Shown here piece by piece: positions 1 through 64,000 of a stretch of DNA of 64,000 bases. The position numbers were made by a program, and so were the translations under genes. Position 1 is the stretch's first letter. Every line of letters begins with the position of its first letter. The notes below the pieces were generated by a model. That model was not told the origin of the DNA. It was given only the letters and a program-made list of their open reading frames with translations, and searched no databases. This DNA comes from Clavelina lepadiformis (taxonomy: Eukaryota > Chordata > Ascidiacea > Aplousobranchia > Clavelinidae): NCBI RefSeq assembly GCF_947623445.1, contig NC_135246.1, positions 17,901,856 to 17,965,855 on the forward strand, read 5' to 3'.

Positions 1-1120
1 CTCCGTTTCTTTCTTCGCTATTCAATCAATCGTGCATACATTTTTACGTTTATGTTTGAAACCTACATGACAGCATTTCGCTGTCAGCTCCTGCAGAGCT
101 GTCAAATTTGGTACTTTCCCATTTCATGGACGACCTGGCGAGACCGCCGAAAATTACATTTTTAGCCGGTACGCAGCAAGAAAATAACGCAATGCGGAAA
201 TAATTTTCCACAAAAAGCCAAACAGCAAAGCGATAACCCACCCCTCCCCTCCCCCCAAAACAAGTCAAATACCACACCCCAAACCCCCTAGGTCATACAA
301 ACTTGATCCAAGGCATTGCAGCAAAATTCAGTGTTGGCGACTTTAACAAAATCAATACTAGAAATAGTTTTATAGCATGTTTTTTAAATCACTCCTTTAC
401 ATTTTGCGCAATACTTGATAAAAGTTGCATGAAAAATAGAAAAAAGTTGCAATATAAAATTCTCACAAACAACTTAAAACACCATACTACATAAATTTTG
501 AGTAGTTAGGAAGTTGCCGGAAGCTGCAAAAAAAAGTTGCAAAAACTTGCCCTAGTAATTAGTAATTACTGTTCTGTAACACAAACACCGATTACGGGCC
601 TCTCAGGCCGTGAGTCATTCGTATCTCAATTCAATACATCGGCAGTTATTCGTTTTGAGAAAATGATTCTCAGCCAAAGTTGCCTATAAAACCACGGATG
701 TAGCAACAGGAATTTGAATGAATTAATGTTTGACAAACACAACCCTAACTGCCGACGCTCCAAGCATCTCGCTAACCCGATTAGCAGCGCTGACACCTAA
801 CTATGCACACATATGATATATTTTGGTTGTTGTAGAGTGCACCTAAAAAAGAACACATGTTATTGAGATCCGCTGTACAAATGCAATGTAACTTACATTG
901 ATTACGATTCTACAGTTTACTCTAAACTACAACCGGGTTTCCAAGGCCCTAAATTGCAATTTGAGGTGTAGGCTACTTTTGTTTTTAGCCTACAAACATT
1001 TTTTTGGACTTATTAATCTTTACAAACCACATTATTTTAGGCATTTCTGGAGCAACAGCTCTAAAAACCATAAAAGAAAAAATTTAAAAGAATTTTCTAA
1101 CTCACCGGGCCTCCCAGGCC
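1..1120. other. No gene recognised
   Basis: I see no supported gene here. The stretch is AT-rich with short chance reading frames only, and has a C-rich run near 240-295. It lies on the downstream side of the decayed Sox tail that follows, so it may be old Sox flank, but I could not align it to the better preserved copies. Confidence 0.5.
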
Positions 1121-1123
1121 CAA

Positions 1124-1450
1124 CTACTTGCGCGATTGAGCTAGTTACTAGCGCAGCGTAGACAGACTGCTGACTATAACTTTTTGCAGGAAATGTTCCA
1201 TTAGACCATTACCATTAAGATTTTTGTATTACACACTACTTTTACCAACAATGTTGTAACTGTTACTGGCTAGAATGTCTGCAGCATTGTAGTTACCCTT
1301 AACACCGATGCAGTTAGTAACTGGTGCAGCGTAGACAGGCTGCTTACTATAACTTGGTACAAGGACCGGTTCATGACCTTTATGCTGATGTGAAGCTTAA
1401 AGAGCGATGTTGTAACTGTTAGTAGCTCCAATATCCGTGGCAGTGTAGTT
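1124..1450 (-). pseudogene. Decayed Sox C-terminal tail (type I), duplicated
   Basis: Read on the minus strand, pieces match the C-terminal tail of sox-b. Around 1310-1380 the translation gives HEPVLVPSYSKQPVYAAPVT, which aligns with [19 protein letters not shown] of sox-b. Around 1262-1310 it gives GNYNAADILASNSYN, against [15 protein letters not shown]. Similar pieces recur at about 1124-1190 and 1385-1440, so the tail segment was duplicated before or during decay. No HMG box is present. This shows that Sox debris continues to the left edge of the window. The homology rests on by-eye protein alignment of short segments. Confidence 0.6.
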
Positions 1451-1798
1451 ATAACACTAACTTACTAAATTTTAAAGAAATCAAATCATTGACATTTGAT
1501 GCGGTGGAATAAATAAAACATAACGACAAACAGTCTTGAGAACACTTGCCGATAACTGATAGGCCTAACTGACAGCACAACGAGACATACATTGCGGGTC
1601 CATCCCGTGACGTCCTTACAGAGTAGCGCACATAAGGACCCGCTTTGGAAAGCAATTTATTAATGAAAAAGTTTCTTGTTTTGCTGTTAAAAGTACCTAA
1701 ATTATCTGAGGTACTGTACACAGACTTACAGTGAATTGAAACTACTTTGATATATGGGGTTTATTCTGGATTATTTATCGTAGTATGATTGTGTCTTG

Positions 1799-2530
1799 CA
1801 GGGCCAGATTAACATTTTGATGGACCTGGAGCTACATGGTAGTTAGAGGCCTGTTCATTGTACCAACCACAATTAAAATGAAATAGCAAAAGTTATACCC
1901 GAAGTATTTATGTATTAAACACACATTCAGAGGACATGTCTTCCGGTTTTGGTCAAAGCCAAGCTTTTAATAGCATCATCGGTGTCTATTTTGTTCGAAA
2001 CTTCGTTTTCGATGCAGAGTAGAGTTAAGGATTGCAACCTTGTCTGTCCCATAGACGAACGCAGTTGATTTTTGAGCACTGAAAATGAGCGCTCCCCCGA
2101 ACAATCGGAAATCATGAGAAAAAGATAAATTCTTAACACAACAGATACGTTAGGATACAGAAAAAAGACTCATCTCTTCAGGCAATGATTCTTCTAGACT
2201 AGATCATCTGGATTATAGTGAAAGCACTCTCTTCAATTTCACAGTTAAACGTGATGTTTAATTCCGCCAGAAACGAAAATTTTCTTTGAAGGCGGTCGTA
2301 TGCTGCAATTCGGAACTTAATTGACAAAAAATTTGGTCAATTATATCGGTTACTATGAGTCTCCTCAGAATGCCTCGCCAAATGGCTGAAAAATATAAGT
2401 TGGATAGTAGTATGTTTGGAAAACGTGCCTTGGTAGTTGACCTCGGGCTACAGTAAGCGCACAACAACTAACCAATTATCATGTCATAGTCCCTTTTTAC
2501 GTTTTCGTTGATGGAGTTAAAGCTTACAGA
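1799..2530 (-). mobile_element. hAT transposon 3' part, copy 1
   Basis: The minus-strand reading at 2139-1927 contains SDCSGERSFSVLKNQLRSSM, a good match to the C-terminal hAT dimerisation region, which typically reads CERSFSxL(R/K)xxKxxLRSxM. A second piece at 2467-2258 (frame-shifted) looks like the preceding transposase segment. The terminus CAGGGCCAGATTAAC at 1799 is a typical hAT terminal inverted repeat of the ZMYM1/TTF-type families. The 5' half and the other terminus are missing. This is a dead fragment of a plain DNA transposon. Confidence 0.7.
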
Positions 2531-2824
2531 AAAAAATTAGTTCCAAAAAGTAATTTTGTTGGTTGCTGCGATACAGTGAAGATGGGATGGTAACTGATAG
2601 TGATAACTGACAGTACAACGGGACATAAACCGTGACGTCCTTACAGAGTAGCACACATATGGACCCGCTGTGAAAAGCAATTTATTAATCAAAAAGTTTG
2701 TTGTTTTGCGGTTGAAAGTAGCTAAATTATCTGAGGTACTGCACACAGACCTTCAGTGAATTGAAACTACTTCGACATATGGGGTTTATTCTGGAGTATT
2801 TATCGTAGTATGATTGTGTCTTGC

Positions 2825-3969
2825 AGGGCCAGATTAACATTTTGATGGACCTGGAGCTACATGGTAGTTAAAGGCCTGTTCTTGTACCAACCACAATTAA
2901 AAGGAAATAGCAAAAGTTGTACCCGAAGTATCTATGTATTATACCCACATTCAGAGGACATGTCTTCTGGTTTTGGTCAAAGCCAAGCTTTTAATAGCAT
3001 CATCGGTGTCTATTTTGTTCGAAATTTCGTTTTCAATGCAGAGTGGAGTTAAGGATTGCAAACTTGTCTGTCCCATAGACGAACGCAGTTGATTTTTGAC
3101 CACTGAAAATGAGCGCTCGCCCGAACAATCGGAAATCATGAGAAAAAGATAAATTCTTAACACAACAGATACGTTAGGATACAGAAAAAAGACTCATCTC
3201 TTCAGGCAATGATTCTTGTAGACTAGATCATCTGGATCAGCGTGGTCCAACTTCTTTTCATCGCGGGCCAAAATCAGAAAATTTTTTTATATTGCGGGCC
3301 ATTTTTTTAAAATTAGAACTGAAGAAATGTGAAATTAGAACTGAAAAACAATGTGACATTGATATTAGAACTGAAAAAAGTTCTCTTTTTTTATTAAAAC
3401 TGAAATGAGAATAGTTCAAAATTTAGCTATTAAATACTGATCAATGTGACATCTGCGGTCGAGGTTCTTCCTCAACAATAGCGACTATCAAAGCTGACTA
3501 TCAGTTCGCGGGCCAAAAAATCGGTGCTCGCGGGCCAACTTTGGCCCGCGGGCCTGCAGTTGGACCACGCTGATCTGGATTATTGTGAAGGCACTCTTTT
3601 CAATTTCACAGTTAAACGTGATGTTTAATTCCGCCAGAAACGAAAACTTTCTTTGAAGGCGGTCGTATGCTGCAATTCGGAACTTAATTGACAAAAAATT
3701 TGGTCAATTATTATCAGTTAATATGAGTCTCCTCTGAATGCCTCGCCAAATGGCTGAAAAAGATAAGTTGGCTAGTATGTTTGGAAAACGTGCTTTGGTA
3801 GTTAGGCTCGGGCCCGGGCCACAGTAAGCGCACAACAAGTTCAACAACTAACCAATTATCATGTCATAGTCTCCTTTCACGTTTTCGTTGATGGAGTTAG
3901 ACTTACAGAAAAAAATTAGTTCCAAAAAGTAATTTTGTTGGTTGCTGCGATACAGTGAAGATGGGATGC
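2825..3969 (-). mobile_element. hAT transposon 3' part, copy 2 (with nested MITE)
   Basis: This is the tandem duplicate of the preceding fragment. The dimerisation region is at 3163-2951 with the same SGERSFSVxKNQLRSSMGQ pattern. The terminus CAGGGCCAGATTAAC recurs at 2825. A further transposase piece (IAAYDRLQRKFSFLAELNI) lies at about 3694-3590. The copy is interrupted by a 335 bp MITE. It is inactive. Confidence 0.7.
3238..3572. mobile_element. Non-autonomous hAT MITE with 8 bp target duplication
   Basis: This is a 335 bp insert with terminal inverted repeats CAGCGTGGTCCAACT and AGTTGGACCACGCTG, flanked by direct repeats ATCTGGAT at 3230-3237 and 3573-3580. The neighbouring duplicate (about 2205-2220) keeps the empty site with a single ATCTGGAT. 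The interior is AT-rich with 'gcgggcca' words near both ends, common in Charlie/Buster-like hAT MITEs. It has no coding capacity. The 8 bp duplication and CAG terminus place it in the hAT superfamily. It inserted after the tandem duplication around it. Confidence 0.93.
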
Positions 3970-4526
3970 ACCCACCTGACGAGGTCATTTCATTAAATGT
4001 TTCTGCTACGTACATTGATGGTTAGTAGTTGTACTAGGAATGACTTGCACACTCAAGCTGGTATTAGTAACAGAATCAGCTATTTAGAACCAGCATTTCT
4101 CCGTCATATCAATGTTTTTATATACTTATCCATTATTTTTTCTCTGTGTGAACAGATTTACTGAAAGTGTTGTTTGAATTTTGGCATCCGGCAAGCAAAG
4201 AAAGTGTTGCAATGATTCTGATTGATATGTTTAGTTTATTTTCTTATAATCAGCATAAGCATAGTTATGTTTTTATTTCTTCAGCTTCTAGATTTTGGTT
4301 ACTTTTGACTCAACTTGGAAAGTAACAGGTTGGAAAGCATGTTTGAAGTGTTATGCCAGGAAGCAAATACCAAGCAAACATCATAGTCCTGTAGAATTTG
4401 GTCTAAAAATGGGTCAACCTAGAAAGCTATCAACCAGTAGAGCTATCGTTGTTCGTTATAACTTCATTATGTTATTGTTTACTTACTATGGTCAGTTTTA
4501 TTTACCTTGCTTGTTTTTTTTAGATA
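3970..4526. other. No gene recognised
   Basis: AT-rich stretch upstream of the nuclease/CXC gene. It may hold that gene's leader or the end of its carrier element, but I see no clear promoter, terminal repeat or coding sequence. Confidence 0.4.
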
Positions 4527-7477
4527 ATGCTTAGTCAAAAAGAAACAGCAATTTGTGTTAAGTGTAGAAAAGGCTATCGGACTGGTGATTCACTGTGTCA
4601 TGTTGGAGCTTATTTCTGCGAGAGTGATAGTACCATACACCCTTTGGACACTATAATTGGTCATGCTTTGAAACTGGATTGTGAAACGCTGGTCGCAACT
4701 TTGCAGAAAAATAAAGAAAATGGCCATATTACGTACATCCACACATCATGCCGTAATTTCTTGAGAAACCATGCGAGATCCAAGAAACGTCCAGCCTCAA
4801 GCACTAAACAATCCAGTAGCAAGAGAGTATCGACCCGGTCAGATCAACAGTCGTTTGACTTTAAAAAGCAGTGTTTTTACTGTGGATATAGTTGTATGTT
4901 TGATGAACGGCACCCTGATCGAAAAAAATTTGAAGAGGTGCGGACAAAATCGTCAGGAATATATTACGTAACACTTGCTTTATGCCAAAGTAGAGACGAT
5001 GAAACTGCTAAAACTGTTCAGGCACGACTGCTTACTGCACACGACCTGGTGGCTGCTGAAGCCAGATACCATGTACCATGCAGAACAAGGTTTGAAAATC
5101 CTGCACAGTATTCAACACCTGGTCGTCCAACATCCACTGAAAAAATGACATTGTTTAATGCTGCGTCATCTGTTATGCGCAGCAGCTATTCTGTCCCTTA
5201 TGTTGGAAGAATTTTAGAGTGAGTTGGCGCCCGGAGAGCAGAGTGCCTTGGAGAAATTGTATGACTCAGACAGTCCTTCTGATCATAATAATGACAGCAT
5301 TGGGCATAAGATGATGGAATTCTTCACGGAAAAAAGGAGCAGCTCACACGGGAATCACGTACATCAGCTCTGTGGTTGAGCTATGTTAATTACGTTTCAG
5401 TTGTGTAGGAGTTTATTCGAGCAGAGAGAACAAGCGACTGGTTACTACACATTTCTGCGTCAAAAAGCATGCTGAACCTATTTGCTGCCACAGGCCACAA
5501 CAATTATGCAAAAACATGTCGCCTGTATCTTCAAACAGTTGCAGAATTGGAAACAAGTCACCCAGATATCTACCAGCAATTTATGTAGGGTAAGCACACC
5601 GTCAGGCGTTCTAACAAACAATGGGCAGGAATCTGGACTGATTTGTCTATTGAACAGATTCTCATGAAATCTCTAAAAGGAAAAGGCGGAGTCATCGGCA
5701 AGGGCATCACCGATAATTTATTAAGGGTGTAGACTAAAACCATGCACAGGTGTGCAGAAGTGACAGATGCACTCAGTACAGTCACGTCATTGTCAAATTC
5801 TGATGATAAACACAAAGAGGCATTTGCTGGAAGAATCAAACGTGATAATGATGATTTTGAAAAAGTACAAACCTGGTTTCGTTCACACAATCCATTTAAA
5901 GTTGGAGTTCAGCTTATGGCTCTAGACTCAGGGTTGGTTGATGACAACAACAGTGTGACCTGTGACCGAGCTGAGGAGATAGGGGCGTCTATCCAAGCTG
6001 AACTTGATGGTAAAACCTTTGCCAGCTATTCCTTCAAGAGGAAGAAGCAAATACGTGCTATACAGAGCCTTTATTCCCGTGTGAAAATTGACCATGATAC
6101 TATCACCATTGATCCATTAATACTCTTTTTGAGATTGGTTGTTGTCATAGAGAGAAAGCCAGAAAACGAAATTGCAGACTACGTCTTCTACGAGTTATCA
6201 CCGTACCCAATGTCACTGTTCAAAGATGGAGTTCTACGAACTGCGCAAAAATCAAAACTAAAGTCATGACTAAAGAACCGGACTCCACAAAAATTATTGA
6301 TGGCGGTGCCTTGTTGTGGTGTTGTGACTGGAAGAAGAACGAGAAGTTCCATGAGATCTTCAAAAAGTACATCAGTTTTCTTCAGCATTTGCGCGCCAAT
6401 GTTATTGTTTTTGATGGCTACAGGGTGTCAACCAAAGATTCGACCCATCAAAAACGCTCTGGTACGACGTCTCAAACTGTTGAATTAAATAATCAAAATC
6501 CTTGCCCAACTGAAAGGAACATCTTTTTCTCAAACTATACAAACAAACAAAGATTTGTGGTGGCTTTATCGAAACAACTGGAGTTGAATGGTTTCAAAGT
6601 TCATTTGTGCCCTAGTGATGCAGATACAACAATCGTTCAAGTTGCTTTTGATTCGGTAGGTGGGACACCTGTAACTGTGTACTCCGACGATACTGATGTC
6701 CTTTGCTTGCTAGTGCATCATGCTATGCACCGCGACTATCCTGATATCTTCTTGACAAACATTACAAGAGGGAAAAACTGCCAGCAAAGACAGTGCTACA
6801 GAGTTAGAGATATCATTGCGAAGGTAGATGTTATTGTTTTGGAGTACTTGTTATTCGCTCATGCATTTACGGGCTGCGATACAACTTCAGCAGTTCATAA
6901 ATTCGGCAAGATATATGTATTTGAGAAGTTGAAATCAAGCAGTTTGCGAAATGTTGCCGATGTTTTCTACGAAGACGACGTGTCTCCAAACCAAGTTGGC
7001 AGGGCTTCGATACGGTTTTTCGAATTTTTAAACTCGTCTACGTATACTTTATCGCAAATCAGGAAACAGAAGTACGAGGAAATGGTCATGTCTAATCGTT
7101 CTCACGTTGATCCAGCTCTCCTTCCACCATCACCACGTGCTGCATATCACCACGGCCTCAGAGTGTATCACCAGCTGAAAGTTTGGAGAACTTTAAGCAA
7201 CTCAGATTTGAAACCCTTGTCATGGGGTTGGCAAAAGAAAGATGACATGTTTTCTCCAGTGATGACGGATGTAGCTGCTGCACCAGAAGATGTCTTGAAA
7301 ATCATTCGATGTAGCTGCAAGGGATCATGCAACAGTCGCTGCTGTTGTCGGAAAGCGGGCTTAACATGCACATCGTCATGCAAGGAATGTTGCGGAATGA
7401 CATGCACAAATACTACAGTCGTGTTTGATGACGAATTGGGAGAAGAAGAGAGACATTTTATGGATGCATTTGCATGA
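4527..7477 (+). pseudogene. XPG/PIN-like nuclease with C-terminal CXC (tesmin/TSO1-like) domain, broken
   Basis: This belongs to a large, poorly characterised, multi-copy invertebrate protein family. The N-terminal part (4527-5222) has cysteine pairs (CVKCRKGY, CFYCGYSC) that look like zinc ligands. The middle (about 5400-6269) carries RRSNKQWAGIWTDLSIEQ and KGKGGVIGKGITD, blocks I recall from the family. The C-terminal part (6266-7477) has acidic motifs like those of XPG/FEN-type nucleases: SDADTTIV, YSDDTDVLCLL and FTGCDTTSA. It ends in a CXC-type domain, CSCKGSCNSRCCCRKAGLTC followed by CCGMTC (about 7309-7410). The frame is interrupted near 5222, by in-frame TAG codons at about 5586 and 5730, and by a frame change near 6255, so this copy is a pseudogene unless undetected introns remove the breaks. 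High copy number elsewhere would suggest a mobile carrier. The biochemical role is inferred only from motifs. Confidence 0.7.
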
Positions 7478-8239
7478 TTTTGATTGAAATGTGTTTATAT
7501 TTTATTAGAACTTAAAACTGTAAATATCGTTTTTACATCTTTACAGTTGGTTTAACCCTAGCAAGACCGGGCTTTTTTGGCACTCCAGGACTGGGGGTGT
7601 ACAGAGTTTTGGTGTATTTTTGTAACAAAATACCCTATGAAATAGCATTTTAACTAAATACATCTTCACTACGTCTTAGATAACTTTTATGTGTTGCTTA
7701 CATGACCTTGCTTATAAAAGAAAAACCTTTTATTTCGGTGAAATCTCTCCTATTATCTCCGTCTCGGTCAACTTTTACCCCCTTAAACGTGTGATAAATA
7801 CCTCTTAATAAAGTTATATTTTATTTTTTTGCTGTCCTATTGTTAGTTTGCTTTGCTGATAGTAATATTCCAATTTATGGTGTTGTATTCTGTTACGAAA
7901 GTATCGTATTTTAGCTTATAATTGTATTATAATGTTAGGCAAAATAGTGTTTTACCCCCTGGCACGTTTTTGGTCATAACTTTTTTTCCCCAAGGTAAAA
8001 GAAATGACAAAACCCATCATTGAAAAGCTGATAAAATTATCTTTCCAACAGTATACAATACGTCTTTATAAGAATTTTTTCTAGGTTGACCAAAAATTCT
8101 TCAGTACTATCACGTTTCTACTTCCCGTCATGTGTGACAAAAAAACGCTAACATGCATTTTGGTTATTTCAGAGCAGTTAATGTTTTTACTGTCTGGAAA
8201 TTGTTTTTAGCTTGGACTTGCAAAAAAAACTCTCTCTCT
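7478..8239. other. AT-rich intergenic, no gene
   Basis: Nothing coding is visible. A short GC-richer patch near 7555-7605 ('ccctagcaagaccgggc') looks like the end region of a DNA transposon, possibly the carrier of the nuclease/CXC gene, but I could not find its partner end. Confidence 0.35.
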
Positions 8240-8475
8240 CAGGAGTGTAGCTAGCTAGTGGTTTGGGGTGCTGGTACAAAACTACGCTGCATGCTTCTCC
8301 TTCCTGCTATTACATCAATGCCACTATTATGATTATTATTATTACTACATAATAGACGGCATAGCTACCATATATAGCACTGCAACAGGATTTTTCGATT
8401 CGTCAGCTAGGCACTTTTTATGGTTGGTCCAAAGATGCGTAGTTAGGCTAAAGCAGTCCTTGTCTTACTTATAGG
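8240..8475. repeat. Diverged repeat shared with 11940-12085
   Basis: The segment holding 'tcagctaggcactttt' and the following 'gcttaaagcagtccttg'-like words recurs in the same orientation at about 11995-12085. In both places it is followed by a Sox tail remnant (8655-8740 and 12225-12260). It is best read as the common downstream flank of type I Sox copies, duplicated with them. Confidence 0.6.
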
Positions 8476-8654
8476 GTGCTACGAGCTCACGAGCCACCCC
8501 TAATAAGGCACTTACGGGAAATGGCAACTCTGAGTGAGTGAGTATGTACTTTATGCTGTGCATATTGGGTTCAGATTACTTTATAGGTTTAAAGCACAAT
8601 CGAGCAAAGTTACAAAATATAACCGGGGATCCGGTAATTAATTTTACAACCAGA

Positions 8655-9130
8655 TGTAACTGGCTCCAATATCTGACGCGGTGTAGTTACGTATGTAGAC
8701 AAATTGCTGACTATAATAACTTGGTCCAAGAGATGCTTTTAGTCCAGATTAGTTTGATGTGTCCCTACTGTGGGAGCCGATTACAAATGCTATAAACTCT
8801 TAAGTTTTTGGTCACTGATGGTGCTGATGCAGCGAATGCTGTTGATCTTGTTGTTGCGCCGTTAATCGGAGTGCTGTTGTGTAGTAACCTTGACCACATG
8901 GAGCGTTAACGCAATTTTTACCATTTTTTTTGGATCTTGATTTCTTTCTCCTAGGCCGATATTTGTAATCAGGGTGCTTTGTCATGTGTTCTTTTCGCAG
9001 GCGTTTCGCCTTCTCAACGTAAGGGCGTTTTTCCTCCTCCGACATCATCTTCCAATTTGCTACTAAGTGTTTAGAGATTTGTAAATTATGCATTTTTGGG
9101 TTGTCTTCGGCCTTACTCGAAAGCCCAAAC
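8655..9130 (-). pseudogene. psi-sox-a: SoxB-like HMG exon 2, type I, broken
   Basis: On the minus strand, exon 2 begins at 9130 after an AG acceptor with a Val-Trp codon pair, as in all copies. The next codons are damaged: compared with sox-d the [12 protein letters not shown] region reads VWAFE-stop and about 12 bases are missing. The HMG-box body is clear: NPKMHN, then [16 protein letters not shown] and [12 protein letters not shown] (about 9110-8940). After a short Gln/His tract the frame ends at 8812, and decayed tail sequence (PSYYSQQFVY, NYTASDIGAS) continues to about 8655. No first exon was found upstream. It is most similar to sox-b and sox-d. Confidence 0.85.
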
Positions 9131-9499
9131 CTAATGAAAAGAGAACAGAAACACACCACAATTTCGATATTTTATCGTCTTTGTGCTATTGACGTTTTAT
9201 GTATTAAAATAAAATGATGTAAATATAGTTCACTTTTTATATTTCATATTGTACTAAATGATGCCGTTATTCTTAGCTTTATTTAACGTAAATCATTCAT
9301 CTGAAATAATAGAATAATAGTAAAGCAATAATAAGAGAAAAGCAACACAACCTCACAGCTCGAAAGATGTTCGTTTGACACAATACCAACAGTGAAGTAG
9401 TCGTGTCTACGATTAAGAACTGCCCGAAACAGAAACACACGAAGTAATTAAGATAAAACGGGGCGAATTAACTAAGGAATTTTCATTACACATATTTTT
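9131..9499. other. Remnant Sox intron and flank
   Basis: The part next to psi-sox-a ('gttttatgtattaaaataaaatgatgtaaa') matches intron sequence upstream of exon 2 in sox-b and sox-d. The remainder is AT-rich and without recognisable content. Confidence 0.5.
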
Positions 9500-10195
9500 T
9501 TATATTTTTAGGAAAATTCGTTTTTTTCGCACATTAAGAATTGCCGTCAGAGAAATAGTTATGCATGTTATTATAAGTTGTCGGAGGGCTACATCTAGAC
9601 GGATAGATTCTTGCCCATGTACAAATTGTTCAGAGTGCTCATAATTATTTTGTAGGAAAGCAGCCGCATTGTCATTTGCAGGGTTAGATGGATAAGAAAT
9701 TGAATCAGACTCGTAAATATAACAGGATCCAGGAGTTAGAGAAGCAGTAGGGTAATTATTACTGGCTCCAACATCTGGACCAGCGTAATTGCCATCATTG
9801 CTATGTCCGATATCAGGACCAATGAAACTACTTGTTGGAGTAGCGTGAACAAGCTGGTTAGTATAACTCGGTGTAAGAGCCGGTTCATGCAGCGGATGCT
9901 GTTGATCTTGCGCCGTTAATGGGGCTGCTATTGTGTAGTAACCTCGACCACATGTAGCGTTAACGCAATTTTTACCATTCTTTGTGGATCTTGATTTCTT
10001 TCTCCTAGGCCGATATTTGTAATCGGGGTGCTTTATCATGTGCTCTTCTCGCAGGCGTTTCGCTTTCTCAACGTAAGGGCGTTTTTCCTCCTCCGACATC
10101 ATCTTCCATTTTCCCCTTAAGTGTTTAGAAATTTGCCAATTATGCGTTTTTGGGTTGTCTTCGGCCATTTGTCGGCCTTCCTAGAAAGCCCAAAC
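9500..10195 (-). pseudogene. psi-sox-b: SoxB-like HMG exon 2, type I, broken
   Basis: Exon 2 starts at 10195 behind an AG acceptor. The fifth codon is a stop (VWAF-stop), where sox-d has VWARE and sox-h VWSRE, so the HMG box cannot be read through. Downstream the reading is open from 10168 to 9500: [22 protein letters not shown] and [12 protein letters not shown], then a tail with [38 protein letters not shown] and SCYIYESD. It has one copy of the Ser-Asn-Tyr-Pro-Thr tail motif that is amplified in sox-d. The upstream intron breaks off at about 10290, just before the hAT-Buster remnant, and no first exon is seen. The long open tail suggests that inactivation is not very old. Confidence 0.88.
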
Positions 10196-10309
10196 CTAGT
10201 GAAAATATAGCAGAAACACACCACAATTTCGATATTTCATCGACTTCTTGCTATTGACGTTTTATGTATTAAAATAAAATGATGTAAACGTTGGACCAGT
10301 TAAACATTG

Positions 10310-11560
10310 GCCATTGTTGATAAAGACATGCTTGGTAATGCTGATGCCGAAATAGTAACACAATTTCACGAAGGATAAAAGAGCTATCCTCAGATTTAAA
10401 CGATCATGTTCGCGAACACTTTGTTGCTACAGACGAGCTGTCTGTACTTATGGTCTTTACAAGTTGACGAATCTACTGACAGAACTGGGAAAGCTCATCT
10501 GCTGGCTTTTATTCGCTTCATTAACAATGAAACATTGGTAAATGAATGTTTGTTTTGCAAAAGAATTAAAGGGCACAACCAAAGTAGAAAACGTATTCGA
10601 ATTGGTAGATGAAAATATTTTGCTTTCTGAGTTGAAGCGGATTAACTGCTTGAGCGTTTGTACTGATGGTTGTCCTTCAATGCGGGGGGAAAATAAAGGA
10701 TTTGTGGCATACGTGCTTCAAAAAAATCCGAACGTGATAGTTGTAAATTGCATGATCCATAGAGAAGCTCTCGTAGTTAAATCTTTGCCTGCAGATTTAA
10801 AAGAAGTTATGGATCAGGTAAGCCATGTGGTAAACAACATTAAATCTCGGTCGCTACAAAATCGACCCTTTTCTCAGCTTTGTAAAGCCATGAATTCAGA
10901 GTACGAGTGCCTGCTCTATCACACCGAGGTACGATGGCTTTCTGAAGGAAGGGTGTTTAAGCGCATGGTGCATTTGAAAACTCAAGTTATTTCTTTCATG
11001 TAAACTCAAAGAAAAGACTTTGAAAGTTGGTGGGTGAAATTTTTGTTTCTTTCTGACTTGTTTGATTAACTGAACAGTTTGAATTATTATTACAACAACA
11101 TCAAAACTACGATCATTAGACGAAAAGTTGACATTGTGGAAAACCAAGGTCTCGAAGAAAATCTTTGTTTCGTTTCCCGCTCTTAATGAATCAACTCATA
11201 AACAAGAAATCATGAGCACATTGTCTGGACTTCAGCTTGCACTGCAACATTACTTCCCAGAATTTGCTGTTAACAACTTTAGATGGGTAGTTAATCCATT
11301 TGGAAGCAATCTTTCTACAGAAGAAGAAGAACAGCTCATTGCCTTACGAAACGACCCGTTTTTTCAAACGCTGTTTCCACAAACAAACTTGATGAATTTT
11401 GGCTGTCTGCTTTCAAATCCTATTCCATGATCTGTGCAAAAGCAAACAAATTTATATTGCCATTTGCATCTTCATGGCTATTTAAACATGGCCTTTCTTT
11501 TTTGACTGAAATTAAAAGCTGTAAACGAGAGAGACTGCTTGGAATTATTTTTTTGACAAA
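10310..11560 (+). mobile_element. hAT-Buster-type transposase remnant (ZBED5/SCAND3-like)
   Basis: Three pieces in changing frames read as one transposase. LQVDESTDRTGKAHLLAFIR is at about 10457-10516. CTDGCPSMRGENKGFVAYVL, NCMIHREALVVKSLPADLKE and HTEVRWLSEGRVFKRM follow at 10655-10975. The last piece has NNFRWVVNPF and the closing LPFASSWLFKHGLSFLTEIK (about 11457-11515), the hAT dimerisation end. These are the hallmark blocks of the Buster group that gave rise to vertebrate ZBED5 and SCAND3 proteins. The zinc-finger N-terminus is absent and several frameshifts are evident. Terminal repeats are not identifiable. The element abuts the truncated intron of psi-sox-b. Confidence 0.85.
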
Positions 11561-11638
11561 GATGGAACAGGGCATCTTATAAGAATATATAAAACAGAAC
11601 ATGCAATATCACTGTCAACGCTAACGAAAGTTATGAAT

Positions 11639-11830
11639 TTTGTAAGGTTGTTTTCTGATACGCTAGGTTTGTGGTACCGCAGTCTTGTCTGCCTTCGGCC
11701 AGAAGCACTTATTAATTTGGTTACGCCTTGCCCGAGTTATTTCTATCGACACTGTACTGCTGTGTGGACGTGATGTGATATATCTAACTGCAGGTCTTTT
11801 CCAAGCAGCACTAGAGAAAGACCGGTAACA
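11639..11830 (+). mobile_element. Solo LTR (Ty3/Gypsy), same family as the 16.9-19.9 kb fossil
   Basis: A stretch of about 190 bp starting TGTAAGG and ending GGTAACA shares long blocks with the end of the Ty3/Gypsy fossil at 19717-19916 in the opposite orientation ('tgccttcggccagaagcac', 'gtactgctgtgt', 'ctaactgcaggtct'). No internal coding region adjoins it, so it is a solo LTR or detached fragment. The two copies differ substantially, suggesting old insertions. Confidence 0.65.
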
Positions 11831-12299
11831 GTTGTGCACCTGTTTTGAATAACTGCTTGGTGTTGTGAGGAAACATTTGCTCTGATTCTAATTTTACACA
11901 CAAAAAGAAATATGTATAGGCATTCACTGAAGATTAAGAAGCAGGAATGTCACTAATGGTTTGGGCTGCTAAACAATGCTACATTCTTCGCCCAACAGGA
12001 TTTTTCGATTTGTCAGCTAGGCACTTTTTGTGGTTGTTCTAAAGATGCGCAATTAGGCTAAAGCAATCCTTGCCCTACAGGAAACTGCGTTTAAAAAGTG
12101 GAAGGTTCTATCAGTGATTGCAAGTAGATTTGAATGTGTCTGACTACCACCAACACCTAAAGACAGCTGTGGGAAATATCCTGTTTAATAAACGTCCTCC
12201 GTCAACAAGTGGAACATAAAAGTAAATCTGACGCGGTGTAGTTGCCGCTAACACTACCCAAACGTATTTAATAATTTTGTCAATATTATCATCTTCTTT
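11831..12299. other. Type I Sox downstream flank and a scrap of Sox tail
   Basis: 11940-12085 is the diverged partner of 8240-8475. 12225-12260 ('atctgacgcggtgtagttg') matches the decayed tail of psi-sox-a. The Sox scrap is cut off by the LINE that follows. There is no functional gene. Confidence 0.55.
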
Positions 12300-14970
12300 C
12301 GTACGAGGTCGGCTCAAGCATAATCTTCCTTTCTTCGTCAGGGGTATTCAGGTCCTCTTAGCCTATTGGTGGGTGTAGGACACGACAGTCGAAGATGATG
12401 TGTTCTGCCGTTTGTGATTCTGCACCGCAAAAACATGATGGTGATGTTTTGAGGCCCCAGCGGTGCATGCATTCGCCAAAACGGCCTACTCCAGTTCTGA
12501 GGCGGTTCAGGGTTGTCCAGACCTTTCGAGGAAGGTCTGCGCCATCAGGGGGGGGGGTGGTGGAGGGCTCCACATTGAACTGGGTGGGACACTTTTTTCG
12601 AGTCGTTGCACCATGCAGTGTTGATGTTAAAAGCCGGCGTTTACAAGTGCAGTAGCGTGTCTGCAAAAGGGGCGGCGAGAAACCAGTCGGTGACGGCCAC
12701 TGTGAAGTTGGCTGCTTAGGGTTCCGTACAAGGGATGATTGGTTCTGTTCATGGCTCGGCATGCAATCTTGTGGGTTGCTTGTACTCTCCGATATTTGGA
12801 GGGAGCGATGCCTGCCAGTAATGATCCTGAGGGTCTCGTTTAGGATGGTGTCCAGTTTCTTCGCATGCACACTTTTACACCAGACTGGAGTAGCGTACTC
12901 CGCAGCACTGTGGACAATCGCAAGCGCTGCAGTACGAAGGGTGGAGGTGCATGCACCCCATGAGATTCCAACCAGACGTCTTAGAAGGTTGTTTCTTGTC
13001 GATATCTTGCTTCGGAAGGCTGCAATATGTGGTTTATACGTTACCTGGCGGTCCAGTGTCACTCCAAGGTACCGTGGTTGCTGGATGTTAGGCAATACAA
13101 TCCTGTTCAGTTGGGTAGCTAACTGACGGTTCGCCTCACGGTTGTTGAGGTGGAACGCGGTAGTTGTTGTTTTTGCAATGCTCAACTTTAGTCTCCATTT
13201 TTCAAGAAAGTCTACGATGTACTGCGTGTCCTTTGTCAGGGTCTCCTCCACGTTCTTCCAGTTCACTGGTCTTGAGAGTGAAACTGCGGTTGGACAAGAC
13301 GTTAGTAATGAAACGCACTAGGTGTCGGTTAGGCCTTGCTGCCACACGGTGTCTTAGGCAGCCGTGAGGTCCACCAGGACCACACCCGCTTTCTGTCTTC
13401 GCTCGAAGCAGTCTTCGATGTTATCGGTGAGCTTCAGCACCTGCTGTACAATTGTTAGGGTTTGTTAGGCTTTAGCAAGGCGATAACATTGGCCCTGAGC
13501 CAGATCTTCGGGATCGCCATGCGACGGAGGCAAGATGAAAATAGGTTGTTGAGTCCTGTTTGACATTTGGGACCACACTGTTTGAGGAACTCTGGGGGAT
13601 GTTATCCGGTCCTTGGGCTTTCCCACTCTTCAGCTGCAAAGTAGCACTCGAGAGTTCCTGGATGGTGAATGGCGTGGAAAGATGTCCATCTGGCCCAGGT
13701 GCCTTCCATAGTGCACTGCATTCCTGCTTTACCTTGCGTGCATGGTTCTTGTCTGCATTACTAAAACGGCCATTGGCTATGAGCTGTCCAGCTATGGAAT
13801 TGGCTGTAATCGGGCATTGTTTTGACTGGGAGTTTCGTCCAGTGAGGTGGTTAAAGATCTTCCACGCTTTTCTGCTGGAATGTCTTTTACAGTATGCTCC
13901 CAGTGCTTCCTACGTTTTTTGTCGAGGCAGTTTAGCAGGTCTGTTGCCTTGGAGGCAGCATTACTAGGTTGCTCGGTACTCACGATTGCGTCATAGTGGT
14001 TATTACATTCATCATCCCATGTAGGGATGTAGTGTTGCCGACGGCCACGTGGTATGGACTTCTTTGCAGCGTCAGTGAGTAATTGGCAGAATGCAGAGCA
14101 GGCTACATTCAAGCTGATCGAGTTGGGGTCTGGTAGCTTTTCAGATCCAGACTCAACCAATCGAGTGTATTGTTGCCAGCTGGCTTTCCGGAGGTTCTAT
14201 CTTTTGACTGGTTTTGTTTTCAATGGTTCTATTGGGTTCATTGGTTTTGTTAGTGATAGTAAGTAGAACGTCTCGGGTTAGGACCAGTGTTGAGGTTTGC
14301 GAAAGCCAGGTCAGGGTTGGAGGTGGTGTTCCATCTGCCTGAGCAGAAACTGCCTGGCTGGTTTGGGTCAAACAAAAGGTGGACATCGGAGGCCGAAGCC
14401 CATTCTTCAAGTGCTGCGCCATCGTGGTTTGTAGCGCTGTAGCCCCAGATAGTACTGTGGCAGTTGAAATCGCCAGCATAAACACATGGGCTGGAATTTT
14501 TAAGTAGCCTGGAGGGGGCGGTTTGTAGACATTGATGACATTAACGCCTTCCACATCTACAGCCGTCCATTCTGTTTCGGAGTTAGCAGCACATGTTGCC
14601 ATGTGCTTCCATTTGGCTGTTTGCTTCACAAATGTAGCTGTGCCATGGATTGCGCTCTCGGTATGGCCAGCCAAGGTGTATCCGGCGATCTTGAGGCGAG
14701 ATGTATCAATTGCATGGGTTTCTTGTATAAGGATGGCGGTGACTATGTGGGTACTCGCAAGGTGTTCCAAGATGTTGATTTTGGCTTTTGTGAGACCTTC
14801 AACATTCAGCTGTAACAGCGTGACACCTTCTCGTTCGGCAGTTCGAGATGCCCGCCCTAAGGAGGGCACATGCTTCGGGTCAGTATTAGGCTGCTGGGGC
14901 TGAATTCGCGTTTTGCTAAATAGCTTCTTGTTTACTTTTCTCATAGCTTGACAGACGTCAGTTTCCATGA
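12300..14970 (-). mobile_element. Non-LTR retrotransposon (LINE, Jockey/I/CR1-like), 5'-3' on minus, broken
   Basis: The N-terminal part (14968-14153) is an APE-type endonuclease: LLQLNVEGLT, AILIQETHA and INVYKPPPPG, with GDFNCHSTIWG in a shifted frame near 14470. A linker piece lies at 14160-13792 (IPTWDDECN). Reverse transcriptase follows: GVVLVDLTAA-stop-DTVW near 13380-13350, then directly NWKNVEETLTKDTQYIVDFL, RYLGVTLDRQVTYKPHI and HSAAEYATPVW (13266-12850). The segment that should carry the YADD active site is missing, so an internal deletion removed the catalytic core. The C-terminus has the cysteine/histidine cluster CFCGAESQTAEHIIFDC (about 12430-12380). Several frameshifts and stops are present. 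The clade is not certain without a tree. Confidence 0.85.
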
Positions 14971-15519
14971 TTCACCACGAGGAGGTCATCAACTTGAATC
15001 CCAATATTATCATGAAATACGTGCGCTGAAGTATGCTAACACCAAGAATTAAGCTACCATTTATTCAGAAATGAGTAATGCACTTTACCGTCTAGGAATC
15101 AATCGGAAGCGTTGGCCAGCGTTGTCATCAGCTATAATCCATAACGTCAGTAGCATGACAGTCATTGTTCGTCAGCGAGAATTCTTTTAACTGGATACTT
15201 CCAAAATTTTTGAAATTTCTGCCGCAATTTGCTGGTTAACCGACCGCTAAATGCAATTTGTCTCTCAATCCTTATCTGACTCCAATTTGCACTTTTCAGA
15301 GAGATACCTTTTAATAAATCGAATTTTTTCAGAAGTGCAGTGTTCTTCTCTTGTAGAAGAAAGTCGGGTCACCATGAATGTGGTGACAAAACTTTCATTA
15401 AGTCTATATTGTTATATTGTCCGAACTATAGTCGTAGTCACATCAGAACAATTTCATCACCATTTCACATTCGAATAGAAGCCAAATAATTGGTCAAATC
15501 ATAAGTTGTTTATGTAACA
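14971..15519. other. No gene recognised
   Basis: Mixed sequence between the LINE and psi-sox-c. Short open stretches have no recognisable similarity. It could include the LINE's 5' untranslated region. Confidence 0.4.
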
Positions 15520-16325
15520 ACAGCAGTTCTGCAACTTGGCATCGACGCTTCCTGTAATTGGGGTACGTTGTAACAATTATGGGTGGAATATGCAATAGCG
15601 TTGCCAATGTATATTTGCCAGAGCAGAATGGTAACTATTACTGGGTTCAAATTTTAGCGCATTGTAATTGCTATTAACATTGCTCTCTGCAACTTCTGGA
15701 TCGTTGTGGCCGTAAGCTTGAGGAGGGCAGACATATGGCTGATTATAATTCTGGCCAGGAGCCGGTTGATGACCGTTATGCTGCTGTGCTCCAAAGTGGC
15801 TAGTTAAGCCATTGGTGAAACGTTCAGCGCAATTCCATGACACCACCGGTTGCTGGTGCATTTCCTGGCTACTGTAGCTGTTGTTTACACCGCCATTGGG
15901 AACTGCCGTTCCATAAGAAACGGGGGCAGATGTAATGTTTATACCTTTGTTAACTTTTTTTCGGACCACTGATTTTTTTCTACGAGGCCGATATTTGTAA
16001 TTGGGGTGTCGTTTCATGTGTTCTTCAGCCAGTCGTTTCGACTCTTGAATGTGAGGGCGCTTTTCAGCTTCGGAAAGATTCTTCCATTTTACCCCTAAAT
16101 GTTACCCGGTTCTATGTTTAGAGCATTGTAGCTGCCATTAACATTGCTCTCTGCAAATTCTGGATCGTTGTGGCCGTAAGCTTGAGGAGGGCAGACATAT
16201 GGGTTATTATAATTCTGGCCAGGAGCCGGTTGATGACTGTTATGCTGCTGTGCTCCAAAGTGGCTAGTTTCGCCATCGGTGAAACTTTCAGCGTAAATCC
16301 ATGACATCACCGTGCGGTGACTCTT
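15520..16325 (-). pseudogene. psi-sox-c: SoxB-like exon 2, type II, truncated and joined to a second tail
   Basis: The minus-strand reading from about 16098 gives the second half of an HMG box: [20 protein letters not shown], then [18 protein letters not shown]. The type II tail follows ([40 protein letters not shown]). Relative to sox-e the tail lacks a block around [10 protein letters not shown], and the frame ends early at 15577. At 16098 the HMG box breaks off in mid-domain and is joined to another copy of the same tail (16098-16325: [29 protein letters not shown]). Two type II copies therefore recombined here. No first exon and no complete HMG box are present. Confidence 0.85.
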
Positions 16326-16869
16326 TTGTGAGATCATGAAGTTTTTTAATTTGTCTAAAGACTAACGTTAACTCCTGGCGTCCCGCTTACAACAATCAAT
16401 CATTAGTTATTTCATTTTTCGCCAAAAGCGCGTTGGGGTCGAAAAATCAAGCCAATTGTTACTTTCACGTGCCAATGAACAGGAAAAAGTGACGAAGCCG
16501 AAAAGGCTTAAAACGTGCTCAAGAGAAATAACGTTGGTATTTGCTGGTAACAATTAGCACGGCCACTAAGCCTATATAATTGGTTATATCCATAAAAAAG
16601 AGAGAATTAAGCAGACGTGCAGGCGGCGTGTTCAAGCAATTGATTCAATGCTGTTGTACATCAGAGGATGTGAAAAGAAACCCCATCCTGGGCAAGAGCT
16701 CCACTAAGGAAAGGAGTTGTTGATAAGCCCGAGTTAATACAGCCAGAATGCACACCAATTGTGTTCTGAGTTGTCATCGTACAGTGAGAATTTTGGCAAA
16801 ATGTCTGACAAATTTGCGATAGTATGATGCGAGTACCAAAAATTGCCTTACATCTTTTTTCGATGACGA
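16326..16869. other. No gene recognised
   Basis: Sequence between psi-sox-c and the Ty3/Gypsy fossil. It may contain that element's missing 3' part, but I saw no integrase motif or second LTR. Confidence 0.35.
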
Positions 16870-19800
16870 CACAAGCTAATTAAAAACCGCAGAAATTTGT
16901 TCCGCATCGCACGATACACCAGATTTTGAAAACACATGACCCGAGATTCTAACTTTTTCTTTAAACAAAATGCATTTAGACAGTTTAAGTTCGAAGCCAC
17001 CTGCAATTAACCGGGAAAGTACGTCGTCCAAGTTGTACAGATGATCCTGGAAGGTGAGTGCATATATGATGATGTCATCCAGACAAGCCAATGGGCTATT
17101 CGATTCAAGTCTAACGAGGAGTAGGCCTATGTGCATGAAGGGCCTGCAGTACCATTTTGAGCACAGTTTTGAAACTGCAACACGGTGATTGTGACGCAGA
17201 TCGCATGCATGATATGATATGATGACGCATGATATAGAAATAGTATAAATGGTTCCGGTCCAGTGCGCATGTGACATATTTTGTGATGGTTTGATGTTGT
17301 TATGGCGTTTGCTGAGTGTAGGTCCAGGCTAAAGTTGACATTTTGTGTTGGTTCAAAATTATAGCTTTTTGGCTGCTTTTTTGGAAAAATTCAAGGAAAA
17401 AAGTTGAAGCATTTGGTGTGAGAATTCCAGATACAGAAATTTGCGCAAAATACTGCATCAAGTCCTTTTATCCTACATCTCGGTGGATACAAAAACTCAG
17501 CTAGTTGACCGCGCTTGCTTAGTAGCTAATGCAAATCGAAAAATGTTACTTTGCATTGTAAGATAGGCCTTCGTATGGGCCTACAGCCCTAAGTGTTGAA
17601 ACATGGCAGGTGCTTTGGCTAGTCCATAAGACATAGCATTAAAATTGAATAACCCTCGATAGCATGTAAACGCTGTCTGTTCACGGTCGTCTTTACCCAT
17701 CAGTATTTGCCAGTAACCAGATTTGCAGTTTGATTCAAACTGTCATCGATTCGTGGCAAAGGAAAACTGTGCTTTTTAGTGCAGTTGTTGACAGTCCTGT
17801 AGTCAACACAATTGGTATTGACCAAGGCGACTGTGAGTGAGCAATGACGTAACCATTTAACATGTTCTTTGAAAACTCATCCGTCTTTCGTTTGCTTTCT
17901 TCCGACATTCTTGTCGGGTGTTGGCGTATCATTGCAGCGTGTCAGTGAAAAAGCAGTTCGCCGTCTTCGAATCACTTCGATTACAGCTTCCCGCTCTACA
18001 TCTGAAAAGTTAGGATAATTTAGATGCAGTTCTTCAATGAGAGACGACACGTCATCGTCGGTTGTTGACTCATCAACATCTTCCGATATATAACATAACG
18101 AGTAAGCGTTTATGTACTAAACATTTTCTCCAACAATTGGTATTAAATCAGTCGTCGTCCTAGCCGGAATGCATTTGCTTTTATTTGTAAAATAGGCAAG
18201 TCCAACTGGCATCAAATTGTCCTTGGTTTTTGTTACGTAATTTGCGCCTAAAATTTCGTATTTGTCTAGTAGGCTTGCAGACCTCTGTATGCCGTCGTAA
18301 GACTTGACTATGTCGGGCATTTAACATTACAGGGCCTCACAACCTTAGTAAACGCGGGGATAAGCAGTGACTCAATTAATGCAATCGAAGAACTGTGCAA
18401 AATACCTGGTTCTCTCAATAGCGTTAATGTACCTCTACCAGCCTTGAGTGTCATCACATCATAGTCAACGAAGCAACCATGGCATTAAAGAAAATCCAAA
18501 CCCATAATGCAAGACTCAGACATACTCTTCACAACAAAAACGTCGAGAGTGGTTTCTATTCCGGCAACGGTGAAGATTAGCTTTTCGTTTCCTGCCATCG
18601 CGTTAACGGTTCCGCTTGCGCTAAGAAATCGAACATTTGAAGGGCAGTCTTTTAAATCTTGAGCGGATCGTTGGAAAGCCAAACGTGATATGACGGGTAA
18701 TTGATGCACCGGTGTCAACAAGCGCAAACAAGAGCTTACCATTGATGACGACGGTAACGTACCTATATTGTTCTGCAGAGACGGGCTGTATCTTGTAAGT
18801 AACCAATTCTCGTTTTGGTTGTGGTGATGGATTCAGGGACGGGCACAGGCGGGCACACACCTGTGCCCGCCCCGTTGGCGTTTCCCTGACGGTTGCCTTG
18901 AGGACAATATAGCCTGATGTGTCCTATTTCTCCGCATGCAAAACACGTGCGTGATTCCCGAGGGCGAAAGGGATGATTGTGGTTAAGACGAGACCTCCGC
19001 GATATGTCCGACAGTGATTCACGCAAGGTGTCAACTTCCTGCCACAGATCCTGGATCATTTGTTTCATTTCCTCGCAAGCTGATGGGACTTGCATTATTG
19101 GCTGTATTTTGGAAACATGTTGTTGCACATGCGCAGGTTCCATCATTAACAACTTTTCGACAGCATCTAGAAACTTTGGACACTGTACCTCCATGTTGCA
19201 CGTGACCAGCCTTTCTGCTTTATGTTTGTTACGCAGTCCAGCTATCAAAGCATTATTAAAGACGTCATTCTTCGTATCTTCATCATCAGCTGGCTTCGGG
19301 TATGCAATTGCTCCCAAATTGACTATGGCGTTGACGTAACTTCCATTGGTTTCACCTAATGCTTGGGTTCTTTGTATAAGCTATTGTTTGGCCTTGTTAC
19401 ATCGAAGTGAGCAACAAGCAACATCCTCAGTTTTGGAATTAAGTTCTTTATAGTTCATGGTGCCTAACTCTGCACCGTTGCATTTCATGTCCAACTTAAC
19501 CTCTTCCGGTAAACTGAGCATAAAAGCATGTTTTCGAGCAGCTGCTGTTGCGTCCACACTGTCGCAGAAACTTTCAAACATGGATAAAAACGATCTAAAA
19601 CTTTCTCCATGTTCAAACTTCGGAGGTGGAGAAAAAATTCATCGTGGATAAAACTTGATCCAGATCACTTCCTTTATACACGTTTTCAAACTGCAGGTCC
19701 TGCAGTGCTCGCCAAATGTTACCGGCTTTTTTCTAGTGCTGGTTCGAAGAGACCTGCAGTTAACTATAGGATTGTATTTCAAAACGGTATAAACTAGGCA

Positions 19801-19916
19801 CGTCTACACAGCAGTACAGGCATCGGTAGAATGTCACTCGTTCGACAACGGGCAAGGCGCAATCACATTTATCAGTGCTTCTGGCCGAAGGCAGAAAACA
19901 ACGTAACAATTATACA
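16870..19916 (-). mobile_element. Ty3/Gypsy LTR retrotransposon fossil
   Basis: Parts in order on the minus strand: a 5' LTR-like end (about 19916-19717, TG...CA ends), a gag region (about 19700-18860) with the zinc knuckle CFACGEIGHIRLYC, a protease region with LVDTGAS (about 18720), and reverse transcriptase pieces (about 17930-16880), including the LDDIIIYALT active-site block. RNase H, integrase and a 3' LTR were not found, so the 3' part is lost or unrecognisable. The coding region is broken in many places, at least half a dozen. The 5' end resembles the solo LTR at 11639-11830. It is old and inactive. Confidence 0.88.
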
Positions 19917-20289
19917 ACGAATTAGTATGTGGAATATCGTGACAATTTGACTTAAAAAATTGGTTTTGTTCATGGGTACTTCTACTTTTAGTTTAGTTTT
20001 TAGTTCAAATTAACAAGTGTTAACACTTTTAGTGTTGAAGTAGAAAGTGTTTAAGTTCGAAGATAATTTGCTGTAATATTAATTTGCAATCATATCTGCA
20101 CAAAGATTGAAAATTAATTAATTTGCAAAATCGTACAAAAATTGCAAATTAATAATTAATGTAATTAATTGGTCAAAAAAGTTTGGATTTTGCCTTTATA
20201 TTATAGTAGGGGACGGCATTCGAGACAGTAACTAAAGTAATTTTTCTCCCTTGCAAAAGAAACCCTGATGTATCCCACTGTTAATTGAA
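19917..20289. other. AT-rich, no gene
   Basis: Very AT-rich sequence with repeated 'aattaatt' words. Nothing recognisable. Confidence 0.4.
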
Positions 20290-21425
20290 CTGTTTTTCAA
20301 AGACGGTCTTCGTATAGCAAAACTCTTTGTCCAGATTGGGGTCACTTCGCGGCTTTTTCCAAACTCATTCACGCTGAGGACCTTTTTTTAAGCTCCTGGA
20401 ATTAATTCACATTTTCCTTTACCGTTACATATGATGATGGGAAAGTGACAATGTTTCCCCATTCACAAAATGCAGCATTAAGAATGTCGCACACGAACCG
20501 TTGTTTTTTCATTTACTAAACATGGAAAATGATTGCAAAACTATATTCATGAAATGTTGTTGATAAAATAAGCAAGCCCAGTACTAAACCAAAAGGTGAC
20601 CTAAGAAAATGACACAAATCGTGAGCAAATATTGATTAAATTTTATATGTACCAGACTTTACACCAACCTTATATGTCGTTACTGAAAGCTGCACCCAAC
20701 CTTACCGTTATCGTTCGATTTTACTCGCGCGTTTTTCGATCCTTTATCTTTAACCTTTACAAGTTTTTTTTTTAATAATGAATTGTTTCTTGCATGATTG
20801 TTATGAAAACACTTCTTTAGGAAAATCTGTGTAAACTGCATATTAACCCCTGTGCTCCAACTCGGCAAACAGGTTGCTTAGGTATTTAACTCAACGTAAC
20901 GCCGATTCACTTAAGGCATGGAAAAATATCTAGCTCAATGGAAGATACCTGTTATAAGTCCAAACAAGATGGCTTATTAAGTATGCCCCGTGTTTAGCTG
21001 CACAGCATTGCTGTAACACGAAAGTAGCCGGATGTGAAGTGATCTGAAGGCAAAAGGCAAAACATGGAGCTATATGCTTTAGATCTCAAAAACCCTTTTA
21101 CGAAGCAAGGCTTGCGGAAGTTGATTCTTTCGCCAATTGATCAGTTTAATCCGAAACAGGCCGACAAATGCCAATTTACGGTAAGACAATACAAATTTTT
21201 TTCTTACCGTAAATACATAATGTGTATGTTTTATCGTCGTTGCTTACCCTCGGCATGGGTCATTATTTTTAAACCGAAAAGGTTCTTTTGCCGCAAACAG
21301 AAAAGTAACTTTAAATATTCCAACTGATTTCGCAAATTGATTATAAAGACGCGCATAAAGCACTGTTCAAAAAAAGTCTATTCATACACATACCGCTTCA
21401 AGAACAATTTTAATGGAAAATCGGG
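20290..21425 (+). repeat. Inverted, decayed copy of the Sox-pair spacer and start of a Sox intron
   Basis: 20290-21045 is the reverse complement of part of the spacers at 29560-30610 (unit A) and 49960-50890 (unit B). Examples are 'ttaccgttatcgttcgat' and 'aacgccgattcactt'. 21046-21180 continues to match unit B (about 49960-49840, reversed). 21200-21420 resembles intron 1 of psi-sox-f ('ggcatgggtcattatttttaaacc', 'gacgcgcataaag'). This is a remnant of a third divergent unit, plus orientation, whose HMG exon is gone. It joins the downstream flank of sox-d at about 21430. Confidence 0.7.
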
Positions 21426-21429
21426 AAAT

Positions 21430-21865
21430 TTATTTATTTATTTAGCGAAACCAGTCATGCTGTGAAGTTTTGAAAGAGAAAACAGATTAAACGATGAATG
21501 TTACCTGTGCTCTTTACACGCTTGTAGTATAACATTTTGTTTTCAGAGAAAAACTGTCTCTGACTTTAATTAATTATTACTTATGCAAACTGGCGTATAA
21601 CTGTGGTTGCAGTTTTTTGGTTTGTTTTCCTGTTTTTACTTACATAAAACATTGATAACCTATATCGCGTACTTCCAAATAACTTACTCTTTAGGCTACT
21701 CCATAGGTTTAGAATAAAATCAAGAAGTAAGACAAAATGGAACCGCAAATCCGGTTACTAACTAACACCAGATGTTCAAACTCGGACGCTAAAACATCAA
21801 CACTGCATTAAAATACAAAAATACATACTTTGTTTATACTTTCGGGAAAATATGTTTTTTTCGCA
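21430..21865 (-). repeat. Downstream flank of sox-d, homologous to sox-e flank
   Basis: The order of words ('cttatgcaaactg' region, 'gctactccataggtttagaat', 'agacaaaatggaaccg') follows the flank of sox-e at 26060-26310 and sox-g at 46250-46470 in the same orientation. This shows that type I and type II copies share downstream sequence as well as exons. Confidence 0.65.
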
Positions 21866-22059
21866 CATTAAGAATTGCCGTCAGAGAAATAGTTATGCAG
21901 GTACTGTATAAGAAGTCGGCTGGCTACATCTAAAGGGATAGAATCTTGCTCATGTAAAAATTGTTCAGAGTGTTCATAATTATTTTGTAGGAAAGCAGCC
22001 GCATTGTTATTTGCCAGGTTAGGTGGACAAGAAATTGGATCAGACTCGTAAATATAACT

Positions 22060-22340
22060 GGATCCGGGAGTTATAGAAGCAGTAGGGCAACTATTACTGG
22101 ATCCAGGAGTTAAGAGAAGCAGTAAGGTAACTATTACTGGATCCAGGAGTTATAAGAAGCAGTAGGGCAACTATTACTGGATCAAGGAGTTAGAGAAGCA
22201 GTAAGGTAACTATTACTGGATCCAGGAGTTATATAAGCAGTAGGGTAACTATTACTGGATCCAGGAGCTAGAGAAGCAGTAGGGTAACTATTACTGGATC
22301 CAGGAGTTAGAGAAGCAGTAGGGTAACTATTACTGGCTCC
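22060..22340 (-). repeat. Tail minisatellite, about 39 bp x 7
   Basis: Seven units begin 'ctattactgg' at about 22091, 22131, 22172, 22211, 22250, 22289 and 22328. They encode [13 protein letters not shown] on the minus strand. sox-b has a single unit at the same place, so the array grew in sox-d. The lowest-coordinate units have 40-41 bp and break the frame. Confidence 0.85.
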
Positions 22341-22586
22341 AACATCAGGACCAGCGTAGCGACCATGATTGCTATGTCCAATATCAGGACCAATGAAACT
22401 ACTTGTTGGATTCGCGTGAACAAGTTGGTTAGTATAACTCGGTCTAGGAGCCGGTTCATGGAGCTGATGTTGCTGTTGCTGCTGATGTTGTTGATACTGC
22501 GGATGCAGCGGGTCCTGATGGTGCTGATGCAGCGGATACTCTTGATGCTGCGGATACTCTTGTTGCTGTGGATGGTGCGGATACTG

Positions 22587-23036
22587 CTGATGCGGCTGAT
22601 GCGGCTGATGCGGCTGATGCGGCTGATGCGGCTGATGCGGCTGATGCGGCTGATGCGGCTGATGCGGCTGATGCGGCTGATGCGGCTGATGCGGCTGATG
22701 CGGCTGATGCGGCTGATGCGGCTGATGCGGCTGATGCGGCTGATGCGGCTGATGCGGCTGATGCGGCTGATGCGGCTGATGCGGCTGATGCGGCTGATGC
22801 GGCTGATGCGGCTGATGCGGCTGATGCGGCTGATGCGGCTGATGCGGCTGATGCGGCTGATGCGGCTGATGCGGCTGATGCGGCTGATGCGGCTGATGCG
22901 GCTGATGCGGCTGATGCGGCTGATGGTACTGATGGTACTGATGGTACTGATGGTACTGATGGTACTGATGGTACTGATGGTACTGATGGTACTGATGGTA
23001 CTGATGGTACTGATGGTACTGATGGTACTGATGGTA
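22587..23036 (-). repeat. Coding 9 bp minisatellite, 37 + 13 perfect units
   Basis: CTGATGCGG is repeated 37 times (22587-22919), followed without a break by CTGATGGTA repeated 13 times (22920-23036). On the minus strand these give (HQP)37 and (HQY)13 inside the sox-d tail. The units look identical within each block. Because the unit is 9 bp, all six frames are open across it, producing long meaningless reading frames on both strands. Related copies sox-a and sox-b have only a few His/Gln codons here. Confidence 0.97.
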
Positions 23037-24538
23037 CTGATGCTGCCGATGCTGTTGATTCGGCTGAAGCAGCGGATGCTGCCGATCTTGTTGTTGCGCC
23101 GTTAATCCGGCTGCTGTTGTGTAGTAACCTTGACCACATGTAGCGTTAACGCAATTTTTACCATTCCTTGTGGATCTTGATTTCTTTCTCCTAGGCCGAT
23201 ATTTGTAATCAGGGTGCTTTTTCATGTGTTCATGTCGCAGGCGTTTCGCTTTCTCAACGTAAGGGCGTTTTTCCTCCTCCGACATCATCTTCCATTTTGC
23301 CCCTAAACGCTTAGAAATTAGCGAATTATGCATTTTTGGGTTGTCTTTGGCCATTTTTCGGCGTTCCTCGCGGGCCCAAACCTAGTAAAAAGATAACAGA
23401 AAATACTATCATTTCGATACTTTATCGTCTTTGTGCCATTGACTTTTTATGTACTAAAATAAAATGATGTAAACGTCTGTTTGCAAACTTTATATTCTCG
23501 TTTAAGTAGTTGTGAGTATCTTTGAGGAATTTGGTGCTACATTTGTTACAACTTGTTTCGAATTGCGAACCGTCTATTATTTGCTCGCCATTGTCTGGAT
23601 GTCTTTATACAACTAACTTCGGTGAATGCAGGGTGCATAGGATACTCTTGTTAAGGATCGATGCGTTCAATCAAATACAGCGATTGGCAAAAACCCACCC
23701 TTTCGGGTTAATTTTTTTCAATCTCTGAGAATTCTAATAAATGATTCCATGATTGTCCCATACGTCGCGATAAAATTAATCAAAAGAACCACCACCGCCG
23801 CAATGCAAACAAAATAGCGACGAGACACATTTTTGACATAGACTTGGGGAACGAAATAATACTAAAAATCGCCGTATTATTATGAATCGTTTTTACTTTT
23901 TTAATTAGTCGCAAAGAGATTTTAAACAGAACCGAGAATGTTTTTTTTTACTTCGTTACGTAGAAAATGTATTGTCAAAAATACTGATATACTTCATTAT
24001 GCATTTTATTCATCGATCAGCTACTTTAGATCATGTTCCTGCGATGCGATGGAATGAAACATAACGAGAAACTATCTGATAGGCGAAAATTACAAGTTGA
24101 GTCTTTACATCTTTGTGGGCATTTGTTCGCCGGTTGTTAATATAATGCAGTTCAAAAGGAATCTTCATAAATTATTACAGTTACCTCAAAAATCTTTGTA
24201 GTTTGAACCCACCGTGTACAGCCAAATAACAACAAACAAAAGCGTACAAAATAATAAATCTTGCTACTGTTGTTGCGTTAACAGGAAATATTATAACTTA
24301 AACATCGTCTGAAGTAACACATTCTGACTTTAAAATCGGTTTATACTGCACCTGCATATATGTATAGGAATTAGACATGAAAGACGATCTAAACTATGTA
24401 ATCAAAGAGAAATAGAAGCGCGATGGATTGGAATGAGCGTGTGACGGGAAACGACGAAAACCGATTTTCACATTTTGTTTGAATATATTCAATGGAATAA
24501 TTTATTCTAAGCATTAAGTTATCGACGACACTCGAACA

Positions 24539-24672
24539 TGGTGGCCTAGCGGTTACTGCATCTGGATCGCAATTATGCGACCTGGATTCGATACCCAGCT
24601 GCGTTACCGTTGTAATACCCTCGAGCAAAATATGAACGACGTTTATTCCTGCTCAGCTTAAAATTCGAGCAT
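24539..24672 (+). mobile_element. tRNA-derived SINE in sox-d intron
   Basis: A-box-like TGGCCTAGCGG and B-box-like GGATTCGATACC are spaced as in a tRNA head, followed by a unique body ('ctcgagcaaaatatgaacgacg'). Related sequence sits at the matching place in the introns of sox-e, sox-g and sox-h. Confidence 0.75.
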
Positions 24673-25127
24673 CACATTTTCCGATAAATGTGTTCTTGAA
24701 ACGGTATATCTATGCATATAGTCATGGATTATGTGTTTTGAGCAATGCATTATGCGCGTGTTGAAAAATTAATTTTCAAGTTGAGTTGGAATTTTAAAAG
24801 TTACTTTTTTGTTTGTGGCAAAATCAAAATCGGTTCAAAATAACGATTCATGACAAGGATGGGCATTATAACGGTAAAATGTTTACAACATGTATTTATA
24901 ACAAAATATATAGGATTATATATAGAAAATATTTTTTTATTTTCTCACCATAAATGCATTTGATTCGCTGTGGGGCTTGTGCAACTCTTTCATTATCTGC
25001 TGGATGAAGACCTTGGTTCGAGTTGAAGTTAGAACAGGAAGCATGATTGCTATACATCTTTTTAGCAGTAGACATATGTTTCCAAAAATTTAAATCTTTG
25101 AAACCTGATAATATAAACGGTAATCAA

Positions 25128-25240
25128 ACCTTTCTGCTTCATGTTTGTTACGCAGTCCAACTATCAAAGCGTTATTAAAGACGTCATTCTTCGTATCTTC
25201 ATCATCTAGTTTCGGGTATGCAATTGCTCCCAAATTGACA
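25128..25240 (-). mobile_element. Ty3/Gypsy gag fragment
   Basis: This is a short piece nearly identical to 19205-19320 of the Ty3/Gypsy fossil ('acgtcattcttcgtatcttcatcat'-type words). It is a detached fragment between the sox-d first exon and the sox-e flank, and marks a rearrangement joint. Confidence 0.85.
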
Positions 25241-25254
25241 AATTGAAATTGACA

Positions 25255-26394
25255 AGAATGTAAACTCACTAAAACCTACAATATTTTCGACCTTAAACTA
25301 TCTAAAGTTCTGTACATAAACCTTCGGTGAACTGAAACTAGTTTAATAAAAGGTATTTAATTTGGATTGTTAATCGTTGTATTATTTTGTCTTGATGGAT
25401 AGATCTCTATTGCAGGTAAGTATGTTTTTATTTATTATATTTATTGTTTCACCAGATATAATAAGACTTACAGTTTTGACAACTTTCCGCCATCTTATAA
25501 CACAATTATTTTCCTCGTTCATTTCAACAAAGACAGTGTGATAAAATTATCAATGACCTCGCACTTATGTTTTGTTCTGGTTTTACTTTGTAGCTCATTA
25601 TAACACGTCTTAGTTGTTTTTGTCTGATTTGTGTGTGTATATTTTAGCTTGATCACTTTGAAGATTTCGTTTCTTGGAAAGCATTCTTACGCATAAGTTG
25701 TAGCCAGCGATCTTATGCATGCTTTTTTTGCTGTTAATCATTTAGGTCGTTTCCTTTGGCAAATAAAACATTTAACCAAAAATCTTGTCTCTATTGATTT
25801 ATTCGGCGGGCGGCGATTCATCGTTAAAGACGAATCGACCTGGCAAGAACGGAGGCGATAAGCATATTAGATTTCTCGTTGCAGCAATAAAATGTTGCAA
25901 AACGTTTTAAACAGTCTGGTGTTTGTTGTAATTAAACTTGGTGAAAATTTCATCTGAGAGTTTATGTTTACTTATATTTTTTCGTACCTTCAATCCACTT
26001 TATACGTTATACCAAGGCATGAGTACATATCAAACTTGAAATCTTCACCAATCATGTTGTGACGTTGTGAAAGAAAAAAAAATTGAACGATAAACATTAC
26101 CCATTTATCGAACATTGTTTACGGTTTCACACATTTCACCAAACTTGTACTTATGCATGTTGTCGTCGATTACCTGTATTGTATCATCTTAAATAACTGG
26201 TTTTTTAAGCTACTTCATAAGTTTGGAATAGAATTAAAAAGTGTGACAAGATGGAATCGGTGATGCAGTTGTTAACTTTACTCCAGGTGTTTGAAATCGC
26301 GCGTTGAAACAACAAAAAATAGTCTGCTTCTTTTATACATTTTTAATACACATATAAAAATATACGTTTTCACACATTACTAACTATTAATGCA
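25255..26394 (-). repeat. Downstream flank of sox-e (arm of a large inverted repeat)
   Basis: This is homologous to 45425-46576 (same orientation, downstream of sox-g) and, inverted, to 36954-38460 (downstream of psi-sox-f). Shared landmarks include 'ttgatttattcgg' and 'gacgaatcgacctggcaagaacgg'. It probably holds the 3' untranslated region: the minus-strand AATAAA in 'ccgaataaatcaa' (about 25795) is kept in the copies. No coding sequence is apparent. Confidence 0.8.
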
Positions 26395-28364
26395 TCACTT
26401 ACAGTAGTCATAAATATTTTCAAAATTTATGTCTTGCCAATCCGATAACCACGGGTCAGAGTGTCCATGATATGATTGTGTGACAGCAGTATTACTGCAA
26501 CTTGGCATCGACCCCTCTTGTAATTGGGGTACGCTGCAACAATTCCGTTTGGAATATGCCATAGCGTTGCCACTTGCATCGTTAAGTACACATGGAACGT
26601 GATCAGGCTCGTAAATGTTCGTCTGTGCAGGAGCTGAAGGAGCAGAATGGTAACTGTTGCTGGGTTCAATATTTAGCGCATTGTAATCGCCATTAACAAT
26701 GCTCTCTGCATCTGCTGGAACGATGTGGCCGTAAATTTGTGGAGGGCAGGCATATGGCTGATTATAATTCTGGCCAGGAGCCGGTTGATGACCGTTATAC
26801 TGCTCTGCTCCAAAGTGGCTAGTTACGCCATCGGTGAAACGTTCAGCGTAATTCCTTGCCATCACTGGTTGCTGGTGCATTTCCTGGCTACTGCAGCTGT
26901 TCCACCCGTTGTTAACTCCGCCATTGGGAACCGCCGTTCCATAAGAAACGGGGGCAGATGTAATGTTTGTACCTTTGTTAACTTTCTTTTTGACCACTGA
27001 TTTTTTTCTACGAGGCCGATATTTGTAATTGGGGTGTCGTTTCATGTGTTCTTCAGCCAGTCGTTTCGACTCTTGAATGTGAGGACGCTTTTCAGCTTCG
27101 GAAAGTTTCCTCCATTTTACCCCTAAATGTTTAGATATTTCCGAGTTGTGCATTTTTGGGTGGTCTTTCGCCATTTTCCGGCGTTCTGTGCGAGACCAAA
27201 CCTAGGAAAAGGATAAAAGATATCACCACAGTTTCGACATTTTGTCGTGATTGTGCTGTTGACATATCATACTAAAATAAAATGATAAAATTATTTCAAA
27301 AAACCACAACCGCTGTAAAATAAACAAAATGGCGACTAAACATTTTTTTGACATAGACTTAGTGAAATATATAATACATTAATGTGCTGTACATTATTGT
27401 TAAAAATCGTTTTATAGGTTTTCCATTAAACGCAAAGAGAGTTTTAAGCCGATCCGAGAATGTTTATCTTCATTACGTTATCTGGAAAACGTTTTGCCAA
27501 AAATACTGAGATACTTCACCTTTTTCTTTATCAGCAAACTCAAATCATATGCCTTTGATTCGATGGAATTAAACATAACCACAAACAGTCTGATAGGCGG
27601 AAATTAAAAGTTGAAACATGAAATCTTTTTGTGCATTTGTATGCGCGATGTTAAATGAAAGCAATTTGGAGGAATCTTTAAAAATTATGATAGTTTCGTC
27701 AGACACCTTCGCATTTTTACCCCCTTTTTATAAGCATATGTAATAATGAACTATTACTGCTCTAACGATAGTAGTAAATACTACACATGAAAGATGTTGT
27801 AGTATGTAGATCATATTTTATACTAACTTTAACTTTACTAACATTTAAATGCTACTTGGGTTCCATACCCAGATTCGTCAACGCTTTAATATCTTTGAGC
27901 AAAGTAGGAACGACACTTGTTCTTGCTCAGGCTTAAATTCGAGCATCAGATATTGAGATAAAGTTGTTCACGAAACCGTGTATTTATACATAGACTATGC
28001 GTTTCCAGCAGTATTGGATGAGTGCGTTTAAAAATTACTTTGCAAATTGAGTTGGGATTTCTAAATTTACTGTTCTGTTTGTGGCGAAATCACATTGTCG
28101 GTTTAAAATAATGACTCATGACAAGGATGGGCATTAGCGGTAAAATATTTACATTACATAACTATATTGGATTATATAGCAAAGAAAATAAAAAAATTTT
28201 TATTTACTTACCATAAATGCATTCATCGGCCTTTTGATTCGCTGTTTGTGTTGTTGTTGTTGCTGCATTGTTCCTGTCGGGGCTTGTCCTAACCGGACAT
28301 TATTTTCTGGATGACGACCCTGGTTCGGGATGTAGTTAGAACCCGAGGGAAGATTGGGATACAT
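26395..28364 (-). CDS. sox-e: intact SoxB-like HMG-box transcription factor, type II
   Basis: Exons join(28364-28212, 27201-26395), giving 319 residues. Sox proteins bind the minor groove at ACAAT-type sites in the nucleus and bend DNA. Exon 1 encodes [20 protein letters not shown], a Gln run, then [10 protein letters not shown]. The GT donor follows in phase 0. Exon 2 opens with [19 protein letters not shown], so the HMG box spans about residues 43-118 and ends [12 protein letters not shown]. The box is SoxB-like by its [11 protein letters not shown] and [10 protein letters not shown] blocks, but has His instead of the usual Phe in KRPHIQES. The 200-residue tail is rich in Ser, Asn, Gln and Tyr, with no domain I recognise. 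The start is the first ATG and matches sox-g codon for codon. It is divergent from psi-sox-f across a 7 kb spacer. No frame break was seen. Confidence 0.88.
27851..27966 (+). mobile_element. Truncated tRNA-derived SINE in sox-e intron
   Basis: This is the B-box half (GGGTTCCATACCC) and body of the SINE seen in sox-d ('gagcaaagtaggaacgac'). The A-box half is missing. Its position in the intron matches the copy in sox-g. Confidence 0.65.
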
Positions 28365-28865
28365 ATTTTAGCAACAGAAATATATTTCGATAAATTTAAA
28401 TTGTTTGAAACCTGCTATTATCAACTACAATCGTTTTGTTAAAAATAACGAACCCAAAACACAACGATAAATTTAACCTACACAAGCTCAAGCGGCGGAA
28501 AGCTTAAACATAACCTTTCACTATAATATAATTTACAAATTTATCAAATTCCCTGGAAAATACCATACAATTGAACATAAACATAAATAGGTCTGTTTTG
28601 TTAGTCTTTACCTGGACACTTATACTAATATTGCTATAAAACCTGTATTAAAGCTCTACAAATATTTTCTATTGATTAATTTAACAATAAAACTTAACAA
28701 TAGCTGTAACAGTGTAGTTTAATAGCAGTCAATTGATTGTATGCTTTTAACAATTCTACGAAAGTCCACTAACTCCTAATTCCCAAACAAAACATCGCCG
28801 TTGTCCACTTCGTTCAATTCACCCGAACAACAATGGGCAACTGAATGAACATTTTCTCTCTCCAC

Positions 28866-29098
28866 TGCTTTTTTCATCGCGAATTTGTCGAAAATTATTG
28901 GATTCCGTCGCTGCCTTTTTCCCGCGTGTTGGCGAGTTTGCGTGGCCAGCTAGACTTCTAAAATCAGGAAATTTACGACCATGGAAAACAATATCGCCGA
29001 TGTTGGAAAATAACACCGGATGGCTTTTGTTCGTGGAGCGTCTTTCGAAGCCACAGATAAGAGACAATAGCGCACCTTGCGTTCTGTTTACCTTTTAA
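28866..29098. promoter_or_regulatory. Strongly conserved block 1 of the Sox spacer (unit A)
   Basis: From about 28895 to 29085 only about three substitutions separate this block from 49180-49370, while flanking sequence shows many substitutions and gaps. It lies about 0.5-0.7 kb upstream of the sox-e start. An 82-codon frame on the minus strand (SLICGFERRSTNKSHPVL...) is open in both copies, so a short exon is possible. A promoter, enhancer or non-coding RNA exon is equally possible. Confidence 0.5.
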
Positions 29099-31329
29099 CA
29101 GTTTAGCTGTAGGCTTATACAAATTCAGTGTCCCGCAGATATAACTGTTGAGACATATATTGCAAGCCAGCTGCAAAGGCAAGTTCCCTGTTCTGGTTTT
29201 ATGCCCTCATGATAAAAGTTATCGTTGTTAGTAATGACAAATTTTACCTGCAAAAGTTTTATGAATACATAACTCACCATAGTTTTGTAAACCAGGTTTG
29301 ATACAAACAATGAATTTTAACTTTTACATTAAAAAATAAAGTTTATGATTTGGTTTTAACTTTCCAGTCTAGAATTGTAACATGTTTTCTTTGTTTTGAC
29401 ACATTAAAGAGTTTTGAAAACAGTAAAACTTTTTTCATCATATTTACGAGGCCACAATTGTACACAATCATTCACAACAAGTAGCCATAATACCTCTTTC
29501 TTTTTGGCTTTGATTGATAGGAGCATATACATGTTGTACTGTACTTCTCCGGAGGATAAATGCGTTGAATAAAAGGATTAAACTGGTCAGAGCTATATAT
29601 TTTTCCATGTTTTAAGTGAATCGGCGTTACATTGAGTTAAGTACTTTATCAACCTGTTTGCCGAGCTAGAGCACCGGGGTAAATATCCAGTTGACACAGA
29701 TTTTCCTAAAGAAGTGTTTTCATAACAACCATGCAAGGAGCACCGAGGATAGTATGAAAGGGGAATACGTAGTTTGCATAGATTTTCCTGAGGTATAGTG
29801 TTTTGACAACAGTCATACGGGAAAAAAATAGATTGTTACAAACAGAACTTGATAAAGGTTTCTAAAACGCGGGAATAAAATCGAACGATAACGGTAAGGT
29901 TGGATGCAGCTTTTGGTAACGACAGATAAGGTTGGCGTAAGGTCTGGTGCACGCAAAGTTTGATCAATATTTGCAATAATAGGATACGTGCAATTCTTTT
30001 AGGTCTCTTGTTTGTTTACTACTGGGTTTGCTTCTTTCATTAACAACACTTCATGAATTCAGTGTTACAGTCATTTTTACATGTTCAATATGAAAGAGCT
30101 TGGAGTATCACATTCTTAATTATGCATTTTGTGCTTTTTTGAACACGGAAATAGTCATAGGAATATGTGGCAAAGTCTGTGTATGCATTTACAATAAATA
30201 TTATATGGTCATACTTTATGATGCAAAAATATATTAGAGACTATGATGTGTATATACAGTCTACGTTTGTGTGAGTCGTGTACGTTTGAGTTCAGTACTT
30301 TTGATAGGTCTATTAGTGAGCAAATAAATGTTTCTTGAAGCAGATTAATATTCGTTTTTTCAGCTTTATCGAGAAAAATTAACCTTTTACTTGCATTACG
30401 ACTTCATAGTAATATAAGGATCAAGTTGCGACATGAACACAGCCAAGAGACGCCCATGTCACTGTTAAAGCAACCGATTAAGTCATTTTCCCACCATCGG
30501 ATGTAACGGCAAAAGAAAATCTCGATTAATTCCTGGAGCTGAAAAATGGGTCCTCAGCAAGAGTTCGGTCGGATAAAGCGGCGTTGTGACCTTAATTTGG
30601 ACAAAGAGTTTTGCTCGGAAGACCGTGTATCAAAACTAGTCCAATTAACGGCGGGATACAGAATTTTGCTCCACCTTGGGCATGTCTTTTGCAAGGAAGA
30701 TAATTTTTTTTAATTATGTCCACAGCTGGTACAAAAGATCTTGATCCAAACTGCCTCAAGGAATTCAAGCTGAACAAATCATTAAGTAATGGCATTTTCG
30801 ATAACTTGAGCAATGTAATATACTGTATGTGTCGTGGACCATATTCTTTCATAAAATGTTGGGCAAAGACCAGAGACTCATTGGATGATTATGATCAGAC
30901 GTATTATGTTGAAAGAGTGATTTATGTTATTTATTTTAATGAAAAGTCTCGTCACGTGCATCGGCATTTGTATTATCAAGTGCGTTTTTCAACAACATTG
31001 AACTCACAATTTTATGCTTAAACCTGTAAATTTCAACGAAATTTTAAGCGTCATCGAATAAACTACAAATAAACAAACAAATAAACAAAATCATATCTTG
31101 ACTTTTCTTTCGCTATTGGAAAATTGTAGTACTGCGAAACAAAACGTTGGCTGAGCATTGTACGTTGTTTGAATTGTCCGACATGCACTGTTGAATAAAC
31201 AGAGTTTTTGTTCTCCGCGGTGTTTTGAAAGTGACCCTAAAAACGCGCGTTGTTTGTTACCTATGACCGAAAACCGCAAATGTGCAAGCATGCGAAGGCA
31301 CAAAATGTTTTCAAGAAAATAAATTAATC

Positions 31330-31770
31330 TCCGCTGTTTTAATATCTTTAAATTTAACTGCGAGAATCAGAAGTTGTTTTCACCGCCCATTATCAGGTGG
31401 CCAGAGATAGGCAAAACAACAAGACGATGTGTGATTAAAGCGATTAAAGCGCTCTTTTAGGAAACATTACTAAAATATGATCAGGAGATAAAATAAGATA
31501 TTATTTTCCATTGTCCACGTAAGTGTTCTTTTAATTAATGTTGTTGATTTTCAAATAATCGAGAAATCTTTAATTAGCGCCTTCGGGGTCTCGGCACCCA
31601 GCATTTACCAAAAACCTGGTTTATGTCAACGTCCAGACAATGGCCGCTAAACAATGAATCGTCTGCGACTTTATCGTAGGCAATTAAACCGTAACTATAT
31701 AACTACTGGGCATAGGGAACAGCTAATAACAAGGGTGTCCTGAAATACAGCTAATTTATCGGCGATAAAT
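31330..31770. promoter_or_regulatory. Strongly conserved block 2 with Sox-type motifs (unit A)
   Basis: This is near-identical to 51660-52095. One stretch of about 165 bp (31560-31725) shows a single difference. It contains three Sox-type motifs: CCATTGTCC (31508-31516), GACAATGG (31636-31643) and AAACAATG (31649-31656), the last two about 13 bp apart. No conserved reading frame is seen. The block sits near the middle of the divergent spacer, consistent with a shared enhancer. The function is inferred. Confidence 0.55.
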
Positions 31771-34700
31771 ACTTTTCAAAAAAATATATGTTGCTTTATC
31801 CCTCTTAAAATATCGAAATGGCGAAATGATTGCTTAATATCAAAATGAAATAACACCTCCTTTAAAAATACAAACTGTAACCAACAAATCCAATCTCCAT
31901 GTAGAAGAAAAACAATATCAAGGGAGCCAATGGACTCGGAGCGTTTAACAAAATGCAGTAAGTCGGCTTTCTTCGTTTCCTTCGAAGTCCAGCATCGACC
32001 ACATCGACTATAGTCTATATTTGTATCTGATGTCGGAATGAATGATGTTGTACGCAAGTTCTGCTGATTGCTTCACATTCTAAAAGGTTTGTTCCAAAAT
32101 ATTTTTCTCTTTTAATAAAAAGAGTTAATAACAAGTAACAGAAATTATAAATGATGAAAATTCAATTAAAAACTGCACTTGATACTGTTTTGAGTTTTGC
32201 CTGTTTTGTGTTATCGGGTTCAAGAGCGGGTAGATAATTGTGCGGAGATGCAATGCCACAAGTTCGGTAAAGAATTCCAACTCTGCTCAATAACAATCAT
32301 TCAATCATTTCAATTCTCGTCTCAAGTGCGCAGGTAGTAACAAATATCAAACCAGCTGAAATTAATAACTGTATTATAAAATAACATTATAGAAACACAT
32401 TCTGTTTGCGTCACAGTTTTCGAGCAACAATTTAAACGGGATGCCATATTTTTTCAAATGTCCAGTATTGTGTCCAGTATTTGAGTTACCTTTTATTTAA
32501 AATCTTAAATATAAGATCTACTACGATTATTTTGTATTGTATACTTGGTTTATATAAATTATAAATATCCTATAAAGTTTAAGTAAACCAGTGCCTTTTT
32601 TGAAATAATGTTGATATATTTGATTTTATTGAATAAATTTGAGCCATCACAAATATTGTTTGGTTTTATATCAATTAATTCGCATTTATCTTGAATTGTT
32701 CATTTGGATTTAATATATGTATATGTTTTCAATCAATCTGGATTTAAACGAATTCAATTAAATTGCTATAAATTTAATTGGTATATATTTAATTGAAGAT
32801 AGTTTAGTTTTACGGATTTATTTTACATCTTGGCTTTTGCAACAAGTAGCAAGTGATTTTAAAGAGGCTAAGTGAAGTAAACTCTTTGAAGTGCAAATAA
32901 GTGACGAAGGAAGTACAATAACTTGGGCACCGGTAAACAGCTTCAACCGCAAATATACAAAACTGAGCAAGTAACCAAGCAGGGAACTGGTATCTATAGC
33001 TTCACATCGAAAGGTATAAATGAAATAAAATCACTTATCATTGTTATATGTTGTTTCTATGGATGATCAACTAAAGATTTATTTAGCGCTGACGCATAAG
33101 TTACTCGTGTTTTTTTGCAGTTTGTTTAATAGAACTTGTATGATATAATGGTAATACATGTTTGGAGACTTTACTGTCTTCCTGGCTCATACCCACAGCC
33201 TAAATTTCCAAAAACATTATGACTTGGAAGTGCAATGTTCTTAACATTGGATGAGTTGGAGTTAGCCAATTATAGAATTTAAACTTCATACTGAATAAAC
33301 TATGCAAATTTTTTCTAATGCCACAACACAAGAAGATGCTTATTTAGTGTAAGTTGTTGTTTTAGTGCTGGTTCATGCATTCTTAATTATTTAAACATCT
33401 TCAACTGGTACAGGTTGGAGAAAAATATTAACGCCCATTGCCACATGTTTAATTTTTTTCATACTCTGTCCAACCAACCTCGTTCTCAATATTGCCCACA
33501 TAAGTATTGCAGAGTCAGTCGTATACATCAGTAAAAACCGGTTTTGCTTCACCGTTTTTTTGCCACGGGATACTGAATTCCAAAGCTTGCGGCTAACGAT
33601 ATAACTGATAAATAATCAACAGAATGCGAAGTGTGCTATTGTCTTTTATCTGTGTCATTTCGAAGGAGCTCCATGCATAGCAGCTATCTTTTGTTCTTTT
33701 AATACCTGGTTACCAGCATTTGTCGCATTTCCACGGTAGTCAGGTTTCCTTTATTTTCAAGTTAAAACCAAGGAAGCGCGCAAACGAAAGAGAAAAGTTA
33801 AGTGACAACATAGGTCGTAAAGGTAAAGCTTTTTTACGAAGCGGCAACGGCCAGTCTAACAACAGCAGAGCCACATGACAAAATTTAGTTTGCCCGTTCA
33901 ATGTTTTAATTGAATCTGTTGTATAGAATGATGATGAATTGAATTGACTGATGAATTGTTATGGGTAAACAATCTATTTTAAAATGTTAAGGCATAATGT
34001 TATAGATATAACATGGGTAGGGTGAAAACTGATTTAGTGTATCAATCTTATTTAATCGTGTTTCGAAATTGCGTCCTTTTTTACTACAGGAGCAAATAGA
34101 GTAAATCAGGACCACGTTATATTGGACTTTATAAGCGGCGACTACTGTATTGTAAATTGTTTTGTTAATTTAACCTTCTTATTTTATTTTTCGTGTTCTG
34201 CTTTAACATGTATTTGTTTAGTAACGTTAGTTGTTGGACATATATGTGCAAAATTTACGTTTACATTCCTTAGCAAGACTGTGTCCAATGCGTATTTGGG
34301 CAGCATATCTACTCCAACCACCTTCTAAATAACCCTTTGTTTCCTGGTGTTGCGTGAAGGGAAATAACAAGCCTTAATGTGACGTGGCTAATTAAGTTTG
34401 AGAAAAACTGTTTAGAGTATCGTCTTGTTTTTGTTTTGGTCACATTCTCCCCCCCGCGCCTTCCAATTATGCTGCCAGCTTCTCTTATCCTTGCTGATTG
34501 CATTGAATTCTTGGCGCTTTCCTCATCTAGACACCTCAAGTCAGTTCGGTTGGGAGTGTCGGTAAAGCAACAGCTTTTCATGGTACTGTTATTCTTCTTG
34601 TGTTAGATTAGTATTAATCTAGTAAGATGAGTATTAATGGTAGTATTGTATGAGTAATGAGTAATTAGTATGAGTATTAGATGAGTATTAGTAATAAGCT

Positions 34701-35408
34701 TGAGTAGCAAACATGATTGATTTCATAGTTTAGCATCTAGATTTTCTTAAGTAAGGTTCTGCATTTTTATTTAATCAAGTTTCGTGCCCTATTCGTGTAT
34801 TCGTATCTTTACCAGCACTAGTGACTTTGTGAGATATTTGACGTTATTTGTTAATGTTACAGATATCGTGACAAATGTCAGATTCTACAGGACAGAAGAT
34901 TTTGTTGTAGATATATGATATTGGTAAGTATATATTTACCTTAGTTATAACACTAAGTTATATAATATATAAGTACATCAGTATTTTAACTTATTTGTCA
35001 GTGTAGAGAATAATCATCCCTTTGGAAAGAGAAATTTTTGTAAAATGTCCCTTCGTTTGAAGTTATATGAAACTATTTGTCTATGTGGGTGTGATCTGTT
35101 GCAAAATGTTATAGGAAAATATATACATGTTGCATAGCACAAAAAATCAAGAAAATTAATTTAAGATTTTTTTGCCAGTAGAAGATTTTACGAGCTTAAC
35201 CAATTCAATGAGCAAGTACTTAGAATCTATACACGATTTGGGTTTTTAAGCTAATTGCTGCCTGAGCTTGTTTAAGTTTATTTATTTACCATCTTACTTT
35301 TGGAGTCGTTATGTTAACAGGATGATTATATTTATAAGATGATGATTTTACCCTAGTTTTAAACACAAAACATTTTTAGAAATATCTGTCTCTTCCTACA
35401 GGGCTAAG

Positions 35409-36953
35409 ATATATACCAACCATGCCTCGGTTTCTAGCTTCAACCCGAACCATGGCCATGTTCCTGAACAACAAGAAATGTTTCAACAACACGAAGAGCG
35501 AATGAAAAGGCCGATGAATGCTTTTATGGTAAGAACATAAAGATTTATTTAATTTTCTTCTATAGTAAACACAAGGTTTATTCTTCACGGTCGTTGCCTA
35601 CTCTTGGCATGGATCATTATTTTAAACCCGACAAGGTGACTTTGCCGCAAACAGAAACTTACTTTACTTATGTTACTTTAAAAGATCAAAATTATTTTGA
35701 AAATTAATTTTCAAACACGCGCATAAAGTATTGCTTAAAGCGTATAAACTATGCATACCGTTTCACCGTTTAGATACACCTTCACCGCATACACCGTTTC
35801 AGGAACATTTTTATCTGAAAATGTGATGCTCTAATTTTAAGGTGAAGAGGAGATAGCTTCGCATGAACACAAAGATGTAAATTCTCAACTTGTAATTTCC
35901 TCCTATCAGACTGTCTGTGGTTATGTTTTATTCCATCGAATCAAAGAAATATATGATTTGAGATTGCTGATAAACAAAAAGGTGAATTATCTCAGTATTT
36001 TTGGCAAAACGTTTTCCAGCTAGCGTAATGAAGATAAACATTCCCGGATCGACTTAAACTCTCGTTGCGTTTAATGAAAATCCTATAAAAAGAATCTTAA
36101 CAATAATGTAAAGCCCATTAATGTATTACATATTTCCCTAGGTCTATATCAAGAAAATGTTTTGTCGCCATTTTGTTTCTTTCCCGGTGGTTGTTTTTTT
36201 AACTTATTTTAGTATGATACGGCAACAGCACAATCACGATAAAATTTCGAAATTGTGGTGATATCTGTTCTTCTTTTCCTAGGTTTGGTCTCGCATAGAA
36301 CGCCGGAAAATGGATAAAGACGACCCAAAAATGCACAACTCGGAAATCTCCAAACATTTAGGGGTGAAACAGAGGAAACTTTCCGAAGAAGAAAAGCGTC
36401 CTCACATTCAGGATGTGAAACGCCTTGGAACAGCACACATGAAACAACACCCCATTACAAATATCAGTCTCGGAGAAAAAAAATCAGTAGTCCAGAAAAA
36501 AAGTTAATAATTGTGTAAACGTCACATCTGCCCCCGTCACATCTGCCCCCGTTTCTTATAGAACGGCGGTTCCCAATGGCGGTGTATACAACAGGTGGAA
36601 CAGCTGCAGTAGCCAGGAAATGCACCAACAACCGGTGATGGCATGGAATAAAGCTGAAAGTTTCACCGATGGCGAAACTAGCCACTTCGGAGCACACCAG
36701 CATACCGGTCATCAACCGGCTCCTGGCCAGAATTATAATCACTCATATGTGTACTTAACGATGCAAGTGGCAACATTATGGCATACTCCGACCGGAATTG
36801 TTGCAACGTACTCCAATTACAGGAGGCGTCGATGCCAAGTTGCAGTACTCCTGCTGTCACACAACCAAATTATGAACACTCTGATCCGTGGTTATCGGAT
36901 GGGCAGGACATAACTTTTCCAAATAATTCTGACTACTGTACTTCGATGCATTA
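35409..36953 (+). pseudogene. psi-sox-f: SoxB-like gene, chimeric and broken
   Basis: The first exon (35409-35528, 120 bp) resembles that of sox-h (NHASVSSFNPNHGH..., ending [10 protein letters not shown]) but its start codon is ATA instead of ATG. A GT donor follows. Exon 2 starts at 36283 after an AG acceptor: [20 protein letters not shown], then [11 protein letters not shown]. One base is lost within the codons for HPNYKYR, giving HPITNIS, and the reading ends at 36507. The rest of the type II tail is recognisable to 36953 in changing frames ([30 protein letters not shown]). Exon 1 and the start of the intron are sox-h-like, while the later intron, exon 2 and downstream flank are sox-e-like and inverted relative to it. 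That points to recombination or gene conversion between copies. Confidence 0.88.
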
Positions 36954-38460
36954 ATAGTTAGTAATGTGTGAAAACGTATATTTTCATATGTATTAAAAAT
37001 GCATAAAAAAGAAAAAGTAAACTATTTTTGCAATTAAATGCAAAGTTGTTGTTTCAGCGATTTCGAACATTTTGTTGTAAAGTTAACAACCGCATCACCG
37101 ATAAATCTTCGCTTTTATGAAATACTAAGGTGAAATACAGCCGTGCAAAATCACAGGTAATTTTTATCATTCAATATTCTTTTTCTTTCATCGTCATAAC
37201 ATGATTGGTTAAGCTTTCACGTTTAATAAGTACTCATGCCTCGGTATAATGTATAAGGTGTATTGAAGGAACCATTAGTTAACATAAACTCTCAGATGAA
37301 ATTTTCACCACGTTTATTTACTACACACACCAGACTGTTAAGGACGTTTTGCAATGCTTTACTGCTGAAACGAGAAATCTAATATGCTTATCGCCTCCGC
37401 TCTTGCCAGGTCGATTCGTCTTTAATGATAAATCGCCGCCCGCCGAATAAATCAATAGCGACAAGATTTTTGGTTAAAACCTTTTATTTGCAAAAGAAAA
37501 AGTTTTGAAAAAGAAAAATTTAGAAAATTTTGCAAAATGATCAACAGCAATAAAAGCTTAGTAAGGTCCCTGGCTACAGCTTATGCGTAAGAATGCTTGC
37601 CAAGATACGAAAACTACAAAATGATCAAGCTAAAATATACACGCACAAATCAGACAAAAACAATTAAAACGTGTTAAAATGAGCTACAAAGTAAAACCTG
37701 AACAAAACATAAGTGTGAGTGTCACGGGATTATTTTTATGCACCCGTTTTATAGCCATCGTATTGTTTTTTTGCACCACTCTTATATTTTGATTTGGTTA
37801 AATGTGTGGGTCAGCTCCTGTTTTTATTCGCGTTGTGTCTTTTGTGTGCATGCTTGTCAGGTTTTAGGTTTGCTCACGTGCTGCTGTATTTTACTTATTT
37901 ATTTGTGCACGTGTTTTTGGTCGACCTTTTGTGACGTCTCACATCGCGGTCCCTAGGGCTTAATTGGTGTTTAGCGTTCCACGTTGATTTTCTCATTACG
38001 TGGAATTTGTTTTGGTGTGGTTTTGCGCTCGACTGGGGGAGCGTTGGGCAGTCTACGTTTTAACTTTGTAGTGAAAAGATGGATGTTTTTACCTAAGATA
38101 TGCGATTAAAAGTTAAGAAAGCAAAAAGAGCTAAGTGACTAGCTGTAAAGCGGGAAGGTTCCTGGCTGAGAAAAAGTTTGGTTACATGAGGTCATTGGTA
38201 ATTTTATCACACTGTCTTTGTTGAAGTAAACGAGGAAAATAATTGTGATATAAGATGTCGGAATGCTGTCTAAACCGTGCATCAATACTTAACATAATAA
38301 ATAAATAAATACATACTTACCGGCAATCGAAGTCTATCCATCAAGACACAATCATGCAACGATAATAATTACATAATCCAGGATAAAACCGTTTTGTAAA
38401 ACTAGTTTCATTTCACCGAAGGTTTGGCACGGTACTTGACACACTAGAAAAATTATAAAA
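36954..38460 (+). repeat. Downstream flank of psi-sox-f: inverted copy of 25255-26394
   Basis: This is the reverse complement of the sox-e downstream flank, interrupted by a 467 bp solo LTR at 37720-38186. Together with the exons it makes 25255-28000 and 35800-38460 the arms of a large inverted repeat around the unit A spacer. Confidence 0.85.
37720..38186 (+). mobile_element. Solo LTR with 4 bp target duplication
   Basis: A 467 bp sequence beginning TGTCACGGGATT and ending GGTTACA (TG...CA ends) is flanked by TGAG on both sides (37716-37719 and 38187-38190). The homologous flanks of sox-e (near 25550) and sox-g (near 45735) lack it. It therefore inserted after the copies separated. The family is not determined; a Ty3/Gypsy or BEL-type LTR is likely. 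No internal coding part remains. Confidence 0.85.
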
Positions 38461-39561
38461 TGCTCGCGGCACACTTACAAGTTACAAGAGAAGAAAAGTT
38501 GCTTCAAAAAAATTTTCACGTATTAATGCGATGGATGTGGTTATTGGATCAATATGTGCTTATTTATCAGCTATTGAAGCAGTTAGAGCGCTTTTAAGTC
38601 GCGTTTGCTTGTCTGCATGCCTTATTTTAAATATTTATACAGTTTTTTTCCAAAATTCCAAAAAGATTCGCGACACACCTGAGAATCTGTGGTGGCACAC
38701 AGTTTGGGAATCATTGCCTCTGGAGCAATATAGCTAGTTCTAACACTTCAAACAGCATATTGAATATATCTGTATATATAGACACGTTCAGTCTGTTATC
38801 ATAAAACATGCCCTATACTTACACATAGCTTGGACGTAAAAGATAAACAACTATAAATAACATGCAAACAGCATGTTTTTCAGCGAACAAATGAGTTAGC
38901 AACACCACTATACGGATCAAACTTTACAAAGGCAAGGATAACAGGATATCTTTCTATACGAAATCTACAGTAACTAAAAGTGAAACCAGCAAGCTCTTTA
39001 CTATGCATGGATTGAACACTCTCTCTTTATCTGACTTTGGTCAATGTCCTTCGGCAAATTACGGTTCGCTGATTTCAGGTTTCATCTCATTTTGAGTTTT
39101 TGAATTATATGTTTCTGGCTGTTCTTCGTCGTTATATTCGACATTTCGATGTTTTATTGGCACCTTAGCAGATAGATGCACTGGTGTAAAACACAGAAAC
39201 GCTATAACTAGATCACACGTAGTAAGTAAGACTATAAGTAGTTTTCCTCAGGAAGTGATGACGACGAAAGAACGGAAATGATATTTCGTTTGCATCAAAG
39301 AAAATGCACAACGTCACCACGTTGCAGAATTGCTTAGCTTGGACACTGTCAAATACAACTAACCGTCCATTAGAATGACGAAATACAAGTTGCTCAAGGA
39401 CCCCTCAGGACAGACACTTTATCGACGTTCTGGTATAAGCCGTACTAATAATAACATCAGTCTAATCTATGTACATTATAGGCCTACACTGTATAGTAGC
39501 ACGTGCTGAAAGAAAGCGCTTCGTTCATTTTCATAGCAAGTGAGACAGACGTCACAGAACT
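38461..39561. other. No gene recognised; upstream region of the SDR gene
   Basis: AT-rich sequence without supported coding content. The part next to 39561 should contain the promoter of the dehydrogenase gene. I saw no clear TATA element. Confidence 0.4.
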
Positions 39562-41819
39562 ATGGTTGAATTTGCTTCAAAAATTGTTCTGGTTACAGGT
39601 ATATAACCTCTATTTTGAAAGGTTATGAAAGATTTTATTAAGATTAGAGCATATACGTGATTCCTAAGTATTTTAATGAAAAAAGAACGTTGTCTATATC
39701 AATTTTCGTCATAATATTGGACAAATGGAAATGCAGGCTAAGTTAGTTTTAGCGTCATTTACATACTGTACATAGAACAACCTGTAATCAAGTGCTAAAA
39801 CCGCAATGCAGAATTACTGGAAAAGTGGTATTGCAATAAATTGACCTACACGTTGCAATAAACACTGGAAGCGTATGATTGAACATAATTTAACTACATG
39901 ATAAAACCTATAAAGTATAAGATATACTTGAAGTAGCTTGCGTATCACTGCTTCCTTTTTGCATTACATAGGTGCAGCAAGTGGTGTTGGGGCCGGAACT
40001 GCCAAAGCTTTCGCGAAGCATGGAACACGTTTGTGCCTTGTGGACCGTGACGAAGAAAACCTTGCAAAGACTGAGACTGAATGTAAAAATGTTGGAGCAG
40101 AGAAGGTAAGGAAGAAGCATTTACGAAACTAGCTATCGAAGATGTAACAAGCTTTGCCTAACTAAACTAAAATTATATAGGCAAAATAAGCCGACTTCAC
40201 TTTTATGAAAGAAACAGTTGCAAACAAAATTCGTATAGGCCTATTCAGTTAAATGGGAATAGTATCAAGTTTTTTTAAAATAGCTATAAGCTACCACGTT
40301 TCAATCGCACTACTTGCATTGTAGTTTGCAATATCACTGTTACAACAAGCATCACTTTAAATCCTATGTAGGTCCAGCATTGAATTCACACATATTAAAA
40401 GATTGCATGAAGACTATTAGTGATCCCAGTAAACAAAATTAAACATTTCAGCTGTTATTTGAGAAAACAGGTTCTTGCCATTGTCGCCGACCTTACAAAA
40501 GATGAAGATTTGAAAAGAGTTATGCAGAAAACCATCGAAGAGTTTTCTGAGCTTAACATCCTTCTTAATATTGCCGGGATATGCTTGAATGCGCCCATAG
40601 AAATCGTAAGAACTTAAGTTTGGTTGAAACGTGATCCATTAAGTTTTAAAGCGCTGATAAGCAGAAAGTTAGATTAACTTAATTCTGAATTAAACTATAT
40701 ACGTCATATGAGCTGAATGTGACTGATCAGCAGCAGTAGGCTATAATGCTACAGTATTGCACGTTACTGTTGTTGAGGGATTGCCTTTTTTAAAACGATT
40801 TAGAATAATTCCAGGCCAATAAAATCTGTAATCAATCAAAATATTTACCGTTTTCATAAATTGCTAATAACCAATGTAAAACAGATAAAACATAAATAAA
40901 TAAATAAAATAAATAAAGCCTACAAATAAAATAGGCACTAACCTCCAGCCGGTATAGCTCAGTGGGCTACTTTACAGCAAGTGCAAAGGTGACGTTGTCA
41001 ATCGGATATTTAGTTAATTCAATTTTCGGTATAACACTCATATACAATATAGCTTTCTTCTGACAGGCCAGTTTCAAAGATTTCGACGATACCTACAACA
41101 TTAATGTAAGGGCACCTCTATTTCTGACTCAACTTGCTATACCATATCTGGAGAAGACGAAGGGTAAACAATTTAGTACTTATCGCTTTCCGGGTTATTT
41201 GTGGTCCTAAACTGACTTGAAATTGAGATTGAGCTCTTTAAAATGTGTGATCTGCCATCGTTTTCAGGGAGTATCGTCAATATTTCAAGCATTGCGAGCA
41301 AGGAATATGCCGACGCATCTCAGATGATTTACTGCATGAGCAAGTCTTCTGTTGATCACTTCACAAAAATTGCCGCCTTGGGTAAAACAACATTAAACTG
41401 AAGCAGATATCATGCTTGAACTTTTGGCTTATAGCTTTACCTAAAGCTATTTGAAACTGCTATATTGCTGTATTCATGTTTTTTTTCTCCAGAACTAGCC
41501 AAGAAAGGAATAAGAGTAAACGCAGTCAAGTGAGTGACCAATATCATTTTTATCGGATCCTGGCGACAGATTCAATCACATACATATTCCTTTCAGCCCA
41601 GCGTTTATGAAGACGAATATATTCCAAAGTTGGCTCAACAGCGCCGACGATGCTGAAGAATTGGTGCAAGGACGTGCCAAACTCGTCCCCCTGGGCAGGA
41701 AGAACGTCAAGGTTGATGATGTCATAAATGCAATTATGTTTTTGGCTTCAGACCGTGCAAAAATGATCACGGGAACATGTTTGTTTGTCGATGGTGCGCG
41801 CCACTTGACAGGAATATGA
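39562..41819 (+). CDS. Classical short-chain dehydrogenase/reductase (SDR), seven exons
   Basis: Exons join(39562-39598, 39972-40105, 40471-40605, 41067-41163, 41268-41381, 41493-41529, 41597-41819) give an uninterrupted 258-residue protein, the usual length of a classical SDR. All introns have GT/AG ends. Nucleotide-binding motif TGAASGVG is at residues 12-19. The acidic CLVDRD at the end of the second strand favours NAD(H). LNIAG is a variant of the NNAG motif. Active-site residues are Asn in YNINVRA (about 113-115), Ser in NISS (141-142), and Tyr156 and Lys160 in YCMSK. The C-terminus LASDRAKMITGTCLFVDGA is typical of the family. Likely cytosolic, with no signal peptide or membrane segment. 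The substrate cannot be named. It lies between the two Sox units and shares no sequence with them. It looks intact and probably functional. Confidence 0.93.
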
Positions 41820-42362
41820 ATGCCTGGCGTGACCATATTTTTGGTCATTGGTGTAACATGATTGAGAAGTTTATCTGTATTGTATCAACTGTGTGCTTAT
41901 CTGTATGCATTAGAATTGGTGTAAATATATTATTTGCAATTTACATCTTATCATTTCGGACGTAACATGACGTCAGATGCGGGTTGAGCTATCACCCATC
42001 ATACTTTGGGATTTGGTTAAGGAATCTTTTGGGTGCAAGAAAAGGGATCAATCCTTAAATCACTTCCTGGTCGAAAAAAGGCTATATCATGTCTGATCTG
42101 TTATGGACGCTTTTGCCCCTTTTAATAATCACAAAAGAACTCCATAATTCTACGTATTATGAAGTGTAAAAAGTTGACTTTACATCGTTTGAGAGCACAT
42201 ATATTTCAAAAAAAGTATTTTACGATAAGAAACTTAGTTTACAGTTATTAACAAGTTTACAAAATAACAGATTCACGCGTCAAGACGTATCACAATGTTA
42301 ATTACGGATTTTATAACATATAGATTAAATCGATTTCATTCACAAATTTGCTTTGGTGCTTT
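41820..42362. other. SDR 3' flank, no further gene
   Basis: This should include the 3' untranslated region of the dehydrogenase. I saw no canonical AATAAA close to the stop. The remainder up to the Gypsy fossil is AT-rich and unassigned. Confidence 0.4.
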
Positions 42363-44316
42363 TCACCGCCTTGATAAGAATATGCAATAACGGAATTTGG
42401 GCATTGGCAAATATTCTTTCACCAGTCTTCTCATCCTGGACTTGGAAATTCCTTCAGGGGTCGTGTGTGTTATGTGGCTGTTTCCAATAATATAACCCAA
42501 AATTTGAAGTTCAAGAACAGACGATATTGTTTTGTCGTCATTTAGGGTGAAATTCTTACGTCGGATAGTCTCCAAAAAGGCCTTCACATTTGTGTCATGT
42601 TCTTCTTTGCTACGCCCCGCAACTGTGACGTTGTCTAGATAAGGAAAGGTGTCCTTTAAATCTGCTTCTTTTACGAGCTGAAACATTTTTCTTCGAAAAG
42701 CAGCTATTCCATTTTTCACGCCAAACGGAATTCGATTAAATTCATAAATTTGCTGTTGGCTTCAAAACCTGTGTACTGATTCTTTGCTTGCAATTTGGTG
42801 ATACGCGCTACGTAAATCAAACGTCGAAACACCTTGTAACTTGCCAGTTCATTGCCCATGTCTTCTATACGCGGCAAGAGAAAGGCGTCTAATTCAGTGT
42901 AAAGATTAATGGTTCGCGAATAATCTACGCGCATTCGCTTCTTCGGCGATTTGCTTCTTCCTCGAACAACAACCACTTGAGCTCGCCGTAGTGAAAAACT
43001 GGGCCGATTGATTCCTTCTTTCAACAGTTTCTCGATGCTTCCTTGAATGAAAACACGATTTTCCTGACTAAACCGACGAGACTTCGCGGCAATGGGTTTA
43101 ACATCTGGAAGAAGGTTTGCGAGTAACGATTCTTCCTCTCGATCGGCTGCTATTAGCACACATCTGCACTGGTTAGACATCACAAGCTCTGAAAGTTCCT
43201 CATTAAACTCAATGATCAAACGTCTGTGTTGACTTTGAAAGTCCAAGCCAAGTATAATGTCACAGCATAACTTCTCAAGAACGTTCAATCTTACGGATGG
43301 GTAATTGTGATCTTCTATGCAAATACCTGCCAAACAGAATCCAAACGATTTGACTTTCACGACAGACGATGCCGTTTGGACGTGGTGGCTGGAAGGATAA
43401 ATTTTTTACTTGAGCTCTTTGCAAACAAAAGGGTTCCGTAATACCTGATTTTACTGAGCCCCGGGGAATGCGTCAGAGATTGTGCATAACGAGGGAAAGA
43501 GTGCAGCCCAATGTGACATTCCAGAAGGTTTCTTGTGAGTGGAGTTTCAATATTTAGAGCGGCATACGCGTGTAAAATGCTCCTTTTTGTTGCATGAATA
43601 ACAACTGACTCCCGGGCAGGGCAACCTTTTCGATTACGGAAAGGCCCCCAAAAAAGGATTGTGACTTAGACATGGATCCCAAGACCTCTGAGTTCTGATC
43701 AGAATCTGAATCACTTGCTTAAGCTCCAGATGATGAGATGCTTGCTACAACGCCATGTTGAGGTAAATATGCTGCAGAGGCTTCCTGAGCCATTCTAAGC
43801 GAGTTAGCAATATTGAAAGCAGCTTCTAAGGTAAATTCATTGTTTTCTATAACAATCGTTGACGTGCATGGTACAATGACATACCTTTTATGAAGGCATC
43901 ACGGACAAGTTCCTTTCTATATTCTTCAGCAGTGACATCGGGCAATGAACAATCCTTGCTTATAACGTGCAATGCTTGCAAAAACTCACTTAAAGATTCA
44001 TTATTTCTTGTGACTAACAGATGCCGTGCAAAGATGATATTTTGTGACTTGATGTATATGCTTTTAAGTTTAGCAGTTGCAGATTCAACAGTAGAGCAAT
44101 CCTCACATACTCATAGACCTCCAAACTAATATAAGCGACAAGAGTAATCACTTTATCCGGTGGAGCAACTTTTTGAACAGTTGCGACTTCGTTGCAAGTT
44201 TCCAGAAAACTTGCAAAAACCCTCAGCCTGTGCTTAAGCTGTTTTGCTGCTTTCGACGAGTTAGGATCTGCGTCAAACCTTGGCGGTTTCAAAATCTCGT
44301 TTAACGCAGTTAACAT
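42363..44316 (-). mobile_element. Second Ty3/Gypsy LTR retrotransposon fossil
   Basis: Parts on the minus strand: a gag-like region (about 44316-43740), a protease/linker region with CDIILGLDFQSQHRRLIIEF (about 43275-43210), and reverse transcriptase pieces (about 43010-42390), including MRVDYSRTINLYTELDAFLL and PYLDNVTVAGRSKEEHD. It is a different family from the 16.9-19.9 kb element. Integrase and LTRs were not recognised. It is broken in several places and inactive. The outer limits are uncertain. Confidence 0.82.
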
Positions 44317-45424
44317 AATCCGTCATACAATGTAAGTTTGTTTAATTGAAGTGTATAATAATTAATAACACTTTTTAAACTTAAACAAACTTATAACGGA
44401 GATAACCTATAATGAAAGATCAAGTAATAAACATATAACAAAATATTTGTACATCCAAAAGAACAAAGTTGGGGCCACTACAACAGGATAGACGACAGGT
44501 CGAGATAGCGACGGACCAGACCAACACATTTAAGGTCGCGATAACGCTCAAAACCACAAAAGTAAAAGGTGCGCTCTACGTGCAATCAATGTGCCCGAGG
44601 CGCACCATCAAAACCCTACATTTTTTCCACAAACACGATTACATAATGATTCACATCTACTGTAGTTTGTACTTTTTTATTTTTGTTTTTAGGATCAATT
44701 TGGTATAGCATTACTTTCTAATTTTATTCCGATTTTTAAATTGGTGTTTTGATTTGTTTCTTCCAAAAGCATTTGTGCAAACAAACTGATAAATTAGTGA
44801 TGTTGAATCAGTGCCGCTTATCTCGAAAACGAGCAGGAATTACGAGACAAAGTGCAAACAAAATCATATCTTTCTTCTTTTTGATCGTCGTTGTAAACTC
44901 AGATTCATCGTATAAGCAAATTCTAATGTTTTTTTTTGCTGGGTCTCGTAGTCTCGTAGTCAAGCTTCATTATCTAAATCGAGACCGTAACGGAAAAGCT
45001 ATTTATCCTGAAAATCGAGGCAAAACGCGATAATAATATTTTATGATGATGATGATGATGATAATTTATGCAACGATAAACCGTTGCCATTTACTTCACC
45101 AAGTTTTTTCACTATGGCAGGTTCAAATAAATACATTCCTCGCCCTACAATCACTTGTTGGTCTATCCCACGACCGTGACTGAAAGCACGAGATACACAT
45201 TCGCACAAAATCACTGCGCGTCCATCTCGTGACGTCATATAAAAACATAATAGCAAATATAAGAACTTGCTTTGAACAGGAATTTATTAATCAAAAAGTT
45301 TATTTGTTTTTCTAGGTGAAAGTATGATGGAGGTGGAAAGAGTATGAAGGTGAAGTTTTTGAAGTAAATAAAAATTAGACGTCGCCGCACCATTTTTAAT
45401 TACGAAATTTAAAGTCACGAAAAT
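44317..45424. other. No gene recognised
   Basis: Possibly leader or LTR remains of the preceding Gypsy fossil at its start; otherwise unassigned. It includes a short ATG trinucleotide microsatellite at 45043-45060. The part from about 45235 shows weak similarity to the Sox flank at 1620-1700. Confidence 0.4.
45043..45060. repeat. (ATG)n microsatellite
   Basis: Six ATG units in a row within AT-rich sequence. Confidence 0.9.
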
Positions 45425-46576
45425 ATTCTTCAAGAATGTAAACTCACTATAACCTATAATATTTTCGATCTTAAATTATCTAAAGTTCTGTACATAAACT
45501 TTCGGTGAACTGAAACTAGTTTAATAAAAAGTGTTTAATATGGATTGTTAATCGTTGTATTATTTTGTCTTGATGGATAGACCTCGATTGCCGGTAAGTA
45601 TGTTTTTATTTATTATCTCTATTGTTTCACCAGATATAATAAGACTTACAGTTTTGACAGTTTTCCACCATCTTATATCACAATTGTTTTCCTCGTTCAT
45701 TTCAACAAAGACAGTGTGATAAAATTATCAATGACCTCGCACTGATGTTTTTTTCAGGTTTTACTTTGTAGCTCATTATAACACGTTTTAGTTGTTTTTG
45801 TCTGATTTGTGCGTGTATATTTTAGCTTGATCACTTTGAAGATTTCGTTTCTTGGAAAGCATTCTTACGCATAAGTTGTAGCCAGCGACCTTATGTATGC
45901 CTTTTGTGATGTTATAATCATTAAACTCGTTTTCGTTTTGCAAATAAAAGGTTTAACCAAAAATCTTGTCTCTATTGATTTATTCGGTGCGTGGCGATTC
46001 ATCGTTAAAGACGAATCGACCTGGCAAGAACGGAAGCGATAAGCATATTAGAGTTCTCGTTGCAGCAATAAAATGTTGCAAAACGTTCGAAACAGTCTGG
46101 TGTTTGTTGTAATTTAACGTGGTGAAAATTTTCTTCTGGGAGTTTATGTTTACTTATATTTTTTCGTATATACCTTCAATCCACTTTATACGTTATAGTG
46201 GTTATACGAAGGCATGAGTACATATCAAACGTGAAATCTTCACCAATCATGTTGTGACGTTGTGAACGAAAAAAATATTGAACGATAAACATTACCCATT
46301 TATCGAACATTGTTTAAGGTTTCACACATTTGACCAAATTTGTACTTATGCATGTTGTCGTTGATTACCTGTGTTGTATCATCATCTTAAATAACTGGTT
46401 CTTTTAAGCTACTTCATAGGTTTGGAATAGAATTAAAAAGTGTGACAAGATGGAATCGGTGATGCGGTTGTTAACTTTACACTGCGCGTTGAAACAACAA
46501 AACAATAGTTTGCGTTTTCTACTATATACATTTTTAATACATATATAAAAATATACGTTTTCTTACATTACTAACA
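45425..46576 (-). repeat. Downstream flank of sox-g, copy of 25255-26394
   Basis: This aligns with the sox-e downstream flank along its whole length with scattered substitutions and short gaps, and with the inverted flank of psi-sox-f. It marks the left end of duplication unit B. Confidence 0.85.
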
Positions 46577-48651
46577 TCAAGTATAGCAGTCAAAAACATT
46601 TGGAAAAATTATGTCTTGCCCATCCAATAACCACGGGTCAGAGTGTTCATAACTTGGCTGTGTGACAGCGGCATTACTGCAACTTGGCATCGACCCCTCC
46701 TGCATTTGGGGTAAGTTGTAAGAGTTACTGTTGGAGTATGCCATAGTGTTGCCACTTGCATTGTTAAGTACACATGGAACGTGATCAGGCTCGTAGATAT
46801 TCGTCTGTGCAGGAGCTGGAGGAGCAGAATGGTAACTGGTAGTGGGTTCATTATTTACAGCATTGTAACTGCCATTAACATAGCTCTCTGCAACTTCTGG
46901 AACGATGTGGCCGTAAGCTTGAGGAGGGCAGACCTTTGGCTGATTATAATTCTGGCCAGGAGCCGGTTGATGACCGTTATGCTGCTGTGCTCCAAAGTGG
47001 CTAGTTAAGCCATTGGTGAAACGTTCAGCGCAATTCCATGACACCACCGGTTGCTGGTGCATTTCCTGGCTACTGTAGCTGTTGTTTACATCGCCATTGG
47101 GAACCTCCGTTCTATAAGAAACTGGGGCAGATGTAATGTTTATACCTTTGTTAACTTTCTTTTTGACCACTGATTTTTTTCTACGAGGCCGATATTTGTA
47201 ATTGGGGTGTCGTTTCATTAGTTCTTCAGCCAGTCGTTTCGACTCCTGATTGTGAGGGCGCTTTTCTGGTTCGGAAAGTTTCCTCCATTTTACCCCTAAA
47301 TGTTTGGATATTTCTGCGTTGTGCATTTTTGGGTGTTCTTCTGCCATTTTCCGGCGCTCTTTCTGAGACCAAACCTAGGGAAAGGATAAAAGATATGACC
47401 ACAATTTCGACATTTTATTGGGGTTGTGATGTTAACATATCATACTAAAATAAAATGATAAAATTAATTGAAAACACCACAACCGCTGCAAATGAAACGA
47501 AATGGCAACTAAACATTTTTTTGATATAGATTTAGGGAAATATGTAATACATTAATGTGCTGTACATTGTTGTTAAGAATCTTTTTGTAGGTTTTTCATT
47601 AAACGCAAAAAGAGTTATAAACCGAACCGGGAATGTTTATCTTCATTACGTTATCTGGAAAACGTTTTGCCAAAAGTACTCAGATACTTCATCTTTTTGT
47701 TTATCAGTAAACTCAAATCATATTTATTTGATTCGATGAAATAAAACATAACCACGAACAGTCTGATATTACTCTACAAGGAAAATACAAGTTGGGAAAA
47801 TATATTTGTGTGCATATCTATGCGCGATGTTAAATGTATTTAGTGAAATGTTTAAAAATTATGACAGTTTCGTCAGGCACCTTCGCAATTTTTCCCCTTG
47901 TTTATAAGCATATGTAATAATAAATTATTACTGCTGTAACGAAAGTAGTAAATATTAGACATGAAAGATGTTGTAGTATGGAGATCACATTTTGTACTAA
48001 CAGATAAATACAAATACAATTGAGTGAAATAAACGTGAAATTAAACTTTCCTTGGTGTAATTTGTTACATAACGTTATGGACGACATTAGACCTGGAGGC
48101 GTAGCGGTTAATACATCTGGATCTTTATAGATGCTACCTGGGTTCCATACCCATATTCGTCAACGCTGTAATATCTTTGAGCAAGGTAGGAACGACGCTT
48201 GTTCTCGTTCAGGTTTAAAATCGAGTATCAGATATTCAGATAAAGTTGTTCACGAAACGCTGTATGTATGCATAGACTACGCGTTTCCAGCAGTATTGGA
48301 TGAGTACGTTTAAAAATTAATTTGCAAGCTTGGTTGGGATTTCTAAATTTACGGTTCTGTTTGCGGCGAAATCACACTGTCGGTTTAAAATAATGGCCCA
48401 TGACAAGGATGGGCATTAGCTGTAAATTATTTACATTACATAACTATAGGCCTATTGGATTATATAGGAAAGAAATTAAAAAGTCTTTATTTACTTACCA
48501 TAAATGCATTCATCGGCCTTTTGATTCGCTGTTTGTGTTGTTGTTGTCGCTGCGTTGTTGCTGTCGGGGCTTGTCCTAACCTGACGTTATTTTCTGGATG
48601 ACGACCCTGATTCGGGATGTAGTTAGAACCCCAGGGAAGATTGGGATACAT
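46577..48651 (-). CDS. sox-g: intact SoxB-like HMG-box transcription factor, type II
   Basis: Exons join(48651-48499, 47374-46577), giving 316 residues. Exon 1 (153 bp) has the same length as that of sox-e and starts [20 protein letters not shown], ending [10 protein letters not shown] before a phase 0 donor. Exon 2 starts [19 protein letters not shown]. The box continues [20 protein letters not shown] and ends [12 protein letters not shown]. Compared with sox-e the third helix has KRPHNQES, with Asn where Ile is usual, and EELM for EEHM, so DNA binding may be altered. The tail keeps [39 protein letters not shown] and a C-terminal [11 protein letters not shown]. No frame break. Divergent partner of sox-h in unit B. 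Transcription-factor role is inferred from the HMG box. Confidence 0.87.
48091..48245 (+). mobile_element. tRNA-derived SINE in sox-g intron
   Basis: A-box-like 'ggaggcgtagcggtta' and B-box-like 'gggttccatacc' are followed by the same body as in the sox-d and sox-e copies. Fuller than the sox-e copy and at the same intron position. Confidence 0.7.
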
Positions 48652-49145
48652 TATTTAGCAACAGAAATATATTGATAGAATTAAAATGTTTGAAACCTGC
48701 TATTATCAACTGCAATCGTTTTGTTAAAAATAACGAACCCAAAACACAACGATAAATTTAACCTACAGAAGTTCAAGCGGAAGAAAGCTTAAACATAGCC
48801 TGTCACTATATTATAATTTACAAATTTATCAAATTCCTTGGAAAATACCGTACAATTGAATATAAACATAAACAGATCTATTTTGTTAGTCCTGCCTGGA
48901 CAATTATACTAAAATTGGTATAAAACCTGTATTAAAACTCTACAAATATTTTCTATTGATTAATTTAACAATAAAACTTAACAATAGCTGTAACAGTGTA
49001 GTTTAACAGCAGTCAATTGATTGTATGCCTTTCACAATCCTACGAAAGTCCACTAACTCATAATTCCAAAACAATACATCGCCGTTGTTCACTGCGTTCA
49101 ATTCACCCGAACAATAACGGGCAACTGAATGAACATTTTCTCTCT

Positions 49146-49390
49146 ACACTGCTTTTTTCATTGCAGGTTTGTCGAAAATCATTGGATCCCGTCGCTGCCT
49201 TTTTCCCACGTGTTGGCGAGTTTGCGTGGCCAGCTAGACTTCTAAAATCAGGAAATTTACGACCATGGAAAACAATATCGCCGATGTTGGAAGATAACAC
49301 CGGATGGCTTTTGTTCGTGGAGCGTCTTTCGAAGCCACAGATAAGAGACAATAGCGCACCTTGCGTTCTGTTTACCCTTTACCAGTTTAG
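49146..49390. promoter_or_regulatory. Strongly conserved block 1 of the Sox spacer (unit B)
   Basis: Partner of 28866-29098, about 0.5-0.7 kb upstream of the sox-g start, with only about three substitutions over the central 190 bp. Confidence 0.5.
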
Positions 49391-51659
49391 CTGTAGGCTT
49401 ATAGGCCTACATATTCAGTGTCCCGCAGATATAACTGTTGAGACATATATTGCAAGCCAGCTGCAAATTCAAGTTGGCTGTTCTGGTTTTATGCCCCCTT
49501 GGTTGTTAGTAATGACAAAGTTTACTTGCAAAATTTTTACTATTGCTTGATTCGCCGTATTTCTCTAAACCAAGTTTGATACAAACAATGAAATTTAACT
49601 TTTACATTAAAACATAAAGTTTACGATTTGGTTTTAACTTCCCAGTCTAGAAAATGTAACATGTTTTCTATGTTTTGACACATTAAAGAGTTTTGAAATC
49701 AGTAAAACATATTTCATCATATTTGAAATTCAGATCATGGCTCCACAATCATTCACAACAAGTAGCCATAATGCCTCTTTCTTTTTGGCTTTCACTGATA
49801 GGAGCCTATACATGATGTACTGTACTTCTCCGAAGGATAAATGCGTTGAATAAAAGGATTAAACCGATTAATTGGAGAAAGAATCAACTTTTGCACGTGT
49901 TGCTTTTGTTTTTAAAATGTTTTTGAAATCTAAAGTATGTAGCTCTTTACTTTATTATCTTAAGGCCACTTCACATCCAGCTACACATACAGGTGTTGAA
50001 GCAATGCTGTTCAACTAAACACAGGACATATTTAAGAAACATTTCGTTTCCACAGATCTTTCCTGTGGCATAGTGTTTTCACAACAGCTATGCAGGAAAA
50101 AATAGATGGTAACAAACAGAACTAGACACAAGTTTCTAAAACGCGGAAATAAAAACGAACGATATCAATAAGGTTTGGTGCAACTTTTAGTAACGACAGA
50201 TAAGGTTGGCGTAAGGTCTGGTGCATGCAAAGTTTGATCAATATTTCCTTCAAAAAGATGTGTGTAATTCTTTTATACCTCCTGTTTGTTTAATACTGGG
50301 CTTGCTTCTTTTATTAACAACACTTCATGAAAACAGTGTTGCAATCATTTTTACATTTTTATAATATGAAAACGTTTGGTGTATCACGTTCTTAATTATG
50401 CATTTTGTGCTTTTGTAAATGCGGAAATAGTCTTAGGAATATGTGGCAAGGTCTGTGTATGCATTTACAATAAATATTATATGGTAATACTTTATGATGC
50501 AAAAATATATTAGAGACAATGATGTGTATATACAGTTTACCTTTGTGTAAGTTGTGTACGTTTGAGTTCAGTACTTTTGATAGGTCTCTTAGTGAGCAAA
50601 TGAATTATTCTTTAAGCAGATTAGTATTCGTTTTTTTCAGCTTTATTGAGAAAAATTAACCTTTTACTTGCATTATACGACTTCATAGTAATATAAGGAT
50701 GAAGTTGCCACATGAACACAGCCAAGAGACGCCCATGTCACTGTTAAAGTAACCGATTAAGTCATTTTCCCACCGTCGGATGTAACGGCAAAAAGAAAAT
50801 CTGGATTAATTCCTGGAGCTGAAAAATGGGTCCTCAGCACGAGTACGGTCGGATAAAGCAGCGATGTGACCCCAATTTGGACAAAGAGTTTTGCTCGGAA
50901 GACCGTGTATCAAAAGTAGTTCAATTCACGGCGGGATACAGCATATTGCTCCACCTTGGGTATTTCTTTTGCAAGGAAAATGTTTTTATTTAATTATATG
51001 TCCACAGCTGTTACAAAAGATCTTGATCCAAACTGCCCCAATCAAGCCAAGCTGCACAAATCATTAAGTAATGGCTTTTTTCGTAACTCGAGCAATGTAA
51101 TATACTGTATATGTGTTGGACTATAATCTTTTACAAAATGCTGGGCAAAGATCAGAGACTGATTGGAAGTTTACGATAGAACGTAGTATGTTCAAAGAGC
51201 ATTTTGTCTTGTTTATTTTAGTGAAAAATCTCTTCACGTGCATCGGCGGTTTTATTGTAAAGTGCTTTCTTCAGCAACAATGAACTTAGAATTTTTGTCC
51301 CTAAATCTATTTATTTGAACGAAATTTCACGTTTCGTCGTGTTAACGTACAAACAAACAAAGAAAAAAGTCATGATATCCTGACTATAAATTTTCTTTCA
51401 TAAAGCTATTGGAAAAGGGTAGTAGAAGCAAAACTAGTCAATGGTTGCGCATTGTAACTTGACGACAACAAAACGATGTTGAAGGCTTGAAACCTGTTTG
51501 AATTGACCGACATGCGCGGTTAAAAAGATAGAGATTTTGTTCTCCGCGGTGATTTGAAAGTGACCTTATAATCGCGCGTTGTTTCTTACGTATGAGAGAA
51601 AACTGCAAATACTCTAACACGCGAAGACAAGAAATTTTTTGTAGAAAAGAAATTAATCT

Positions 51660-52095
51660 TCGCTGTTTTAATATCTTTAAATTTAACTGCGAGAATCAGA
51701 AGTTGTTTTCACCGCCCATTCACAGGTGTCCAAAGATAGGCAAAACAACAAGACGATGTTTGATTAAATCGATTAAAGCGCTATTTTAGGAAACATTACT
51801 AAAATATGATCAGGAGATAAAATAAGATATTATTTTCCATTGTCCACGTAAGTGTTCTTTTAATTAATGTTGTCCATTTTCAAACAATCGAGAAATCTTT
51901 AATTAGCGCCTTCGGGGTCTCGGCACCCAGCATTTACCAAAAACCTGTTTTATGTCAACGTCCAGACAATGGCCGCTAAACAATGAATCGTCTGCGACTT
52001 TATCGTAGGCAATTAAACCGTAACTATATAACTACTGGGCATAGGGAACACCTAATAATGAAGGTGTCCTGAAATACAGCTAATTTATCGGCGAT
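51660..52095. promoter_or_regulatory. Strongly conserved block 2 with Sox-type motifs (unit B)
   Basis: Partner of 31330-31770. The three Sox-type motifs are kept: CCATTGTCC (51837-51845), GACAATGG (51965-51972) and AAACAATG (51978-51985), with equal spacing of the last two. Confidence 0.55.
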
Positions 52096-55076
52096 AAATA
52101 CTTTTCAAAAAAATATATGTTGCTTTATCCCTCTTAAAATACCGAAATGGCAAAACGGTTGCTTATATCAATATGAAATAACACTGCCTTTAAAAATACA
52201 AACTATAACAAAACCATCCAATCTCCATGTAGAAGTAAAATGATATCAAGGGAGCCAATGGACTCGGATCGTTTAACAAAATGCATTAAGTCGGCTTCTT
52301 TCGTTTCCTTAGAAGTCCGGCATCGACCAGATCGACTATATTTCTACCAGGTGCCGGAATGAATGATGTCGTACGCCAGTGCTGCTGGTTTGGCAAAAAT
52401 TATGACTGACGAACATTCGATTAAAAATTGCACTTGATACTGTTTTGAGTTTTGCTTGTTTTGTATTTTTTGGTTCAAGAGCGGGTAGATGATTGTGCCG
52501 AGATGCAATGCCACAAGTTCGGTGAAGAATTCCAAATTTGCTCAATAACAAGCATTGAATCATCTCATTTTTCGTCTTAAGCGCGCTGGCACTAACAAAA
52601 ATCAAGCCAGCTGAAACTAATAACTGTATAATAAAATAACATTATAGAAACACATTCTGGTTGCGTCACAGTTTTGGAGCAACAATTTAAACGGGATGCC
52701 ATATTTTTTCAAACTTCTTACATAAAATAACGCTTTTCAATTCAAACAGCAGAATAATTTTTCCCTTTATAGTGCTATTATCACATGTAGCCCATAATAG
52801 TATGGCAGGTAGCAAATGAAACGGAAAAAACGGCAAAATGTTTGTACAGGTTGAATATAAGAAGTACTTTCCCTTGCATATTAGGTATTCGCAATCACCT
52901 ACGTATATTAGAGTATTAGAATACATAAAACTGTAGCGATGGACATGCTTCCATTATCTCAGTTGCTTTTCATTTAAAATCTTAAATATAAGGTCTACTA
53001 CGATTATTTGGTGTTGTATACTTGGTTTATATAAATTATATTTAGTCTATGGAGTTTAAGTAATCTAGCGCATTTCTGAAATAATTTTGGTATGTTTGAG
53101 TTTTTTGAAGAAATTTCAGCTTTTACAAAAATTACAAGATTGGTTTCACATAAATTAATTTGTATTTATCTTAAAGTGTTAAAGTTCGTTTCGATTCTGT
53201 CTATTTTATAAATTATATTTTATATTTTTTCATATTTTTTCAATTAATATTGATTTAAACGAATTCATTTAAATTAATATAAATTGTGTAATGTAGATGT
53301 TTAAACCATCTTGAACTGGTATATGTTCGAGAAAGATATTAAAGCCCATTGCCATATGTTTAAAGTTTTTCATATTCCGTCCCACCAACCTCGTTATTTA
53401 GTATAGGTTGTTGTGTTAGTGACCTTATTCTCAATATTGCCCACAAACGTTTGTAGAGTCAATCGTATACATGAATAAAACCGGTTTTGCTTTACAGTCA
53501 GTTTACTAATTTTTCGAACGAGTCTGAGATTGGAACGGTGTAAATACTGCTGCACGATTTTGATCCATACTTCAGTTTGCATGATAACTACTAGTTTTTA
53601 TTTTGAAATGTATTAAGCGTTCCATTATATACACAATAAATATTTATTGCTAGCTTCAAACTCTTTTATCTTTTAAAGAACCGCTTATACTTTTAGATGG
53701 CAATAATACATTCAAACATTTATTCTACGATTGGTATTATCATGGTATCGGGTTTGGAACCAGTATAATCGACGACAACGACAAAAAAATTCAAATTAAT
53801 TTTATAGTAAGGTTTAAAAACGAAAAGGCTTAATTTGCATTTGCAGCTGGTTTACAAAGCTGCCCGCAATTATATCCATGCGATACTTAATTCGAAAGCT
53901 TGCGGCTAACGTTATAACTGATAAAGAGTCAACAGAATGCGAAGTGTGCTATTGTCTTTTATCTGTGTCATTTCGAAGGAGCTCCATGCATAGGAGCTAT
54001 CCTTTGTTCTTTAATAGCGGGTTACCAGCGGCTCTTTTTCGCATTTTAACGGTCGCCTGATTTCCTCTATTTCCAAGTTAGAACTAGGCGAGCAGCCAGT
54101 ACCATAGTGACAGGACAGGACGTTAAAGTAAAGTTTTTTATGAATAGGTAAGGGTCAGTCTAATAAAAGTAGTGTCACATTAGGAACTTCATTTGCAGTT
54201 TTCCCGTTCGTTGTTTCATATTGAAAATGTTTTGTAGAATTGTGATGATTTAAACTGACTAATGAATTGTTATTGCTAAACAATCAATTTAAAATTGTTA
54301 ATCCATATTGTTATAGATATACTTGGTTAGGGTCAAAACTGATTTAATGTACCAAACTTTAGTAATTAATACAACTACAGCGGGGATTATCATAATACTA
54401 TTTTATTACACACAAAATGATTGACATGTTTCGGATATTTTAAAATTCTATGTACATAGTAAAGTTTAGTGGTTTAGTGGAGTGAAATTATTGCTTAATA
54501 TACAGACGAGAAAAATAAAACAAAAATTGACGTCATTTGTATTTGTTACAGATATTGCGACGAGTGACACATTTTACTGGACTTAAATTTTTTTGACTAA
54601 TATTTAATATTGGTAAGTATGTATATATCACTAAGCTATATGGTATATAAGTACATCAGTACTTTAATTAAGTCATTAGTATGAAAGCGAATAATCCTCT
54701 TTTCGGAAAAATATTTATTTTATAAAAAGTCTCTTTTTTATAGTTATATAAATCTATTTGTCTATGTGGGTGTAATTTGTTGAAAAAGTTTGAAGGAAAA
54801 TGTATACATGTTGCATAGCACAAAAAAATCAAGAAAATTAATTTAAGATTTTTTTGCCAGTAGAAGATTTTACGATTTTAACCAATTCTATGAGCAAGTA
54901 CTTAGAATCTATACACGAGTTGGGTTGTTAAGCTATTTGCTGCCTGAGCTTGTTTAAGTTTATTTATTTACCATCGTTTTTTGAGGTCGTTATGTTAACA
55001 GGAAAATTATATTTTTCACAGGTTTAAAAGATAAATTTTTTTTAGAAATATCTATCTGTTGCTACAGTGGTAAAAG

Positions 55077-57255
55077 ATGTATAACAATCATGCCTCCGGT
55101 TCTAACTTCAACCCGAACCATGGCCTTCATCCAGCAAATAATGAAAGAGTTGTACAAACACAACCGCGAATCAAAAGGCCGATGAATGCTTTTATGGTGA
55201 GAAAATAAAGATTTCTTATAATTTATTTTCTACATGTAATCCTGTATATTTCCTATGTAAATATATAATGTAAGTATTTCACCACTAATGCCCATCCTTG
55301 TCATGGATCATTATTTTAAACCGATAAGGTGATTTTGCCGCAAAGAAATGTTATTTCTCTCATTAAATTCTCATTCTGCAAATAGATTTTTTAAAGCATT
55401 GCTCAAAGCGCATAGTCCATGACTCTATGCATAGATATACCGTTTCAAGAACAATTTTAACGGAAAATGTGATGCTCGAATTTTAAAATGAACAGGAGCA
55501 AGCGTCGTTCATATTTTGCTCGAGTGTATTACAGCGATAAAGCAACTGGGTATCGAATCCAGGTCGCATAATTGCGATCCAGATGTAGTAACTGATAGGC
55601 TACGCTAGGCTAGGCTAGGCCGCCATGTACAGTGTCATCAATAACTTTATGTTTAAAATAAATCACTCCAATGACTACTTAAACTAAAAGTGAAAATCGG
55701 TTTTCGTCATTTTCCGTCATACACTCATTTCATTCCATTGTGTTTTTATTTTTCTTATTACTATTTTTCAATAATCTACAACATCTTTCATGTCTAGTTC
55801 CCATACGTATAGTCTCAATTTATAACTTCCGCCTATCAGACTGTTTCTCGTTATGTTTTATTCCATCCCATCGCAGTAACATGATTTAAGATAGCTGATG
55901 AATAGAAATGATTGATGAAGTATATCAATATTTTTTGGTACTTCGTTTCCCATATAACGTAGGAAAAATAAACATTGTCGGTTCGGTTTAAAAAACACTC
56001 GGAAATTAATCAAAAAAAAACTAAAACGATTCTTAGTGATACGGCAATTTTTAGTGTTATTTAGTTCCCTAAGTTTATGCCAAGAAAATGTCTCGTCGCC
56101 ATCTTGTTTGCATTGAGGCAGTTGTGGTTCTTTTGATTATATTTTCCGAAACGTATAAGCGATCATGGAATCGTCAAGTATCACCTTAGGGAACTAAAAA
56201 GATGAACATGCTCGTTGTTTTTTACCAATCGTTGAATTTACTAGAAAGTTTATGCTATTAATGTGCCCGTTGCAGCAGTGTTGACAGTCTTGGTTGAAGG
56301 CGGCATTGTCCCATATGCGAACGCCCATACAATGTGGACCAAACACTGAAACACCTGCCACCCAGTTACAAACGATTAAACTGGTAATGAACAATTAAAA
56401 GATCACTTTCTCTCAAACTTACTCATAACTACCTAAACGACGATGTAGAATGTTCAAAACGAGGTTTATTTCATTGCGCTTTAGGTAAGTTTTGAACAGC
56501 AGCAGCAAAGTCTTAAATTTTGAACCTTGAATGAATCCTATTGTGTCTTTTTTCAGGTTTGGTCTCGCGAAGAAAGACGGAAAATATCCCAAAAAAACCC
56601 GAAAATGCACAATTCGGAAATATCTAAACGACTAGGGGCAAAATGGAAAAAGCTTTCCGCAGCTGAAAAACGTCCCTACGTTGAGGAGGCGAAACGCCTG
56701 CGAGAACAACATATGAAAAAACACCCAGGGTATAAATATCGGCCTCGGAGAAAGAAGCCAGTTTCTATGAAGAAAGTTAACAATCCAATTAACGCTTCTG
56801 GGCCGGGATATTACACACAGGCAGTTCCCTCTTGCGGCACATACAACCCCTGGAATGGTTACTACAGTCATGAATCGCAAACCAGGATGACGGCATACAG
56901 TAATGGACACAGTAATGCAAATACCCCGATTGGCAACTTTGGCGTATCTTTGCCTAATGGACCGGAACAAGCTCCTGGATCGAGTTATATCAACCATGAT
57001 GTTGCAGCTCCTAGACCGAATCATATTAACCAAGCTGTTTCAGTTAGTGGATCCAGCTATATTTACCAGACTGATCCAAATACATATTTACCTAATGCTG
57101 CAAATGTAAACTCTTCGACATATACTGACGTGAATATTCATAACGGACATCAAATGCCGATGCCGGAACAGTCGATGCAAAATTGTAATGCTGGTGCTGT
57201 CCCACACACCAGTTATGAAAGCCATAACCAGGTTTTATGTAATACCGAAAAATAG
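55077..57255 (+). CDS. sox-h: intact SoxB-like HMG-box transcription factor, type I
   Basis: Exons join(55077-55196, 56557-57255), giving 272 residues. Exon 1 encodes [20 protein letters not shown] through [10 protein letters not shown], with a GT donor directly after. Exon 2 follows a 'ttttttcag' acceptor and begins [20 protein letters not shown]. The HMG box spans about residues 32-107 and is the most SoxB-like in the cluster ([40 protein letters not shown]). The tail of about 165 residues is low in charged residues and rich in Asn, Ser, Tyr and Pro ([40 protein letters not shown]), with no SoxB1 transactivation motif that I recognise. Divergent from sox-g. An AATAAA lies 375 bp after the stop. 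The start is the first ATG in frame and aligns with the start of sox-d. Intact and likely functional. Confidence 0.9.
55485..55622 (-). mobile_element. tRNA-derived SINE in sox-h intron
   Basis: Reverse complement of the sox-d intron SINE, including the B-box region ('gggtatcgaatccaggtcgc'). Relative to the gene it has the same orientation and place as in sox-d. It ends next to a 5 bp 'aggct' run (about 55600-55620). Confidence 0.75.
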
Positions 57256-58143
57256 AAATCAGGATAAATGTACTGTTGTTAACAAGAAGAGTATTGACAA
57301 AAACAAATCATTTTTGAAGTTTTACGCAGTGTTATCATCTCAAATGTTTGGCATCCAGCATGAAGTTAAGAAGCAAATTAATGTTTTGTCCTTAGCCTGA
57401 TTCATTTTATTGGTAAACATAGCTTCATTTACAATTTAAGGTAGAATGCTGTTTTCTTTGTACTAGTTTTCTTGTCTTTGTCTTTGAAATATATGGCAAA
57501 TAATGTGACAAGTATAAACTACATATTTAATCATTGACCAAAGCAAAATATTAAACATCATTTTTTTCGCAACAGTTATTCGTCATTTCTTTCTTCAATT
57601 TTGCGACAAATTTTGTGACATTTCCTGACAATAAAATCAAAGATTCCATGATTTGAACGTTGTTGAAGAACGCTGGTCTACCATGAAAACAAATCATATA
57701 AAAAACTACCAAAAGCTTTAAGCATAGTTTAATGATGTAGCAACTTCAAAGTATACATGCATTGTACAAATATAAATACATATAACAAAACAAATATATA
57801 TATATATATAACATATATAAATATATATAACAAATATAAGCATATATATACAGCGTTGTACAAATATAAACTAAAATTAAGAGTACTATCACGCCGACAG
57901 CTGCATATTTTCGGATAGGCGGGCACACGTTGAAGAGAAGACACAACTAAGAAACAGCAGTGAAGTTAACATAAGCTAAGTCAGTTAGATTAAGAAAACA
58001 ACGATTAAAATAAATGACTGATGAGCAAGGATAATGTTTACGGTTGAATCAGTTTCCATTCATACAGTCGACCGGTGGCCACCTGTCATGCTAAGATAAA
58101 TATACATTCTATACACGGTGTTCTGGCATATCTGGAGGAAATA
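57256..58143. other. sox-h 3' flank with AT microsatellite
   Basis: Contains the probable 3' untranslated region of sox-h, then AT-rich DNA with an (AT)n-like microsatellite at about 57793-57860. No gene seen. The tRNA array begins directly afterwards. Confidence 0.55.
57630..57635 (+). terminator. Candidate polyadenylation signal of sox-h
   Basis: AATAAA 375 bp downstream of the stop codon, the first canonical hexamer I noticed on this strand. Confidence 0.45.
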
Positions 58144-58194
58144 GGGTGTTATGGTTTCCGAAAAGAACCGTGGGTTCGAATTCCACTTCTGACA
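58144..58194 (+). pseudogene. tRNA-Leu 3' fragment (first, truncated unit)
   Basis: Only the intron end, variable arm and T arm remain ('gtgggttcgaattccacttctgaca'-like, with changes in the variable arm). The 5' half is missing, so this is a dead edge unit. Confidence 0.85.
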
Positions 58195-58390
58195 GTAAGT
58201 TTGGAAATTTTTAATTAATACAAATGCAAATTTTTTATCGGATTGAATCGAAATTGAATCGGATGGCAAAATTGAACATTGAGAAAATTACGTCTTAGTT
58301 CAACAACAGTCCGATCAAGTAACTTTTTTAGCTTTTCCAAGTTGGATTGTTTATTAAAGCGTGAAAATGTAACGGTTTTGGTGTGAGTTT

Positions 58391-58464
58391 ATCTCTGTGG
58401 CGCAATGGAATAGCGCGCTGGACTCCTAATCCAGAGGTTCCGGGTTCGAGTCCCGGCAGGGATG
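58391..58464 (+). tRNA. tRNA-Arg(CCU)
   Basis: 74 nt cloverleaf. The anticodon stem CTGGA/TCCAG encloses loop CTCCTAA, so the anticodon is CCT (58425-58427), decoding AGG. The later units have TCT. The acceptor starts with A, giving an A-U first pair where the other units have G-U. T arm CCGGGTTCGAGTCCCGG is intact. Confidence 0.85.
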
Positions 58465-58746
58465 ATTGGCTTAACATTTTTAAAATCTTATCACTTAACT
58501 GTACATATTTTTATCCTAAATTGAGCTAACCGTTAACATCATCCTTTACATCTTGCATAAAGTAAATCTTGAATGAAACAATCTGGCCTGGTTCGTTGTA
58601 TTTATCCTGGATTAAACGTCGTTGCATGCATCTGTGAAATTTACACAGCCACGAGAAAAAGCAACTGTGATATTAGTTTTAAATTAAGCCTTTTCCTGGT
58701 TTTGTGGTAAGTATTCTAAAAAGGGAGATCCATGAAAAGCATCGAA

Positions 58747-58864
58747 GTCAGGATGGCCGAGTGGTCTAAGGCGCCAGACTCAAGCAGAGGCTAAGTCGCT
58801 TTGAGCGTCTCTAGGGAGTTCTGGTCTCCGAATGGAGGCGTGGGTTCGAATCCCACTTCTGATA
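58747..58864 (+). tRNA. tRNA-Leu(CAA) with 34 nt intron
   Basis: Class II tRNA with long variable arm. Anticodon CAA at 58781-58783 and intron 58785-58818 one base after the anticodon, the canonical place. The intron and last acceptor pair differ slightly from later units (3' strand ends TTCTGAT). Confidence 0.85.
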
Positions 58865-59052
58865 TTGTCTTTGGAAAGTTTTACTTCACATTTATGCTAA
58901 CTTTGTGTCGGATTGCATTGAAGTGGATAGTAAAATTGAACATTGAGAAACTTATGTCTTAGTTCAACAACAGTTCGATTAAATCATAATTTTAATATTC
59001 TAGGCTGGATTGTTTATTAAAGTTTGAAAATGTAAAAGGTTGGTATGTGTTT

Positions 59053-59126
59053 GTCTCTGTTGCACAATGGATTAGCGCGCTGGACTTCTAATCCAGAGGT
59101 TCCGGATTCGAGTCCCGGCAGGGATG
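59053..59126 (+). tRNA. tRNA-Arg(UCU), possibly degenerate
   Basis: Anticodon loop CTTCTAA intact. Changes in the D-stem region (TGTTGCACAATGG) and T stem (CCGGATTCG) suggest a weak or dead copy. Confidence 0.65.
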
Positions 59127-59408
59127 ATTGGCTTATTATTTTTTAAAGCTCAACACTTAACTGTACAAGTTTTCATCCAAAATTGAGCAAACCGTTAACA
59201 TCATCGTCTCAGTCTTGTATGAAGTAAATGTTCATTGAAACAATCTGGCCTGGTTCATTGTGTTTATCCTCGATTAAACATCGTTGCATGCATCTGTGAA
59301 ATTTGCACAGCCTCGAGGGAAAACAACCGTGATATTAATTCCAAATTAAGCCTTTTCCTTGTTTTGTGGTAAGTATTTTAACAACGGAGATCCAAGGAAA
59401 ACATCGAA

Positions 59409-59526
59409 GTCAGGATGGCCGACTGGTCTAAGGAGCCAGACTCAAGCAGAGGCTTAGTCGCTTTGAGCGGCTCTAGGGTGTTCTGGTCTCCGAATGGAGG
59501 CGTGGGTTCGAATCCCATTTCTGACA
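59409..59526 (+). tRNA. tRNA-Leu(CAA), possibly degenerate
   Basis: Same structure as the other units, but with changes in the D arm (GACTGG), at the base of the anticodon arm (GGAGCC) and in the T stem (CCCATTTCTG). These weaken pairing, so it may be a pseudogene. Confidence 0.6.
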
Positions 59527-59714
59527 TTACCTTTGGAAACTTTTACTTCACATATATGCTAACTTTGTGTCGAATTGCATTGAAGTGGATAGTAAAATTG
59601 AACATTGAGAAACTTATGTCTTAGTTCAACAACAGTTCGATTAAATCATATTTTTAATATTCTAGGCTGGATTGTTTATTAAAGCGTGAAAAAGTAAAAG
59701 GTTGGTATGTGTTT

Positions 59715-59788
59715 GTCTCTGTGGCGCAATGGATTAGCGCGCTGGACTTCTAATCCAGAGGTTCCGGGTTCGAGTCCCGGCAGGGATG
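59715..59788 (+). tRNA. tRNA-Arg(UCU)
   Basis: Complete cloverleaf with anticodon TCT, T arm CCGGGTTCGAGTCCCGG and a downstream T run (about 59800) as Pol III terminator. Confidence 0.9.
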
Positions 59789-60067
59789 ATTGGCTTATTA
59801 TTTTTTAAAGCTCATCACTTAACTGTACAAGTTTTCATCCAAAATTGAGCAAACCGTTAACATCATTGTCTCAGTCTTGTATGAAGTAAATCTTCAATGA
59901 AACAATCTGGCCTGGTTCATTGTGTTTATCCTCGATTAAACATCGTTGCATGCATCTGTGAACCACTGCCACGAGGAAAAACCAACCGTGATATTAATTC
60001 CAAATTAAGCCTTTTGCTTGTTTTGTGGTAAGTATTTTAACAACGGAGATCAATAGAAAACATCGAA

Positions 60068-60185
60068 GTCAGGATGGCCGAGTGGTCTAAGGCGCCAGAC
60101 TCAAGCAGAGGCTTAGTCGCTTTGAGCGGCTCTAGGGTGTTCTGGTCTCCGAATGGAGGCGTGGGTTCGAATCCCACTTCTGACA
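60068..60185 (+). tRNA. tRNA-Leu(CAA) with 34 nt intron
   Basis: Anticodon CAA at 60102-60104 and intron 60106-60139. All arms pair and the GTCAGGA/TTCTGAC acceptor is good. Confidence 0.93.
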
Positions 60186-60373
60186 TTACCTTTGGAAACT
60201 TTTACTTCACATATATGCTAACTTTGTGTCGGATTGCATTGAAGTGGATAATAAAATTGAACATTGAGAAACTTATGTCTTAGTTCAACAACAGTTCGAT
60301 TAAATCATATTTTTAATATTCTAGCCTGGATTGTTTTTTAAAGCGTAAAAATGTAAAAGGTTTGTATGTGTTT

Positions 60374-60447
60374 GTCTCTGTGGCGCAATGGATTAGCGCG
60401 CTGGACTTCTAATCCAGAGGTCCCGGGTTCGAGTCCCGGCAGGGATG
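60374..60447 (+). tRNA. tRNA-Arg(UCU)
   Basis: Complete cloverleaf with anticodon TCT. It carries the 'ggtcccggg' variant at the start of the T arm. Confidence 0.9.
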
Positions 60448-60728
60448 ATTGACTTATTATTTTTTAAAGCTCAACACTTAACAGTACAAATTTTCATCCA
60501 AAATTGAGCAAACCGTTAACATCATCGTCTCAGTCTTGTATGAAGTAAATCTTCATTGAAACAATCTGGCCTGGTTCATTGTGTTTATCCTCGATTAAAC
60601 ATCGTTGCATGCATCTGTGAAATTTACACAGCCTCGTGGGAAAACAACCGTGATATTAATTCCAAATTAAGCCTTTCCTTCTTTTGTGGTAAGTATTTTA
60701 ACAACGGAGATACATAGAAAACATCGAA

Positions 60729-60846
60729 GTCAGGATGGCCGAGTGGTCTAAGGCGCCAGACTCAAGCAGAGGCTTAGTCGCTTTGAGCGGCTCTAGGGTG
60801 TTCTGGTCTCCGAATGGAGGCGTGGGTTCGAATCCCACTTCTGACA
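60729..60846 (+). tRNA. tRNA-Leu(CAA) with 34 nt intron
   Basis: Matches the 60068 copy throughout. Confidence 0.93.
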
Positions 60847-61034
60847 TTACCTTTGGAAACTTTTACTTCACATATATGCTAACTTTGTGTCGGATTGCAT
60901 TGAAGTGGATAATAAAATTGAACATTGAGAAACTTATGTCTTAGTTCAACAACAGTTCGATTAAATCATATTTTCAATATTCTAGCCTGGATTGTTTTTT
61001 AAAGCGTGAAAAAGTAAAAGGTTGGTATGTGTTT

Positions 61035-61108
61035 GTCTCTGTGGCGCAATGGATTAGCGCGCTGGACTTCTAATCCAGAGGTCCCGGGTTCGAGTCCCGG
61101 CAGGGATG
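61035..61108 (+). tRNA. tRNA-Arg(UCU)
   Basis: Complete cloverleaf with anticodon TCT, same T-arm variant as 60374. Confidence 0.9.
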
Positions 61109-61393
61109 ATAAGCTTAAAACTTTTTAAAGCTCATCACTTAATTGTACAAGTTTTTATCCAAAATTGCGCAAACCGTTAACATCATTGTCTCAGTCTTGT
61201 ATGAAGTAAATCTTCAATGAAATAATCTAGCCTGGTTCATTGTGTTTATCCTCGATTAAACATCCTTGCATGCATCTGTGAATCACTGCCACTGCCACGA
61301 GGAAAAACCAACCGTGATATTAATGCCAAATTAAGCCTTTTCCTTGTTTTGTGGTAAGTATTTTAACAAAGGAGATCAATAGAAAACATCGAA

Positions 61394-61511
61394 GTCAGGA
61401 TGGCCGAGTGGTCTAAGGCGCCAGACTCAAGCAGAGGCTTAGTCGCTTTGTGCGGCTCTAGGGTGTTCTGGTCTCCGAATGGAGGCGTGGGTTCGAATCC
61501 CACTTCTGACA
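61394..61511 (+). tRNA. tRNA-Leu(CAA) with 34 nt intron
   Basis: Complete. The intron has one substitution ('gtgcggc' for 'gagcggc'). Confidence 0.92.
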
Positions 61512-61699
61512 TTACCTTTGGAAACTTTTACTTCACATATATGCTAACTTTGTGTCGGATTGCATTGAAGTGGATAGTAAAATTGAACATTGAGAAACTT
61601 ATGTCTTAGTTCAACAACAGTTCGATTAAATCATATTTTTAATATTCTAGGCAGGATTGTTTATTAAAGTGTGAAAATGTAAAAGGTTGGTATGTGTTT

Positions 61700-61773
61700 G
61701 TCTCTGTGGCGCAATGGATTAGCGCGCTGGACTTCTAATCCAGAGGTTCCGGGTTCGAGTCCCGGCAGGGTTG
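61700..61773 (+). tRNA. tRNA-Arg(UCU)
   Basis: Anticodon TCT. The 3' acceptor strand reads CAGGGTT and loses one pair compared with CAGGGAT. Confidence 0.8.
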
Positions 61774-62055
61774 ATTGGCTTAATACTTTTTAAAGCTCAT
61801 CACTTAATTGTACAAGTTTTCATCCAAAATTGAGCAAACCGTTAACATCATCGTCTCAGTCTTGTATGAAGTAAATCTTCAATGAAACAATCTGGCCTGG
61901 TTTATTGTGTTTATCCTCGATTAAACATCGTTGCATGCATTTGTGAAATTTACACAGCCTCGAGGCAAAACAACCGTGATATTAATGCCAAATTAAGCCT
62001 TTTCCTTCTTTTGTGGTAAGTATTTTAACAACGGAGATCAATAGAAAACATCGAA

Positions 62056-62173
62056 GTCAGGTTGGCCGAGTGGTCTAAGGCGCCACACTCAAGCAGAGGC
62101 TTAGTCGCTTTGTGCGGCTCTAGTTTGTTCTGGTCTCCGAATGGAGGCGTGGGTTCGAATCCCACTTCTGACA
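62056..62173 (+). tRNA. tRNA-Leu(CAA), possibly degenerate
   Basis: A-to-T at the last acceptor base of the 5' strand (GTCAGGT), G-to-C in the anticodon stem (CCACACTC) and changes at the intron end ('tctagtttg') suggest reduced function. Confidence 0.6.
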
Positions 62174-62361
62174 TTACCTTTGGAAATTTTTACTTCACAT
62201 ATATGCTAACTTTGTGTCGGATTGCATTGAAGTGGATAGTAAAATTGAACATTGAAAAACTTATGTCTTAGTTTAACAACAGTTCGATTAAATCATATTT
62301 TTAATATTCTAGGCTGGATTGTTTATTAAAGCGTGAAAATGTAAAAGGTTTGTATGTGTTT

Positions 62362-62435
62362 GTCTCTGTGGCGCAATGGATTAGCGCGCTGGACTTCTAA
62401 TCCAGAGGTTCCGGGTTCGAGTCCCGGCAGGGATG
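62362..62435 (+). tRNA. tRNA-Arg(UCU)
   Basis: Complete cloverleaf with anticodon TCT. Confidence 0.9.
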
Positions 62436-62720
62436 ATTGGCTTAATATTTTTTAAAGCTCAACACTTAACTGTACAAGTTTTCATCCAAAATTGCGCAAA
62501 CCGTTAACATCATCGTCTCAGTCTTGTATGAAGTAAATCTTCAATGAAACAATCTGGCCTGGTTCATTGTGTTTATCCTCGATTAAACATCTTTGCATGC
62601 ATCTGTGAATCACTGCCACTGCCACGAGGAAAAACCAACCGTGATATTAATGCCAAATTAAGCCTTTTCCTTCTTTTGTGGTAAGTATTTTAACAACGGA
62701 GATACATAGAAAACATCGAA

Positions 62721-62838
62721 GTCAGGATGGCCGAGTGGTCTAAAGCGCCAGACTCAAGCAGAGGCTTAGTCGCTTTGTGCGGCTCTAGGGTGTTCTGGTC
62801 TCCGAATGGAGGCGTGGGTTCGAATCCCACTTCTGACA
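62721..62838 (+). tRNA. tRNA-Leu(CAA) with 34 nt intron
   Basis: Complete apart from one substitution just before the anticodon arm ('taaagcgcc' for 'taaggcgcc'). Confidence 0.87.
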
Positions 62839-63026
62839 TTACCTTTGGAAACTTTTACTTTACATATATGCTAACTTTGTGTCGGATTGCATTGAAGTGG
62901 ATAGTAAAATTGAACATTGAGAAACTTATGTCTTAGTTCAACAACAGTTCGATTAAATCATATTTTTAATATTCTAGCCTGGATTGTTTATTAAAGCGTG
63001 AAAAAGTAAAAGGTTGGTATGTGTTT

Positions 63027-63100
63027 GTCTCTGTGGCGCAATGGATTAGCGCGCTGGACTTCTAATCCAGAGGTTCCGGGTTCGAGTCCCGGCAGGGATG
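63027..63100 (+). tRNA. tRNA-Arg(UCU)
   Basis: Complete cloverleaf with anticodon TCT. Confidence 0.9.
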
Positions 63101-63381
63101 ATTGGCTTATTATTTTTTAAAGCTCATCACTTAACTGTACAAGTTTTCATCCAAAATTGAGCAAACCGTTAACATCATCGTCTCAGTCTTGTATGAAGTA
63201 AATGTTCATTGAAACAATCTGGCCTGGTTCATTGTGTTTATCCTCGATTAAACATTGTTGCATGCATCTGTGAAATTTACACAGCCTCGTGGGAAAACAA
63301 CCGTGATATTAATTCCAAATTAAGCCTTTCCTTGTTTTGTGGTAAGTATTTTAACAACGGAGATCAATAGAAAACATCGAA

Positions 63382-63499
63382 GTCAGGATGGCGGAGTGGT
63401 CTAAGGCGCCAGACTCAAGCAGAGGCTTAGTCGCTTTGAGCGGCTCTAGGGTGTTCTGGTCTCCGAATGGAGGCGTGGGTTCGAATCCCACTTCTGACA
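63382..63499 (+). tRNA. tRNA-Leu(CAA) with 34 nt intron
   Basis: Complete except for C-to-G in the D arm/A box ('ggcggagtgg'), which may lower promoter strength. Confidence 0.85.
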
Positions 63500-63687
63500 T
63501 TACCTTTGGAAACTTTTACTTCACATATATGCTAACTTTGTGTCGGATTGCATTGAAGTGGATAATAAAATTGAACATTGAGAAACTGATGTCTTAGTTC
63601 AACAACAGTTCGATTAAATCATATTTTTAATATTCTAGCCTGGATTGTTTTTTAAAGCGTGAAAAAGTAAAAGGTTGGTATGTGTTT

Positions 63688-63761
63688 GTCTCTGTGGCGC
63701 AATGGATTAGCGCGCTGGACTTCTAATCCAGAGGTCCCGGGTTCGAGTCCCGGCAGGGATG
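63688..63761 (+). tRNA. tRNA-Arg(UCU)
   Basis: Complete cloverleaf with anticodon TCT, 'ggtcccggg' T-arm variant. Last complete gene before the window edge. Confidence 0.9.
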
Positions 63762-64000
63762 ATTGGCTTAATACTTTTTAAAGCTCATCACTTAATTGTA
63801 CAAGTTTTCATCCAAAATTGAGCAAACCGTTAACATCATTGTCTCAGTCTTGTATGAAGTAAATCTTCAATGAAACAATCTGGCCTGGTTCATTGTGTTT
63901 ATCCTCGATTAAACATCGTTGCATGCATCTGTGAACCACTGCCACGAGGAAAAACCAACCGTGATATTAATTCCAAATTAAGCCTTTTCCTTGTTTTGTG

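What the first reader, a model, noticed from the sequence alone, without database searches (positions are those of the whole stretch)
1124..57255. A lineage-specific SoxB-like gene cluster with at least eight HMG-bearing copies, three intact
HMG-box exons with the SoxB-type blocks recur at 8.7-9.1, 9.5-10.2, 15.5-16.1, 22.2-23.4, 26.4-27.2, 36.3-36.5, 46.6-47.4 and 56.6-57.3 kb, and bare tails occur further left. Established knowledge: most animals have few SoxB genes, and tandem sets are small (such as the insect Dichaete group). Repeated birth and death of a transcription factor at this density is unusual. It resembles fast-evolving factors with reproductive or sex-linked roles, though that role is only a guess.
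Basis: partly seen in the sequence, partly recalled or inferred. Interest (0 to 1): 0.9.

Follow-up and report, generated by a model that had tools for sequence, protein, structure and literature searches.

The report
Fast-evolving SoxB1-derived gene cluster in sea squirt
In what is almost certainly the light-bulb sea squirt, one copy of the conserved developmental gene SoxB1 (the SOX2 family) founded a compact, still-churning cluster of eleven copies, four of which look like working genes that kept the DNA-gripping part while the rest of the protein changed fast.

Summary
All eight HMG-bearing places are real; three more lie just left, giving 11 copies over about 74 kb. Contig lengths identify the genome as Clavelina lepadiformis chromosome 7. 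In the window e, g and h are intact two-exon genes; a fourth, A, lies about 15 kb left of it. Seven copies are broken or partial.

The ordinary SoxB1 lies about 300 kb away with the same intron inside the HMG box (NAFM|VW), which SoxB2 lacks. Its intron holds a roughly 58-bp element whose only other genome matches are the introns of A and d. The 11 copies form one group against SoxB1 and SoxB2 (100/98). The four intact copies and d share a SINE-like intronic insertion absent from SoxB1.

HMG boxes are constrained (dN/dS 0.10-0.26); tails are much looser (0.93 for e-g, 0.53-0.65 for deeper pairs). I read this as a SoxB1-derived family of DNA-binding factors evolving by birth and death, comparable to ETCHbox genes or multi-copy Sry. 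Expression and function are untested; the sex-linked guess is unsupported.

The parts
55077..57255 (+). Gene h, intact: exon 1 55077-55196 (40 aa, ends ...KRPMNAFM), GT-AG intron 55197-56556, exon 2 56557-57255 (232 aa); 272 aa protein with complete SoxB-type HMG box
   Evidence: gene model; best PDB match SOX-2, E 1.5e-36; PF00505 95.2 bits; keeps 30 of 30 residues invariant in nine reference Sox boxes
46577..48651 (-). Gene g, intact: exon 1 48499-48651 (51 aa), GT-AG intron 47375-48498, exon 2 46577-47374 (265 aa); 316 aa
   Evidence: PF00505 80.3 bits; keeps 29 of 30 invariant residues
26395..28364 (-). Gene e, intact: exon 1 28212-28364 (51 aa), GT-AG intron 27202-28211, exon 2 26395-27201 (268 aa); 319 aa
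   Evidence: keeps 30 of 30 invariant residues; no frameshifting indel against g where 4.9 are expected from intron and flanks, P 0.008
35406..36942 (+). Copy f, pseudogene: exon 1 near 35406-35528 with the HMG start but no initiator ATG at the conserved place; exon 2 36283-36942 with a stop and broken frame
   Evidence: departs at 7 of 30 invariant residues (5 replaced, 2 that I masked with X in the broken stretch)
21837..25057 (-). Copy d, pseudogene: exon 2 (HMG plus long His-Gln-Pro repeat tail) with a stop in the tail; exon 1 remnant about 24949-25057 has an 11-bp deletion in the HMG start; homology with copy A ends about 69 bp upstream of the start
15498..16349 (-). Copy c, pseudogene: partial HMG exon plus tail fragments, no exon 1 found
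9503..10195 (-). Copy b, pseudogene: HMG exon with an in-frame stop; no exon 1 found
   Evidence: the same stop is in its inverted twin at C7:17.8915 Mb
8809..9111 (-). Copy b2, pseudogene: truncated HMG exon
1256..1387 (-). Bare tail fragment of the b type, no HMG
   Evidence: E 3e-7
1415..10828 (.). Right arm of an imperfect palindrome; the left arm lies outside at window coordinates about -11000 to -5280. Blocks are 94.9, 94.5, 92.2, 87.6 (453 bp) and 94.4% identical. The stretch about 4386-8108, holding ORFs that look to me like a mobile element, has no counterpart in the left arm
   Evidence: ORFs, no Pfam match
25253..38425 (.). Divergent (head-to-head) pair block e(-)/f(+), duplicated as block g(-)/h(+) at 45431-57255
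   Evidence: e side 86-90% identical to g side over about 7 kb; f side 70-79% identical to h side, but f exon 2 is closer to e (84.5%), so f is mosaic
56089..56164 (+). Intronic element in h shared with the SoxB1 intron (A at -16390..-16318, e at 27284-27341, g at 47457-47514; d and f align too); GTTTGCATTG in SoxB1, A, d and h
   Evidence: SoxB1 against A: score 74, maximum of 200 shuffles 39; h 41 against 35; e reached by 4 and g by 20 of 200 shuffles. d and f were aligned under looser scoring without shuffles. Genome-wide the SoxB1 query finds only SoxB1, A and d
55482..55561 (-). SINE-like stretch (tRNA-like by eye, antisense) in h intron 1, at the aligned place also in A, d, e and g; at noise level in the SoxB1 intron
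   Evidence: scores: h 160, A 125, d 105, g 60, e 56, f 22, SoxB1 18 (no shuffles); 25 places outside the cluster, which listed A, d, e, f and h but not g

Best explanation
This is a lineage-specific family of SoxB1-derived transcription factors. Supported here: a duplicate of SoxB1, carrying its HMG-box intron, founded a cluster on the same chromosome. It gained a SINE-like insertion in intron 1, split into three subfamilies (h; e/g/f/c; A/d/b/b2 and twins) and multiplied by segmental duplication, including duplication of a divergent gene pair and a palindrome, with mosaic copies. Seven copies decayed; four (A, e, g, h) keep complete open frames, splice sites and 29-30 of 30 invariant Sox residues. 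The HMG box is under purifying selection while the tails are much looser, near neutral between e and g. Inferred: the four proteins enter the nucleus and bend SOX sites like SoxB1, but with different tails, so they act as variant or competing regulators at SoxB1-type sites. Retention of a SoxB1 intronic element suggests expression overlapping SoxB1 (early ectoderm, neural or germline/stem cells).
For: Parentage: NAFM|VW phase-0 intron in SoxB1 (C7:18262172-18264920) and in A, e, f, g, h, with SoxB2 cut at SK|RLG and SoxD and SoxF elsewhere; intronic element shared with SoxB1, the SoxB1 query finding only itself, A and d genome-wide. Single origin: 100/98 split; shared SINE-like insertion. Selection: HMG dN/dS e-g 0.26 [0.10-0.62], A-h 0.10 [0.04-0.21], e-h 0.24 [0.11-0.45], g-h 0.20, A-e 0.15, A-g 0.17; e-g tail 0.93 [0.54-1.73]; nonsynonymous changes HMG 9/189 against tail 58/464 sites, Fisher p 0.0026; zero frameshifting indels between e and g coding regions where 4.9 are predicted, P 0.008. 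Invariant residues kept: e and h 30 of 30, A and g 29 of 30, pseudogene f 23 of 30. Duplication anatomy.
Against: No expression, binding or functional data were available. The e-g tail evolves near neutrality, so some intact frames may be young and on their way out; g has unusual HMG changes (H61L, and PHNQ where SoxB1 has PFID). Deep-pair constraint may be inherited from ancestral branches, and mosaicism may bias distances. The protein HMG tree does not resolve the cluster as one group. The intronic element is weak in e and g (4 and 20 of 200 shuffles reach the score). A shared upstream block is not convincing (5-8 of 200 shuffles reach it). Other aplousobranch genomes could not be searched, so 'lineage-specific' rests on Ciona having one SoxB1 and one SoxB2 (PMC3029401, passage) and on Didemnum vexillum, whose paper names paralogs for SoxC and SoxB2 but not SoxB1 (PMC8704543, passages).
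Confidence: 0.72

Rival explanations
1. A graveyard: SoxB1 duplicates multiplied passively in an unstable, repeat-rich region; the four open copies are recent pseudogenes not yet hit, with no function.
For: Seven of 11 copies are broken or partial; the e-g tail evolves near neutrality; ORFs that look transposon-like to me lie between the copies (of seven such ORFs scanned, one gave a weak reverse-transcriptase match below the Pfam cut-off); a long tRNA-Arg array follows directly and SoxD exons are also amplified in this genome, so copying here need not be adaptive.
Against: HMG dN/dS of 0.10-0.26 with intervals below 1 in all six pairs among A, e, g, h; no frameshift e-g, P 0.008; 29-30 of 30 invariant residues kept in all four. 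Constraint on ancestral branches could explain the deep pairs, but not e-g.
Confidence: 0.2
2. Decoy or dominant-negative family: the proteins keep the SoxB HMG box but not SoxB1's activation tail and therefore block SoxB1 sites.
For: HMG box kept; tails 21-29% identical to the SoxB1 tail in a forced alignment; e, g and h shorter than SoxB1.
Against: No activation assay; A, with 522 aa and a long His-Gln-Pro repeat, is longer than SoxB1 (411 aa).
Confidence: 0.2
3. Sex- or germline-linked fast-evolving factor, as the first reader guessed (SRY-like).
For: Resembles SRY in pattern: SoxB1-derived, HMG constrained, rest fast, multi-copy, palindromic, Gln/His repeat tail in A and d. Multiple Sry copies on the rat Y are reported in PMC1852568 and PMC3840628 (search listing).
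Against: No sex chromosome listed for the assembly; hermaphrodite animals (recalled); no expression data.
Confidence: 0.1
4. Assembly artefact or unresolved haplotypes of a single gene.
For: Tunicate genomes can be very heterozygous (recalled), and e and g are similar.
Against: e-g flanks differ by 6-11%, other copies more; copies differ in breakage, orientation and inserted sequence; no N in the region; 117-fold HiFi, QV 67.4, duplicated BUSCO 0.6%.
Confidence: 0.02

Closest known systems
ETCHbox / Obox homeobox genes of placental mammals (derived from CRX)
   Same: A conserved developmental regulator stays put while tandem duplicates diverge, form arrays, lose members and exchange sequence (PMC8208926, abstract and passages).
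   Different: SoxB HMG factor, not homeobox; tunicate; embryonic expression is reported for ETCHbox, unknown here.
SRY / multi-copy rodent Sry (from SOX3, a SoxB1 gene; descent recalled)
   Same: SoxB1 descent, constrained HMG box, fast flanks, several copies, Gln-rich repeat tail in some (mouse tail recalled).
   Different: Here in an animal with no sex chromosome listed; has an intron in the HMG box; role unknown; independent origin.
Insect Dichaete-Sox21a-Sox21b SoxB cluster
   Same: Linked SoxB genes (PMC1166547, listing; PMC3029401, passages; cluster membership recalled).
   Different: The insect set is old, small and conserved; this one is young, mosaic and mostly broken, and derives from SoxB1 alone.
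Ordinary SoxB1 of the same genome
   Same: HMG box, NAFM|VW intron, intronic element.
   Different: SoxB1's HMG box matches human SOX2 at 71 of 79 places, A, e, g and h at 52-58; tails and N-termini unlike.

Membership tests
Sox family (HMG box of Sox type) | HMG box with RPMNAFM and Sox-invariant residues | tested here: met
   PF00505 95.2 bits (h), 80.3 (g); best PDB matches of h SOX-2; 29-30 of 30 invariant residues in A, e, g, h
SoxB group | HMG box closest to group B | tested here: met
   Best PDB match for h is SOX-2, E 1.5e-36, ahead of SOX-17, SOX-18, SOX-11, SOX-9 (only h was given). In the small protein tree group B plus cluster was not recovered as one clade but not rejected, p-AU 0.116
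SoxB1 descent | Shared intron position with SoxB1 and not SoxB2 | tested here: met
   NAFM|VW phase 0 in SoxB1, A, e, f, g, h; SoxB2 SK|RLG
SoxB1 descent | Shared non-coding sequence with SoxB1 | tested here: met
   Intronic element, 0 of 200 shuffles for A and for h, but 4 for e and 20 for g; SoxB1 query finds only itself, A and d
SoxB1 orthologue (one-to-one) | The single SoxB1 of the genome | tested here: not met
   The orthologue is C7:18.263 Mb; the copies form a separate group
SoxB1 protein architecture | Conserved C-terminal region of SoxB1 | tested here: not met
   Tails 21-29% identical to the SoxB1 tail in forced alignment; no non-HMG Pfam domain in h, g or SoxB1
Tandem birth-and-death transcription factor arrays (ETCHbox-like) | Local duplicates of a conserved regulator, with loss and accelerated divergence | tested here: met
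ETCHbox-like arrays | Expression in early embryo | not testable with these tools
   No RNA data held
SRY-like sex determiner | Sex linkage | not tested
   Linkage to sex was not tested; the genome paper lists no sex chromosome

The most novel reading that the evidence does not exclude
A sea squirt has evolved a private family of SOX2-like factors near SoxB1, kept by selection on DNA binding while tails diversify, and still driven by a SoxB1 intronic element. They act as rival or modified versions of the pluripotency/neural factor SoxB1 in the early embryo, germline or budding stem cells: an SRY- or ETCHbox-like invention made independently in an animal without known sex chromosomes.
Probability: 0.3. 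Interest if true: 0.78.

Novelty: new variant of a known kind. Interest (0 to 1): 0.6.

Why it matters
SoxB1 genes are among the most conserved regulators of animal development (established knowledge), and Ciona has one SoxB1 and one SoxB2 (PMC3029401, passage). A young cluster in which the DNA-binding part is held and the rest loosened, near a little-changed parent, gives a natural experiment on which parts of a SOX2-type factor carry function. It is also a test of whether SRY-like behaviour of SoxB1 duplicates needs a sex chromosome. Clavelina buds and regenerates, so an extra set of SOX2-like factors would be directly testable there.

Tried and rejected
Tunicate check by cellulase family GH6 (PF01341): no match in the own genome, but the family rang in none of the 14 controls either, so uninformative. 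The species was taken from contig lengths set against a genome paper.

Retrocopies: rejected for A, e, f, g and h, because the intron and flanks are kept.

Intron block at h 55400-55560 as a regulatory element: rejected; its second half is a dispersed SINE-like repeat with 25 places outside the cluster.

Intron motif TAATGCCCATCCTTGTCATG: identical in A, d, e, g and h, absent from f and from SoxB1 at up to 3 mismatches; kept only as a cluster-specific block.

Shared promoter block with SoxB1 upstream of the ATG: suggestive by eye, but 5-8 of 200 shuffles reach the scores, so not claimed.

Protein tree of HMG boxes: too short (79 columns); cluster not resolved, not rejected. A DNA tree of the second-exon part was used instead, with only SoxB1 and SoxB2 as outsiders.

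Structure prediction and fold search were not run: the HMG box is already identified by sequence and the tails are low in complexity.


Full report
Where it is. The window is C7:17901856-17965855 of a 209.06-Mb genome in 95 contigs. Contig lengths seen in the calls (C1-C7 and C9: 28,783,666; 26,529,800; 25,734,561; 25,070,715; 24,617,235; 20,771,506; 20,448,514; 15,725,681) agree within 0.01 Mb with chromosomes 1-7 and 9 of Clavelina lepadiformis (28.79, 26.54, 25.74, 25.07, 24.62, 20.77, 20.45, 15.73 Mb). The figure 25,070,715 is identical to the paper's scaffold N50 (PMC10884593, passages). The total and scaffold number differ slightly (paper: 210.1 Mb in 102 scaffolds), so this may be a revised version. 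The species is therefore an inference, a strong one. A search for the tunicate cellulase domain GH6 found nothing, but its controls were silent too.

What is there. All eight HMG places of the finding are present, and 8 of 8 score above the PF00505 cut-off in the genome-wide search. Three more copies lie to the left at 17.885, 17.8915 and 17.8924 Mb, so the cluster holds 11 HMG-bearing copies between about 17.8836 and 17.9591 Mb. The HMG box is split by a phase-0 intron after NAFM; exon 1 supplies the start. Complete models with ATG, GT-AG intron and stop exist for e (319 aa), g (316 aa) and h (272 aa) in the window and for A (522 aa; window coordinates -18228 to -15080) outside it. f lacks the initiator at the conserved place and has a broken exon 2. 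d has an 11-bp deletion in its HMG start and a stop in its tail. b and its inverted twin share an in-frame stop. b2, its twin and c are truncated. No exon 1 was found for b, b2, c or the two twins at up to 2 mismatches.

Parent. The gene at C7:18262172-18264920 encodes a 411-aa protein whose HMG box matches human SOX2 at 71 of 79 positions. It is the ordinary SoxB1, about 300 kb from h, and has the same NAFM|VW intron. The SoxB2-like gene on C3 is cut at SK|RLG instead, SoxD and SoxF are cut after the LG of ISKILG and LSKMLG, and SoxC runs through the box without an intron. The SoxB1 intron holds an element of about 58 bp that also lies in cluster introns: against A it scores 74 (maximum of 200 dinucleotide shuffles 39), against h 41 (maximum 35), against e 32 (4 of 200 shuffles reach it), against g 29 (20 of 200). 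d and f align at the same place under looser scoring, without shuffles. Searched over the genome, the SoxB1 element finds only itself, A and d, and the h element only itself, A and d. GTTTGCATTG in SoxB1, A, d and h looks like POU and SOX half sites; that reading is recalled, not tested.

One origin. In a DNA tree of the second-exon HMG part, 11 of 11 copies (three of them partial) fall on one side of a branch with support 100/98 against SoxB1 and SoxB2; h splits first (the other ten 87/82). A protein tree of 22 HMG boxes, with nine cluster rows, was too weak: its best tree sets h apart, the cluster was one group in 14% of bootstrap trees and one clade was not rejected (p-AU 0.09). Independent support is a SINE-like stretch in intron 1. 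It has 25 places outside the cluster and lies at the aligned place in A, d, e, g and h (scores 125, 105, 56, 60 and, by construction, 160); it is not convincing in decayed f (22) and at noise level in SoxB1 (18). One search did not list g.

How it grew. Self-comparison shows a divergent pair block e(-)/f(+) duplicated as g(-)/h(+): the e and g sides are 86-90% identical over about 7 kb and the f and h sides 70-79%. It also shows A with d at 88.1% over 4.5 kb, and an imperfect palindrome that turns the twins at 17.8915/17.8924 Mb into b and b2 (blocks 92-95%, one 87.6%), with a stretch of about 3.7 kb in one arm only. A is mosaic: its exon 2 is of the d type, while a 4.7-kb stretch from the start of its intron upstream is 87.0% identical to that of e. 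f is mosaic too: flank like h, exon 2 like e (84.5%). Exchange between copies is thus likely (inference).

Selection. Nei-Gojobori estimates: HMG box dN/dS e-g 0.26 [0.10-0.62], A-h 0.10 [0.04-0.21], e-h 0.24 [0.11-0.45], g-h 0.20, A-e 0.15, A-g 0.17, all six intervals below 1. Tails: e-g 0.93 [0.54-1.73], e-h 0.53 [0.27-0.88], g-h 0.65 [0.38-1.01]; the A tails are saturated. So tails are much looser than the box but, over longer spans, not free of constraint. N-terminal parts are short and uninformative (e-g 0.35 [0.04-1.75]). Comparisons of the box and the tail with SoxB1 are saturated at synonymous sites. Between e and g, nonsynonymous changes are 9 of 189 sites in HMG and 58 of 464 in the tail (Fisher p 0.0026). 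Their coding alignment has one 9-bp gap and no frameshifting gap, where 29 frameshifting gaps in 5,669 bp of intron and flank predict 4.9 (P 0.008). Of 30 residues invariant in nine reference boxes (two from this genome, SOX2 checked, six recalled), e and h keep 30, A and g 29, pseudogene f 23.

How it most likely works. The four intact proteins should fold as SoxB HMG domains and bind and bend SOX sites (inferred from kept residues). Their fast tails should alter partners and output. The retained intronic element suggests expression overlapping SoxB1. None of these steps was shown by experiment. The rival that all four are unused relics is weakened, not excluded.

Comparison and novelty. The pattern is that of ETCHbox genes: a conserved parent with fast, tandem, converting duplicates (PMC8208926, abstract and passages). 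It also resembles Sry, a SoxB1 derivative (recalled) that is multi-copy in rats (PMC1852568, PMC3840628, search listing). Ciona has one SoxB1 and one SoxB2 (PMC3029401, passage), and in Didemnum vexillum seven Sox genes were found, with paralogs named for SoxC and SoxB2 (PMC8704543, passages). The listings of four paper searches show no paper on a SoxB cluster in Clavelina; one search listed 10 of 177 papers and 15 of 200, the one hit (PMC7606891) was not opened, and most subscription papers are not in the library. I rate this a new variant of a known kind.

Noticed in passing
window 58390-63762 and on to about 88.4 kb (L016-L018): Directly beside gene h runs a tandem array of tRNA-Arg genes (one CCT, the rest TCT) with a period of about 660 bp: 9 in the window and 36 more in the next 25 kb, plus four calls labelled tRNA-Pyl that are probably artefacts. 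The purpose of so many TCT tRNA-Arg genes is unexplained.
   Followed up: partly
C1:0.99-2.62 Mb (L031, L035, L036, L037), presumed parent C1:20.11 Mb (L030): The SoxD HMG exon is amplified: nine extra places with the first half of the box on C1. Four of nine were read: 92-95% identical to the presumed parent over about 600 bp, intron kept in the three where both halves were read. A second Sox amplification in the same genome.
   Followed up: partly
window 22463-23086 and copy A tail: Copies d and A carry a long His-Gln-Pro repeat tail (period 9/27 bp in d), open in several frames in d; reminiscent of the Gln/His tail of mouse Sry (recalled).
   Followed up: partly
window 4524-7477: ORFs of 232 and 454 aa without Pfam match, inside a stretch present in only one palindrome arm; possibly a mobile element inserted after the palindrome formed.
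   Followed up: partly
introns of A, e, g, h 76-90 bp from the donor, also in d: A 20-bp block TAATGCCCATCCTTGTCATG is identical in five introns but absent, at up to 3 mismatches, from those of SoxB1 and f; possible cluster-specific regulatory site.
   Followed up: partly
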